Origin: Spongilla lacustris
Taxonomy: Eukaryota > Porifera > Demospongiae > Spongillida > Spongillidae
Length of the DNA stretch: 64,000 nucleotides
NCBI GenBank assembly: GCA_949361645.1
Contig: OX442423.1
Span: 7,720,624 to 7,784,623, forward strand
Reading direction: 5' to 3'
Made by a program: the position numbers and the translations under genes. Below, piece by piece: positions 1 to 64,000 of the stretch (position 1 is the first letter of the stretch; each line of letters starts with the position of its first letter). The notes below the pieces were generated by a model. It did no database searches. It had not been told where the DNA came from and worked only from the letters and a program-made list of their open reading frames with translations.

Positions 1-137
1 ATCCATGTGCACACATGCACAGCAACATACAGCAAGTACACACATACACAACACAAACACACATGGAGGGTCATTCTTAAATGATAACCATGCAGTGTAT
101 CAGGTACTATTATTATTGCATTGTCTCTAATAAATAG

Positions 138-3100
138 CAACACCATCACCTCCTAGTACATCAACATCACCATCAGGTAAGACCTCAGGTTTCAGATATT
201 GTGAAAGTTACTGTGGTCCCCTACAGCTCAGAACAGCAGTGCTGCTGGTGCAATAGCTGGAGGAGTCCTTGGAGCCATTATTGGAGTCCTTCTCATTCTG
301 ATTGCCATTGTGGTCATCTACTTCATTGTGCGTCGCAGAGGTAAATGAAATAATGTCCAACATGTACATGTTGAACTGGTAGTTTTTGATTTGGAATGTC
401 TCATTTTTACTGTCTTGGTCTTAATTGTGCTGTAGAAGAAAAGACACAAGACCATATATTTTGTGCAACATACATCACCATTGTTGTGCCATGCAAAACA
501 TGCATATATATATGTAATGCAGCACTGACAATTACATGTACATGGAACCAGGATTCTGTTTATGGCTCTATTATTTATCCATTATGTTTCTTTCCACCTT
601 GTGCTGAGGGAAATTGGTTATTTGATTAATTGTGCGTATGCAGATGCTAAATGAAAATGTTTTCCTTCTCTAATTTCCAGGGGCTACATACAATATTGAT
701 AACGAAAAGTAAGTGTGGGGATTGGAGGCATTGTAAACACTAACTGGGGTGGGTGCATGTACAAATAGTCGCATATGAGGAAGTGCACAGCTATGCAATA
801 CTTGGAGAATGCTATAGATACCAAAAATTATGTGACACATGTTTAGTTTTCTTCTCCTACATGTTGTATGAGTTGTTCATGGAGATACGGTGGTAACTTT
901 TGTAGGACAATGCATTGACCTTGACTCATTTGCCCGTCTAGAAAGCCGTAGTGCCCAAATGCTATAAAATATCTGTAGTTGCAACTTTGTGGCTGTTGTG
1001 TGTGCCCAGTGGGAGGGATATGTACACACCTGTGGACCCTTCAGTTTTTGCGGAGTTCTTGCCTGTGCCTGTTTTTTAGCAATTCATGTCAAGAATATGA
1101 TAAATGGGATCAGACAGGGTAGTTATTTGACATATGTGGATCCATTTTCCTCTTCCTTCTTCCCCCCCCCCCCCCCACACACAACACACACCCCAAATCC
1201 TGATAAATGCAATATTAACTGTTGGTACGTACTTTTGTTCAAGACAGATGCAATGCCAAGTCAGTGTGATTTGTGCATATAAATTACAACAATACTACCA
1301 CCACATTTGTATTCATTTGATTTGAAATAAGGATGATATGATTTTAGAAAGCACATGTACTCAAATACATGTATATTGATCTACAGTAAGCATGAATTTT
1401 CAAGCAGCCTTTCCCCATCATTACATGTGCTTGTTGGTCTGCATCTTCTCACATATTTGCTCTTTGTTTCTAGAAAAGGTGTGAAGGTGGAAGAGGTTGA
1501 TGTTGATCTCGGGGAAGCTGAAAAGGTGATTAGAATAATGTATTCTATTTGGAGTGCACTTATCATTGCTGACTAATTTAAAGTTAGTGTTTGGGTTGCC
1601 TAAATTGAATAAGCTTTGAGGGTTGGTATTCAAAATATGAGTATACCTTATGGGAAGGAAGGGGGGGGGGGGGGGGGGGGAGGCATAGTATACCCTGTGG
1701 GGAAAGGGGGTGGAGAGCATTGTAGGAACATTGTTGATGACTGCAGATATGTTTTTATCCTTTAACAAGTGGGTGTGGCAGGTGGTTCTCCCCTCCCCCC
1801 CCACACTATATTGATGGTTACACATGTGTACAAGTGTGCAGATTTCTGTTACTGTACACATCTGTGTATTAAGATGAACTGTCGTGTTTACCCACACATC
1901 TCTATCACACCTGTAGCCAGAGCTTCACTATGCAGAGCTGGGATCGTTCAACACAAAGCCAGCAGTGGCAAAACCTGCTGAGGTCGAGTCCAAGAAAATA
2001 GACGAAGAACCTGTAAGTGTTATGGTTGAGCTATATCTCATCTTGATGTGTCGGGAAATGTAGTAATATTTGCATGCTTTCATATGGAATACATTAACAA
2101 TGGCAGTAAATATGGCAAATGTTTCGCCCATCATGCATGCAGACATCAAACCATTCTAACCCTTTCAAACCAAATTTGTATGTAATATCGTTTGGCACAC
2201 CACCTCCCCTGTGACCCTGGTTCTAATATGGACAATTACCCTTATGTAACTTGAGGGGGGGGGGGGGGATATACCCTCAGCTACCCATTACGTGTGCACT
2301 GTATGTTGTGTGTGTCTGAAGACATTAGGCTGGGCTGTGGTACAACTGCCAGTCCAATCAGTAGCAGACTTGTCTCAGATGTGTAATGATTTTTCAGTAC
2401 CCATTCTGCAAGGTCCACTGATTGAATAGTTGGCAATTGTGAAATAAATACTAAGCCACCTGCTATTTAAGACAAGCGTATCACAGGATGAGATTGTTGG
2501 CAACTTATCTTAATTGTGTACCAAATAGCTTCAAGAATGGTAGTGCGCAATTACTTAGTCACTTGTTGTCATCTCATACATGTACATGTATGCCGCCCCT
2601 TGTATGCTGACCTTATAAAACTTAAAATTGCAAGCTTGCCTGGACCTTAAGGCTTAAGGGTGCTACATGTAAACTACAGCTTGACAGAGGTTGCTAAGTT
2701 CTTATTCTAACCCATCAACACACACACACACACGCGCATGCACACACACGCGCATGCACACACACGCGCATGCACACACACGCGCATGCACACACACGCG
2801 CATGCACACACACGCGCATGCACACACACACACACGCGCATGCACACACACACACACGCGCATGCACACACACACACTTACACACAATACCAGGGCAGCG
2901 GAAGCTATTTAGCAATAGTCCCGCCAGCTAGGGCGCTCTCCGTTTTGGGCCGATTGAACTAAGGGGGCGCTGTCCGCTTTCGGCCGATTCAATCAGTGGG
3001 GTGTCTGCTTTCGGCCGTAAGGCCACACTGCCGGAGATATTATGATCAGTCACACAGTACAAATACAAAACAGTGCCTGGATTTTTTTTTTTTTGTGCCT

Positions 3101-4438
3101 TTAACATTGGTCCCGCAGCCGCGGTACCTGTTCTGCCACCCCTGCATACACTTACACACACCCATGCACACACATTGACACACAAACACACACACAACAC
3201 ACATGCACACATACATGTACACATTTACACACAAACACATGCACACATACACATTTACACACAAACACACAACTTTGTATCAGTTGTCATTACAATAAGG
3301 TCTGCATTGCTTACTATTACTCCAGACACTAGCAATGTATTCTGTATTACAGCATTTAAACCTTGCCCCTCCCTACTGGAAATAGATCTATTTGTGTTAC
3401 ATGTATATGTACATGTAAGCCTTCACCACTGTGAATATGGTAGTAGCCATTGTTGTCAAAACCACATGGGCCAAACTTCAACCGTATGTTTATGCGAGGA
3501 GGGAGAGGGTTTGGAACAAGTGTGTACAGTATCTGTTTGGCAGAATCCCTCACTGAAATGCTAACAGGTTATGCATTTGTGAACCAGTTAGGCAGCCGGG
3601 GAATTAGATTAAAGGCTTCCTGATCCTGAATGAAACAAGAGATTCTGCTGTACTGTAACTTTATCCTCTTAATCGGGAGTTCTTATATTGTGCTGTAGGG
3701 ATGTAGAGATAATGTCAGTAATGAGAGCTAGTGTTGTGTGGGGGAGGAGAGCATGATATGAGTACACGTTGATACATACATCAGTATGGGATAAAGTTGT
3801 GTTGAGGTCCATAATACATGTAGCACAATGTAGTGAATGCTCCCTTGAGGCTCCAAATCCATATCTGCCAACACAATGCCCCTTTCAGTGTGACGTAACT
3901 TGCGATTAGAAGGATTAACAAAGTGCATTGTTGCTTGATTGATGCTGAAAAATATATATCATACTCCGCAGAAGAAATGGTTTTGTAAATCTGCTGTAGT
4001 TGGGGAAGGTTTTTTTTTTTTTTTTTTTTGTTGCTATGTTGTGTTGTTTTGGGTAGGTGTGCGTGAATAATGTTTTGATGAATGAATGCAACTACTATCA
4101 TTCAGAAGAATTAGTAAATTAACTGGGTTGTTGTATATACTGGTGGTATAGTAGTTTTGTTATAAATGATGGGTTTTGATCTAAATATACATATACAACC
4201 TGTTTAGTTACAATGTTGTGTTGTTCTTAATAGCCAGTACATAGATAATAGTATAACTATAATTTCATTATGTGTGGCTACATATACACAACTGTGTTGT
4301 GTGTGTTACGTCCTTGTATCATCCACACGTCAGGTGACTTATTCAACAGTACAAATCTCCCACGCTCCACCTCCACCTGCTCAAGAGAAAATGGATGCGG
4401 TAGCCAACAAGACTGATACCTCCACTACAATGGTTTGA
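138..4438 (+). CDS. 3' end of ITIM-tailed Ig/FN3-family receptor (partial)
   Basis: Last six exons of a membrane receptor whose ectodomain lies before the window. Exons: 138-176, 227-340, 681-708, 1474-1525, 1917-2012, 4334-4438; phases join exactly and the stop is at 4436-4438. The first exon encodes a Ser/Thr/Pro stalk (TPSPPSTSTSPS). The second is a transmembrane helix beginning QNSSAAGAIAGG and ending in the stop-transfer RRR. The tail has a short exon (GATYNIDNEK), an acidic exon (VKVEEVDVDLGEAEK), then LHYAEL and VTYSTV, both matching the ITIM consensus [ILVS]xYxx[ILV]. Stalk and transmembrane exons nearly match copies C (49278-49480) and D, but the tail is of a different class. The ligand is unknown; the inhibitory role is inferred from motif class. 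Introns contain poly-C (about 1164-1177) and poly-G (about 1662-1680) runs. Confidence 0.82.
2720..2880. repeat. CA/GCGC minisatellite, 16-bp unit
   Basis: About eight tandem copies of a 16-bp unit of the form CACGCGCATGCACACA, with CA-only expansions between the last copies. It lies in the last intron of the plus-strand receptor gene. The tract is strictly alternating purine-pyrimidine, the kind of sequence that can adopt Z-DNA. Long open frames across it on both strands are artefacts of the repeat. Confidence 0.9.
2932..3022. repeat. GC-rich imperfect triplicate
   Basis: Three imperfect copies of a segment containing TCCGxTTTxGGCCGATT lie in tandem within an otherwise AT-rich intron. The patch is flanked by CA-rich sequence (2720-2880 and about 3141-3271). 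It may be part of a small transposon, but no convincing terminal repeats or target duplication could be fixed. Confidence 0.5.
3141..3271. repeat. CA-rich simple repeat
   Basis: Degenerate ACACAC tract with interspersed CATGCACACATACA units in the last intron of the plus-strand receptor gene. No coding potential. Confidence 0.8.
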
Positions 4439-7061
4439 CTAGATAGACTCCATTAAACGTCCATGTGTGCTAGTTATATGTGTGATACACACGTTTTGGT
4501 TGCCATATTACATGTATGTAATATAATTATGAGTGTGTTGGTATGAACGCCTAGTTTTATCTTTTGTATCTCCTTTTTTTTTTTTGGTTTTCATTTGAAA
4601 AATCTGTGTACATGTGTGTGTGTGTGTGTGTGTGTGTAGTTATTGACAAATGCAAATGAGATGGGATGAGTGGGTGTGGTTTTATTTAAGTACATGTGCA
4701 GGTGTTTCTTGTGCAAGCCTACTTAAAGTAGACCACATGGCGGATTGTAATGCCTCTTACATGTCCATGTAATTGAACCTAGTCATGTATTTAATTCCTT
4801 ATTTAGCGAATGTGAGCTAGATACATGTATACATGTAAGTGTTGCTTACCATACTACTGCTGTGGCCTCATCTTAAAATCACTGGGATGGAATTGAGCTG
4901 TCAAATTTTTACTACTAACAGATGCATAGATCATTAGCCAAATGTGCACTCCCAATACATGCACCATTGACTGCATGCTATAAAAGGGAAAGGGGGAGGG
5001 GGGTGGTCAAGGCAGAGCATCCCATGAGACCACATGCTCAGTGGCTAGTGACAGCTACAGGGGAGGCAAGAGCCAATCACCATACCCTAGGCTGGTGGAT
5101 GTGTAGCCATCAGGGGGGAAGACTAGACCCCACTGTGTTGCATGAGCCTTAGGTAGGGCCCTGACTGCCATGCACTAGGTTGTGGGGTAGTGTCCATTGT
5201 ACCTTAGAGGTCCTTGCCTTAGCTGTGTGACCCCACCTCAGGGTGTTAGCCTCAGGGCCATGCCATGTGTTGAGCAGAGGGGATTAGTGAGTAAGAGCAG
5301 CAGAAGACATACACATTGCAATACATGTACAGTCAGGGGTTTAAAAAAAAAATCAAATATGGGGGTGTGGTGGAATGGTGAGAACTGTTGTAGTGGACAT
5401 AAAAAACCTAAGGGGCTGCTGTGGGTACTGTGATAACATGGGTTTGGCCTGATAGCAGTGATAAGCAATGCAGTGGGGGCGGTTGCCTGCTGGAGTCCAT
5501 TGAAGTGGTTTACATGTAGACAATAGGCACTTGCTAACACCTTCAATATTCATTCTAGATTCAAAAGTTTGCACGCACTACATTTAATGAGGAGAAAGTT
5601 ACTTGCAGTTGTGGATATATTGAAACGAGTGTTGAAAATGGAGGAGGAATGAGGGGCTGGGGCACTGGGTATACATACACGCAGCGCGTATGTGCCAGAA
5701 GAAAGCCACATTGCTTCAGCCCCATGCCCTAGATCCAAACTTAATTTGGGTGTATCAACTGACTCCTCCTGATAGGAACATTAGATTAAAAAGGCACCTC
5801 TCAGAGGTTGTATACTAGTACACTATGTATGTATGTGCACTGGCTACATGTACAGTTTGTATGTCCTGGAAGACTCCTTACCAAGAGCGCTCGAAGTAGG
5901 TGGGAGGTGGGCATGTGGTGGTTGTAATTGGCCAACTATCCATAACACGCACCCTTGTAAGGCTTTTGTTTGTCTAGTTTACGACATAACACCTTTGCTC
6001 CCAAAACCCGGGCGTGGGAATGGAAACATGAGCAATTGTATCTGCCTTGGAATGGAAACATGAGCAATTGTAGTATCCTATTTTATAATAATATCTATAA
6101 ACGGCAACCTCGACGGCAACAGTGAATTTTGCCCTATTATAATATTAGAACATTGCTGTTAATAGCTACTCATGAGATACCATACGGTGGCAGGCATTAT
6201 CCACCTTTTACGAACAAAATCATCCAAGGAGTGTGTGATGGCAACGCGAGTACTAGCTTTATGTCATGCATAGCTCCCAATGAACCGTTTGCAGTTCGTG
6301 GCCGTTCCTAGATCGAGCATGAGGCGCTGTACGCGTTTATACTAGTAAATAGCTGGACAATTTACTTCATTTGTCAAAATAGCACACAACCTCAGAGTCA
6401 CTCAAGCAGCGCATTGGACAATAACACAGTATCGTTCCCATAAGTGTAATCGTTACTCAGTCAAGCATTCACATGTAAGACTTATTGGGGCAAAACAACT
6501 TGGAGCAATGAAATTCCTGCATGGGGGCGTATTCAGCTCCTGAACGTAACCATATATGGTAATACCGAATTAGATGTCATGGTAACGGAAAAATAACAAC
6601 CTCTCGTTGGGCCGCTCCATGAATTCAACGTCTAGCGAATGTTCACACTTGCTACTTTCCTACGGGTTCGGAAAATCAAACCATCTAAAAGATTCAAATG
6701 TTTCCAAGTCTTCGAGAATCAAGACGGCTTTTTACACAGCCAAACTGAATGTCCCAACGTATCAGTGAGTGTATTGACAATTTGGAACACGTTCATATCT
6801 GATACAGATTTGGCTGTGTAGTAGTTACAAAAATTAATTTTCTTCTTGAATACTAAAAGCTTTCTACGTAATTTACTGCAGTAAAGTCTAGGCATATTGT
6901 ACAGGACCAGTATCACGTGCACAAAATTCAGAGCAAGGCAAGCCACACAACACATGCAGTTAAGGACTTACTATGTACATGTATATCAAAACAAGGTGTG
7001 TATTTTCAATGTATTGAATAGGCTGGATAAACTAAGACTGCTGACTGAGAGAAAATTTTTT
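4439..7061. other. Intergenic, no recognised gene
   Basis: About 2.6 kb between the plus-strand receptor stop and a DHHC fragment. It contains a TG microsatellite at about 4612-4638. No open frame here resembles a known family or shows convincing splice structure. Confidence 0.6.
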
Positions 7062-7557
7062 CTAGAGGACTTGAGAAGTGTCAAGGTTGGGGGATGGAAC
7101 TGGGTCAGGAATGCATGGAGAGAAGAAGACCTTGGAACCTTAAGAAGGAAAGATGAGAAGATATGGCATCAGGCACCAACAGAAGTTGTACACACACAGG
7201 AAGTTGTATGCCAAAACAAGGTTGTGTACAATAACACGCACATGAGAAGATATGGCACCAATACGTGCGTTCAAGTGTACACAGGATGTCACACAAGCCA
7301 TAACAAGCCACAGCATGCATAACACAGTATTCAAAGTAAGTACAGCACATTTTAAACAGAGGCAAGCTACACCACAATACACCTCTCAGGCTCTCATAGC
7401 ATGCCAATAAATCACCAATTCTCCTTGCAATGCCTTTACACATACCTCTGCACCAATGTTTGTTAGCAACCAACGTGCAATAGGGAGTCCACTTTCCATG
7501 GGAGCCATAGCGCTTTAACTCTATTGCATTGTGGTCACAGAGAAGAGTGGCCATTGT
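7062..7557 (-). pseudogene. DHHC palmitoyltransferase fragment (last two exons)
   Basis: Minus-strand copy of the last two exons of the palmitoyltransferase at 33572-41291. The part at 7446-7557 matches the penultimate exon ([17 protein letters not shown], against [16 protein letters not shown] in the intact gene). The part at 7062-7138 matches the final exon (GSKVF, IPDPVP, LDTSQVL, stop). An in-frame codon is added early, and single-base changes near the 3' end of the upstream exon shift the frame. The rest of the gene is absent here. It is best read as a duplicated, decaying fragment. Confidence 0.8.
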
Positions 7558-8334
7558 CTAATGATAGAAGTAGGTCTGATGAGGAATCATTACTGCTACA
7601 CAATATAATTTTAAGATGTGGATGATCTTGGAAGGCATACATCAAAAGAGAAGCTTATTGTATACATGATGATGGAAACATAATGGTCCCCTCAGGCCAC
7701 AAGATGTTCTAGCAAGATTTATGAGGGGAAAAAAACAACTCATTATCCATTACACATTGTATACAGGAACATAGACTATACTGAAAAGTGATAAGTAAAG
7801 GTTATTTTTATTTCTCTTTCACAATTGTGCTCTTTAACAACAACACATCTTTCTATCATTGCCTACATGTATTATTTACTTAAATTATATGCAGCAATGA
7901 AGGCATTGTTAAACATTTCTAATATGAGATAGATGGGTTGAAGGATCGAGGCTATGTACATAGACAAAACCAACACATTGTGGTTACAGTGAGCCATACC
8001 ATGTTAAGATGTTTCTATTATGAGGTGGGTTGAATGGCGAAGTACAAGCCAACACATCCTGGTTACAAGGACACCAATGAGCCATCACAATAACATACAT
8101 GCATTTTTTTGTAATGCAACAGTAAGGCTAGTATAATCTGTATAATCTGTAAGGCTAATGTAAGGCCAGTATGATTGGGTGGCGTACATGGGACCAAAGT
8201 ATCAAGTTTCCTATCTGTTTATAAATCCAAATGATTTTATACATAATGATATGACTAGTTAGTAATCACAGTCCATAACATAGAACAGTAAAACAAAAAA
8301 AAACTATCTGGTCACTTACCAATGTTCCTCAACA
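7558..8334. other. Intergenic, nothing recognised
   Basis: AT-rich sequence without recognisable coding content. Two weakly similar stretches near 7918-7990 and 8010-8080 suggest an old local duplication. Confidence 0.5.
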
Positions 8335-8725
8335 TTGCAGCTGTGGAAAGCAGTTCTCTGTTGACCATGCCATGACTTGCCATCTTTGTGGTTTGGCACA
8401 ATGACATCAGAGATATTACTGCCTCATTGCTGATGGAAGTTTGCCATAATGTTGCAACAGAGCCAACACTACAACCTCTTAATGGAGAAACATTTTCTTA
8501 CCTTACAGCCAACACAGATGCTGAGGCCAGGGCAGATATTAGAGCAAGAGGATTTTGGTCAAAAAAGCCAAGATGCATATTTTGACGTAAGGATTTTTCA
8601 CCTTAATACACCTAGCTATGTTTCTAAACCTCTTTCTGCTCTCTTTCGCACCCATGGGAGAGAAGCTACCACTTTTTACAAACGGCTAGCTGACCTACTA
8701 TCTGAAAAACAAGACAAGGCATATT
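8335..8725 (+). pseudogene. Retroelement C-terminal domain remnant
   Basis: Translation in two adjoining frames gives CGKQFSVDHAMTCHLCGL, then WHNDIRDITASLLMEVCHNV, then ADIRARGFW and FDVRIFHLN. This resembles the C-terminal domain that follows reverse transcriptase in a retroelement family common in sponges and cnidarians. There, a CxxC/H zinc-like motif precedes an endonuclease-like D...FDVR segment. A frameshift near 8545 and a stop at about 8583 break the frame, and no RT domain is attached. Family assignment is from memory of the motif pattern, not a search. Confidence 0.6.
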
Positions 8726-8799
8726 CCCTGGCTGAGATGTCGTCTGTCTTTTGCCATACTGCGCATTGCTATCATGTGCCTGCGAGGAAGCAGGTCTTC

Positions 8800-9427
8800 T
8801 TACCACCACCCAGTTTATTGTGATCTGGCCCTAGCAGTACATGAGGGCAGAGTCTCATTATAGGCTGGTTTGATCACATATGTTAGTGTCTATTTATTGT
8901 TATTGTACTTAGTATTCTGTTATATGTTGTGTTGTTATGTTCCATTGTTTATGCTGTATTCTTATTTTGGCATATTACAGGTAATTAGTAGTTATTATGA
9001 ACTTGAATACATGTCACAATATTCAACATATGAACAGTTTACTTTTTTTTAATTAGGAAAAAAAGTAGTTTCTGCATGGTGTGGTGTTCACATGCATCTA
9101 AATTTGAGCTGGAGATATGGATTGTGCCTTGCTGCTCGAGCCTTTGACCACCTGCATATTTTGCTGTGGTGATGGACTTTGTATTATGGGCTGGCTGAGA
9201 TGTCGTACGATTAGGCACCAATATAAGAAATAATGTATTCACAATGTCCCTACTACAATCGCAAAAAAGACTGCTTTCCTATGTTGCAATCAGGAGAAGG
9301 ACATTCTGCTGTGGTTTTTCACTTCATGAGATAGCTTCTTATGGAGATACAATGCTGAGGTTCATATATTGATCAACTTTAATGATCAAAAATAGGATTA
9401 TTGTACATGGCTAACTAATGCACCCAT
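8800..9427. other. Intergenic, nothing recognised
   Basis: AT-rich sequence between the retroelement remnant and the 111-bp tandem array. No gene or repeat identified. Confidence 0.5.
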
Positions 9428-9871
9428 ACAGGAACAGTGTTATCAATATAATTATTACAAAAACAAACACCTTGATTCGGGAGGGTTATTAAATCATGAT
9501 TTTTACCAATTATATGGTAACCTTTAATGAACTATTATACAGGAACAGTGTTATCAATATAATTATTACAAAAACAAACACCTTGATTCGGGAGGGTTAT
9601 TAAATCATGATTTTTACCAATTATATGGTAACCTTTAATGAACTATTATACAGGAACAGTGTTATCAATATAATTATTACAAAAACAAACACCTTGATTC
9701 GGGAGGGTTATTAAATCATGATTTTTACCAATTATATGGTAACCTTTAATGAACTATTATACAGGAACAGTGTTATCAATATAATTATTACAAAAACAAA
9801 CACCTTGATTCGGGAGGGTTATTAAATCATGATTTTTACCAATTATATGGTAACCTTTAATGAACTATTAT
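9428..9871. repeat. Tandem array, 4 x 111 bp
   Basis: Four head-to-tail copies of a 111-bp unit start at 9428, 9539, 9650 and 9761. By eye the copies are identical, from ACAGGAACAGTG to GAACTATTAT. No coding frame runs across the units. Such uniformity implies recent amplification or concerted exchange. Confidence 0.95.
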
Positions 9872-11064
9872 AAAAAAAGAAGAAAAAAGCACTAAAGATA
9901 ATGTTTAATTGATTTTAATAAACCAAATTAATTCATTCACTAATATGCATTTACACTCACATGAAGTCATTTGAAATTAGAACCGTTGCACTCAGTAATT
10001 ATTAGAAGGTGTCACAGAATAGCATTTGCTCATCATTGCATCTACCAATACAGCTTCAACTTAAAGCTACTGATGTGGAAAAATTGGGGAATATTGATGT
10101 AAATCTTTTATAAAGCATTGCATGCATTTTGTATTTGTCATAATATGTAACAATAGGAAAAATGTTTATGCCCAATCTTCCGTATTGTATTTTCCTAACC
10201 TCCTACATGTACTTTACGTCCAATGTGGTAGTTTGTTCTCTGTGTTTGCTAGAAAATTAATTTACCTTGCAACTTAGCATAGAACATCAGGGTGAAGTAA
10301 CTATTGTGCATCCATGGACATGTTTGCTTAAGTCGTCATAACTACTCCCAAATCAGACATGTGGTCACAAGTCCACACTTAGAACAACAGTATGATCTGA
10401 CTCCCAGCAGTCATTGGATATGAGAATAATTCCATACCAGCCTATCAGAGAATCATTTAGGAGTAATACATAAACTCCTCCATTTAAATGTATTACAAAA
10501 CAAGGGCTCTTAACCAGACTAAGGTTTGCATTGTCTTCATTGTTTTGATAGCACTACATTCCCAACTGATTATTCAGCCTGTCTGCTAAGCACACCACCC
10601 CCATGGATAATTGACAATGATCAGATTGATAGCTACTTATAGATTGCTCAATACTACATGGAAATGTGTATGCACATCACAAAGAATTCACCACAATATG
10701 TGCATGCACCAAGCAACTAAATGTTAGCCACACATACCTGTGGTATCCTTGAAGATGTAGGTTTTATTTGATGTATCTCTCTGGAATTATCCTAATTATG
10801 GTCGTGATTATCATTGTGTCACAAAGAGTCTGTCCACTCCATTGGTGTATGATATGAATTCCCTTTATTGCCACCATTACATTACAGTTACCAGTGTGTC
10901 ATAATGCACGCTACATGCTCCTTCCCCTTCACATAGGTCTTCTTTCCTGTGCAGACAGGATGTCTGCAATTTTGGTAATGGCACTGCTTTGTAAAAAGTA
11001 AGTTGAGTTCTTACTCTGTGTTTTATTGAATAAAGTGTGAGGAAGGGAGAGGAGATGGGTCAAT
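9872..11064. other. Intergenic, nothing recognised
   Basis: AT-rich sequence with no supported gene. The last part, approaching 11065, begins to resemble intron 1 of the palmitoyltransferase gene. Confidence 0.5.
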
Positions 11065-11740
11065 GTGTTGGCTGTGGTTCCTCTTTACTTCTATTGGCTA
11101 GAAAATCGCATTGACATGCTTGTGGATGTGCTGTTAAGAGTTCCTCCCTCGCTTCCTCCCTTTCCCCTCTCTCCTTCCCTCTCCCTTCCCATCCTCTCTC
11201 CCTCTCCTCCCTTACCCTTCAACCTTACTCTCCTCCCACCTCTCCCGCTTTTCTCCCTTTCCCTCCCTTATCCACCTCTCTCCTTAATGTGTAAAAATAC
11301 GTGTCTCTTGTGCAGTCATGTACTGTTAATGCCATCCTTCTCTTTTTGTACAACGCTTTCCTTCCAGCCACCTTCCTCCATGACTGAGTGGTCTGTGTGC
11401 ACCAAGTGTGAAATCTTCAGACCTCTCAGATCACACCACTGCAGGTGAAAAGGGTTTGTATGTGTATATTGGATACGTATGTACATGTGCATGTATTTGT
11501 TTTATTTGATGTGTGTACATGTGCAAGTATGTGTGTGTGTATTGGATATGTGTGTACATGTGCATGTACATGTATTTGCATGTGTGTGCATGTGTGCGTT
11601 TGGTATGGTGTGTGTTATTGCTTCTTATTTGTTGTTTGGGTTCATTATTCACACACTGAAGGTCATGCTCACGGTCAACTGAACTTCTTCCTCTTCCTTC
11701 TATATTCCTTTCATAAATTAATTGATTTGGGAATCATTTC
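11065..11740 (+). pseudogene. DHHC palmitoyltransferase fragment, plus strand
   Basis: Plus-strand fragment of the palmitoyltransferase. At 11075-11150 it matches intron 1 sequence beside the GGGA array (ATTGACATGCTTGTGGAT). About 140 bp of interrupted C/T-rich sequence follows, then the exon encoding [13 protein letters not shown] and RSHHCR at about 11370-11446 with a usable acceptor. After that come the same TACATG/CACA-rich intron repeat and a degraded remnant of the [15 protein letters not shown] exon (11660-11735). Exons 2, 3 and 5 are missing and the DHHC motif itself is absent, so it cannot encode an enzyme. Confidence 0.8.
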
Positions 11741-12384
11741 TGACTTCATTACGCACAGTTTGTACCAATGGCATTACTGCTGTCAACTTGCAGTACAAGA
11801 AATACGCAATACTATGGTACTGCTTTGCCATTCAAATGTTACAGATTTCAACTTGAAGCCTTCAGTTTCCCTATATGGATTTGGCAGATGCCTGTGATAA
11901 AATGAATTTAGTTGCCAAGCTGATGCCATTGATTTTATACTTCAACATCGTCCTTATGTAAGGACCATGCTCCTTAAATAAGGATGATTGGAGATTAATG
12001 TTAAAGGGAAAAGTCACCATATCAATATTAGTATGCCAAATAACACAGCCTACATCTTAGTTATAGTAATGCATGACCCCCACAGTGTTTACTTTAATCC
12101 GTGCAGAGATATAGACATCAATGAGGTATGGTGAGCACATTATGAAAGAAAAGTTTATCATTATGATTATTTTCAAACAATATGATACGTACCATATGAG
12201 ATAGATTGTAAAAAAAAGTCCCCAAATATCCTGCCTGCTGGACCACATGTAAATGGACCCTGATCTGAGGGGAGGAAATTTTTGTAGTGGGATTGGACTA
12301 CTATGTACTTCTGATGATATCTAACTTACCTTCTGAGAGATAATGAATTATGATTAACTCGAATATGTAGCTTTGCAGTTATGC
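11741..12384. other. Intergenic, nothing recognised
   Basis: AT-rich sequence between the DHHC fragment and a receptor fragment. No gene seen. Confidence 0.5.
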
Positions 12385-12803
12385 ATGAGCTGAAGAGGAA
12401 ATAACATTACTACAATGTTGTTCATGCAACAAAGAGCTTCATAAGCACACATTAAGGGATACCTGCTCCTGACAGTCCAGATGGTGTATTGTCTGTGATT
12501 TGTTTGGAAATTGCAGTAACAATGGCATTTAGAAACATACATACAACCTCACCTTTGCTTACCCATCAGTGTCACATTTACAAATTCAGAGGTGCCAAAT
12601 ATATTGCTTGCAGAAACCATGAATGTGTATGTGACACCATCTTTTATATTGTTGATAACAACTGACATCTACTGTCCATCAGAGTATGTGGGGAATGAAT
12701 AGGTGGAGGGCATCATGTCCACTGAGGGCATGGAACTAATTATGAACACAACTGTCCCAGTAGTTCCAGCACCAGATGCAGCTGTATTCAAAGTCATCAT
12801 AAA
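12385..12803 (-). pseudogene. Receptor fragment: third FN3 and stalk exons
   Basis: Minus-strand copy of the third FN3 exon and the stalk region of receptors A and B (compare 16190-16560). The FN3 exon is cut off at about 12803, where A continues. Its 3' end carries a 4-base insertion relative to A before the donor (GTGACACTGATGGG against GTAACATGGG), which shifts the frame. No other receptor exons adjoin it. It is a truncated duplicate. Confidence 0.8.
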
Positions 12804-13001
12804 TGATCTGTCTTGAGGCAAATCATTTACAATATCATGGATGCACATGTACATGGCAGTATGAAATCCTATTCTTCAAAATACAATACATGTACATATT
12901 GAAGTTCTTTAGGGCTTATGAATTGTACTATGTTAAACAAGATATAAAATATTCTCTCTGAAAAAGTTAGTAGTACAAATCCTATATGATAGTTACTGCT
13001 G

Positions 13002-13964
13002 TAGGGGAGGAGTGGGTTAGTTGAGCCACTGGGTTAGTTGAGCCACCCCCTGTTTTAGCTCCATGAAGAAACATAATTGAATTATGTTAACATATATTGG
13101 CATTAAGTGTTATGACTAGCTTTTTGTCCTACTTTAGGATTTTGTTTTAGTATTCATCAGAATATGAAATTCAAAAATAAGAATTTTGATGATCAAAGTG
13201 AAATTCAGTTTTTACGGTTTGTGCCCTCATAATTTCTACACAATGACTATATTCTTGTTTCAGTCTTGGGTGTTTGAAAGTACATGTATGCAGCTATATT
13301 TATGTTTATAATGAATTCTATACTTTGCTTCCTTTTTATACAACTTAGGTAGTTACAGGAAAAGTTAGTAGTGGGGTTAGTTGAGCTATTTGCAAAGGGG
13401 GTTAGTTGAGCCATACGCTTTAGCTGCAATTGTATGGCATTAAAATGATTTATTGATTGACGTAATAGAAATAGTGAGCTATGCTTATTTGGCTATGCAG
13501 CAATCTCAGAAGTATTCTGTTTTAATTTCTAAATAGAAAAATGACTTTGAATAACGTTAAAAACACTTGCCGATCAATTTCAAGAGCTCTCATTGAAAAA
13601 GTGTCATGCATTAGTGTATGAATTTGCTTTTATCAATGATTTGACAACATAAGGCCTAGACCTACTTATGTTAGCAATTATTGTGCAATGCAACTAACTT
13701 TGGCTGAAGGCAGCATATGGCTGAACTGACCCATGTACCTGGCACAACTAACCCACTTGGCTGGGTTAGTTGTGCCATTTGACACCTTTTGATTTTTAAT
13801 AATGTCCCTATTCTCACGTACATCCCCAGTCTCTAACATTCCTATGACATGTACCCAAGTGATGCCCCTTTACATCAGAGTATTAACCTCTGCTTAATAC
13901 CAAACCTCAGAGGCAGTATAAACCTAAACCTAAAAAGTGGCTCAACTAACCCACTCCTCCCCTA
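13002..13964. mobile_element. Non-autonomous DNA transposon with GGGTTAGTTGAGCC ends
   Basis: A 963-bp element bounded by perfect 28-bp terminal inverted repeats (13002-13029 and 13937-13964), starting TAGGGGAGGAGTGGG. It is flanked on both sides by CTG, a possible 3-bp target duplication. The core GGGTTAGTTGAG recurs inside the ends (about 13030-13043, 13374-13387, 13400-13413) and in both orientations near 13745-13775. No transposase frame is present, so it would need a helper. I cannot name the superfamily. Confidence 0.85.
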
Positions 13965-14017
13965 CTGTAACTCTTGATGTTATCGACGCCACATGCTTAT
14001 GCCAATACCTTTGGAAA

Positions 14018-14160
14018 ACAGACAAGCACTTGATAATGTGCCTATATGTGTATTTTGACTTAGAACTGTTTCTAATTCGATGCAAATCATAAATCACAAT
14101 ATTAGTGCTGTACAAATGCTTAAGTCTAAGATACATTCCATATCTCATGCCGACTGTCTT
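14018..14160 (-). repeat. Duplicated palmitoyltransferase intron fragment
   Basis: Matches palmitoyltransferase intron sequence at about 35440-35740 (ACAGACAAGCACTTGATAAT onward). The 26-bp motif that is present seven times there (GTGCTGTACAAATGCTGAAG) occurs only once here. It is a non-coding duplicate lying beside receptor A. Confidence 0.8.
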
Positions 14161-14607
14161 CCAATTGACACTAAATACATCCTAGTGGTTGTTGAGTGTA
14201 CACATGCATATGCACATGCTAGCTAAACAATTAATGGTCCTAAAGTTGAAATGTTGGCCCAATATTCAAAACATGATAAATAAATAAAGTAACATGAAGC
14301 AATCAGTGTTAAAAAAAGGTTATTATTAGCTTGCAAGACTACTAAGTTATATAAATTAACTACTTAAATTGAAATAAATAATTATCACTCCTACAATTGG
14401 TCTGATATCAGGTGGGCAACCCTCTTTGACATTGTTCAATGCAATTAGCCTAGCTCCAGCAATAAATCAATCTGGACACTGATGCTGGGGCTTTGCCTGC
14501 TACAAGCACGTTCACTACTTGTCGAAGTGAGGAGCAAATAGGTGTAGGAAGATAGATATATAAACTTCTTGGTGGTCATGTACACATATAAATTCATGTC
14601 AATGGTT

Positions 14608-17600
14608 TCATGTCCTGGTTTCACATTCTTCTCTAAACTTAGGCCCTCCAACAGCCTCATAAGCTGAATCATCTTTCCCTAATATGTGGCCAACAATATC
14701 ATAAAATCAAACTAATGCCTACTGCAGTGTACCTTTATCTGTTCTTGGTATCATTCCATATGCTGTGTTCTCCTTCACATTAACAACCTCTAAAGTGAGT
14801 TATAAAAGTAAAAATCAACTAAAGAGTAATGCACTAATATACTGCCTAATAGGGAAAACGTTTATGGAAAGCCAAAGACAAGACCCAATATAAATTTACA
14901 TTGGGTGCAGTGACAAAATGTTGATAAACAATTAAAGTTTAACATAAAGATCCATATCTTCCTTATGTACCACTGCATAGGCTGGTTCAGCCTTCTTCTG
15001 TTTTATTAAATTTGCTATAGAGTGGAATAGAAATGCTGTTTTAACATAATAATAATTATTGATCTAAATATGTATGTGCATCACTTTAGGGTTCTTGCTG
15101 GTTTAAATTGTGATGCACATTAAAGCAGCAACAAATGGAAGTTTTAGTAACAGCAGAAAATATTGGCCAACTAGGAGATTAATGTTTCAGATCAATTTCT
15201 TATATTAGAGCTGGCTCAAATTAAAGTATATATGTAAAATCATGATTTGCTGTTTTAATGAAACCAATTAATTACTGTGTTGTTAATGAATAGTAAGTCA
15301 TCATACATTATAGTTTGAAGAACAATTACATAAGCTTTCACACCCTCCTTATCTTTGCTAAATGGTTATGTACCGTCTAATCATAACTGCGTATAATTAC
15401 ATACCAGTACTTTGGATAGCAAACGATATGTACCTTCCTTATGTACCACTCCATAGGCTGTGTTCTCTTCCAGCACCACTGGTTCAGTATTCTTTAATTT
15501 TATTAAATTTGCTATGTATAGTGGAACAGAAATACTGATTAAAAAAAAAAAGTTACATGTGTTATCATATGTGTACAATATAATCTACCATACATACCTT
15601 CCTTATGTACCACTCCATAGGCTGTGTTCTCCTCCAGCTCCAATGGCTCAGTATTCTTCTGTTTTATTATGTGTGCTGTTTGATGGAGTAAAAATATTTA
15701 CATCAGTGTATGTATGAAAATTTATCAAATGTCAAATGTCATAAAATGTCAAAAATAAGTGTCTATTAAAGCTAATTGAACAAAACCTTAAACTGAATGT
15801 TTTCAATTTCCACTGCTTAATAATGCAGTATGTTATCATGCAATATATTTTGACTTGTTGTTGAACAAATGGAACATCAAGTGACTGCCCTAAATGGCTG
15901 TATACATTCATAGTACTACAGTGTACACTTCTTGACTGCAGAAAAATATTATACAAAGGTTCATGTGTGTGTGTGTGCATGTGTGTGTGTGTGTGTGTGT
16001 GTGTGGATCTGATGCAACTTGTACAACATGAACTGCACAGTTGATGCAAGGGTATAAACTTACGTGTGCACATACTCCTACATAGGATGAGGCTGATAAC
16101 CATAATCATGATCAGCATTAGTAGAGAAGACACTCCTCCTATCACTCCTCCTAGTGCTGCACGTGAAAACAACTTTACTACAATGTTGTTCCTGCAACAA
16201 AGAGCTTCATGAGCACACATTAAGGGATACCTGCTCCTGACAGTCCAGATGGTGTATTGTCTGTGATTTGTTTGGAAATTGCAGTTACAATGGCATTTAG
16301 AAACTTACATGCAACCTCACCTTTGCTCACCCATGTTACATTTACAAATTCAGAGGTGCCAAATATATTGCTTGCAGAAACCATGAATGTGTATATGACA
16401 CCATCTCTTATATTGTTGATAACAACTGACACCTGCTGTCCATCAGAGTATGTGGGGAATGAATAGGTGGAGGGCATCATGTCCACTGAGGGCATGGAAC
16501 TAATTATGAACACAAATGTTCCAGTAGTTCCAGCACCAGATACAGCTGTACTCAAAGTCATGGTAACTGTCCCCTGTTTGGTAGAACTAACAATGGGCTG
16601 ATCAGGTGGAAGAGGAATACCTGAACGTGAGGGAATGTTATGCGTCTTAGTTTCAAAGTATTGTCACAAACCTTCTGTGATAAGAACTGGTCCACATACA
16701 ACATTGCTGCTGCCAACAGAGTTGTTGGCAAATATCTGGAATAAGTAGGATCTACCAATCATAAACTGTTCCCTAACTAGCACAGATGTTGCACTGGGTG
16801 TGACCAATGCATCAATAGGCTGGTACTGTTGTGTACTTGCTGCTAGAATGTATTCTATCTGAATTGATGTGACATTTCTTCCACCATTGTATGCCACTGT
16901 CCATGACAAGTACACACCACCACCAGTAGACATAGAACTATTGCACTGAAGAGTTGGAACTAAAACACAGATGGTGTTATCACTACATACACATGTAACA
17001 TACACAAACACTCTTACCTGTGGGGACAGTACTGAAGGTCACTATGTTACTTGAAGGACCAGATGCTGAAGCACTGCCAAAAATGCTCACAGCCACAACA
17101 ATGATGTCATAGGACAATCCAGGAAATAATTGTGAGAAGAGAACAGAAGTTGCATTTACTGTCATCATTCGATTATTTGGATCAAGAGGTGAAGTTGCTG
17201 TGACTCTGTATATGGTGAAAGGAGGGACTCCTGGGTAAGATGGAGCCAGCCAACTGATGTACAACTGGGTGTGGTTAACATCCACTGGGTTAGATATGAC
17301 ATTGCTAGGTTGAGAGGGTGGTACTAGACAAAGTAAACATGGTAAGAGCTATTACAGTGCATGTCCATATATGGCTTACCAAGGATAAACAGAAGTATAC
17401 TCACAATGTGAGGTGAAAAAACACCATTATTAAGAGTGCATGTCCAGGTTCCATTATCACTCAAAGCAGTACTGGATATATTCAAGTAGACAATGTCAGG
17501 TCCACTATTAAAGACATATCTTCCTCCAGTTGACAATACTGTCCCATTATTGTCCCTCCACAGGATGGTGGATGAAGGGTTACTTCTGAGGTTTGTACCA

Positions 17601-20600
17601 CACACAAGGGTCACAGGTTGTCCAAGAACTGCTGCCACCAGGGAGGGGCCAGTTGTGATTACTGGAGGGACTGGTACAGAAAGGAATATAAAGATTCACT
17701 TTGCACAGAAATCAAACGACATACATAGTATGTTCAAGTTGAAACTTCCACTTGAAGATCCAATTATGCTGCCACCATTCAGTCTACTGTTAGTGGTAGT
17801 CAACACATAGCTGCCACTATTGGCTTGTGTTAGTCCACTCAATGTCAGGTTAGGATGGCTGTACTGTAGCTGAGCTACACTTAGTGTACCATTCCCAGTA
17901 ATGGTGAATGATGATGGAGCAGGGTATGGAGGAGGTGAGGATGTATCTCCAATCTGGAAGGTAACTGAACCATTGCTCAGACCTGTGACTTTACCCACTG
18001 ATTTCAACACTGGTGGGCCTAAAAGAGGAAATGAACACATTTATAGTATGAACTCTATTAGCTATTGTTTCATTTAGTTTATATTCTGGCATTCCATACA
18101 TGTACATGTATACTGCAGTATTGGTACGTGCAATTAGGCCTTTAGGGTCGAGTGCTAACTGGCAGTGAATGTGTATAGCACTGGCTGAAATTGCTTGGTA
18201 CTATCATGCCACTGAGCTCAGGTGCTGTACATATGCAACATCAACTGTGTGGAAATGTCCCGCTGGCTTCATTAGTTTAACACTGAGTCTTCACATGTGG
18301 CCTTGCAGTGACGCAGTGACTGTGCATGGGCAGGTGTGTGCACTATCTTTAAAAGATCTAGTAGGTGGTATTTAATTGGCACAAAGGGAAATAGATGGCT
18401 CTATGATCATGTGGGATCAATGCTGACAATGCTTCCTCAAAAGAAAGCTGGCGAATTGTTTGCTCCATTGCACTGATGATGATATCAGGCAGGCACTGAA
18501 GAAAGGTTCACATTAAAGCTGCCTATTCAAAGATGAGTAATTATTTCTTTATGGGATTTTGCCAATAAGAAACCACTGAGTACCAATACAATTCAGATGG
18601 GTCTAATAGGTGTGAAGTAAAATGGCACCTGCATCTGGATAAAGTGAGACACTTAGATTTAACCATGTATCGGGCTTTGGAGAGTAGATACTGTTATACA
18701 TTGTGTCAAGCAATAATTCATAGTAATGCATCGTCAATTTAACCCTGCTGTAACTACGATCTCTCGGTCTCAGTGTCTAACCTTTATTTAGAAATTTCAT
18801 AACTGAATATAGAATTGGTGATAATAATATTCAATATTTGTATCTATTAGTGGACCTAGTTAACTCCAAAATATGCCACTGCTTATCATTCTAACTATTC
18901 ATGACAAAGAGTGACCAATTTTCAGAGACAAGCACTTCCAAGGTATGGTGCACTTGTGACTTTGAGAAAGGTTTGCAAAATTGTACGCACTTCAAACTCA
19001 AACAGCCCACTTATCAAATAAGCATATCAACAAGAAAGGGACATTATAGACCAGGTCCAAGAACAAACTATTGTATCAGTATGTGGCATAGTACAGCAAT
19101 AGTAATAGCTTACAAAGTGCAGTGTACTATTCACAACAATTACATTCTAAATAAAGTGCACTTTTTATTATATGCCTGAAACAGTTTATAACCAATGACC
19201 AACTTAGTTGAATTATTACTATGCTTGTAAAGTGCGCACAAGCTTTTTTGTAGGCTCACTTTAGACAGGAACTAGAGCACATTGATAACCCAAACCAGGG
19301 AGGAGATTGCACTCTTTAAGGCCACTCCAATAAGATTCCTTGTTTCCCATTTCAATAGGACATAAAAGGCATGCGGGCGGGCGGTTCATTATTCATTATT
19401 CATTATTATAAATTGAATATGTATTAAACACAAACCACAACTTACACGTTATGCAACGTCTTTAATATTTAAAAAAGGTTGCCCTCACACAACAGTAAAA
19501 AGTTAAACGAAACTAAAGGGGAAGGATACTCAACAGCTCACACGCCCTGGCCCACTAGAAGATTCAGTCATGTAACGGAACGTGACGTCACGTAAATGTA
19601 TGTACCGTTTCTTCCAATCCCTTTATTCTATTATCTATGCTGGTCAGGGTTGCCGAAGGCCAGGGGTCTAGCCTATCAGGCCGGACCACGCCCACCCTAA
19701 GTATCATGCAGTATGTTAGGCGAGTTCTTATTCAAAACTCAGACATCAACTTGTACTATTATTACTTTTTACTGATTTACGTCAAATGGGTATACAAATC
19801 CAATTTTTATATTTTGCAATAGTATTATAATTTGTTACTACTGAGGATCTGGTGCAACCAATAAATGCGAAGTACTGAAATGACTTTACACATTCACCAA
19901 ATTAATGCACGATTGTAAATCATAACTAACAAAAGCAGCAGAATTTCAAATACATTGTATACATGTGTAGCGTACTAGCGGCTAAGCAGGAGCGTACATA
20001 ATATTGGCTTATTGCATTGGAAGCAGCCATGCATTATGCTTTAGCATAATATATTGAAGCTTCCAGCTGTTGGGGAAGTATAGATTCCATCGTTAACGCT
20101 CCTGGATCAACTTGGCTCTTTAAATTACACATTCTGAAGGGGCAGATGAAGCTGGAATAGCGAGGTACTTTATTGCAATAGTAGGGAATTGTGAGTTGAT
20201 GATGGACCAAGAGAATTGCCGATCGACATAGCGGCGCGGAGGCAAAATCAGCGTATCAACTAATTAAAAACCAAATAATTGGCCTGACAGGTCGGCCTAT
20301 CAGGTCAGGCAGTCAGGCCGGCCGGCCTCAGGCCAGACCCCTGGCTGGCCTACGGCAACCCTGATGCTGGTGGCCACCTCCGCTTTAACTAAATCCATCC
20401 AGGACAGCTATAGATGTGCTTGAAAGACGTGGTCGAATAGAATCTACGAAAAGGAGTGTTCTGCTTCAATCCAAGGAAGTAAAGTAGTTTTTCTAGACGA
20501 ACACGCAACAGATACGTTCAAGATAGCCATTTTTTTTATGTCTATGATAAAAATAATGGATGTTACGTGACACGTGATCTAATAATGAACGAAAACATGC

Positions 20601-20862
20601 GGTACCAAATAATGGTGCGGGCGGGAAATGGGAAATAGTCATCTTATGGTGTAGAGAATTAGTTAATAGAAAAGCCCCATTTGACATGTACATGGATCTA
20701 CATGTACAATTATATGGAGATGCAATGCTCTATTCAACTAATCATATTGTCACGTCACTGTCCTATGAGTTTAAATATATACTCACATAGTATCACATGT
20801 ACATTAGCAATGACAGCAATATACACATCTCAGTGTACATACACGCGCAAAGTATATGTAAG

Positions 20863-20916
<54 letters not shown>

Positions 20917-21379
20917 ACACAAACAGAAACGAGAAGTGACTTACGATATATCTTCAATACAAATGAAGTGGTGTTAGGCGTGTTTTGATTATAACAGGTG
21001 ATTGTCGCACCGTCTAAGTCACTGGTCACATTCAATACGGTGAGATGCGATGCAAGGGTTGTGTTAAATGGTGTCAAGTCGCTACTCAACATGAACGTGG
21101 AGGTAGACACGGTGATAGCAGTGGTAGCTTTACCCAGTTCGGTAACAGTCCACCTAGTAGTCTGTTGATAAAGTACTCCACCAAGATTTGCGTACCCAAT
21201 GCAGTTAATTGTGGGACCTGGTTCATTTAGATCGTACGAAAACAGCGTCCCAGCAGACGGAACGGTGTCCAAGCGCTGAGATATAGCTGAGACAGAGATA
21301 AATGACCTTTGCGAAGGAAGTACAGCTTACCTGTTGAAGTCAGAGTGGTTGCAAACACGAGCACAACAACGGGTCCCAT
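14608..21379 (-). CDS. Receptor A: 3 Ig + 3 FN3 + TM + ITSM/ITIM tail
   Basis: Fourteen exons join in phase (about 777 aa): 21331-21379, 20945-21286, 17725-18018, 17380-17670, 17018-17323, 16672-16959, 16321-16620, 16231-16260, 16064-16156, 15598-15675, 15434-15511, 14958-15014, 14733-14789, 14608-14678. Every internal exon is phase 1-1. Order: signal peptide (1-16), Ig1 with paired Cys (TINC...TITCY, 17-130), Ig2 without Cys (to 228), I-set Ig3 (LVCG, ILW, GTWTC; to 325), three FN3 domains (to 623), stalk, TM helix (about 634-664). The tail carries TAYGVV twice, PAYAVV, TAYGMI and C-terminal SAYEAV. TxYxx[VI] is the ITSM consensus and SxYxxV an ITIM; these would recruit SH2 proteins. The donor of the 14958 exon is AT instead of GT, so that 57-nt exon is probably skipped, without a frameshift. 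Start chosen as the first Met before a hydrophobic segment. Confidence 0.85.
15967..16004. repeat. TG microsatellite in receptor A intron
   Basis: TG/CA simple repeat in the intron between the TM exon and the first tail exon of receptor A. A shorter version lies at the same place in B (26711-26742). Confidence 0.9.
19645..20363. mobile_element. hAT-like non-autonomous transposon with 8-bp TSD
   Basis: A 719-bp element with inverted ends (CAGGGTTGCCG at 19645, CGGCAACCCTG ending at 20363) and further inverted GGCCAGGGGTC/GACCCCTGGC sequence inside. It is flanked by an exact 8-bp direct duplication ATGCTGGT (19637-19644 and 20364-20371). CAG-type ends and 8-bp duplications are hallmarks of the hAT superfamily. 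It sits in intron 2 of receptor A, is absent from the same intron of B, and encodes no transposase. Confidence 0.87.
20867..20914. repeat. CA microsatellite near Ig1 donor of receptor A
   Basis: About 23 CA dinucleotides in intron 2 of receptor A, starting roughly 30 bp downstream of the Ig1 exon donor. Length variation here could influence splicing, but that is speculation. Confidence 0.9.
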
Positions 21380-21503
21380 TTTTGTGACTGAAAAGTGAAA
21401 GCTTAACAGGACTGGAAAGTCAATCTTCATGCACCTATTATATACTGAATCACCGATTATTTCTCCATTTGACTCCAAATGCTCGCGGTATCGAACCCCA
21501 GTT

Positions 21504-22133
21504 CAGGGGCGGATCCAGGATCTTGGGAAAGGGGAGGAGGGGGGGGGGGGTCAGATAAATATATTCACAACTGGGGAGGGCACTGGAGGGGGCGTGCCCC
21601 TCCCGTGACAGCAAGGGGGTCTGGGGGAGCGCCGATAGCTCCCCCAGTGGGGTCTGGGCCAGCCGCTTTTTTGCTTTTGCGTTTATTTACAGTGATATCC
21701 AATTCGCATGCGATATCCTGATTAGTAGAGCCTGCATGGATATAGCGACGAGAAACCTCTTCATTCTTCCCGTTCCTACTCACTGGCTACTGCTACTTCG
21801 TGACGCAAAGCTTTTGTGAATTTGTGACCGAAGTGTGCACGTGGCCATACACCAGCTACATGTCGGTCTATAAACGACTCATGTATGTTTTACTTGTTTT
21901 CTGAGGAAAAGAATCTGAGATCCATCCCAATTTAACGTTTTTTGATCGCTTACCTCACTCACACGCACCTTTCGTCATTAAATACCAATTAACCACACGT
22001 GCAAAATTAAATTTCGTTAATTGGAGGATATGCATTACGTCATTCTTCATATAGGAAAGGGGGGGGGGGGGGGGGGGGGGGTCCGGACCCCCTGGAAACC
22101 CCCCCGCCCCCCCCCTCCCTAATTCCGCCCCTG
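21504..22133. mobile_element. MITE with CAGGGGCGGA inverted ends
   Basis: A 630-bp element with inverted ends (CAGGGGCGGA at 21504 and TCCGCCCCTG ending at 22133). It is flanked by CAGTT on both sides (21499-21503 and 22134-22138). It contains the palindrome GGGGGAGCGCC/GCTCCCCCAG and long G runs (about 21537-21550 and 22060-22081). It lies just upstream of receptor A's first exon. Terminal CAGGGG suggests hAT, but an 8-bp duplication is not visible. Confidence 0.65.
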
Positions 22134-22138
22134 CAGTT

Positions 22139-22657
22139 GAACTGAATAGTCAGTTGAAAAAATTAAATGGCCGACTTTTCGGCTGCAAGCCTTCAGTATT
22201 AAAGTTTAGTAAAGCTTGTCCCATTCAGTAAAATTAATTCCCTTTCTATCAAAGGGCTTGGTGTGTCATATAGAACCCTATATAGCACAGGATGGAAAGC
22301 AAAATGGATGAATCAACAGGCCTGATTGCCTCTACCGTACTTTGACGAAGAGTCAGTTCCCAGCATTTGAGTACTGCTTGCACGCTACCAGTCAGTTGTC
22401 ACAGTTAAAATGAATGATCAATTCAAACAGCCAGCTAAGACTCCTCAAAAGGTGGGAAAAGATCAGCATTGACAATTATAAAAATACATGCAAATCAGCA
22501 AAATCTTACCAGCTTCAATCATCCAAGAACGATGGCATGCTCCAGTTCTTAACTAGATGTTCGTCCCTAACATGTACGTATACATTTAATTTTTTACCAA
22601 AATCCGGCAAGCATCACCAATGCGGTTGCATTTTGTACCCAGCAGCGGATTAGTCTC
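22139..22657. other. Intergenic, nothing recognised
   Basis: Sequence between the MITE and a short foldback. No gene identified. Confidence 0.5.
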
Positions 22658-22719
22658 GCGGATAGATTACATCACCGCTACGCGTCAGTAGGCGCGTAGC
22701 GGTGATGTAATCCATCCGC
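22658..22719. repeat. 27-bp perfect-type inverted repeat (hairpin)
   Basis: Left arm 22658-22684 and right arm 22693-22719 are inverted copies (ATTACATCACCGCTACGCG against CGCGTAGCGGTGATGTAAT), separated by the 8-base loop TCAGTAGG. The outer arm has one mismatch (GCGGATAG against CCATCCGC). It could extrude as a cruciform or be a tiny foldback element. Short U-free tails make a terminator reading irrelevant here. Confidence 0.85.
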
Positions 22720-23754
22720 AGCTGCATCCGTTGGGTCTGGGGCCGAGACTAGCAGCTGATCTGAGACCCCATCAAACCTAGCTGTTGTGCATTTCCACAG
22801 TTATGCGATCCAGAAATGGTAGCACAATGTCTCTTCTGTAAAGTGTTGCAGGCCAGGGCACCATACTCCAATTCCTAGGAACTATTGCTGCAACATCTTC
22901 ACAACAAATGAGAATAGCTGAAAAAAAAATTGATAAGGAATCAATCCATTCAACCCATGTGGCCCAGGTCTTTCAACTTCATTAAGCTTGCACTGATGAC
23001 TGTAGTAATACTGAAACCTATTATTACCTTTTTTCAAAAACCTTTGTCACTTTGGGGAGAGCCATTGAAAAAAATGGCAATTTCCATTATAGTGCTACTT
23101 GCATTTGAAATCTGTGGAATGCTGATGAGCAACACAGTGCTGCAACAGGATGATGTGCTCTGTACTAGTGCTAGTATTCATCAGGAGCACCATTCATTTC
23201 ACCAAGGTGTTTTATCGATCTTCTGCTCAGGAAAAGAATCCATTTGTGCAGATTGACTGATCAGTGGTAATTATTGCATTGAGCATTATTGGAAAGGTTC
23301 CATGCCAGCTATCCTGCCGCTTTTGTATGTGAATGGCTGCAATGTGTCTTGGGCACCTTTGCTAACAAAGACTGCCTTGTTTTTGAGGACAGTGACAATG
23401 GCTGCAATCTCAGGTTTAATCCTACGTGGTGAAAAGTACCTGTGTAAATGGGGCTTACTGTAGAGCCTGTGCCATAATTGCATTGGATGAAGTTCCATTT
23501 TTGCCTATACGGCTCTTCAGTTTTTGTCTATGGAGAGAATGCAAGACTTTATGAAGTACTGACAAAATTCATCCTCCACTATCTCTAATTGACTTACAAT
23601 AAAGTTTGTTTTGGTCTGTGCAATCCAGTGCACCACCAAACTGATAGCAATAGAAGTAATTTTGTTCAACTGACTGACACTACTTTATCCAATCACAAAT
23701 TTGCACATGGTTACATACATAACCAGAAGCCAGCCAACACCTAACTAGTATTTA
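22720..23754. other. Non-coding, possible retroelement-derived sequence
   Basis: About 1 kb with one unconvincing plus-strand frame (22930-23256) and one unconvincing minus-strand frame (23286-23498). It lies 3' of a minus-strand RT remnant, so it may be further decayed element sequence. I recognise no domain. Confidence 0.35.
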
Positions 23755-23880
23755 GCTGTAATAGTTAGCCACACACACCTGTATAAAGAAGGAAGACTTG
23801 AAGTTCAGTTTACCTACAATTGTTTATCCTGATGACAAAGATAAGCTGAAACATTCCAAGGCCAACCTTATTCACCATGA
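23755..23880 (-). pseudogene. DHHC palmitoyltransferase exon fragment
   Basis: Matches 37110-37255 of the palmitoyltransferase gene, including its splice junction and the exon for [15 protein letters not shown]. Shared runs include CTTGAAGTTCAGT, TTGTTTATCCTGA and TTCCAAGGCCAACC. Internal deletions remove part of the exon, so it cannot be functional. It is inserted beside the RT remnant. Confidence 0.75.
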
Positions 23881-24835
23881 CAATTCTCTCTGTGGAATGG
23901 AGGGGAAAGCCAAGACAGATTCAACTGTGACTGCATCAGGCTGTGAAACTCTAAAGTTGAACAGTGCAATGGGTGCTTAAAGGTGGTTGTTGTCTGGTTG
24001 GTCAATACCTGATAAAGCAAAGGATGAAATGAAAGTAGCTGGTGCATGATAAGAGACCAATCAAAACCCCAGGCCACCAAACCTCAAACTAAGTTGTGCC
24101 TGGCTCAGGCGGCTTGAGAAATCTCAATGACAGTGCTCAGCATGAAGCAATTTCTCACTTACTCATCAAAGACCATTAAACCATCTGATACAAGACTGGG
24201 AGGACTAACCCTTACAATGTGAACCATTCTGCAAAAGCTCCCACACATACATAGAAGAGTAACTGCGACATGAAGGTCAACTTCAGCCACCTCTGATAGG
24301 CCTAGCAACCTTTTGGACCTGTCTGCAGTGAATTTAGAGCAGTGCAAGTAATCTCCAATTGGTCCCCCGAGGATGTCATGATTAGGCTAGAGTGAACGGG
24401 TTGCCCATCCCTACTAAACAGCTTCCACTTTGACAAATTGATATGGATACCCAAAGCAGGAACCAACTCCTCAATCAGTTACACAGCACAAAGGACTGCC
24501 AGGCGATTGCCAGCAAGGACCCCGGCCCATCATCCATATACCAGGCCTGTAGGAGTAGGTCAATGCACTCATCATCAGCATCAATGCTTGATACCAACTT
24601 CCGGAGGGCTAAAGAAAACAAAAAGGGACCTAAGGGGGTCACCCTGGCACTCCGCATTCTGTACTGATCTGCCCAAGTGGATGCCATGGCAGTGGATGGG
24701 ACCCATAGCAGTAGGAGACCCATGTAAACAGCTCGGGGAAATAATTGGCATGTTCATTGAAGATTGCTTGTCTGGAGACTAGGTTGAACACATTTTTCAT
24801 GTCGACCTTCAAGCACGCAAAATCGTCATCCATTC
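23880..24835 (-). pseudogene. Reverse transcriptase element remnant
   Basis: Minus-strand open pieces read in order: LKVDMKNVFNLVSRQ and PELFTWVSYCYG (24640-24833); GPFLFSLALRKLV and AWYMDDG (24475-24650), where YMDD is the polymerase active-site box; then CRMVHIVRVSPPSLV (24160-24350) and a degraded GGLG-like segment near 24060. This is the order of a retroelement RT domain. Frameshifts and stops separate the pieces, no start or integrase-like domain is seen, and the class (non-LTR or other) is unresolved. The fragment at 8335-8725 may be the missing C-terminal part of the same family. Confidence 0.75.
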
Positions 24836-24938
24836 AGTGGTCCTCAATGCAGCATCTGACTGTACAATGCACCTGCCTTACAGGCCACACAGAACTGTAA
24901 TGGTTGAAAGAAGTCTGCAGCCTTGTCCTTCAAAATGG

Positions 24939-25097
<159 letters not shown>

Positions 25098-25343
25098 TCC
25101 CACCAGCCACCTAATTATCTCTCCTACAGCAATTGGTCTGATATCAGGTGGGCAACCCTCTTTGACATTATTCAATGCAATTAGCCTAGCTCCAGCAATA
25201 AATCAATCTGGACACTGATGCTGGGGCTTTGCCTGCTACAAGCACGTTCACTACTTGTTGAAGTAAGGAGCAAATAGGTGTGGGAAGATAGATATATAAA
25301 CTTCTTGGTGGTCATGTACACATATAAATTCATGTCAATGGCT

Positions 25344-28300
25344 TCATGTCCTGGTTTCACATTCTTCTCTAAACTTAGGCCCTCCAACAGTGTCATAAGC
25401 TGAATCACCTTTCCCTAATATGCAGTGGCCAACAATATCATAAAATCAAACTAATGCATACTGCAGTGTACCTTTATCTGCTCTTGGTATCATTCCATAT
25501 GCTGTGTTCTCATTCACATTAACAACCTCTAAAGTGAGTTATAAAAGTAAAAATCAACTAAAGAGTAATGCACTAATATACTGCCTAATAGGGAAAACAT
25601 TTATGGAAAGTCAAAGACAAAACCTAAATATATTTACATTGGGTGCAGTGACAAAGTGTTGACAAACAATTAAAGTTTAACATAAAGATCCATACCTTCC
25701 GTACATACCACTGCATAGGCTGGTTCAACCTTCTTCTGTTTTATTAAATGTGCTATAGAGTGGAATAGAAATACTGTGTTAACATAATAATAAGCATCTA
25801 TAATTATTGACCTAAATATGTATGTGCATCACTTTAGGGTTCTTGCTGGTTTAAATTGTGATGCACATTAAAGCAGCAACAAATGAAAGTTTTAGTAACA
25901 GCAGAAAATATTGGCCAGCTAGGAGATTAATGATTCAGATCATTTTTTAAATATTAGAGCTGGATCAAATTAAAGTATACATGTAAAATCATGATTTGCT
26001 GTTTTAATGAAACCAATTAATTACTGTGCTGTTTATGAATAGTAAGTCATCATACGTTTTAGGTTGAAGAACAATTACATAAGCTTTCACACTCTCCTTA
26101 TCTTTGCATGGTTATGTACCATCTAATTATAACTGTGTATAATTACATACCAGTACTTTGGATAGCAAAAGATATGTACCTTCCTTATGTACCACTCCAT
26201 AGGCTGTGTTCTCTTCCAGCACCACTGGTTCAGTATTCTTTAATTTTATTAAATTTGCTATGTATAGTGGAACAGAAATAATGATTTAAAAGAAAATGTT
26301 ACATGTGTTATCATATGTGTACAATATAATCTACCATACATACCTTCCTTATGTACCACACCATAGGCTGTGTTCTCCTCCAGCTCCACTGGTTCAGTCT
26401 TCTTCTGTTTTATTATGTGTGCTGTTTAGTGGAGTAAAAATATTTACCTTCAGTGTTTTTATGCCTGAAAATTTATCAAATGTCAAATGTCATAAAATGT
26501 CAAAAATAATAGTGTTTACTAAAGCGAATTGAACAAAATTAAATGTTTTCAATTTCCACTGCTTAATAATGCTGTATGTTATCATGCATGCAATATGTTT
26601 TGACTTGTTGACGAACAAAGGGAACATCAAGTGATTGCCCTAAATGGCTGTATACATTCATAGTACTACCATGTACACTTCTTGACTGCAGAAAAATATT
26701 ATACAAAGGTTCATGTGTGTGTGTATGTGTGCGTGTGTGTGGATCTGATGCAACTTGTACAACATGAACTGCATAGTTGATGCAAGGGTATAAACTTACA
26801 TGTACACACACTCCTACATAGGATGAGGCTGATAACCATAATCATGATCAGTATCAGTAGAGAAGACACTCCTCCTATCACTCCTCCTAGTGCTGCATGT
26901 GAAAACAACTTTACTACAATGTTGTTCCTGCAACAAAGAGCTTCATAAGCACACATTAAGGGATACCTGCTCCTGACAGTCCTGATGATATATTGTCTGT
27001 GATTTGTTTGGAAATTGCAGTAACAATGGCATTTAGAAACATACATACAACCTCACATTTACTCTGCCATGTCACATTTACAAATTCAGAGGTGCCAAAT
27101 ATATTGCTTGCAGAAACCATGAATGTGTATGTGACACCATCTTTTATATTGTTGATAACAACTGACACCTGCTGTTCATCAGAGTATGTGGGGAATGAAT
27201 AGGTGGAGGGCATCATGTCCACTGAGAGCATGGAACTAATTATGAACACAAATGTCCCAGTAGTTCCAGCACCAGATGCAGCTGTACTCAAAGTCATGGT
27301 AACTGTCCCCTGTTTGGTAGAACTAACAATGGGCTGGTCAGGTGGAAGAGGAATACCTGAACGTGAGGGAATGTTATGCGTCTTAGTTTCAAAGTATCAT
27401 CACAAACCTTCTGTGATAAGAACTGGTCCACATACAACATTACTACTGCCAATAGAGTTGTTGGCAAATATCTGGAATAAGTAGGATCTACCAATTATAA
27501 ATTGTTCCTTAACTAGCATAGATGTTGTACTGGGTGTGACCAATGAATCAATAGGCTGGTAATGCTGTGTACTTGCTGCTAGAATGTATTCAATCTGAAT
27601 TGATGTGACATTTCTTCCACCATTGTATACCACTGTCCATGACAAGTACACACCACCACCAGTAGACATAGAACTATTGCACTGAAGAGTTGGAACTAAA
27701 ACACAGATGGTGTTATCACTACATACACATGTAACATACACAAACACTCTTACCTGTGGGTACAAGGTCACTATGCCACTTGAAGGACCAGATGCTGAAG
27801 CACTGCCCAAAATGCTCACACCCACAACAATGATGTCATAGGACAATCCAGGAAGTAATTGTGAGAAGAGAACAGAAGTTGTATTTACTGCCATCATTCG
27901 ATTATTTGGATCAAGTGCTGAAGTTGCTGTGACTATGTACATGGAGAGAGGAGGGACTCCTGGGTAAGATGGAGCCAGCCAACTGATGTACAGCTGGGTG
28001 TGGTTAAAGTCCACTGGGTTAGATGTGACATTGCTAGGTTGAGAGGGTGGTACTAGACAAAGTAAACACATAGTAAAGCTACTACAGTGTGCATGTCCAT
28101 ATATGGCTTACCAAGGATAAACAGAAGTATACTCATGCTGAGAGGGGCAAATACACCATTATTGAGAGTGCATGTCCAGGTTCCATTATCACTCAAAGCA
28201 GTACTGGATATATTCAAGTAGACAATGTCAGGTCCACTATTAAAGACATATATTCCTCCAGTTGACAATACTGTCCCATTATTGTCCCTCCACAGGATGG

Positions 28301-31050
28301 TGGATGAAGGGTTACTTCTGAGGTTTGTACCACACACAAGGGTCACAGGTTGTCCAAGAACTGCTGCCACCAGGGAGGGGCCAGGTGTGATTACTGGGGG
28401 GACTGGTACAGAAAGGAATATAAAGATTCACTTTGCACAGAAATCAAACGCTGTTAAATACATACACAGTACGTTCAGGTTGAGACTTCCACTTGAAGAT
28501 CCAATTATGCTGCCACCATTCAGTCTACTGTTAGTGGCAGTCAACACATAGCTGCCACTATTGGCTTCTGTTAGTCCACTCAATGTCAGGTTAGGATGGC
28601 TGTACTGTAGCTGAGCTACACTTAGTGTACCATTCCCAGAAATGGTGAATGATGATGGAGCAGGGTATGGAGGAGGTGAGGATGTATCTCCAATCTGGAA
28701 GGTAACTGAACCATTGCTCAGACCTGTGACGGTACCCACTGATTTCAACACTGGTGGGCCTAAAAGAGGAACCAATCAGACACACATATGCATGAAGTGA
28801 TGTACGTGTTTTAAGAAAAGGTTAACCACACACGCATATACTTGCATGCATGCTATAGTAAAAATTGAAATTGAAAGTGATCCACAAATTACCAGAAGGC
28901 TCTCCTGTTGAGGACAAATGGGAAGTGAGTAGCAATCGTAGAGGCGGATGACTCTATTCATAACAGTGTTTATATCCTACACAATATTTCATAGCTGTAT
29001 TAGCTAGGCCAGAACAAGGTACCAGCAGGAAGCAGCCTTTCAGCAGATCAGAGGAATTTCATTTATCTCCTGTTACAATATGATCCTATTCTTCAACATA
29101 CATATCAAAGTTATCTTGTTTTTGGTACATATCAGATAATGACACGATCATTGACCAATCATTGCCCATGTATTGCTTGCATTATGCAGCTCTCTTTGGC
29201 ATACCAATAACCTGCCCTCTGAGCAGTCCTAGATATCCTCAAGACACATGTAACAGTGTGGTATTGATATGACAACAAGTGATACCTTGAACTCACTGTT
29301 TCCATGAAACTTGAAAATAAATCTAGTAACTGCCTAAACTAAATATGCATATTTTCATTATCGTCATGAAAATCTTTAAAACTATGCTACAGAAGATGAA
29401 AAGGTGTTGGATTATTTTTGCTGCATGGGAATTACTTACCACCCATCCCCCCCACACACACACAAACACACACACAGATACACACATATATACACACACT
29501 CATGTACACACAAGCAATGTGACTTAGTTTTGATAAATCTTCAATACAAATGAAGGAGAGTTAGGCGTGTTTGGATTATAACAAGTGATCGTGGCACCAT
29601 CTAAATCACTGGTCACATTCAATAAGGTGAGATTCGTTGTAGTGTTTAAGCCAAACGGTGTAGTGTCGCTACTCAACATGAAAATGGAAGTGGACAGAGT
29701 AATGGAAGCCATATTTTTTACCCAGTTTGGTAACAGTCCACTTAGTAGGTTGTGCTACAAACGTTCCAAGGTTTGTGTACCCAACTCTGAACACAGCTAG
29801 TGATGCATGGGACCTGGCTCATTTTTAGATCGTAAGAAAGCGTCCCAGGAGGCGGATTGGCGGATCAGTGGCTGAAATGCAGCTGAAATACAGCAATAGA
29901 CATGACCTATGCGAAAGAAGTACAGCTTACCTGTTGAAGTTAGAGTGGTTACAAATAAGAGCATAACGTTTAACGGGTTCCATCTTTCTGACTGAGAGCT
30001 TATGCACCTTAAATGTAAAGCCCCTTGATCCCCCCCCCCCAACCCCCCAAAAAATTAATGGGTATTGGGGGGGGGGGGGGGTGGGTGGGGGGTGGGGGGG
30101 ACTATTATTCAACTGCAGTACCCGCTAGAATTTGATCAATCGTTTTTGATCCGTTACGTTAGAGCGTGTTCAAATTCAGCGTGTTGCCACTTGCAAGTCT
30201 GGTTTCGGCATTTTAACATATTAAACCGGATCTATTTCGGTACCTCGTGTACCCATTATTACATATCCATGTATCTTTCACTGCCACTCAGTACCACTGA
30301 CAGGGGGGAAAAAATGCGTCGAATCATGTTTTGATTTTATAAAGGATTTAAAAATCCTCTGTAAAATCACTGTGTGATCAAGCATTAAAATAGATTTATT
30401 ATGATATCCTCAAGACACCTGTTTCCATGACAATATAAATCTAGAAATAAATATGCTTGTCTAGCATGAAAATCTTGAACTAAATGTACGTACATGTAGA
30501 AGATGAAAAAAATATTGCGATTTTAAACAAAATTTAATGTACGAGTCAATAATCATAAGTAAGTACCTGTACGCACATACACAGACAGAAGTTATAATTA
30601 AGACTTACGATAAATCTTCAATAAATATGAAGCAGAGTTTAGTGGAAAATAACATTTGATCGTCGCACCATCTAAATCACTGGTCACATTCAACACGGTG
30701 AGATTCGTTGTAGCACTTACACCAAACTGTGTAGTGTCGCTACTCAACATGAACGTGGAGGTGGACAAAGTGATGGCAGTCGTATTTTTACCCAGCTTGG
30801 TAACGGACCACTGAGTAGGTTGTTGAGATAGTGCAGGCGGGCTACCAATATATGCGAACCAAACACAATTAATGGTAGGACCTGGTTCATTTAGATTGTA
30901 AGAAAGCGTTCCAGGAGGCGGATTGGTGGTAAATGGCTGAGATACAGCTGAAATAAACAGAGGTAGTCGTGTTCAACCTGTGCAAAGGAAGTACAGCTTA
31001 CCTGTTGAAGTCAGAGTGTTTATAAACAAAAGCAAAACAACGGGTCCCAT
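25344..31050 (-). CDS. Receptor B: paralogue of A, with a phase-shifting lesion
   Basis: Exons: 31002-31050 (signal), 30609-30947 (Ig1), 28466-28759 (Ig2), 28112-28402 (Ig3), 27754-28052, 27408-27695 and 27057-27356 (FN3), 26967-26996 (stalk), 26800-26892 (TM), 26344-26421, 26180-26257, 25696-25752, 25472-25528, 25344-25414 (tail). The domain order and tail (two TAYGVV, PAYAVV, TAYGMI, SAYDTV) match A. The donor that is mutated in A is intact GT here. The first FN3 exon is 7 nt shorter than in A at its 3' end, so splicing to the second FN3 exon breaks the frame. Keeping the 58-nt intron (27696-27753) instead restores one continuous frame through both domains. It is either a receptor with a retained intron or a recent pseudogene. 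A decayed second signal/Ig1 pair lies in its second intron. Confidence 0.78.
29532..29980 (-). pseudogene. Decayed extra signal-peptide and Ig1 exons in receptor B
   Basis: The piece at 29532-29882 is an Ig1 exon related to 30609-30947, and the piece from 29931 to about 29980 is a signal-peptide exon. The Ig1 copy has an extra A after the start of the domain that shifts the frame into a stop, and its donor has changed from GTAAGT to AAAACT. The signal exon can only be read from an internal Met (MLLFVTTLTST). Flanks shared with 30400-30510 show that about 1.1 kb was tandemly duplicated. The outer pair (30609-31050) is intact and is the likely functional one. Confidence 0.8.
30028..30104. repeat. 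Poly-C / poly-G inverted tract
   Basis: A C-rich run (30030-30048) is followed within 20 bp by a G-rich run (30067-30101). The two can pair as a hairpin, and the G-run could also fold as a quadruplex. It lies between the decayed and intact signal/Ig1 pairs of receptor B. Confidence 0.8.
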
Positions 31051-31492
31051 TTTTGTGACTGAAAGCTTATGAGCCTGTCAATTTAAAGTCCCTCCCCCAA
31101 ATTAGTGGGGAATTTACAAACTATTATTTGACTGCAATCATGGTCATTCGCTAAAGGAATTATATGATATTCTTGAAAAAAACTTACATCCACGTACCCA
31201 ACCGAACGCTATAGTTCATTCTCAGTCTGTTACTTTTGAACGGCTGGAGCACTAAGAGGAGTTGTGAAGGAACACAGCCTGCAAATCACTCTCACATGTC
31301 ATGTATTTAAGATGGCAACAATGAGAAGGACATTGAATATATATATATTCAGTACTACGACAGTAGTGGGAACTGAAATTCTTATGACCTTAGGACGGCG
31401 CATTAGGAATAGGCCGGTAACACACACAAATGCGAAATGTGATTAGGCGGATTGATGCCGCTATATAGGAGTCAATGGCGAGCAATGCTCAG

Positions 31493-32257
31493 CAGTGGCG
31501 TCGGAAGGAGATAATAGTAGGGGGGGCGCTAAGGGCGGCGCCATCCCGGGGAGGGTGCGGGAGGGGGGCACCCCTCCCGCCCAGCTAGGGGGCATGGGGG
31601 AGCGCTGTGAGCTCCCCCATCGGGGTCTGGGGCGGAGCCCCAGAAGCTAACGCTTTTTGCGTTTAAAAAACTCCAAAAACTACACAAAAACGCGGCGGCC
31701 ACGCAAGAGGCCTAGGCCTTTATTATACATGTATAAATACGTGTACTAAGCGCCCCCACAAAAAAAAATGACTCGTACCGTATCGTCGTAATCATTAACA
31801 TTAGCGCGTACCTGTTTCAATATTTTTGGAAAGAAAATTCAAATGGTGCTCTAACAAGATTTTGAAGAACGGCGCGCAGCAGAGCTGGAGATTTCGACAA
31901 TACGCTCGTTCAAACACGAGCAATTTTTTGGTGGGGGCTGAGGGGGTTGGTATTATTCTTTGCTGACACTTCATCACTGCGATACGCGATCCAACCAGCA
32001 ATTGATATGGCAGTTAACCCTACGCGAGTGGGAATTGGCAGCTGTTAGCATGATCTGATTCACTGAAATGTTGTACATGTTAATTGATTGTGCTGTGCGG
32101 ATGTTCGATCGTAATTGGCACTACATGCAGTGATACTTAGGATTGTGAATAAACTTAATCCCAGCCAATAATGGGGGGGCGGAATGATACGTTCGCCCCC
32201 CCTTTATAGCTGCAGGGGGGGCGATAGCCCCCTCTGCCCCCCCCGGTTCCGACGCCT
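31493..32257. mobile_element. hAT-like non-autonomous transposon with 8-bp TSD
   Basis: A 765-bp element with imperfect inverted ends (CAGTGGCGTCGGAA at the left, TTCCGACGCCT at the right). It is flanked by an exact 8-bp duplication ATGCTCAG (31485-31492 and 32258-32265). The interior is GC-rich with palindromic GGGGGAGCGCTGTGAGCTCCCC, as in the element at 21504. No transposase was found. It lies upstream of receptor B's first exon. Confidence 0.85.
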
Positions 32258-32265
32258 ATGCTCAG

Positions 32266-32766
32266 TAGTGTGAGAAACATGCATATACATGATACTGTGC
32301 TACATTAATTAATCCATAGCTAATCAAAAATTAACTTGTTCCAATAACGCATATTTTAATATTACAACAATAATGCAGCACTAACAAGTTCACCTGACAA
32401 CTCACTGAAAAAAATTGTTACAGCAGTTCAGAAAATGAAAATGTAACATTGTTTTTTTTTTTAAAGGAAAGCTTCACTGATGCGCAAATGGTTGTTACAT
32501 GATTCAGATTCTAGGGAATGAAATAATCAGATGTAGATCACAAGATGTTGCAATGACGAATAAGACTCCAGGATTTTACTAACATGCATGCATGCATGGA
32601 CATAAGGATGCAGTGTATGGCAAGTAGAGGGTGGCTATGACATACAAAACACTTGAGCCATTTCATATAAAGAAGTGAAGTGGTTGAGTACAGAATTGGT
32701 CACAAAGATGCAGGAAAGCCATCTCAACAGTTTAAGTAACAACAAAAAAAAAAAAAAAAGAGTAAA

Positions 32767-32827
<61 letters not shown>

Positions 32828-33571
32828 CAATGAAAGGGTAGTTTTGTCTGTCAAGTAGGAGACTAAGCAGGTTGGAGCCACTGTTTAAGCACTTGAAGGG
32901 GTTTCCCCTCAAGATCTGCTTGTTGAAGCCATATATAACCACCGCCCACCCAGTTCCAGGAGTGTGAAAGAATAGTTACCTGGACACCTCCCATACATAC
33001 TAGATAATTAATGAGGTAAGGATTGAACTGTAGTGGTCGACTACATGCACCGCCCATGCCTTCCTCAGGCGATGCCCATCACCATGCATGACTCTTCTAT
33101 GGCTGGTGAGACAGAGAGCCTTTGATATCAATATGGTAGTGACAGGCAATACTATTTAGTAAAGTATGGGATCAAATGGTACCTTTTCTTGAGCTCAACA
33201 AAAGGTAGTAGCACAGGACCATACAATCTCTCATCTTTGGCACTACTACATTGTAGAACGGCAATTCTATTTTACAAATACTGTGAACAAGACTTCTGTG
33301 CTGCAGTGCTGCATCTACTGCAAGTGATTCGGAGCCCCCGAATTTTGCACTGATCACACACCACACTCAACTATTGCGCAGTGCATGGCTTGTGGCAAAT
33401 CTCAAGTAGTGTGCACTGCAACTGCCTTGGCATGCGACCAATGGGAGATTCACACATGAACATTTCCAAACACACTGGATGCATGCACACAGGTGTAAAA
33501 ATATTACGACACTCTTTATGAGTTCTGGGTACAGCAGTGCAGCATGTGGTGGTGTGACGTTCAGCAAGAGA
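32266..33571. other. Intergenic / palmitoyltransferase 3' flank
   Basis: Holds a CA microsatellite at about 32768-32825 beside an A-run. A segment at 32630-32745 is repeated in palmitoyltransferase intron 8 at 35045-35165 (GGTGGCTATGACATACAAAA). The last part should be the 3' UTR of the minus-strand palmitoyltransferase. No other gene recognised. Confidence 0.6.
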
Positions 33572-36500
33572 TCAGACGACTTGAGAAGTGTCAAGGTCGG
33601 TGGGTGGAACTGGGTCAGGAATGCGTGGAGAGAAGCAGGGGAGGAGCCAGAGCACCTTGGAACCTTGAGAAGGAAAGGTGGGAAGATATGGCATCAGGCA
33701 CCAACAGAAGTTGTACACACGCAGTAAGATGTAGTGTCAAATGATTACACAACATCAACCACAGTTATAAAACAGTGCACAAAGTGCAGGCTGGATTGTA
33801 TGGACACACACAGGATGTAAAGGGTTTTTAAAAAAAGGATATAACAGTGTGAAAATAAAAGAATGCAAAAAAGGCTAATGCACAAGTATTAAACATAAAG
33901 GCACTAGTCGTTATTTGAATTACTGTCTGATGTTTGATTAGAAGTGTTGCCTCCACCCTCAGATAAAATAAAATAAATAAGACAACAAGTCCATGCTCAA
34001 TATACATGCTAAACGTAATGTACACGTACATGTAGGGCTTATGCATTGTGCTATGAAAATATTAACTTGGTACTTAGTATTAGTTACACTTTAATATTAC
34101 ATATGGAATGTTCTATGAGATTTTGGTGCTTGTGAATTTATATATATAGCATCCTATTCAAATCTCTATATATTAAAGAAAATTAAATTATGCGTTGCTT
34201 GAGACTACTGATGTAAGGAAATTTATTGTACCTTACATATTTGTACATGTATAACCAACATATTTTATCAGACAATGGTGCATGTACGTGTACGTACATG
34301 TTGATGTGAAATAATTCATTTCCCTGTTACAAGGTCCACATACCTCTGCCACACATGGTGGCAATGTTTGGTAGCCACGTGCGATAGGGAGTCCACTTGC
34401 CAGGGGGACCATAGCGCTTTAACTCTATTGCATTGCGGTCACACAGAGTGGCCATTGTCTAAAGAAGAGAAGTGGTAATGGAAATCTTAACAATAATGGT
34501 TGTTACAAGAAGTGAAAAGCTTGGGTTCATGGGACACACCTGAATGGATACATGTATAATTGATGAATAGATCCTTGTTACATCACACAAAAATGCAGTA
34601 TTAATGTCAAGATTGGTAAGTCGGTGTGGCTTTATACATGTACACGTATATGTACATGTACAATAGACAAAACCTTGGTCACAACAAGAGCCATTACACA
34701 ATTCCAAGATGAAGTTCATGAGTTGAGTACAGAATGGTCAAAAGATACCAGAAAGTCGTCACAATAGTTATACATCATGTACATTCAAGTAGGAGTTGCA
34801 CAAATGTTAGTGGTATGTTCATATACGGTGGTTAAGTACATGTAACAACTAAAGATTTATATAAGGTGGTTAAGTAACAACTAAAGATTTATATAAGGTG
34901 GTTAAGTAACAACTAAAGATTTATATAAGGTGGTTAAGTAACAACTAAAGATTTATATAAGGTGGTTAAGTAACAACTAAAGATTTATACAAAGTGGTTA
35001 AGTAACAACTAAAGATTTAAAAGCAAACAGCATATCTACATAAGAGGGTGGCTATGACATACAAAACACTGGTCACAACACTTGAGCCATTACATATTAA
35101 GAAGTGAAGTGGGTTAAGTACAGAATGGTCACAAAGATGCAGGAAAGCTTCACAGTAGTTCAGTTTAATACAGGAGTTGCACAAATGTTTTTGGTATGTT
35201 TATGGTGGTTTTAAATAACAACAGAAAGATTAAAAAGCAAACACCCAAATGTATATGTAACTAATGAGATAGGACATACCTGACCTCCGCCCACTGCTGT
35301 TACAAACATTCCAAATAAGACAGCTTCAATGAAGAGAATCACCGTCAAAACCCTGCAGCATGTGGTGATGGAAAAGAGGTCACCACAAATGAGAACAGTA
35401 CATTTACATCACATACATATGCAGCACACACCAATATCTTACAGACAAGCACTTGATAATGTGCCTATATGTGTATTTTGACTTAGAACTGTTTCTAATT
35501 TGATGTAAATCATAAATCACAATATCTAACATGACACACTGGTGCAGTGCTGTACAAATGCTGAAGTCTACAGTGCTGTACAAATGCTGAAGTCTACAGT
35601 GCTGTACAAATGCTGAAGTCTACAGTGCTGTACAAATGCTGAAGTCTACAGTGCTGTACAAATGCTGAAGTCTACAGTGCTGTACAAATGCTGAAGTCTA
35701 CAGTGCTGTACAAATGCTGAAGTCTAAGATATCTCATGCAGAGTGTCTTCAAATTCAATAATCACACTAAATGGCACCACAAAACATCCTAATGGTTGAT
35801 TATTATTATTTTCAGATGTAATACAATAAATACATGTTTGGTGTTAAACACATAATGCAGAAGGTTTTGATTTGCTTGTATGATAATATTACCATTACTG
35901 AGAAAGATCTATCTTTGATAACACCTTATTAATTATACATTAATCCTTGACAGTTGTAACAATTGATTTTCATAAATTCAGTAGTGGCTCACCTATGTGT
36001 AAAATTTGCAGCTCGCATATGTTAAAAATAGAGCACAATCTACCCACTTCTAGCCAATGAATGTGACTTGTTTTTCGCATACGTGAGCTGAGAATTGTAC
36101 ATATGAGCCACTAGTGTAAAATCAAACATCCCATGACTAAGAAGTGTTATGTAGTTATGTAGTTGTAGCATTTTCCCAAAGTACATACATGTACAATAAC
36201 CACACAACAAGCAATATATTTAATCGCCCTTCGCCACACTGAAGAAAACAGAATGTATATTGCTTACAATAACAGCAGAGCAGTGTTGACATGCCAAAGC
36301 CAGAGAGCAACATTGTAATAGTAACCCTGGCAACAACCAGTGGCCCTGGCAACACAGTAGCCCTGGCAACAACCCTTGTGTAATGGGGTAATTAACTAAT
36401 ATACAGTAGCCCTGGCCACACCAAGTGGCAAGTTTGGCTTTGGCAAAGTATCACAACATGTGAAGGCCGGCGGCATACACGGGGGTGACTTCCAATTGAC

Positions 36501-39500
36501 TTATCAGCGAATCTCTTTGATCTTTCTGCCGACTTGTTGCTCTGAATTAGAAAGGCTTTCTATTTTCTGGAGACAAATCGCAGCGACTGATCCTTCTTGA
36601 AGCTATTTGACCAAAAAATCCGACAAGTCACCAGAAAAAAAAGTCGCCCAGAAGTTGCCCCACGTATGACAGCCTTGAGAGTTCTGATTGCTAAAGGACT
36701 CCCAGTGCTCAAAGCTCCTCCCACACCAACCACAACTAAGATAGAAGGTACATGTAGGCCAACAAACAGTACAACGTACATGTCAACGGTGTCACCTGAT
36801 TCTCCCCAATGGTACGTCCAGTCAATGGATATGAGGATAATAGCATAGAGACACATCAAACCTGCCGTCAGAGAAACATTTCAGAGTAATATATGTAAGT
36901 ACATGTACCAGTGGCCACATGGGGGGAAGGGGAGGGCGGCATATCTCTGGCCCACATGGGGGTGTGGCACATCCCCAGCCCACATAGGGCAGTTTCCTGG
37001 TCCAATCAAAGGTACAAGGGCCAGAAGAGCTCATAGCTACATCCAATAATTATACTCCTGAATACTGGGTGTGGTAATTCAATGGCCTCTACACAGTACT
37101 TAGCCACACCCATCTAGTAGTTGGCCACACCTACCTGTGTACAGAACGAAGAGGAAGAAGTACTTGAAGTTCAGTTGACCTACACAGTTGTTTATCCTGA
37201 CGACAAGGATTGTAAGCTGCATGGTGAAACGTTCCAAGGCCAACCAGAAGCATGCATGCACATACCAGGGACAGTGGTGGTCCATCCTTCTAACACATCG
37301 CCCACACTTCCTGAAATTAGGAGACAACAAATATATATATATACCCTGTTATTAAATGTACAATGTACATTTGTATAAGACAGCATAAAACCACAAATTA
37401 TGAGTACCGTATATACATGTATGTGCACGTTCTAACATCTCACTGCTAAGCAAAGTAATGCATAGTGGAGGTGTAGTATGCTAAAATTTTGTACAGCCGT
37501 GAGTGGACCAGCCATATAAGGTGTGACACCCTTAATATCGTCATTACGTGTACTTGGCACACATACATGTACATACACACATATCCAATATACACGAATA
37601 CATACACATGTACACAAATACATGCACATGTACACACATATCCAACATAAAAACATACATACACATGTATACACATATTCAATATACACAAATACATGCA
37701 CATGTACACACATATCCAATATACACAAATACATGCACATGTACACAAATACATGCACATGTACACACATATCCAACATAAAAACATACATACACATGTA
37801 TACACATATTCAATATACACAAATACATGCACATGTACACACATATCCAATATACACATACAAACCATTCTCACCTGCAGTGGTGTGATCTAGGAGGTCT
37901 GAAGGTTTCACACTTGGTGCACACAGACCACTCTGTCATGGAGGGAGGTGGCTGGAGGGAAAGAGTTGTGCCAAAAAAGAGAAGGATGGCATTAATTAGA
38001 AACAGTACACCTTTGCAATGCATACATCTTCAATTTCACAGTGATTTCAAAATGTATGTGCACATGATGTACCCCACTGTGCACGTAATGTACCCCACTG
38101 TGCACATGATGTACCCCACTGTGCACATGATGTACCCCACTGTGCACATGATGTACCCCACTGTGCACATGATATACCCCACTGTGCACATGATGTACCC
38201 CACTGTGCACATGATGTACCCCACTGTGCACATGATGTACCCTACTGTGCACATGATGTACCCCACTGTGCACAGGGTACATCATGTGCACAGTGGGGTA
38301 CATCATGTGCACAGTGGGGTACATCATGTGCACAGTAGGGTACATCATACTGTGCATGAACAAAAATGCCCACACTCCACCCAGTACAGTACACCTGACC
38401 ACCTTTTTCTTCTTCACATCTTTCTCCAAGTCTGAAGAAAAGTCTATCTTGGTGGGGGACAGCGGAACATATCCTGGGTAAGGCGATTTATAAATAAAAC
38501 AAAGTAACTATTTATTAACTTAAATAAACAGTCATGTAAGTACATGTAAATGTAACATTGCAGCAAAGTATTATTCAAACAAATACACCCGTTGTAAATG
38601 TAGATATGTACATGTACATATGGACGTGATGTGTATTGTTATTTCAAGCTATCTGAAATCTGAAGTGGGTGCAACCTTGGAATACCTGTCACATACACAC
38701 GTATATGCAGGTGTAGGTGTTAGGTTATTACGTGAATATAAGTAGTAAACCACCAATGATCTACACAACTGACCAGGATTAGAGAAGACAGCTCTCAAAT
38801 GTGATATCACAGCCAGTATCAGAAGGACGTGCATGAGAAGTGCCTGTAGTGTTTTCCATAAACTGGAGGGAGGGAGGGAGGGAGGAAGGGAGGGAGGGAG
38901 GGAGGGAGGGAGGGAGGGAGGGAGGGAGGGAGGGAGGGAGGGAGGGAGGGAGGGAGGGAGGGAGGGAGGGAGGGAGGGAGGGAGGGAGGGAGGGAGGGAG
39001 GGAGGGAGGGAGGGAGGGAGGGAGGGAGGGAGGGAGGGAGGGAGGGAGGGAGGGAGGGAGGGAGGGAGGGAGGGAGGGAGGGAGGGAGGGAGGGAGGGAG
39101 GGAGGGAGGGAGGGAGGGAGGGAGGGAGGGAGGGAGGGAGGGAGGGAGGGAGGGAGGGAGGGAGGGAGGGAGGGAGGGAGGGAGGGAGGGAGGGAGGGAG
39201 GGAGGGAGGGAGGGAGGGAGGGAGGGAGGGAGGGAGGGAGGGAGGGAGGGAGGGAGGGAGGGAGGGAGGGAGGGAGGGAGGGAGGGAGGGAGGGAGGGAG
39301 GGAGGGAGGGAGGGAGGGAGGGAGGGAGGGAGGGAGGGAGGGAGGGAGGGAGGGAGGGAGGGAGGGAGGGAGGGAGGGAGGGAGGGAGGGAGGGAGGGAG
39401 GGAGGGAGGGAGGGAGGGAGGGAGGGAGGGAGGGAGGGAGGGAGGGAGGGAGGGAGGGAGGGAGGGAGGGAGGGAGGGAGGGAGGGAGGGAGGGAGGGAG

Positions 39501-41291
39501 GGAGGGAGGGAGGGAGGGAGGGAGGGAGGGAGGGAGGGAGGGAGGGAGGGAGGGAGGGAGGGAGGGAGGGAGGGAGGGAGGGAGGGAGGGAGGGAGGGAG
39601 GGAGGGAGGGAGGGAGGGAGGGAGGGAGGGAGGGAGGGAGGGAGGGAGGGAGGGAGGGAGGGAGGGAGGGAGGGAGGGAGGGAGGGAGGGAGGGAGGGAG
39701 GGAGGGAGGGAGGGAGGGAGGGAGGGAGGGAGGGAGGGAGGGAGGGAGGGAGGGAGGGAGGGAGGGAGGGAGGGAGGGAGGGAGGGAGGGAGGGAGGGAG
39801 GGAGGGAGGGAGGGAGGGAGGGAGGGAGGGAGGGAGGGAGGGAGGGAGGGAGGGAGGGAGGGAGGGAGGGAGGGAGGGAGGGAGGGAGGGAGGGAGGGAG
39901 GGAGGGAGGGAGGGAGGGAGGGAGGGAGGGAGGGAGGGAGGGAGGGAGGGAGGGAGGGAGGGAGGGAGGGAGGGAGGGAGGGAGGGAGGGAGGGGAGGGA
40001 GGGAGGGAGGGAGGGAGGGAGGGAGGGAGGGAGGGAGGGAGGGTGGGAGGGTGGGAGGGAGGGAGGGTGGGAGGGAGGGAGGGAGGGAGGGAGGGAGGGA
40101 GGGTGGGAGGGAGGGGGTGGGTGGGAGGGTGGGTGGGGTGGGTGGGAGGGTGGGGTGGGGGGTGGGAGGGAGGGTGGGAGGGTGGGAGGGAGGGGTGGGA
40201 GGGAGGGAGGGTGGGTGGGTGGGGAGGGAGGGAGGGAGGGTGGGAGGGAGGGAGGGAGGGAGGGAGGGAGGGAGGGAGGGAGGGAGGGGAGGGAGGGAGG
40301 GAGGGAGGGAGGGAGGGAGGGAGGGAGGGACTCTAAACACAGCAAGAACATGTTTAAAATCTACAAGCATGTCAATGGGACCAATGGAAGTTATTGAATA
40401 GGAAAGGACTAAGGCCAACACATCTCAAGAGGAGGGCAAGTAATGCATTGACAATTAGAAATGGATGCATCAGGATGGAGGTGGGAGTAGGTAAGAGGAA
40501 AGGAAATGAGTAACATTTGTTTGCAATGTATTGCACATAAGTGTAGGTGGAGTGTTATAAATAAAGCATGATAACAACACTCCCTCTAACTTAGGGATCA
40601 TCACCATGTGACCTATAGATAAACAGACCTCAGAATGATCTATGCACAGGAACCAAGAGTGACCTACATGCAAACATGACCCAAAGCATACAAAGAGGAT
40701 TACAAGTCATGTGACTTATGGTGAATAATAAAGTCATGTGATCAATGGATACACAGGGAACTAAAGTCATGTGACCTACAGATACACAGGGAACCAAAAA
40801 TCATGTGACCTAAAGATACACAGGGAACTAAAATCATGTGACCTACAGATACACAGGGAACTAAAATCTTGTGACCTACAGATATACAGGGAACTAAAAT
40901 CATGTGACCTACAGATACACAGGGAACTAAAGCCATGCGACCCCGCACGACGTACTAATTGATTGTACCACGAAAACACGCCCACCAAATAAGCTTACTG
41001 CTGAGCACAACATTTGGTCTAATGTACGCATCTGTGCAGTATGACGAGCTGTGATCTCGCACGTTGCTCTCGATTCACTCATACATGTAAGCGCAATGGA
41101 GGGCATGGAATACATGCATGCAACTCGTGCAGCCAATAGGCCCATAGGCCTATCAAACAAAACGAACTTACGTACCTGTCACTCCGCCCATATTCAATAA
41201 CGTAATAGACAGCGGTAAGATCTCCGTATAGAAGCAAAATGTACACGCAACTTGTACTAATTATCCCAAGAGGATCCCTGTTTAAAACCAT
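33572..41291 (-). CDS. DHHC palmitoyltransferase (ZDHHC3/7/21-like)
   Basis: Membrane protein S-acyltransferase, 273 aa. Ten exons join in phase: 41176-41291, 38774-38862, 38403-38473, 37875-37951, 37266-37310, 37135-37196, 36780-36861, 35280-35352, 34344-34458, 33572-33663. TM1 (about 10-34) follows the start; TM2 is in exon 2 and ends [11 protein letters not shown], the usual DPG position. The cysteine-rich domain reads [15 protein letters not shown], then [14 protein letters not shown], then INNCVG, so all zinc-binding Cys/His and the catalytic DHHC are present. Two further TM segments follow, then a TTxE-like [10 protein letters not shown] segment and KVLWLLPCF near the end. The zinc-domain sequence is closest to ZDHHC21 and the TM1-TM2 region to ZDHHC3/7, so I give no symbol. 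It is head to head with CFAP45, 139 bp apart. Introns carry four minisatellites and the giant GGGA array. Confidence 0.92.
34827..35019. repeat. 32-bp minisatellite, 6 copies
   Basis: Six copies of GGTGGTTAAGTAACAACTAA plus AGATTTATATAA, starting at 34827, 34865, 34897, 34929, 34961 and 34993. The first copy has a CATGTA insertion. It lies in intron 8 of the palmitoyltransferase. Confidence 0.92.
35545..35726. repeat. 26-bp minisatellite, 7 copies
   Basis: Seven exact copies of a 26-bp unit containing GTGCTGTACAAATGCTGAAG, in the palmitoyltransferase intron between 35353 and 36779. The duplicated intron fragment at 14018-14160 has a single copy, so the array expanded here or collapsed there. 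Confidence 0.95.
37560..37866. repeat. TACATG/CACATATCCA intron minisatellite
   Basis: Imperfect repeats of roughly 37 bp built from ACATGTACACACATATCCAA and TACACAAATACATGC, in the intron after the exon encoding RSHHC. The same repeat, shorter, is present in the plus-strand fragment at 11455-11600. Open frames across it are artefacts. Confidence 0.85.
38058..38348. repeat. 21-bp array that reverses into an inverted array
   Basis: About ten direct copies of the 21-bp unit GTGCACATGATGTACCCCAC+T (38058-38274) are followed at once by about three and a half inverted copies (38275-38348). The reversal point is near CACAGGGTAC. The inverted part can pair with any of the direct units, giving hairpins with arms of up to about 75 bp. 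It lies in intron 3 of the palmitoyltransferase. Confidence 0.93.
38865..40329. repeat. GGGA tetranucleotide array, about 1.46 kb
   Basis: A nearly perfect GGGA repeat from 38865 to about 40008, with one early GGAA variant, then degenerate GGGT/GGGA sequence to 40329. On the palmitoyltransferase transcript it reads TCCC and ends directly at the acceptor CCAG before exon 2 (38862). The array therefore forms the polypyrimidine tract of intron 1. Long open frames on either strand are artefacts. True length in the genome may differ, since assemblers often mis-size such arrays. Confidence 0.97.
40731..40936. repeat. 33-bp minisatellite, about 6 copies
   Basis: About six copies of the 33-bp unit beginning ATCATGTGACCTACAGATAC and ending ACAGGGAACTAAA, with single-base variants. 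It lies in intron 1 of the palmitoyltransferase, upstream of the GGGA array in transcript order. Confidence 0.92.
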
Positions 41292-41322
41292 TCCTTTAGT
41301 TTACGTAGCGCCTTGAGCACGT

Positions 41323-41374
41323 CACGTGATGCTTGAAACAATCTATGGTTAATTAATCGAGAATCACACGTGAT
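41323..41374. promoter_or_regulatory. Paired CACGTGAT boxes in bidirectional promoter
   Basis: Two identical CACGTGAT octamers (41323-41330 and 41367-41374) lie in the 139-bp gap between the divergent palmitoyltransferase and CFAP45 starts. CACGTG is the E-box core bound by bHLH-ZIP factors such as USF and Myc/Max. Identity and spacing are seen directly; binding is inferred. Confidence 0.55.
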
Positions 41375-41388
41375 GTAACCATAGCAAC
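41375..41388 (+). promoter_or_regulatory. RFX X-box upstream of CFAP45
   Basis: GTAACCATAGCAAC matches the X-box consensus GTNRCC(NN)RGYAAC at every fixed position. RFX factors drive cilium genes through this motif, usually within 150 bp of the start. Here it ends 42 bp before the CFAP45 ATG. It directly abuts the second CACGTGAT box. Confidence 0.8.
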
Positions 41389-41430
41389 AGCTTCTAGCTT
41401 CTCGTACCGTAAACAACAACGGGCTTCATC

Positions 41431-44400
41431 ATGGTAAGAACTTCTACGCAATACATTTTTGAAGATATATTTCTTCCACAGACGAGTACAGCTTCTTTGG
41501 ATTCAGGAAAGCAAAAGGCATCAAGCAAATACAAAAGGCAAAGAGTTATCGGTCGAACATCTGATGTGGTAAGCTTCGATGCTGGCATTGCACCAGCATA
41601 CGCGTTTGGATCTTCACCGTTACCTTTCATTCTATTTAGGATGAGACCCTCTTTGGTCCTCCTGCTCGGTTGCAGCAGATGAGCGGAAACAGGTGCTGGA
41701 GCGGCGGAAACAGCTTCGAACGGCCCTTCGGGGGCTCTGCCCTGCCTTCCAATGATGCGAACAGAACAGGTAAGGAGGGATGTGCGGAAAACAAGCCAGA
41801 ATTAATATTACAACTGTAACACAGGCAAGACGTCAAGCACCGATCGAAAGGTGATTCAAGTTATAACAAACGACCTCATCAGGAAGCTGAAGTGAGAGCC
41901 GCCTATTTTATTTTTATTTTTATTTTTACACACGTACTCACAACCTGACGTACACACGTGCAATACATGCACATAGGACAAATACCCGCACGCTCACAGT
42001 TGCATTGAGGGCATTCTCAAACACATCAGTAAATAATTAAACAGCCGGCTATTCATTTCCACCAACAAATCATACATGTACACGTACACATGTAATTAAT
42101 CGTACAAGTATGCTTATGCTCTTAGCAAATATATATTGTGTGCTGCAGTGCATACCTCTAAATGTACACTTCTTCACCAGGGTGCCCAGTACTCCTGACC
42201 CATCAGGTGTGTCAGTGATACTGGACAGAGCTGAACTTGAACGTATTCAGGTACGACGTACATATAATTATGTATGCAAATATGCACACATGTGCTACAT
42301 GTACACCATACCTCATTTTGTGTGTCAAAAAGTTTCTTAGTTGAGCTGCGATAAGTAACTACTTGCATTCCTTATTGCAGAAGAATGCCCAAGTTCTGTC
42401 CCCAGAGAAGAGGAAGGAGCTGGAGGAGACCATGCAGCACAAGAAGAGCGAGAGGCTAGAGGCATCCATGGCCAGGAAGAAGGAGATGCAACAGCTGGAA
42501 GACCTGAGAAAGGAACAGCAGAAGCCATCCGACCTGGAGCAGGTACAACTGGTGAATGGGAAGTGAAAAGTGGGAGGGGAAGGGAGGGGAGGGGATGGAA
42601 GGGGGGGAGGGGATCGAAGGGGGAAGAAGGGGGGGGGGAGGGGATCGAAGGGGGAAGAAGGGGGAGGGGAAGGGGGGGGAGGGGATGGAAGGGGGGGAGG
42701 GGATCGAAGGGGGAAGAAGGGGGGGAGGGGATCGAAGGGGGAAGAAGGGGGAGGGGAGGGATGGAAGGGGGAAGAAAGAGGATGGAAGGGGCAGGGGATA
42801 GATGGAGGGAGGAGAGAGGATGGAAGGGGGAGGGGAGGGGATGGAAGGGGAGGGGAGGGGATGGAAGGGGGAGGGGAGGGGATGGAAGGGGGAGGGGAGG
42901 GGATGGAAGGGGGAGGGGAGGGGATGGAAGGGGGAGGGGAGGGGATGGAAGGGGGAGGGGAGGGGATGGAAGGGGGAGGGGAGGGGTGGAAGAGACAGGG
43001 GAGGGAAGGGGGTGGAAGGGGCAGGGGAGGGAAGGGGCAGGGGAGGGAAGGGGCAGGGGAGGGAAGGGGCAGGGGAGGGAAGGGGCAGGGGAGGGAAGGG
43101 GCAGGGGAGGGAAGGGGCAGGGGAGGGAAGGGGATGGAAGGGGCAGGAATGGAAGGGGGGGGTGGAGGGGAGGGTAGGAAGCTGATAGGCATTATGACCA
43201 TTCCAAATTGTTCTTTTATTCCGCAGGAGGCAATAGAGCAGGGTGAGCAGCTGGTGACCAATGCCAAGATGAAGGTCATGGAGCAAGACGACGAGATCAA
43301 GAAGCTGAACGAGTACATCCTCAATGCCAAGTGCCATGCCATCAGAGATGTGCAGCTTCAGGAGAAGGAGGAGATGGGTGCTGCCATGAGCAGCGAGGAG
43401 GCCCGCCTTGACACCATGATGGAAATAGACAGAGTGAAAGCCATCCAAGAGTATGAACAGAGAGGTGTGTTTTTACCTCATGAAGGATATAAGACTTCAC
43501 TTTCTCCTTTTGTAATCATAACACTCTCCCACAATCCTTCAAAATCTCAGAAAGCGAGAGGCAACTTCAGAGACTGAAGTGAGTACTACTAGGTGTGCTC
43601 CATTTGGCATAGTTGTAATATGGGATGGCCTTCCATAGGGGTGCAGAGGTGATACAGAAGCAGATACTGGAGTGTGAGCAGCAGAGGCTACTGGATGCAG
43701 AGAAGAGGGAGCAGGAGACCCAGGCCATGCTGCAGTACCTGGAGAGGCTGCAGGTGGAGGACATGCAGAGCATGCAGAAGAAGAAGGAGACACAGAAGAA
43801 GCTCATGGAAGAGGTGGCAAAGTGCAATGAGGTTTGTCCTGCGCCTGAGGTGCCCATACACACCTGTCGTGCATTAAATTTAAGACACGCTTGGTATTTG
43901 CAAATTAGTGATTAGTTTGTAATACACTAAGCAGATGTAACACCTGAACCATCTACATAGAAATGAGTTTGTGACCTTCAATTAAGGGTTAAATGAAGAA
44001 AATGCTAACAACCTTGTATTGTTTTAATTTTAGAATGCTTGAAATAAAGGGTTATTATTTCCTTCGAGAGTGTCCCATTAATTTAAATATAAAATTATTA
44101 TATCCCCTTACAGTTCAGGGGTTTGTAGGCATAGGTAAGTGAAAGAGGGTGGTGGGGTATGTAGGCATACATTTAGGTCTGGGGAGGAGGAATTAGGCAT
44201 AGGGTGGCATGCGTGTTGTGAACGAACTGAGAAAGAGCATTTGATAGATGAAATGGGTTGGATCACATGGCTTGCTGTTCAGTTCATATCTCAGAGGGGA
44301 AGTACATGTACATGTAGATCTATTTATAGGTGCTGTGCATTCATAATTAATCAGAAACCCTATAACTTCTGTACCACAATGTCACTGTTGTTTTGCAACT

Positions 44401-46129
44401 ATATAAGTTTAATGATAGCACTTTGTGGTTGAACTGTCCCACCCATGCATTCCACTCCATCCAAACTTTTTACCTTTACTTCTCTAATCCCTCACATTGG
44501 GAGGAGGGTGTAGGCGTGGCAAAGGGGAGGGGGAGGCTTATCCCACCCTCCAACCTATGCAGGGGTTAGTAGCCACTAGGGTAGGAGGGTAGGGGTAGTA
44601 GGCACATAGGTGAGGAAGGAGGAGGGTAGTGGGGTAGAGTAGGCACATAGGTTGGGGGAGGAGGGTGGGGTAGAGTAGGCACATAGGTTAGGGGAGGATA
44701 AAAACGTATGTGAAAATAATATGTGCACACACCCACACATAAATTCATAAATATTAATGTTACTGTATATACTACACCATAATTATCATCTGCCTTCCAG
44801 GAGATAAAGCGTCAGAAACTGTCTGTAAGGGAACAGGAGAAGTTAACTGACTTGAAGGTTTTGGAGTACATTAAAGATAAGCAGGTATGTGCATGCTGCA
44901 ATGTTGTGTGCATGTGAGTTATACTATGATATACATATAGTAACATATAGTTCCCACGTGATGTAATATGATATGTAGTCACACCCTGTTGTAGTATACC
45001 AAACATGTTATAGTACATCCCGTATGTCACCATTAGCGGCGAGAAGAAGAACAACAAAAGGAGTTGGAGAGGCAGAAAGCAGAAAAGGAGAAGGAGATAG
45101 CAAGGCTGAGGGCTCAACAGGAAAGGGCCAAGGACAAGCAGGCAGAGAGGGTGAGTATGTTACATCTCAACCATCACATGGGGTACAACACCAATCCTAA
45201 CACCAGGACACACTAAAAGCCAAAAGAAGGCAGGAAGAGTTTGAGAGGGAGTGGAGACGAAAAGAGAAAGAGGAAGCTCAGAAGAAGTGAGTTATACTTG
45301 TAGGCAGTTCTAAATTAGGGTATGAAATAAGAAGATTGCAACCTCAAAAGTGGAGGCCATTATATGTAGACGTATCTGTAATTTTGTACATCTCCTTCCA
45401 CCTGGTAACAGGTCTGAAACAAATACAAGCTTACGTGAAGCCAGGGAAGAGCAGGTCCACACTAAGGAGCACTTTTGTGCAGTGCAGGCTCAGAGAGACA
45501 GGGAAGAGTTTGAGAGAGTACTTGGGTCAGTTGATGCATTAATAATTAATGTGTGTATGTATGGGAGGGGGGGGGGGATGGAAAGTTGGTGTGAATAGAG
45601 AATGGAAAACTACTAGGATCACAACAGCACACCTACTGTGCCACTGGTCCCCATGCCCATTGTAAACTGGTCCCAATGCCCATAGTAAACTGGTCCCATG
45701 CCCCATTTTAAACTGGTCCCCATGCCCATTGCAAACTGGTCCCCATGCCCACAGGATCCAGCAGCAGGAAACAGCTCAGGAGCAGGAGAAGCAGGCACGG
45801 GCGGCCGCCAACAGGCGACAGCACGCTCAGGAGATCCGCAAACAGGTGACCAAGATGGAGGAGTCAAAGATTGCCAACAGGAGGGCCTTCTTTGAGGAGG
45901 GCATCAAGCTGGACCAGGAGGCCAAGGAGAGGTAAGAGGCATCCCATCGTGCTGACATGTGGCCCCCCCTCATTTAGTGATGTCCTGCAGACGAAGGAAG
46001 CTGGATGATATCAAGCAGAAGAAATTGGCAGAGCTGAAGGCTGCTGGCATCCCTGACAAGTACTGTGCTGAGGTCAGCAGGAGAATCACAGCCCCTCCTG
46101 CCTCCTTCGCCATGGCACAGCTCCACTAG
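41431..46129 (+). CDS. CFAP45: CFAP45, cilia and flagella associated protein 45
   Basis: Axonemal coiled-coil protein of motile cilia, a microtubule inner protein. Fifteen exons join in phase to 561 aa (human protein about 551): 41431-41433, 41482-41568, 41640-41769, 41825-41891, 42181-42250, 42381-42542, 43227-43464, 43551-43578, 43639-43831, 44801-44884, 45037-45150, 45207-45286, 45412-45525, 45755-45931, 45991-46129. Diagnostic stretches are DETLFGP, ILNAKCHAIRDVQL, EKEIARLRAQQERAKD, EWRRKEKEEAQKK, AQRDREEFERVLG and the C-terminal KLAELKAAGIPDKYC. Almost the whole chain is charged coiled coil. Exon 1 as drawn is only the ATG; the 48-nt intron has no stop and could be read through. Intron 6 holds a G-rich minisatellite. 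An X-box upstream fits ciliary control. AATAAA at 46557-46562 is a possible poly(A) signal. Confidence 0.94.
42565..43170. repeat. G-rich purine minisatellite in CFAP45 intron 6
   Basis: About 600 bp of units such as GGAGGGGATGGAAGGGG and GGGGCAGGGGAGGGAA, purine-only on the CFAP45 sense strand over most of its length. It fills most of intron 6 (42543-43226). Such mirror-like purine tracts can form triplex (H-DNA) or quadruplex structures. Long open frames here are artefacts. Confidence 0.93.
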
Positions 46130-46827
46130 TGCCCCTCCCCTCCCTCCCTATGACATATGCACACACATCATGTCTTCTATGCAGAGAGCATCTGGTAGTG
46201 TAAAAAATTATAGTTTTATGTGATCTTGATTTGTGGTTATTCACAGCAAAGACATTCATATCTAACGTCATAGTACATGCACATGTGGTATTAAAAGCAG
46301 CTGTGGCTGACGTGGCATGTCTTAGCTGAAGATCAAACTGACATCAACCACACCATATCAATATACAGACCCCCAATACAACCATTACTTTAAAGCACAC
46401 TGTTCTCTGAGGAGCTCAAGGAAGATGCATTGACCATCACCTGCATCGTCCGGATATTAATACATGCACATGGTACAGTATGACTAGCCGATGCAACTCA
46501 AATGATAATATGTAGTAATGGCTAAGGAGGGGAGTTGAGGCAAGGTCATGCATTTAAATAAAAATCGAAGGAATTTGAATTAATTGTCATTTCCTAACCA
46601 TATAAGGGCATGGAATGAAGCATACGTGATTAAGAAATGACTAGATAAATGAAGACCTGATTGATCTCGCTCTAACCAATTCTAAAATACAAGCATAAAT
46701 TGCTGTAAGGTATCCAAACATGCATATGCCTTGTTTGCTCAACCGAACACCCACACACACATGCACACAAAGTACGGTATATATAGAAATCTTAGAGATC
46801 AGCCAACATTTCCACTTCAATTTCAAA
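46130..46827. other. CFAP45 3' flank, duplicated downstream
   Basis: CFAP45 3' UTR and spacer before receptor C's stop codon. The segment recurs with minor changes at 52525-53414 upstream of receptor D's stop, as part of the C/D duplication. No gene recognised. Confidence 0.7.
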
Positions 46828-49800
46828 TTATTTTTTGAATGTAGGTCCTCCAACAGTCTCATAAGCTGAATCATCTTTCCCTAATATGCAGTGGCCAACA
46901 ATATCATAAAATCAAACTAATGCATACTGCAGTGTACCTTTATCTGCTCTTGGTATCATTCCATATGCTGTGTTCTCTTTCACATCAACATGATCTGGAG
47001 GAAGTTAAAATAGCTTCACTGAACAACTTTATATAGAATCAATTTGCAGCGAAAACTAGAATGCATAGATCCCTTAGTAGCATCATACCCACAGCCCTCG
47101 TTATAAATCACTCATCTCAGTGTATCTCACTGAAAACTGGGGTAGGAGGCTTATGTGGCCAAAAAAATAGAGTTATACAGCATGTTACATGTATTTGTCA
47201 ATCCACTAAGTTAATTAATGTAACATGATATTGTTGTGTGCTCAGCATAATGTATACCTTCCTTATGTACCACTCCATAGGCTGTGTTCTCCTCCAGCTC
47301 CACTGGTTCAGACTTCTTCTGTTTTATTGTATTCACTGTGTAGAGGAATAGAAATGCTAAATGGGTTGTGTAAATGTAAATAAAAAAGCTGATCAATTGT
47401 TTACAAATGTTGAAACCATTTTGCATTGAACATAACATTATATTTAATCAAAATATATCTATTTTAAAATAGGAGTCAAGGTTTGATTTTACCCAATGAT
47501 ATGAATGTATGCTGTGTAGTTAATCATGCTGCAGTATAGATACAAGAAAATAAATAAACTCATGCAACCATGAAATTAATAAAGTAATGTTCCTCCATTT
47601 CCTGATGAGCAAATGAAGTTCAATGCTTGAACAATTGAAATGTAAGGCTTATCATATATTCAGTGACTTGTAACTCTGTCGTGGGTAGTCAGATTCTCAA
47701 TGCAGAAAATTTTTATTATAAAGGATGTTGCAGAGGTTCCAGCAAATTGAAACACTTGCCATTTTTGTAGAGATCTTCCACATACATGGTAGGTAGCATT
47801 GTAAGAAACAACTTATCATCATCATGCCCTATTTCATTAAGGCACTTGCACACCCACACATACAAACTATAAAACGATAGAGCTTTAGGTAATTGACCAT
47901 GAAATTGTACAGAGTGATATTTGTGGAAAAATTTCTTGTATGTACACCTAAATTAATTGTTAATGAAATGAATACATGTGTGATGTAGCCAGCATACTGC
48001 CAAAATAAGTCAGATAACTAAATATGAAAGCTATGTAATTTTAAAATCAAGACTGTGCAATCTCCTATATACCGGGTGTCCACGAAAGAACGCAAAGCTT
48101 TTAAATGAATATAATTCCTTAATTGGATTAGCACTATAAATGCATTTATGAACATACAGTGAATAAGGTAGGCAAATATGAGCTGCATTATCTTTAATAA
48201 TTCAAAAGATAAAATCAAATAACTTGCAATCAATTGATTTAGCACAATAATGTTCGACAACTTTTTATTAAGTGAGAGATTTATAAACTGCAGATAAACT
48301 TTGATAGAAGTTTGAAAAAATATGAAATTTCATTGGTGTTTTACTAGTTAATTAATATTCAAAACAAATAATCAAACTTGAAAATGGTAAAGACCACTAC
48401 AATATTAATGAACTTTGATTTTTAATAACTCACCACTACATAATTCAATACCAAATAACATGGTGTTTCCTACGTCATTTAAAAATTAGTGGTGGTGATT
48501 AAATCTTAGCAGCTTTAACCTTAATAACTTACAAGCAAGTTATGGTCTTAAATGATAATAACTCACTATTGAACTCAGTAACTTAAAATCAATGCTGTTT
48601 CACTGCATATTCAGATATTCCGTTACTTATTGATGGTTATTAAAATACAATTATCTCTAACCATTATCCTGAATAATTTTGATAATCGAGGGTTTTGAAT
48701 ATAATCAAGGGTTTTGATATAAGTATAATAATTTAAATCTAATTGAATTGCTAGTATTTGCCTATAAGTACTGTAACATACGTTCAAAACATAAAATGGT
48801 TAGTTAACTTTAATCATGAGTTATAGTGATTGAAAAGCGTTGCGTTCATTTGTGGACACCTGGTATTTATATATTTGGAATCTTAATTTTGGAGGCCTTT
48901 CTATTGTGATTTAATACTAAACGTGGCTCAAAGAAGTGCAAACATTACATGTAGGCATTTAAAAATACAATTCAAACTAATGAGAAGGAAAATATACTAG
49001 GTAATAGTAATAGATACGCAAGAGTAGGAATAGGATGAAATACAACTGCAGTTTTTTGGTGGGAATATGACCCTGAAGTGCTACACTAAAGTCAAGATGA
49101 TATGATATGCATGATGGCTGGATGACCGATCATATAATGGTGGAATGAAATAACATCGGCTATGCTAGGCTTTTTACTCTATCAAACAATCTAAGTACTT
49201 TTATTTTCTTGACACCAGTTTGATTTACGTTATTTTGTGTTTAGGAAAATAATTTCACCCACCAAACCATCATTTACCTCTGCGACGCACAATGAAGTAG
49301 ATGACCACAATGGCAATCAGAATGAGAAGTACTCCAATAATGGCTCCAAGGACTCCTCCAGCTATTGCACCAGTAGCACTGCTGTTCTGAGCTGTAGGGG
49401 ACCACAGTAACTTTCACAATATCTGAAACCTGAGGTATTACCTGATGGTGATGTTGATGTACTAGGAGGTGATGGTGTTGCTATTTATTAGAGACAATGC
49501 AATAATAACAGTACCTGATACACTGCATGGTTATCATTTAAGAATGACCCTCCATGTGTGCTTGTGTTTTTTTTATGTGTGTACTTGCTGGATGTGTGTG
49601 CTGTACATGTGTGCACATGTATAAATAGCTCAAACTTACTTCTTACAGTCACAGGATCAGAGGTGCCATATACGTTACTGGCATATACACTGAAGAAGTA
49701 CTCAACACCTTCTCTTAGATTGGTGACATTTACGGTCACCTTGGCACCAACGATGTTTAATGCAAATGATTGGTTCACATACAAGTTGGGATCAGCTGAT

Positions 49801-51885
49801 ACCACATAAATCATAAATGATCCAGTAGCTCCTGCACCTGTAGCTGTTATACTTAATGTCAATACAACCCAGGTTGGTCCAATGGTAGAAATGGTGGGTG
49901 ATTTGGGTGCAGGAGGTATCCCTGGATATATAGCAGATGTTGGTAAGCAAAGATCTGATACTCACATACTGCATGTTACCTTCAGTAATGGTAACTTGTC
50001 CACAGGTAATTAACGTACTGTTACCAACAATGTTTGACGCTGAGACCATAAAAGCATATGTCAAACCAGCTATGAATTGGTCTATGATGATGGCTGATGT
50101 CATACTGGGTCTGGGTGAGGAAACAGTTCGGATGGCTTGATAGTTCCCACCAACTTGATTGTATGCTATCTCAATGGCAGTCACTGGTCTTCCACCATCA
50201 TATTCAATGACCCATGAAACATTCACATTGCCTGGACCAGCAGCCAAAGGACTACACATCACAGTTGGGACTGGGGAGGAAGCACACACATAGCCAATGC
50301 TCACTGAACCACACCACCACATCTACTAACTAACCATCAAGATCTGTGCTCAGGACTAAGGTGGTACTTGGATTGCTCACAGCATTTGTAGCTCCTATGC
50401 TGCTTATAGCATAAACAGTGATGTTATAAGGCAAACCAGCCAGTAGCCCATAAATAGTAACATAGGTCTGGGCAGCTGTTACATTAGTGGTGTGGTTAAT
50501 TGGATCATGAGCTGATACTGCAACTACTGTGTACAATGACAATGAAGGGACCCCACCGAGCAGTGGGGGCTGCCAACTGACATATAGCTGGGATTTGGTG
50601 TTAGTGAGAGGGACAAGTCCATTGGTCACATTTAGTGGCTGAGATGGTGGTACTGTGAGGAGAAAAGGTAACTATGGTAATGGAACCAGAGAAGAAAGAA
50701 AACAAACATTCCTCACCAAGGACAAACAGAGATATGTTGACCAGTATAGGAGCAAGGATGCCATTTGATAACATGCATGTCCATGTTCCATTAATGGTCC
50801 AGTCAACATTGGATATGTTTATCAGGACTTTAGAAGGACCATTGTCAATAGAGTATCTCCCTCCACTGGTCACCACAGTCCCATTGTTGGTCCTCCACTG
50901 AACAGTAGGAGCAGGGTTACCCATGAGGTTAGTACCACACTGAAGGGATACTGGGAAAGGCTGTCCTTGGACTGCAGCTGTCTGTGATGTGCCTGCTGCT
51001 ATCACTGGAGGGACTGGAGGAAAATGAACACATTGGAAAATAAATTAAAAAACCTAATCCTTATAAGTCCAGAAAACATTACATTGAATGTTGAGTGTGA
51101 GTGTTCCATTTGAAGCACCCAGGAGTAGTCCATTGGTCTTAAAGCTTTCAGCAGTCAACACATAGCTGCCACTATTGGCTTGTGTTAGTCCACTCAATGT
51201 CAGGTTAGGATGGCTGTACTGTAGCTGAGCTACACTTAGTGTACCATTCCCAGTAATGGCAAATGATGTTGGAGCTGGATATGGAGGAGGTGAGGATGTA
51301 TCTCCAATCTGGAAGGTAACTGAACTGTTTTTCAATCCATTGACCACTCCCACCATCTTCAGAACAGGAACCCCTGAAATGCAAACATGTAGGTATTAGT
51401 ATAGGAAGACCGTCTTCTGTTACACTTACTGTATATTTTCACTGCGAACGTTCCTATCTGCTGAAATGATCCAGATATCATGATTCCGCAGGTAATAGTA
51501 CTTCCATCAAGGTTTTTTGTCACGTTCAAGATGGTCAAGTTGGTTTGTCCAAAACCTCCTACGGGTATTGTCTCATTGCTCAAGGCAAATACAGAAGAAG
51601 CGACAACGGTTTGCTCCCCGCTGCTATTAATAACCTTCCAAACTGTGTTTTGTTGAAATAGTGTTCCCGAAAGATTTGCATACCCTATACACGTAATGGT
51701 AGGTCCCGGCTGATTCAAGTCGGAAGAGAACGTATATCCGGACGGCGGATTGGAGGACGGGTTCGCCAGAGTTTGAGCCTTAGCTAAAGGATGGAAAACT
51801 GATTAAATGATCCTGTAATGATTTAGTAACGTTTCCCACCTGTGGAGAGTAGGCCTACCGTCATCATACTAGTAACCAGCAACAT
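46828..51885 (-). CDS. Receptor C: 3 Ig + 3 FN3 + TM + ITSM/ITIM tail
   Basis: Twelve exons join in phase (739 aa): 51840-51885, 51430-51783, 51083-51373, 50717-51013, 50335-50652, 49980-50270, 49640-49921, 49442-49480, 49278-49391, 47258-47335, 46938-46994, 46828-46880. Signal peptide MLLVTSMMTVGLLST; Ig1 (TITC...TITC); Ig2 without Cys; Ig3 (LQCG, VQW, GTWTC); three FN3 domains; Ser/Thr/Pro stalk; a TM helix like that of the gene at 138-4438, ending RRR. The tail has TAYGVV, TAYGMI and C-terminal SAYETV, one 78-nt cassette fewer than A, B or D. A MITE (48072-48863) occupies the long intron between TM and tail. No lesions were found, so this is the best candidate for a functional receptor. 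Confidence 0.87.
48072..48863. mobile_element. MITE with CCGGGTGTCCAC inverted ends, TA flanks
   Basis: Left end CCGGGTGTCCACGAAAGAAC and right end (inverted) CCAGGTGTCCACAAATGAAC pair over about 35 bp with a few mismatches. The element is flanked by TA (48070-48071 and 48864-48865). A TA duplication and no coding content suggest a Tc1/mariner-like MITE. Only its right half remains in the matching intron of receptor D (about 54440-54786). Confidence 0.8.
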
Positions 51886-52294
51886 TTTGTATGCTTTCTG
51901 AGAGTACATGTACTGGTCTGACGTAGCCACACCCTCGCGCTTTGCGGAGGGTGCCATATACCAAATCGGTTCTGATTATATCCAAAAAATTAAACGTTAT
52001 TAATGTTACCTTACGGGTTACGAGGCCGAGGAATGTAATTAAAAATGTCGACGCTGGAAAGGCCTGGCACTAAAGAATTCCTCAAAAAGGTTGTGGTTAG
52101 TAGTACTGGTTACTCGGGATTATATTCTCACAGGTCCGGGTTTGAGCCGCTGAGCAGAGGGTATAGGAATCATTGAAACCGAGTTACACTAAGTTGATCA
52201 ACATCATAACGTTACCATCTCTGACATTACATAATAATTGATTGACATTTTAAAATCATAATTTCCAATAATTTGGCCTGCAAGGCGCAGCCCT
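51886..52294. other. Receptor C 5' flank and duplication boundary
   Basis: Upstream region of receptor C, ending where the duplicated CFAP45 tail starts (GGCATCAAGCTGG at 52295). Probable promoter of C; no motif identified with confidence. Confidence 0.5.
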
Positions 52295-52524
52295 GGCATC
52301 AAGCTGGACCACGAGGCCAAGGAGAGGTAAGAGGCATCCCATCGTGCTGACATGTGGCCCCCCCTCATTTAGTGATGTCCTGCAGGCGAAGGAAGCTGGA
52401 TGATATCAAGCAGAAGAAATTGGCAGAACTGAAGGCTGCTGGCATCCCTGACAAGTACTGTGCTGAGGTCAGCAGGAGAATCACAGCCCCTCCTGCCTCC
52501 TTCGCCATGGCACAGCTCCACTAG
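52295..52524 (+). pseudogene. CFAP45 3' fragment (last two exons)
   Basis: Copy of CFAP45 45902-46129: the last 30 or so bases of exon 14, the 59-nt intron and all of exon 15 (52386-52524) with its stop. The sequence is nearly identical to the parent, but the other thirteen exons are missing. It marks the edge of the duplicated block that carries receptor D. Confidence 0.92.
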
Positions 52525-52826
52525 TGCCCCCTCCCCTCCCTCCCTATCACACTACACATATGCACACACATCATGTCTTCTATGCAGAGAGCATCTGCTA
52601 TTTTTAAAAATTATAGTTTTATGTGATCTTGATTTGTGGTTATTCACAGCAAAGACTTCATATCTCACCTCAAAGTACATGCACATGTGATATTGATGAT
52701 TGCAAGCAGTTGTGGATGACATGGCATGTCTTAGCTGAAGATCAAACCGACACCAACCACACGATATCAATATACAGACCCCCACTGCAACCTTTGCTTA
52801 AAAGTACACTGTTCTCTATGGGATGA

Positions 52827-52977
52827 CAGAGGCATAGGAAAAGGGGGGGGGGGGGGGGGGGGGGGGGGGGCCAAAAGCATATTCACTACAATTATTGCCA
52901 TATATGGGTACAATTATCTCCATGTACATGTATGGTGAAAATTGATTGCTAATATCTTTTTGGCCCCCACGCCTCTG
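52827..52977. mobile_element. 151-bp MITE with CAGAGGC ends
   Basis: Starts CAGAGGCATAGG and ends CCACGCCTCTG (inverted, one mismatch), flanked by GATGA on both sides (52822-52826 and 52978-52982). It contains a poly-G run of about 27 bases. The matching site beside receptor C (about 46405) has no such element, so insertion followed the C/D duplication. Confidence 0.72.
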
Positions 52978-53414
52978 GATGAGGAGCTCAAGGTAGATGC
53001 ATTGACCATCACCTGCATCGTCTGGATATTAATACTGTACAGTATGTATAGATGCATCTGTACAAGAATACGTAGTGATGGCTAAGGAGGGAGTTGAGGC
53101 AAGGTCATGCATTTCAATAAAGATTGAAGGAACTTAAATTAATTGTTGAATTAAATGTCATTTCCTAACCATATAAGGTCATGGAATGCAACAAACATGA
53201 TTAAGAAATGACTATTGATAAATGAAGACCTGTCTAGCCAATTCTAAAATACAAATGTACATTGCTGTAAGGTACTAAGCAGATATCCAAACATGCATAT
53301 GCTTTGTTTGCTCCCTAAAGTTCAACAGAACACCCACACACATGCACACAAAACTGTACGGTACATAATTATAGAAATCTTAGAGATCAGCCAACATTTC
53401 CACTTCATTTCAAA

Positions 53415-56400
53415 TTATTTTTTTGAATGTAGATCCCCTCCAACAGTCTCATAAGCTGAATCATCTTTCCCTAATATGTGACCAACAATATAATAGAATC
53501 AAACTAATGCATACTACATTGTACCTTTATCTGCTCTTGGTATCATTCCATATGCTGTGTTCTCATTCACATCAACATGATCTGAAAAAGTTTTAAAAAC
53601 AGCTTCACTGAACAACTTTATATAGAATGAATGTGCAGTGCAAAACATGTTGATTTTTAAAAACCTGGACAAGGGATTTCTAAGTACCAGAATCCGTAGA
53701 TCCTTTAGTAGCATCATACCCACAGTCCTTGTTATAAATCACTCATATCCCTCAGTCTCAGTGTATCTCACTGGGGAGAAGGCTTATGTGGCAAAAGAGT
53801 TATACACCGGCCATGTTACATGTATTTGTCAATAAACTAAGTTATTTAATGTAACATGATATTGTTGTGTGCTCAGCATAATGTATACCTTCCTTATGTA
53901 CCACTCCATAGGCTGTGTTCTCCTCCAGCTCCACTGGTTCAGACTTCTTCTGTTTTATTACGTTTTCTGAGTATAGTGAAATATTGATTGAAAAGTCTAA
54001 AATGTTATCACATACATGTACAAAACAATCTGTGTAATCACTTTATTGTGTGATCAGCATAACGCAAATACCTTCCTTATGTACCACTCCATAGGCTGTG
54101 TTCTCCTCCAGCTCCACTGGTTCAGTCTTTTTGTGTCTTATCGTATTCACTGTGTAAAGGAATAGAAATGCTAAAAAAAATCAAATGGGGTATGTAAACT
54201 TAAATAAATAAAAAAGCAAATCAATTGTTTACAAATGTTGAAACCATTTTGCATTAACATAATATTATAATCAATCAAGGCATTAAAATGAAATATATAT
54301 CTATCTTTAAATAGGAGTCATGGTTTGATTTTACCCAATGATACGAATGTATGCTGTGTACATAATTATAATATAAACATGCTTCAGTATGGATACAAGA
54401 AAATAAATAAACTCATGCAACCATCAAATTAATAAAGTAATCAACCTTAATAAGCAAATTATGGTCTTAAATGATAATAACTCACTATTGAACTCAGTAA
54501 CTTTAAGTCAATGCTGTCCCACTGCATATTCAGATCTTCCGTTACTTATTGATGGTTATTAAAATCAATTCTCTCTAACCATAATCTTGAATAGTTTTGA
54601 TAATTGAGAGTTTTAAATATTTTGCTAATCAAGGGTTTTGATATAATTATAATAATTTAAATCTAATTGAATTGTTAGTATTTGCCTAAGTACTGTAACA
54701 TAAGTTCAAAAAATCAAATGGTTAGTTAACTTTAATCTTGAGTTATGTGAATTAAAAGCGTTGCGTTCATTTGTGGACACCTGGTATATATATTTGGAAT
54801 CTTGATTTTGGAGGCTTTTCTATTGTGATTTAAAAGTACAATACTAACACATGGCTTAAAGAAGTGCATCCACTCCAAATATTACATGTAGGCATTTAAA
54901 AATACAATCCGAACTAACGAGAAGGAAAATATACTAGGTAATAATAATAGATACGCAAAAGTAGGAATAGGATGAAATACAGCTGCAGCTAATATGACCC
55001 TGAAGTGCTACGCTACAGTCTGATATGCATGATGGCCAGATGACCGATCATATAACGGTGGAATGAAATGACACTATGGTAGGCTTTTTACTCTATTAAA
55101 CAATCAAAGTACTTTTATTTTCTTGACACCAGTTTCATTACTTTATTTTGTGTGTAGTAAAATAATTTCACCCACCCAACCATCATTTACCTCTGCGACG
55201 TGCAATGAAGTAGATGACCACAATGGCAATCAGAATGAGAAGTACTCCAATAATGGCTCCAAGGACTCCTCCAGCTATTGCACCAGTAGCACTGCTGTTC
55301 TGAGCTGTAGGGGACCACAGTAACACTCACATGCATATTTAAATGTTATATTTACCTGCAGTAGCATACCTGCACATCTTACCTTCAGTAATGGTAACTT
55401 GTCCACAGGTACTTAACATACTGTTACCAACAATGTTTGAGGCTGAGACCATAAAAGCATATGTCAAACCAGCTATGAATTGGTCTATGATGATGGCTGA
55501 TGTCATACTGGGTGAGGGAACAGTTTGGATGGCTTGATAGTTCCCACCAACTTGATTGTATGCTATCTCAATGGCAGTCACTGGTCTTCCACCATCATAC
55601 CCAATGACCCATGAAACATTAACGTTACCTGGACCAGCAGCCAAAGGACTGCACACCACAGTTGGGACTGGGGAGGAAGCACACACATAGCCAATGCTCA
55701 CTGAACCACACCACCACATCAACTAACTAACCATCAGGATCTGTGCTCAGGACCAAGGTGGCACTTGGATTGCTCACAGCATTTGTAGCTCCTATGCTGC
55801 TTATAGCATAAACAGTGATGTCATAAGGCAAACCAGACAGTAGCCCATTAATAGTAACATAGGTCTGGGTAGCTGTCACATTAGTAGTGTGATTAGTTGG
55901 ATCACGAGCTGATACTGCAACTATTGTGTACAATGACAATGAAGGGACCCCACTGAGCAGTGGGGGCTGCCAACTGACAGACAGCTGGGATTTGGTGTTA
56001 TTGAGAGGGACAAGACCATTGGTCACATTTAGTGGCTGAGATGGTGGTACTGTGAGGAGAAAAGGTAACTATGGTAATGGAACCAGAGAAGTAAGAAAAC
56101 AAACATTCCTCACCAAGGACAAACAGAGATATGTTGACCAGTATAGGAGCAAGGATGCCATTTGATAACATGCATGTCCATGTTCCATTAATGGTCCAGT
56201 CAACATTGGATATGTTTAGCAGGACATTGGAAGGTCCATTGTCAATAGAGTATCTCCCTCCACTGGTCACCACAGTCCCATTGTTGGTCCTCCACTGAAC
56301 AGTAGGAGCAGGGTTACCCATGAGGTTAGTACCACACTGAAGGGATACTGGGAAAGGCTGTCCTTGGACTGCAGCTGTCTGTGATGTGCCTGCTGCTATC

Positions 56401-57465
56401 ACTGGAGGGACTGGAGGAAAATGAACAAATTAGAAAAATAATTCCAATAAGTCCAGAATACATTACATTGAATATTGAGGGTGAATGTTCCATTTGAAGC
56501 ACCCGGGAGTAGTCCATTGGTCCTAAAGTTTTTAGCAGTCAACACATAGCTGCCACTATTGGCTTGTGTTAGTCCACTCAATGTCAGGTTAGGATGGCTG
56601 TACTGTAGCTGAGCTATACTTAGTGTACCATTCCCAGTAATGGTGAATGTTGGAGCTGGGTATGGAGGAGGAGAGGTTGGGTCCCCAATCTCAAAGGTAA
56701 CTGAGCTGTCTTTTAACCCATTGATTATTCCCTGAAACGTTTTCAAAACAGGAACCCCTGGAAGAAGTTACCATTGTGAGACAGGTAACTATTCTCTGCA
56801 AAAAGTTCTTGTGCAAGAGATCTTGCCCAAGACTTGCCCAAGATCTTGTCCAAGATGCCAAGATTATGTCGGGCAAAATCTTGACCAGGATCTTGCCTAA
56901 GATCTTGGGCAAGATCCGGGGCAAGATTTATCCTCTTGGGCAAGATCCTGACCTCTTGGGCACGATCTTGGCCATCTTGCACAAGAACTTGTTACACTTA
57001 CTGTACATTTTCACTGTGAACGTTGCTATCTGCTGAAATGGAGTGCCTATGATGCCACAGGTAATAGTACTGCCATCAAGGCCATTGGTCACGTTTAATA
57101 TAGTCAAGCTGGTACGCCCCGGACCCACGCCACCTGACAATGTCTCATTGCTCAGCGCAAATACAGAGGATGAAGCGCTGATTATGGTTTGCACCCCGCT
57201 GCTATTGGTAACTATCCAAACTGTTGTTTGTTGAAACGACATCCCTAACTGCTCTGCATACCCGATACACGTGATCGTAGGTCCCGGCTGATTCAAGTCG
57301 TAAGAAAACGTATATCCAGACGATGGATTAGATGACGCGTTCACAAGATTTTGAGCTTTAGCTAAGGATTATTGGATGGTTAGAAAATCACATAAAGGGA
57401 CTAGTTTCCTTACCTGTGGAAAATGCCGCTACCACAATAACCAAGAAAACTTCATACGATTCCAT
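53415..57465 (-). CDS. Receptor D: 3 Ig + 2 FN3 + TM + ITSM/ITIM tail
   Basis: Eleven exons join in phase (661 aa): 57414-57465, 57002-57361, 56467-56757, 56114-56410, 55732-56049, 55383-55667, 55191-55304, 54072-54149, 53889-53966, 53525-53581, 53415-53470. Signal peptide MESYEVFLVIVVAAFST; Ig1-3 and FN3-1/2 are close to receptor C. The third FN3 and stalk exons are deleted, and because both are phase 1-1 the second FN3 exon joins the TM exon in frame (ITEAQNSSATGA). The tail has two TAYGVV cassettes, TAYGMI and SAYETV. The ectodomain is thus shorter and lacks the Ser/Thr stalk. No stop or frameshift was seen. Confidence 0.85.
54440..54786. mobile_element. Truncated copy of the TA-flanked MITE
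   Basis: Matches the right half of the 48072-48863 element, ending GTTGCGTTCATTTGTGGACA then CCTGG. The left half and left inverted end are missing. It lies in the TM-to-tail intron of receptor D, so the insertion predates the C/D duplication and was later trimmed here. Confidence 0.78.
56803..56990. mobile_element. Foldback insertion of CTTGGGCAAGATC palindromes
   Basis: A 188-bp insert in the Ig1-Ig2 intron of receptor D; the matching intron of C is only 56 nt. Its ends are inverted copies (AAGTTCTTGTGCAAGA at the left, TCTTGCACAAGAACTT at the right). The interior is made of about ten direct and inverted copies of CTTGGGCAAGATC-like words. The whole insert can fold on itself. No target duplication is obvious. 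Confidence 0.75.
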
Positions 57466-59369
57466 CTTCCTCCAAACTGATCAGTGGCGTAGGGAGGGGG
57501 GGAGGGGGCTGAAATTCATTATTCATAAGTGGGTGTGGTAAGACGTAGCTGTCAGTTGCGGGGTGGCCAGGTGGGACCTGGTACCCAGGCCCTACCTGCG
57601 GGCTTAAATTACGGAGGCACCAAACGCGTCATGCATGGAGGCAATGACAACCAGCTTAATATCTGTCTTAATTACGTCATGGCTCACGAGACTTTGAGCG
57701 GTCTGGTACAGTGCAAGATGTGAAAAATTCTGATTTGTTGGTGCTATCCATGCGGTGGAGAATCGGGGGGATTGAGGATTCGATTATGCATATACATGTA
57801 GAGCAGCGACATTGTTCGTTCGCATTTTTGTTGACGACTGAAGTTTTAAACTCAACGGATCGAACAGCGATACTCATAGTGCTAGTTTCGTACCCAGACC
57901 CAAACGATAACATAGGTCCAGCGGATCACGTGATACTCATGTTTTATTAATTTGGTTGGCAAGTGTGTACATATGCTAATGGACGGCGTACTAAAATCTG
58001 GCTGCCAAAGTCGTTACAAGCAGAAATTGGAACCTGTTGGTCTGCAGTGAAGTTGTATCCCATACTTGGAATCTAACAGCCATCCCGATATGTCGTTGTG
58101 GCCACGGAAAGAGTTAGCCTGGTACCCAAACAAATGAACTATGGGCATATTTTTCATTAAAGAACTGGCACGTACACCCAGGAGCAGCTGCTTTCATGCC
58201 AGCAGCTCGAAGCCTACAATTTCTTCGAGTCTTCTGTCTACGTAATGGCATTCGTACTGCGTGGTATCACTGGTATAGGGGTCAAAGCCCTAGCCAGCTC
58301 TCACCTGGCTGATGTTGCACGATGACGTGAAGCTTGGATGATAGCTAAGTCAGACCTGACGGTTCTATTCTTTCTGGTCACTGCACATGCATGGCTGGGT
58401 AAGTGTTTAATCTTTCTTGCTTCGTAAACGAGAACACAGTCAGGACAAAGTCTACATCATTGCTGGGTCTGGGGACCCGACGGATGTTTACTAGTAGGTT
58501 TCCTGAGCGTAAACTGACACAGTGAAACTGAAGCGCTCGATCCCACATGGGAATGACACATACATACCAGATACAATATATAGTCACCACAGATCCGCGA
58601 GTGTACTATGGGCATCCAGTAGTGGGGCGTAGCCCGACCATACGCCACGGTCTGCTACGGCCAACCTGTTCTACCTTTTATCCATTTCTGTTGTCAGGGA
58701 TGATTCTTAGATGTAAAACGATAAAATCCAAGACTAGAACGTTCACCATGGCGACTTCTACAACCAATCGCACAGCAACTAACAACCATTTCTTAGGCAC
58801 GGACAATAAATTTGCCAACCAAATTTAATATTCATTGATTTTGGTCACGTGCTTGAGTGTCCATTGGACCTATGTGCATTTTTCGATTTCCTGCTGTCAA
58901 TATCCTTGGTGCAGCATTGCCGTATATAGAGTCTTTGCTGCACATTTCCTGCCTGCGGCAATGTCTAGTAGTAGTAGCCCTAAAGAGCCTTGCTGTGCAA
59001 TTTATGACATCGATTACTTCTGAATATGAGAAAATATCCACGAAAAGGGACCTAATGTTATTTTTATGCGAGATTCCTAGGTTCTCTACCTCTCTATGCA
59101 CTTGAAATTCGACTGTCCATATTAAGGGGCGGTGTAAATTTTTAATTACGCGTACAGGTCAGAATCGCTGCCATACCGATGCCTACGTATACGCTAGTGA
59201 TTTTAATTACTTACCACAAATTGTCTATAAAAATAAGAAACTAAATGCCGATTCCGTTCCGAAAATGGACCCATAGAGGTAATCAGCTCCTTTCTGCTCA
59301 CCGTGATCTCGCTTCTCGCCTAACAGATCGATATTAAATATGGGCCCAAAAATTAGAGTGAGGGGGCTT
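57466..59369. other. Intergenic, no recognised gene
   Basis: About 1.9 kb upstream of receptor D. CAGTGGCGTAGGGAGGG at 57483 resembles one end of a hAT-type element, but no matching inverted end was found. Open frames here are short and unlike known families. Confidence 0.5.
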
Positions 59370-59457
59370 TGCCCCCCCCCCCCCCCCCCCCCCCCGCCCA
59401 ATAATATCAAAAGTGGGGGGCGAGGGGGGGGACTACCCCCCCCCCCCCCCCCCCCCC
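59370..59457. repeat. Long poly-C runs
   Basis: Two C-runs of about 24 bases (59371-59394 and about 59435-59457) flank a GGGGGGCGAGGGGGGG segment. They directly abut the truncated receptor fragment beginning at 59466. This is a likely rearrangement or assembly junction. Confidence 0.85.
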
Positions 59458-59465
59458 TGACCCCC

Positions 59466-59942
59466 AGTCACTGGTCTTCCACCATCATATTCAATGACCC
59501 ATGAAACATTAACGTTGCCTGGACCAGCAGCCAAAGGATTGCACACCACAGTTGGGACTGGGGAGGAAGCACACACATAGTCAATGCTCACTGAACCACA
59601 CCACCACATCTACTAACTAACCATCAGGATCTGTGTTCAGGGCCAAGGTGGCACTTGGATTGCTCACAGCAATTGTAGCTACTATGCTGCTTATAGCATA
59701 AACGGTGATGTCATAAGGCAAACCAGCCAGTAGCCCATAAATAGTAACAAAGGTCTGGGCAGCTGTCACATTAGTGGTGTGGTTAGTTGGATCACGAGTT
59801 TATACTGCAGCTAATGTGTACAATGACAATGAAGTGGCCCCACTGAGTGGTGGGGGCTGCCAACTGACAGATAGCTGGGATTTAATGTTATTGAGAGGAA
59901 CAAGTCAAATGGTCACATTTAGTGGGTGAGATGGTGGTACTG
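59466..59942 (-). pseudogene. C/D-type receptor fragment (FN3-1 and part of FN3-2)
   Basis: Minus-strand sequence matching receptors C and D. The 5' part of the FN3-2 exon is at 59466-59565 and the FN3-1 exon at about 59627-59942. A TAA stop interrupts FN3-1 (GCAGTATAAACTCG where D has GCAGTTTCAGCTCG-type sequence). FN3-2 is cut off at the poly-C junction. No neighbouring receptor exons follow on this strand. Confidence 0.82.
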
Positions 59943-60313
59943 TGAGAAGAAAAGGTGACTATCCAGGTATACAAATGTAAGAAGGATGAAAAGGGTGCAG
60001 ACTGCTCAAATCTTTGACAGGCCAACCTGGGAACATGACTTAGGAATTGGGAGCATAGTGATTTACACACATACTAAATAAAACACATAAAAATTCAATT
60101 TAAAGTGCCAATAAAAGTAAAGGTGAACATATCAGAGATGCTGCATCATTTCGGAATGCTCTACAACATTGTCATTTGGACTAAATGTTTATCTAAAATC
60201 AATGTTCCACATCAACGGGGGTTGGGCTTGGGGGGGGGGGGGGGGGGTACATGGAGGTAGCGTGAACATGTCTATTTACATGTAATGCTTTGCACTCCAT
60301 TTCTCACTCACAG

Positions 60314-63215
60314 TCCCACCAGTGTTGAAATCAGTGGGTAAAGTCACAGGTCTGAGCAATGATTCAGTTACCTTCCAGATTGGAGATACATCCTCACCTC
60401 CTCCATACCCTGCTCCATCATCACTCACCATTACTGGGAATGGTACACTAAGTGTAGCTCAGCTACAGTACAGTCATCCTAACCTGACATTGAGTGGACT
60501 AACAGAAGCCAATAGTGGCAGCTACATTATGTATGTGTTGACTGCCACTAACAGTAGACTGAATGGCGGCAGCATAATGGGATCTTCAAGTGGAATTTTC
60601 AATTTGAATGTGCAATGTAAGCATTTGAAAGCAGATTTGAGACAGTCTCTGTAAATGATATGTTTCTATGCATTGAACTGCTAATCACAAGAAATGATAA
60701 GGGGCTGAATTTTTACTTTGCCTTATACAAACATTCCCTTTGATATTTACAAACATTCCAGAACAAGCAAATAAAGAGTAATAGTTGCTTTGAAATTTAA
60801 AAATCTGTGTTGTATAGCACTGTGACATTCAATTCATTTTGGAATCCATTATGTAGAGAACATTGAATGCTTTCAGAGCTTAAATGCGGGTATCATTTTC
60901 ACAGACTGTTGCATTCAATGTTTTTCTTCAGTCCCTCCAGTAATCACACCTGGCCCCTCCCTGGTGGCAGCAGTTCTTGGACAACCTGTGACCCTTGTGT
61001 GTGGTACAAACTTCAGAAGTAACCCTTCACCCGCCATCCTGTGGAGAGACAATAATGGGACAGTATTGTCAACTGGAGGAAGATATGTCTTTAATAGTGG
61101 ACCTGACATTGTCTACTTGAATATATCCAGTACTACTTTGAGTGATAATGGAACCTGGACATGCATTCTTAATAATGGTGTATTTTCACCTCACATTGTG
61201 AGTATACTTCTGTTTATCCTTGGTAAGCCATATATGGACATGCACTGTAATAGCTCTTACCATGTGCTTACTTTGTCTAGTACCACCATCTCAACCTAGC
61301 AATGTCACATCTAACCCAGTGGATGTTAACCACACTCAGTTGTACATCAGTTGGCAGGCTCCATCTTATCCAGGAATCCCTCCTCTCTAGTCACAGCAAC
61401 TTCACCACTTGATCCAAATAACCGAATGATGACAGTAAGTACAACTCTCACAATTATTTCCTGGATTGTCCTATGACATCATTATTGTGGCTGTGAGCAT
61501 TTTTGGTGGTGTTTCAGCATCTGGTCCTTCAAGTAACATAGTGACCTTCAGTACTGTCCCCACAGGTAAGAGTGTTTGTGTATGTTACCTGTGTATGTAG
61601 TGATAACACCATCTGTGTTTTAGTTCCAACTCTTCAGTGCAATAGTTCTATGTCTACTGGTGGTGGTGTGTACTTGTCATGGACAGTGGCATACAATGGT
61701 GGAAGAAATGTCACATCAATTCAGATTGAATACACTCTAGCAGCAAGTACACAACATTACCAGCCTATTGATGCATTGGTCACATCCAGTGCAACATCTG
61801 TGCTGGTTATGCAACAATTTGTGGCCAGTAGATCCTACTTATTCCAGATATCTGCCAACAACTCTATTGGCAGCAGCAATGTTGTACGTGGACCTGTTCT
61901 TATCAAAGAAGGTTTTTTGGGATTGCTTGAGATTAAAACACAATATAACATTTCACTCACCTTCAGGAATTCCTCTTCCACCTGACCAGCCCATTGTTAG
62001 TTCTACCAAACAGGGGACAGTTACCATGACTTTGAGTATAGCTGCATCTGGTGCTGGAACTACTGGGACATTTGTGTTCATAATTAGTTCCATGCCCTCA
62101 GTGGACATGATGCCCTCCACCTATTCATTCCCCACATACTCTGATGGACAGCAGGTGTCAGTTGTTATCAACAATATAAAAGATGGTGTCATATACACAT
62201 TCATGGTTTCTGCAAGCAATATACTTGGCACCTCTGAATTTGTAAATGTGACATGGCAGAGTAAATGTGAGGTTGTATGTATGTTTCTAAATGCCATTGT
62301 TACTGCAATTTCCAAACAAATCACAGACAATATATCATCAGGACTGTCAGGAGCAGGTATCCCTTAATGTGTGCTTATGAAGCTCTTTGTTGCAGGAACA
62401 ACATTGTAGTAAAGTTGTTTTCACATGCAGCACTAGGGGGAGTGGTAGGAGGAGTGTCTTCTCTACTGATACTGATCATGATTATGGTTATCAGCCTCAT
62501 TCTATGTAGGAGTGTGTGCACATGTAAGTTTGTACCCTTGCATACTGTGCAATTCATGTTATACACGTTTGCATCTGATCCCAGTATTTTTCCACACTAT
62601 ACATGCACACATATATGCTTCGCACTGTATTTTAGAGCATACAATAGTTTTCTGCGTGTACAGCCTTTTAGGGCAATCACCCACGTGATGTTCACTGTGC
62701 AATTCATGTTGTACAAGTTGATCCTTCGCATAGTATTTTAGAGAAATCATAGTACCATGCATGGTAGTGTAATATATGTGAACAGTCATTTAAAGCAATC
62801 ACCTGATGTTCCCTTTGTTTGTCAACATATTGCATGATAATATATGGCATTATTAACCAGTGGAAATTTTAAATTAAATTTTTTTTTTAAGGTTTTGACA
62901 ATCAATTAGCTTCTGTAGTTGCTAAAATATTTTTTTCTCAACTAAATAGCACACATAATAAGACACAAGAAGACTGAACCAGTGGAGCTGGAGGAGAACA
63001 CAGCCTATGGAGTGGTACATAAGGAAGGTATGTGTGTTATGCTGAACACACAATAAAGTGATTACACAGATTATTTTGTACATGTATGTGATAACATTTA
63101 ACATTTTTGAAACTTTTCAATCAATATTTCACTATACACAGCACACCTAATAAAACAGAAGGAGACTGAACCAGTGGAGCTGGAGGAGAACACAGCCTAT
63201 GGTGTGGTACATAAG
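60314..63215 (+). pseudogene. Receptor E: truncated plus-strand A/B-type copy
   Basis: Plus-strand exons matching A and B: Ig2 60314-60616, Ig3 60932-61222, FN3-1 61281-61565, FN3-2 61624-61911, FN3-3 61967-62266, stalk 62327-62356, TM 62431-62523, tail cassettes 62950-63027 and 63142-63215. Signal and Ig1 exons are absent, FN3-1 has two deletions that create a frameshift and a TAG stop, and the last cassette runs into unrelated sequence without the usual GAAG|GT donor. The final tail exons (TAYGMI, SAYExV) are missing. The other exons stay open, including a 9-nt insertion in Ig2. It is an inverted, broken duplicate. Confidence 0.85.
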
Positions 63216-63682
63216 GTACATGTAGGTATTGTACAAGCAGATCATGTTTACAATAGGTGGGCTGTTCCTGCTATACATTATGCTGCATCACACTAGTAGC
63301 ATGAGGTTAGATACTTGAGACAGCCTTTGTTTTGAAATTGATTTTCTGAATGCTACATCTGATCATGAGTGTCCATCATCACAAAGTCATAAGGCCGAAT
63401 CATTTTTTTTTTTTGCATAGCTATCAAGTACATAATTAGTCATATATTCCACAAGTGTTAGATTCCTTCCATTCAAATTTTTCAGGGGTATTCTTGCTCT
63501 CACCTCACCAAAAAATTGGTTTCAAGTCTGTATGGTGGCCAAAACATGGCTATGGTGTGCACCAATGTAAGGGCTCTCCTTATGAGGCTTCCCCTTGAGG
63601 CATTCTGTTTTGATTGCATGTTTATTATGTGTTTGTGAGGCACAGCATAAACATACTGCAGTATGTAGGCCCAATCATCATA
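63216..63682. other. Spacer, nothing recognised
   Basis: Sequence between receptor E and a minus-strand TM-exon remnant. No gene seen. Confidence 0.5.
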
Positions 63683-63780
63683 TACCTCTGCGATACACAA
63701 TGGAGATGACTACAATGGCAATCAGAATGTGAATAACTCCAATAAAATGACTTCAAGGACTTCTCCCACAATGGAACCAA
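63683..63780 (-). pseudogene. C/D-type transmembrane exon remnant
   Basis: Resembles the TM exon at 49278-49391 and 55191-55304 (donor-side CCTCTGCGA, then ACAATGGCAATCAGAATG). An added base and several changes disrupt the helix-coding frame. It may be the edge of another receptor copy, but 63781-64000 shows no further exon. Confidence 0.65.
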
Positions 63781-64000
63781 GTCCTATATCAGTTTAGCAC
63801 AAGGAAAAGTGATGTTGTACAAAAGTGCTAAATACAGGACTATTTCATTATATTTACTATTTGACCCATGTTTCCTGGCTTGTTACACCACTATTGCCTT
63901 CAAATCCTATACCACCAACTTTCTCATACAGAATGTTTACTTGTCATATCTAAGTCATGACAGGATTGTGCATACAAAACATGCATTTTCATGTTTACTT

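Follow-up and report, generated by a model that had tools for sequence, protein, structure and literature searches.

The window analyzed here, a 64-kb stretch of demosponge DNA, is part of a receptor gene cluster of about 106 kb (contig C10:7,706,609-7,812,862), which contains nine copies spanning Ig1 to the transmembrane (TM) region and at least six fragments. The mitochondrial contig of the assembly identifies the host as a demosponge. The receptor cluster is confirmed as real, and it extends beyond what the window showed; the data represent one haplotype from a single genome assembly. Clusters of FN3 genes are common elsewhere in the same genome. The features that fall in the window are listed in Table 1.

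Table 1. Receptor genes, exons and remnants in the 64-kb window (window positions)
Feature	Position	Strand	Basis or remark
Gene A, signal peptide to stop, 12 exons, 755 aa	14608..21379	-	Hand model, GT-AG, phase-1 introns
Gene A Ig1 exon, V-like, variable module	20945..21286	-	Model and divergence
Gene A stalk block, Ig2-Ig3-FN1-FN2-FN3 exons, homogenised with B	16321..18018	-	Pfam; 93.9% block with B from 18030
Gene A transmembrane exon	16064..16177	-	
Gene A tail exons T1a TAYGVV, T1b TAYGVV, T4 TAYGMI, T5 SAYEAV	14608..15675	-	
Gene B, layout as A	25344..31050	-	Frame lesion at FN1 donor
Gene B Ig1 exon	30609..30947	-	
Second signal-peptide and Ig1 cassette inside gene B, stops present	29530..29967	-	76% vs the cassette of A; broken Ig1 itself at 29823-29530
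Gene C, 12 exons, 739 aa	46828..51885	-	Hand model
Gene C Ig1 exon	51430..51783	-	
Gene C transmembrane exon	49278..49391	-	
Gene C tail exons T1, T4, T5	46828..47335	-	
Gene D, 11 exons, 661 aa, without third FN3 exon	53415..57465	-	Hand model
Gene D Ig1 exon	57002..57361	-	
Gene D tail exons T1a, T1b, T4, T5	53415..54149	-	
Fragment E, A-type copy in inverted orientation, from Ig2 to the second T1	60314..63215	+	
C/D-type remnant, FN1 and part of FN2, stops	59457..59940	-	
A-type FN3-3 remnant, one stop	12558..12797	-	
Gene G TM exon	229..339	+	G ectodomain left of window, C10:7718459-7720593

The models of genes A, C and D were built by hand with GT-AG junctions, and the introns, as modelled, are phase 1. 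The modelled order is a signal peptide, a V-like Ig1, a cysteine-free Ig2, Ig3, three FN3 domains, a TM helix and a set of small cassette exons, each tail cassette holding one tyrosine motif. In A, C and D, the signal peptide, one TM helix and the cytoplasmic tail lie in one frame (topology by eye). Ig_3 and fn3 pass the Pfam cut-off in A and C, and so the domains are of the Ig and FN3 types, as the first-pass annotation had proposed; Ig1 and Ig2 are assigned as Ig by weak evidence.

That annotation also counted four full receptor genes. This holds for A, C and D, which have complete frames, but not for B, which has lost 7 bases at its FN1 donor (near 27754), so that the frame holds only if the short FN1-FN2 intron is retained. 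The accompanying count of at least four broken copies stands, these being fragment E, the FN1/FN2 remnant, the FN3 remnant and the second, broken Ig1 inside B. Fragment E lacks Ig1, and its FN1 is partly deleted and contains stops; the in-frame blocks compared between copies are free of stops. In gene A, the T3 exon (14959-15012) has GA where a GT donor is expected. Duplication, inversion and domain loss are likewise all present, as seen in the copies and fragments, the inverted E and the missing third FN3 exon of D.

Both the gene models and the repeated tail motifs agree with the description of clustered Ig/FN3 receptors with tyrosine-motif tails. The motifs are TAYGVV, TAYGMI and SAYxxV, and their tyrosine is kept in all 16 copies of T1, nine of the ten copies of T4 and eight of the nine copies of T5. 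The ITIM and ITSM consensus are both fit by 15 of the 16 T1 and nine of the ten T4 motifs, and eight of the nine T5 motifs fit ITIM only; judged from these sequences, the ITIM/ITSM identity goes no further than agreement with the consensus. When the motif is written as a degenerate codon pattern, it has 39 matches in the genome versus 37 for the backwards pattern, and the total by itself therefore does not exceed chance. The clustering does: 24 of the 39 matches lie within the ~106-kb cluster, six sit together in an 8-kb array of that contig, and seven form a tandem array on C15.

Besides the ITIM and ITSM consensus, T1 and T4 match the NxxY (PTB) and YxxPhi (AP-2) signals. This observation would suit an ordinary cell-adhesion family in which PTB/AP-2 adaptors act on NTAY or YGVV and which has no immune role, and the solved structures that match by sequence, for the most part titin and neural adhesion proteins of the Ig/FN3 type, point in the same direction. 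However, the T5 motif SAYxxV has no N at -3, and the copy number, mosaicism and Ig1 divergence of the cluster are unlike those of single-copy adhesion genes; we consider this explanation unlikely.

What is new here is that divergence is partitioned along the gene. Variation lies mainly in the membrane-distal Ig domain, and Ig1 divergence between copies exceeds that of the stalk. For example, synonymous differences between A and B occur at 30 of 81 sites in Ig1 versus 22 of 360 in the stalk (p=7e-12), and between C and D at 36 of 83 sites in Ig1 versus 14 of 225 in Ig3-FN2 (p=2e-13). The Ig1 dS is 0.37-0.93 in 17 of the 18 same-type pairs; the F and G Ig1 domains are near-identical (dS 0.024). 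From the Ig2 exon edge, A/B, C/D and J/D are 93-94% identical, introns included, and the identity step is sharp; in A/B and C/D it lies 6-12 bases ahead of the Ig2 exon, and in J/D at the exon itself. The Ig1-Ig2 gap ranges from 52 to 2929 bases across the nine copies, and the next four gaps from 54 to 82. The tail exons are almost alike across all copies. The stalk is not uniform, as the FN1 of L has a dS of 0.53-0.65 and the FN2 of H and L differs from that of A, B and E with a dS of 0.29-0.43. Stalk conversion by chance could account for the dS step.

The first-pass annotation described a locus under diversifying pressure and proposed measuring dN/dS between Ig1 exons. In the strict sense, diversifying selection is not shown: Ig1 dN/dS is 0.21-0.63 over the 18 same-type pairs, with none above 1, and pN in the Ig1 loops is at most about equal to pS. 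Replacement changes in Ig1 are 2.3 and 2.0 times denser in the combined BC+FG loops, with no rise in synonymous changes, for a loop mask that was picked after the sliding window had been seen. In the Ig3-FN3 region, the A/C dN/dS is about 0.3-0.6, and these sequences indicate that purifying selection acts between the stalk types.

A neutral birth-and-death array, in which parts of the stalk were homogenised by chance and Ig1 merely escaped, would agree with the lack of any dN/dS above 1, the many broken copies and the frame lesion in B. However, the Ig2 boundary recurs in three pairs and in both types, the replacements concentrate in the loops and the motif tyrosines are conserved; an array of this kind is quite improbable. 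An Ig1 dN/dS below 1 also weighs against innate receptors that sense microbes or symbionts and whose Ig1 has diversified through host-microbe conflict, although sponges harbour dense microbes and a birth-and-death family with many broken copies is compatible with such a role. In addition, immunoglobulin-domain genes of two sponges change upon exposure to microbial signals, as reported in PMC6208332. We rate these innate receptors as somewhat unlikely.

Gene H is a mosaic, with a C-type Ig1 on an A-type stalk. An AU test on Ig1 rejects the placement of H with the A types (p 0.028); for Ig2 (0.51/0.49) and the stalk (0.82/0.18), neither placement of H is favoured decisively. A cross-type identical run in Ig2 is found in A/C, A/J, C/L and J/L (0 of 2000 shuffles each), and we interpret this tract as conversion across types.

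On balance, the cluster probably represents a tandem family of single-pass contact receptors, shuffled by conversion and equipped with phosphotyrosine tails, in a demosponge. A variable outermost domain with a largely alike stalk and tail is the design that would be expected of recognition receptors. We predict that the V-like, membrane-distal Ig1 gives each receptor its own binding specificity. Ig2, Ig3 and the three FN3 domains form a common stalk, which the sequences show to be kept similar via ectopic gene conversion. The tail, as modelled, is a string of phase-1 cassette exons with one tyrosine motif apiece; when phosphorylated, the motifs would be bound by SH2 proteins, in the simplest case a phosphatase of the SHP type, and thus, Ig1 engagement would restrain the cell. 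Presumably, conversion and unequal exchange make the mosaics, placing different Ig1 domains on a common stalk and tail, and the mosaics would spread new specificities while one output is preserved. Candidate ligands are self/kin or a microbe/symbiont.

It is less probable that the cluster supplies the receptors for a recognition complex of the sponge, with germline conversion re-pairing the variable, V-like Ig1 with the common stalks and cassette phosphotyrosine tail; we put this forward very tentatively. If true, it would mean a combinatorial "variable-constant-signal" design in a lineage whose allorecognition receptor basis is unknown, and tyrosine-motif recognition clusters would date back to sponges. 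By analogy, Ig1 alleles might mark individuals in a sponge allorecognition complex, with matching Ig1 giving an inhibitory or fusion signal. The variable distal domain and homogenised remainder would fit this, as would the organisation, which resembles the Hydractinia ARC (PMC11067881) and Botryllus FcoR (PMC12065747) as portrayed in passages of those papers. However, such clusters are also used for microbe sensing, and the word 'immunoglobulin' is absent from the abstract, section 3.3 and available passages of a sponge-graft transcriptome study (PMC5450542). An allorecognition complex is therefore a doubtful assignment.

The vertebrate ITIM/ITSM receptors PD-1, SLAM, LILR, KIR and Siglec have [SIVLT]xYxx[ILV] and TxYxx[VI] in single-pass IgSF tails, and their clustered families have homogenised membrane-proximal parts. 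The sponge receptors share the consensus motifs, the single-pass IgSF form and the homogenised membrane-proximal parts, compared at the Ig-fold level only. Among sponges, SAM/GSAM and the Ig receptor tyrosine kinase of Geodia cydonium are surface proteins with Ig-like domains, some of them described as polymorphic; they are short, with two Ig domains, and we know of no tail cassettes, FN3 or mosaic cluster in them. The current sponge allorecognition candidates are the aggregation factors, which are extracellular proteoglycan core proteins and not Ig/FN3 receptors. The Geodia molecules are mentioned in a passage of PMC11999971 and the aggregation factors are cited in one of PMC12065747. The rejection of foreign tissue by sponges is highly specific (PMC5450542). 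No account of a comparable sponge cluster was found in the literature searched, which was seen partly in excerpt and had most subscription papers outside its scope.

The fester co-receptors (FcoR) of Botryllus schlosseri are alike in having a V-type distal Ig, a TM, a motif tail and one clustered locus. According to sections of PMC12065747, their tails carry ITIM or YxxI/L/V, and alternative splicing swaps the tail motifs. They differ in having a sushi domain, located between the V-type Ig and an Ig of the C2 type, with no FN3 mentioned in those sections; Pfam lists no sushi domain in A or C. In the sponge, by comparison, the tail motifs are on repeated cassette exons, known from genome sequence alone.

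In Hydractinia symbiolongicarpus, the Alr/ARC genes are clustered, single-pass IgSF genes with many pseudogenes and a variable ectodomain (PMC11067881, in part), and the sponge cluster likewise consists of clustered IgSF loci with pseudogenes. ARC candidates also have ITIM/ITAM-type motifs (PMC12065747, in part), as in the sponge tails. However, the sponge receptors have three FN3 domains, and Alr polymorphism and genetics are known. With a demosponge as the host, shared descent with cnidarian Alr is unproven, and the likeness is organisational. As stated in parts of that 2025 review (PMC12065747), the sponge, cnidarian and ascidian candidate allorecognition proteins are unrelated, and ITIM/ITAM-type signalling recurs in cnidarians and ascidians. 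A sponge cluster with a variable Ig and ITIM-like tails is a concrete locus for asking whether that signalling logic is older.

The receptor cluster is larger than the window. The assembly comprises 248.56 Mb in 51 contigs, with the window at C10:7720624-7784623, and we surveyed 100 kb on either side of it by tblastn (E<=1e-3). Copies F and G lie to the left on the plus strand, and copies H, J and L to the right on the minus strand; fragments I and K are also present in the flanks, as is a further remnant (see the table). Nine copies (A-D, F-H, J and L) extend from Ig1 through TM, D without FN3-3, and the two runs of N in the flanks both fall beyond the cluster limits. In a genome-wide search with receptor C, all of the Ig1-covering matches among the 61 scored of 275 first-look candidates are inside the cluster. 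FN3 gene clusters as such are common in the S. lacustris genome; clustered FN3 matches occur on contigs C1, C2, C7, C18, C21, C22 and C24 (150 scored of 1305 candidates).

Genes A-D, all on the minus strand, were modelled by hand using tblastn matches and splice signals. Their domain order is signal peptide, Ig1, Ig2, Ig3, FN1, FN2, FN3, TM and short tail exons, except that D is missing the third FN3 exon, and the modelled junctions are GT-AG and phase 1. C has an additional short linker exon, and B retains a second, broken signal-peptide and Ig1 cassette ahead of one stalk (Ig2 to FN3). The first-pass annotation had counted four full receptor genes; all four can be modelled from signal peptide to tail, but the FN1 donor of B is hit by a 7-base deletion. 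Its description of the ectodomains as Ig/FN3 holds for Ig3 and the FN3 domains, which have Pfam matches, but is less secure for Ig1, for which the Pfam search found no Ig-family match and the Ig-fold structure model is of low confidence; in the alignment, Ig1 shows a V-like arrangement of key residues, Cys-Trp-(DxG)-Cys. Ig2 is cysteine-free and retains an Ig-like SGSYVLT segment.

Divergence is partitioned along the receptor gene. The copies are of two sequence types, A-type and C-type, and in 17 of 18 same-type pairs Ig1 dS is 0.370-0.929; the lone low pair is F/G (0.024), a recent duplicate. Within types, dS is 0.014-0.145 for Ig3, 0-0.123 for FN3 and 0-0.111 for TM, the exceptions being FN1 of L (0.53-0.65) and FN2 of H/L versus A/B/E (0.29-0.43; E is an inverted A-type fragment) and of C/D versus F/G/J (0.19-0.26). 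Between types, dS is at least 0.82 or saturated for Ig3, FN1, FN2, FN3 and TM, and intermediate for Ig2 (0.36-0.69). The tail exons are little diverged even between types (mean pS 0.137 for T1, n=16, and 0.072 for T4, n=10). In whole-gene DNA alignments, the Ig2 exon marks the identity step. Identity in A/B is 93.9% over 3,693 columns from 12 bases ahead of A's Ig2 exon, in C/D 93.0% over 1,411 columns from 6 bases ahead of the Ig2 exon and in J/D 93.5% over 1,408 columns from its start, and the Ig1 regions are 71-78% identical. The Ig1-Ig2 gap of the nine copies is 52-2929 bases long and the next four gaps 54-82.

The cluster holds mosaics and traces of conversion. H falls with the C-types in the Ig1 tree (split support 100), as sister to C (86), and is excluded from the C-type clade by the stalk tree (support 100). 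Placing H among the A-types is rejected by the AU test for Ig1 (p 0.028), a rejection confined to Ig1 and not extending to Ig2 or the stalk. In a run test of 28 gene pairs with 2000 shuffles each, long identical cross-type runs were found at Ig2 codons ~37-81 in A/C, A/J, C/L and J/L (0/2000 each), with weaker ones in B/C (1/2000) and B/J (3/2000); the test found no such runs in pairs that join F or G to an A-type copy or to L.

The diversifying pressure that had been proposed for the locus is not borne out in the strict sense, with Ig1 dN/dS of 0.21-0.63 over the 18 same-type pairs. Ig1 replacement density in the BC and FG loops is 2.34 times that of the rest of Ig1 in C, D, F, H and J (a value reached by 0/123 circular shifts) and 1.96 times in A, B and L (reached by 6/123), and pS is not raised in step (0.363 versus 0.436 and 0.321 versus 0.310, respectively). 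The loop limits were set after viewing the sliding window, and so this concentration is merely suggestive.

The tail cassettes T1 (ENTAYGVV), T4 (ENTAYGMI) and T5 (DSAYxxV) are separate exons, and their motif tyrosine is retained in 16/16, 9/10 and 8/9 copies of the 264-kb stretch; pN/pS is 0.46, 0.69 and 0.54. The ITIM and ITSM consensus is matched by 15/16 T1 and 9/10 T4 copies, and these same copies also match NxxY and YxxPhi. Inside the window, no T exon was found downstream of the TM exon of G, and a possible short last exon (681-712, plus strand) reads by eye GATYNIDNEK-stop. It is possible that G is a receptor without an ITIM-like tail, an alternative last exon replacing the T exons. 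At C10:7303001-7312500, eight to nine T1/T4-like exons stand in series after a different TM frame; the tail cassette is therefore common to another receptor. Another receptor family forms a tandem array on C15 (6551001-6560500 and 6552598-6614571), with seven matches of the tail pattern and frames that encode a TM and tails containing NVVYDEVTL and ENAAYGV; Pfam matches were not found in two frames examined.

In the window, the opposite-facing DHHC pieces suggest a segmental duplication with inversion. The Trichohyalin-plectin-homology exons are CFAP45-like. A GGGAAGGAGGAA-type minisatellite of ~1.5 kb (38.8-40.3 kb) has several frames open on both strands.

Positions of features in the window (bare coordinates) and elsewhere in the genome
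Feature	Position	Strand	Evidence
TM/FN3 remnant	C10:7716978-7717349		tblastn
Partial relative	C4:9764809-9770228		
Partial relative	C10:2390704-2391667		
Array of recurring tail exons	C10:7303583-7311638		
DHHC palmitoyltransferase gene piece	11041-11448	+	Pfam, below cut-off
DHHC palmitoyltransferase gene piece	37100-37345	-	Pfam, above cut-off
Trichohyalin-plectin-homology exons, between B and C	42567-43915	+	Pfam

In demosponge mtDNA, according to PMC2444032, atp9 and trnR(ucu) are extra genes and +rns+trnG+trnV+rnl is the commonest arrangement. Contig C51 (28,044 bases) carries cox2, atp6 and cox3 by Pfam, and cob and atp9 by reading in code 4; its tRNA genes, with these protein genes in brackets, are arranged as G, V, (cox2), K, (atp6), R(ucu), (cox3), Q, W(uca), N, (cob), T, (atp9), S, P, where W(uca) was assigned from ARAGORN's tca. 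On this basis the animal is very probably a demosponge, provided that C51 comes from it.

Recognition receptors combine a changing outer domain with a preserved output, and the sequences of the cluster fit a receptor family that varies its outer domain and keeps a single output. The clustered Ig receptors of the Hydractinia Alr histocompatibility complex, to which the cluster had been likened, are a good analogy in organisation, but the likeness stops short of establishing family membership.
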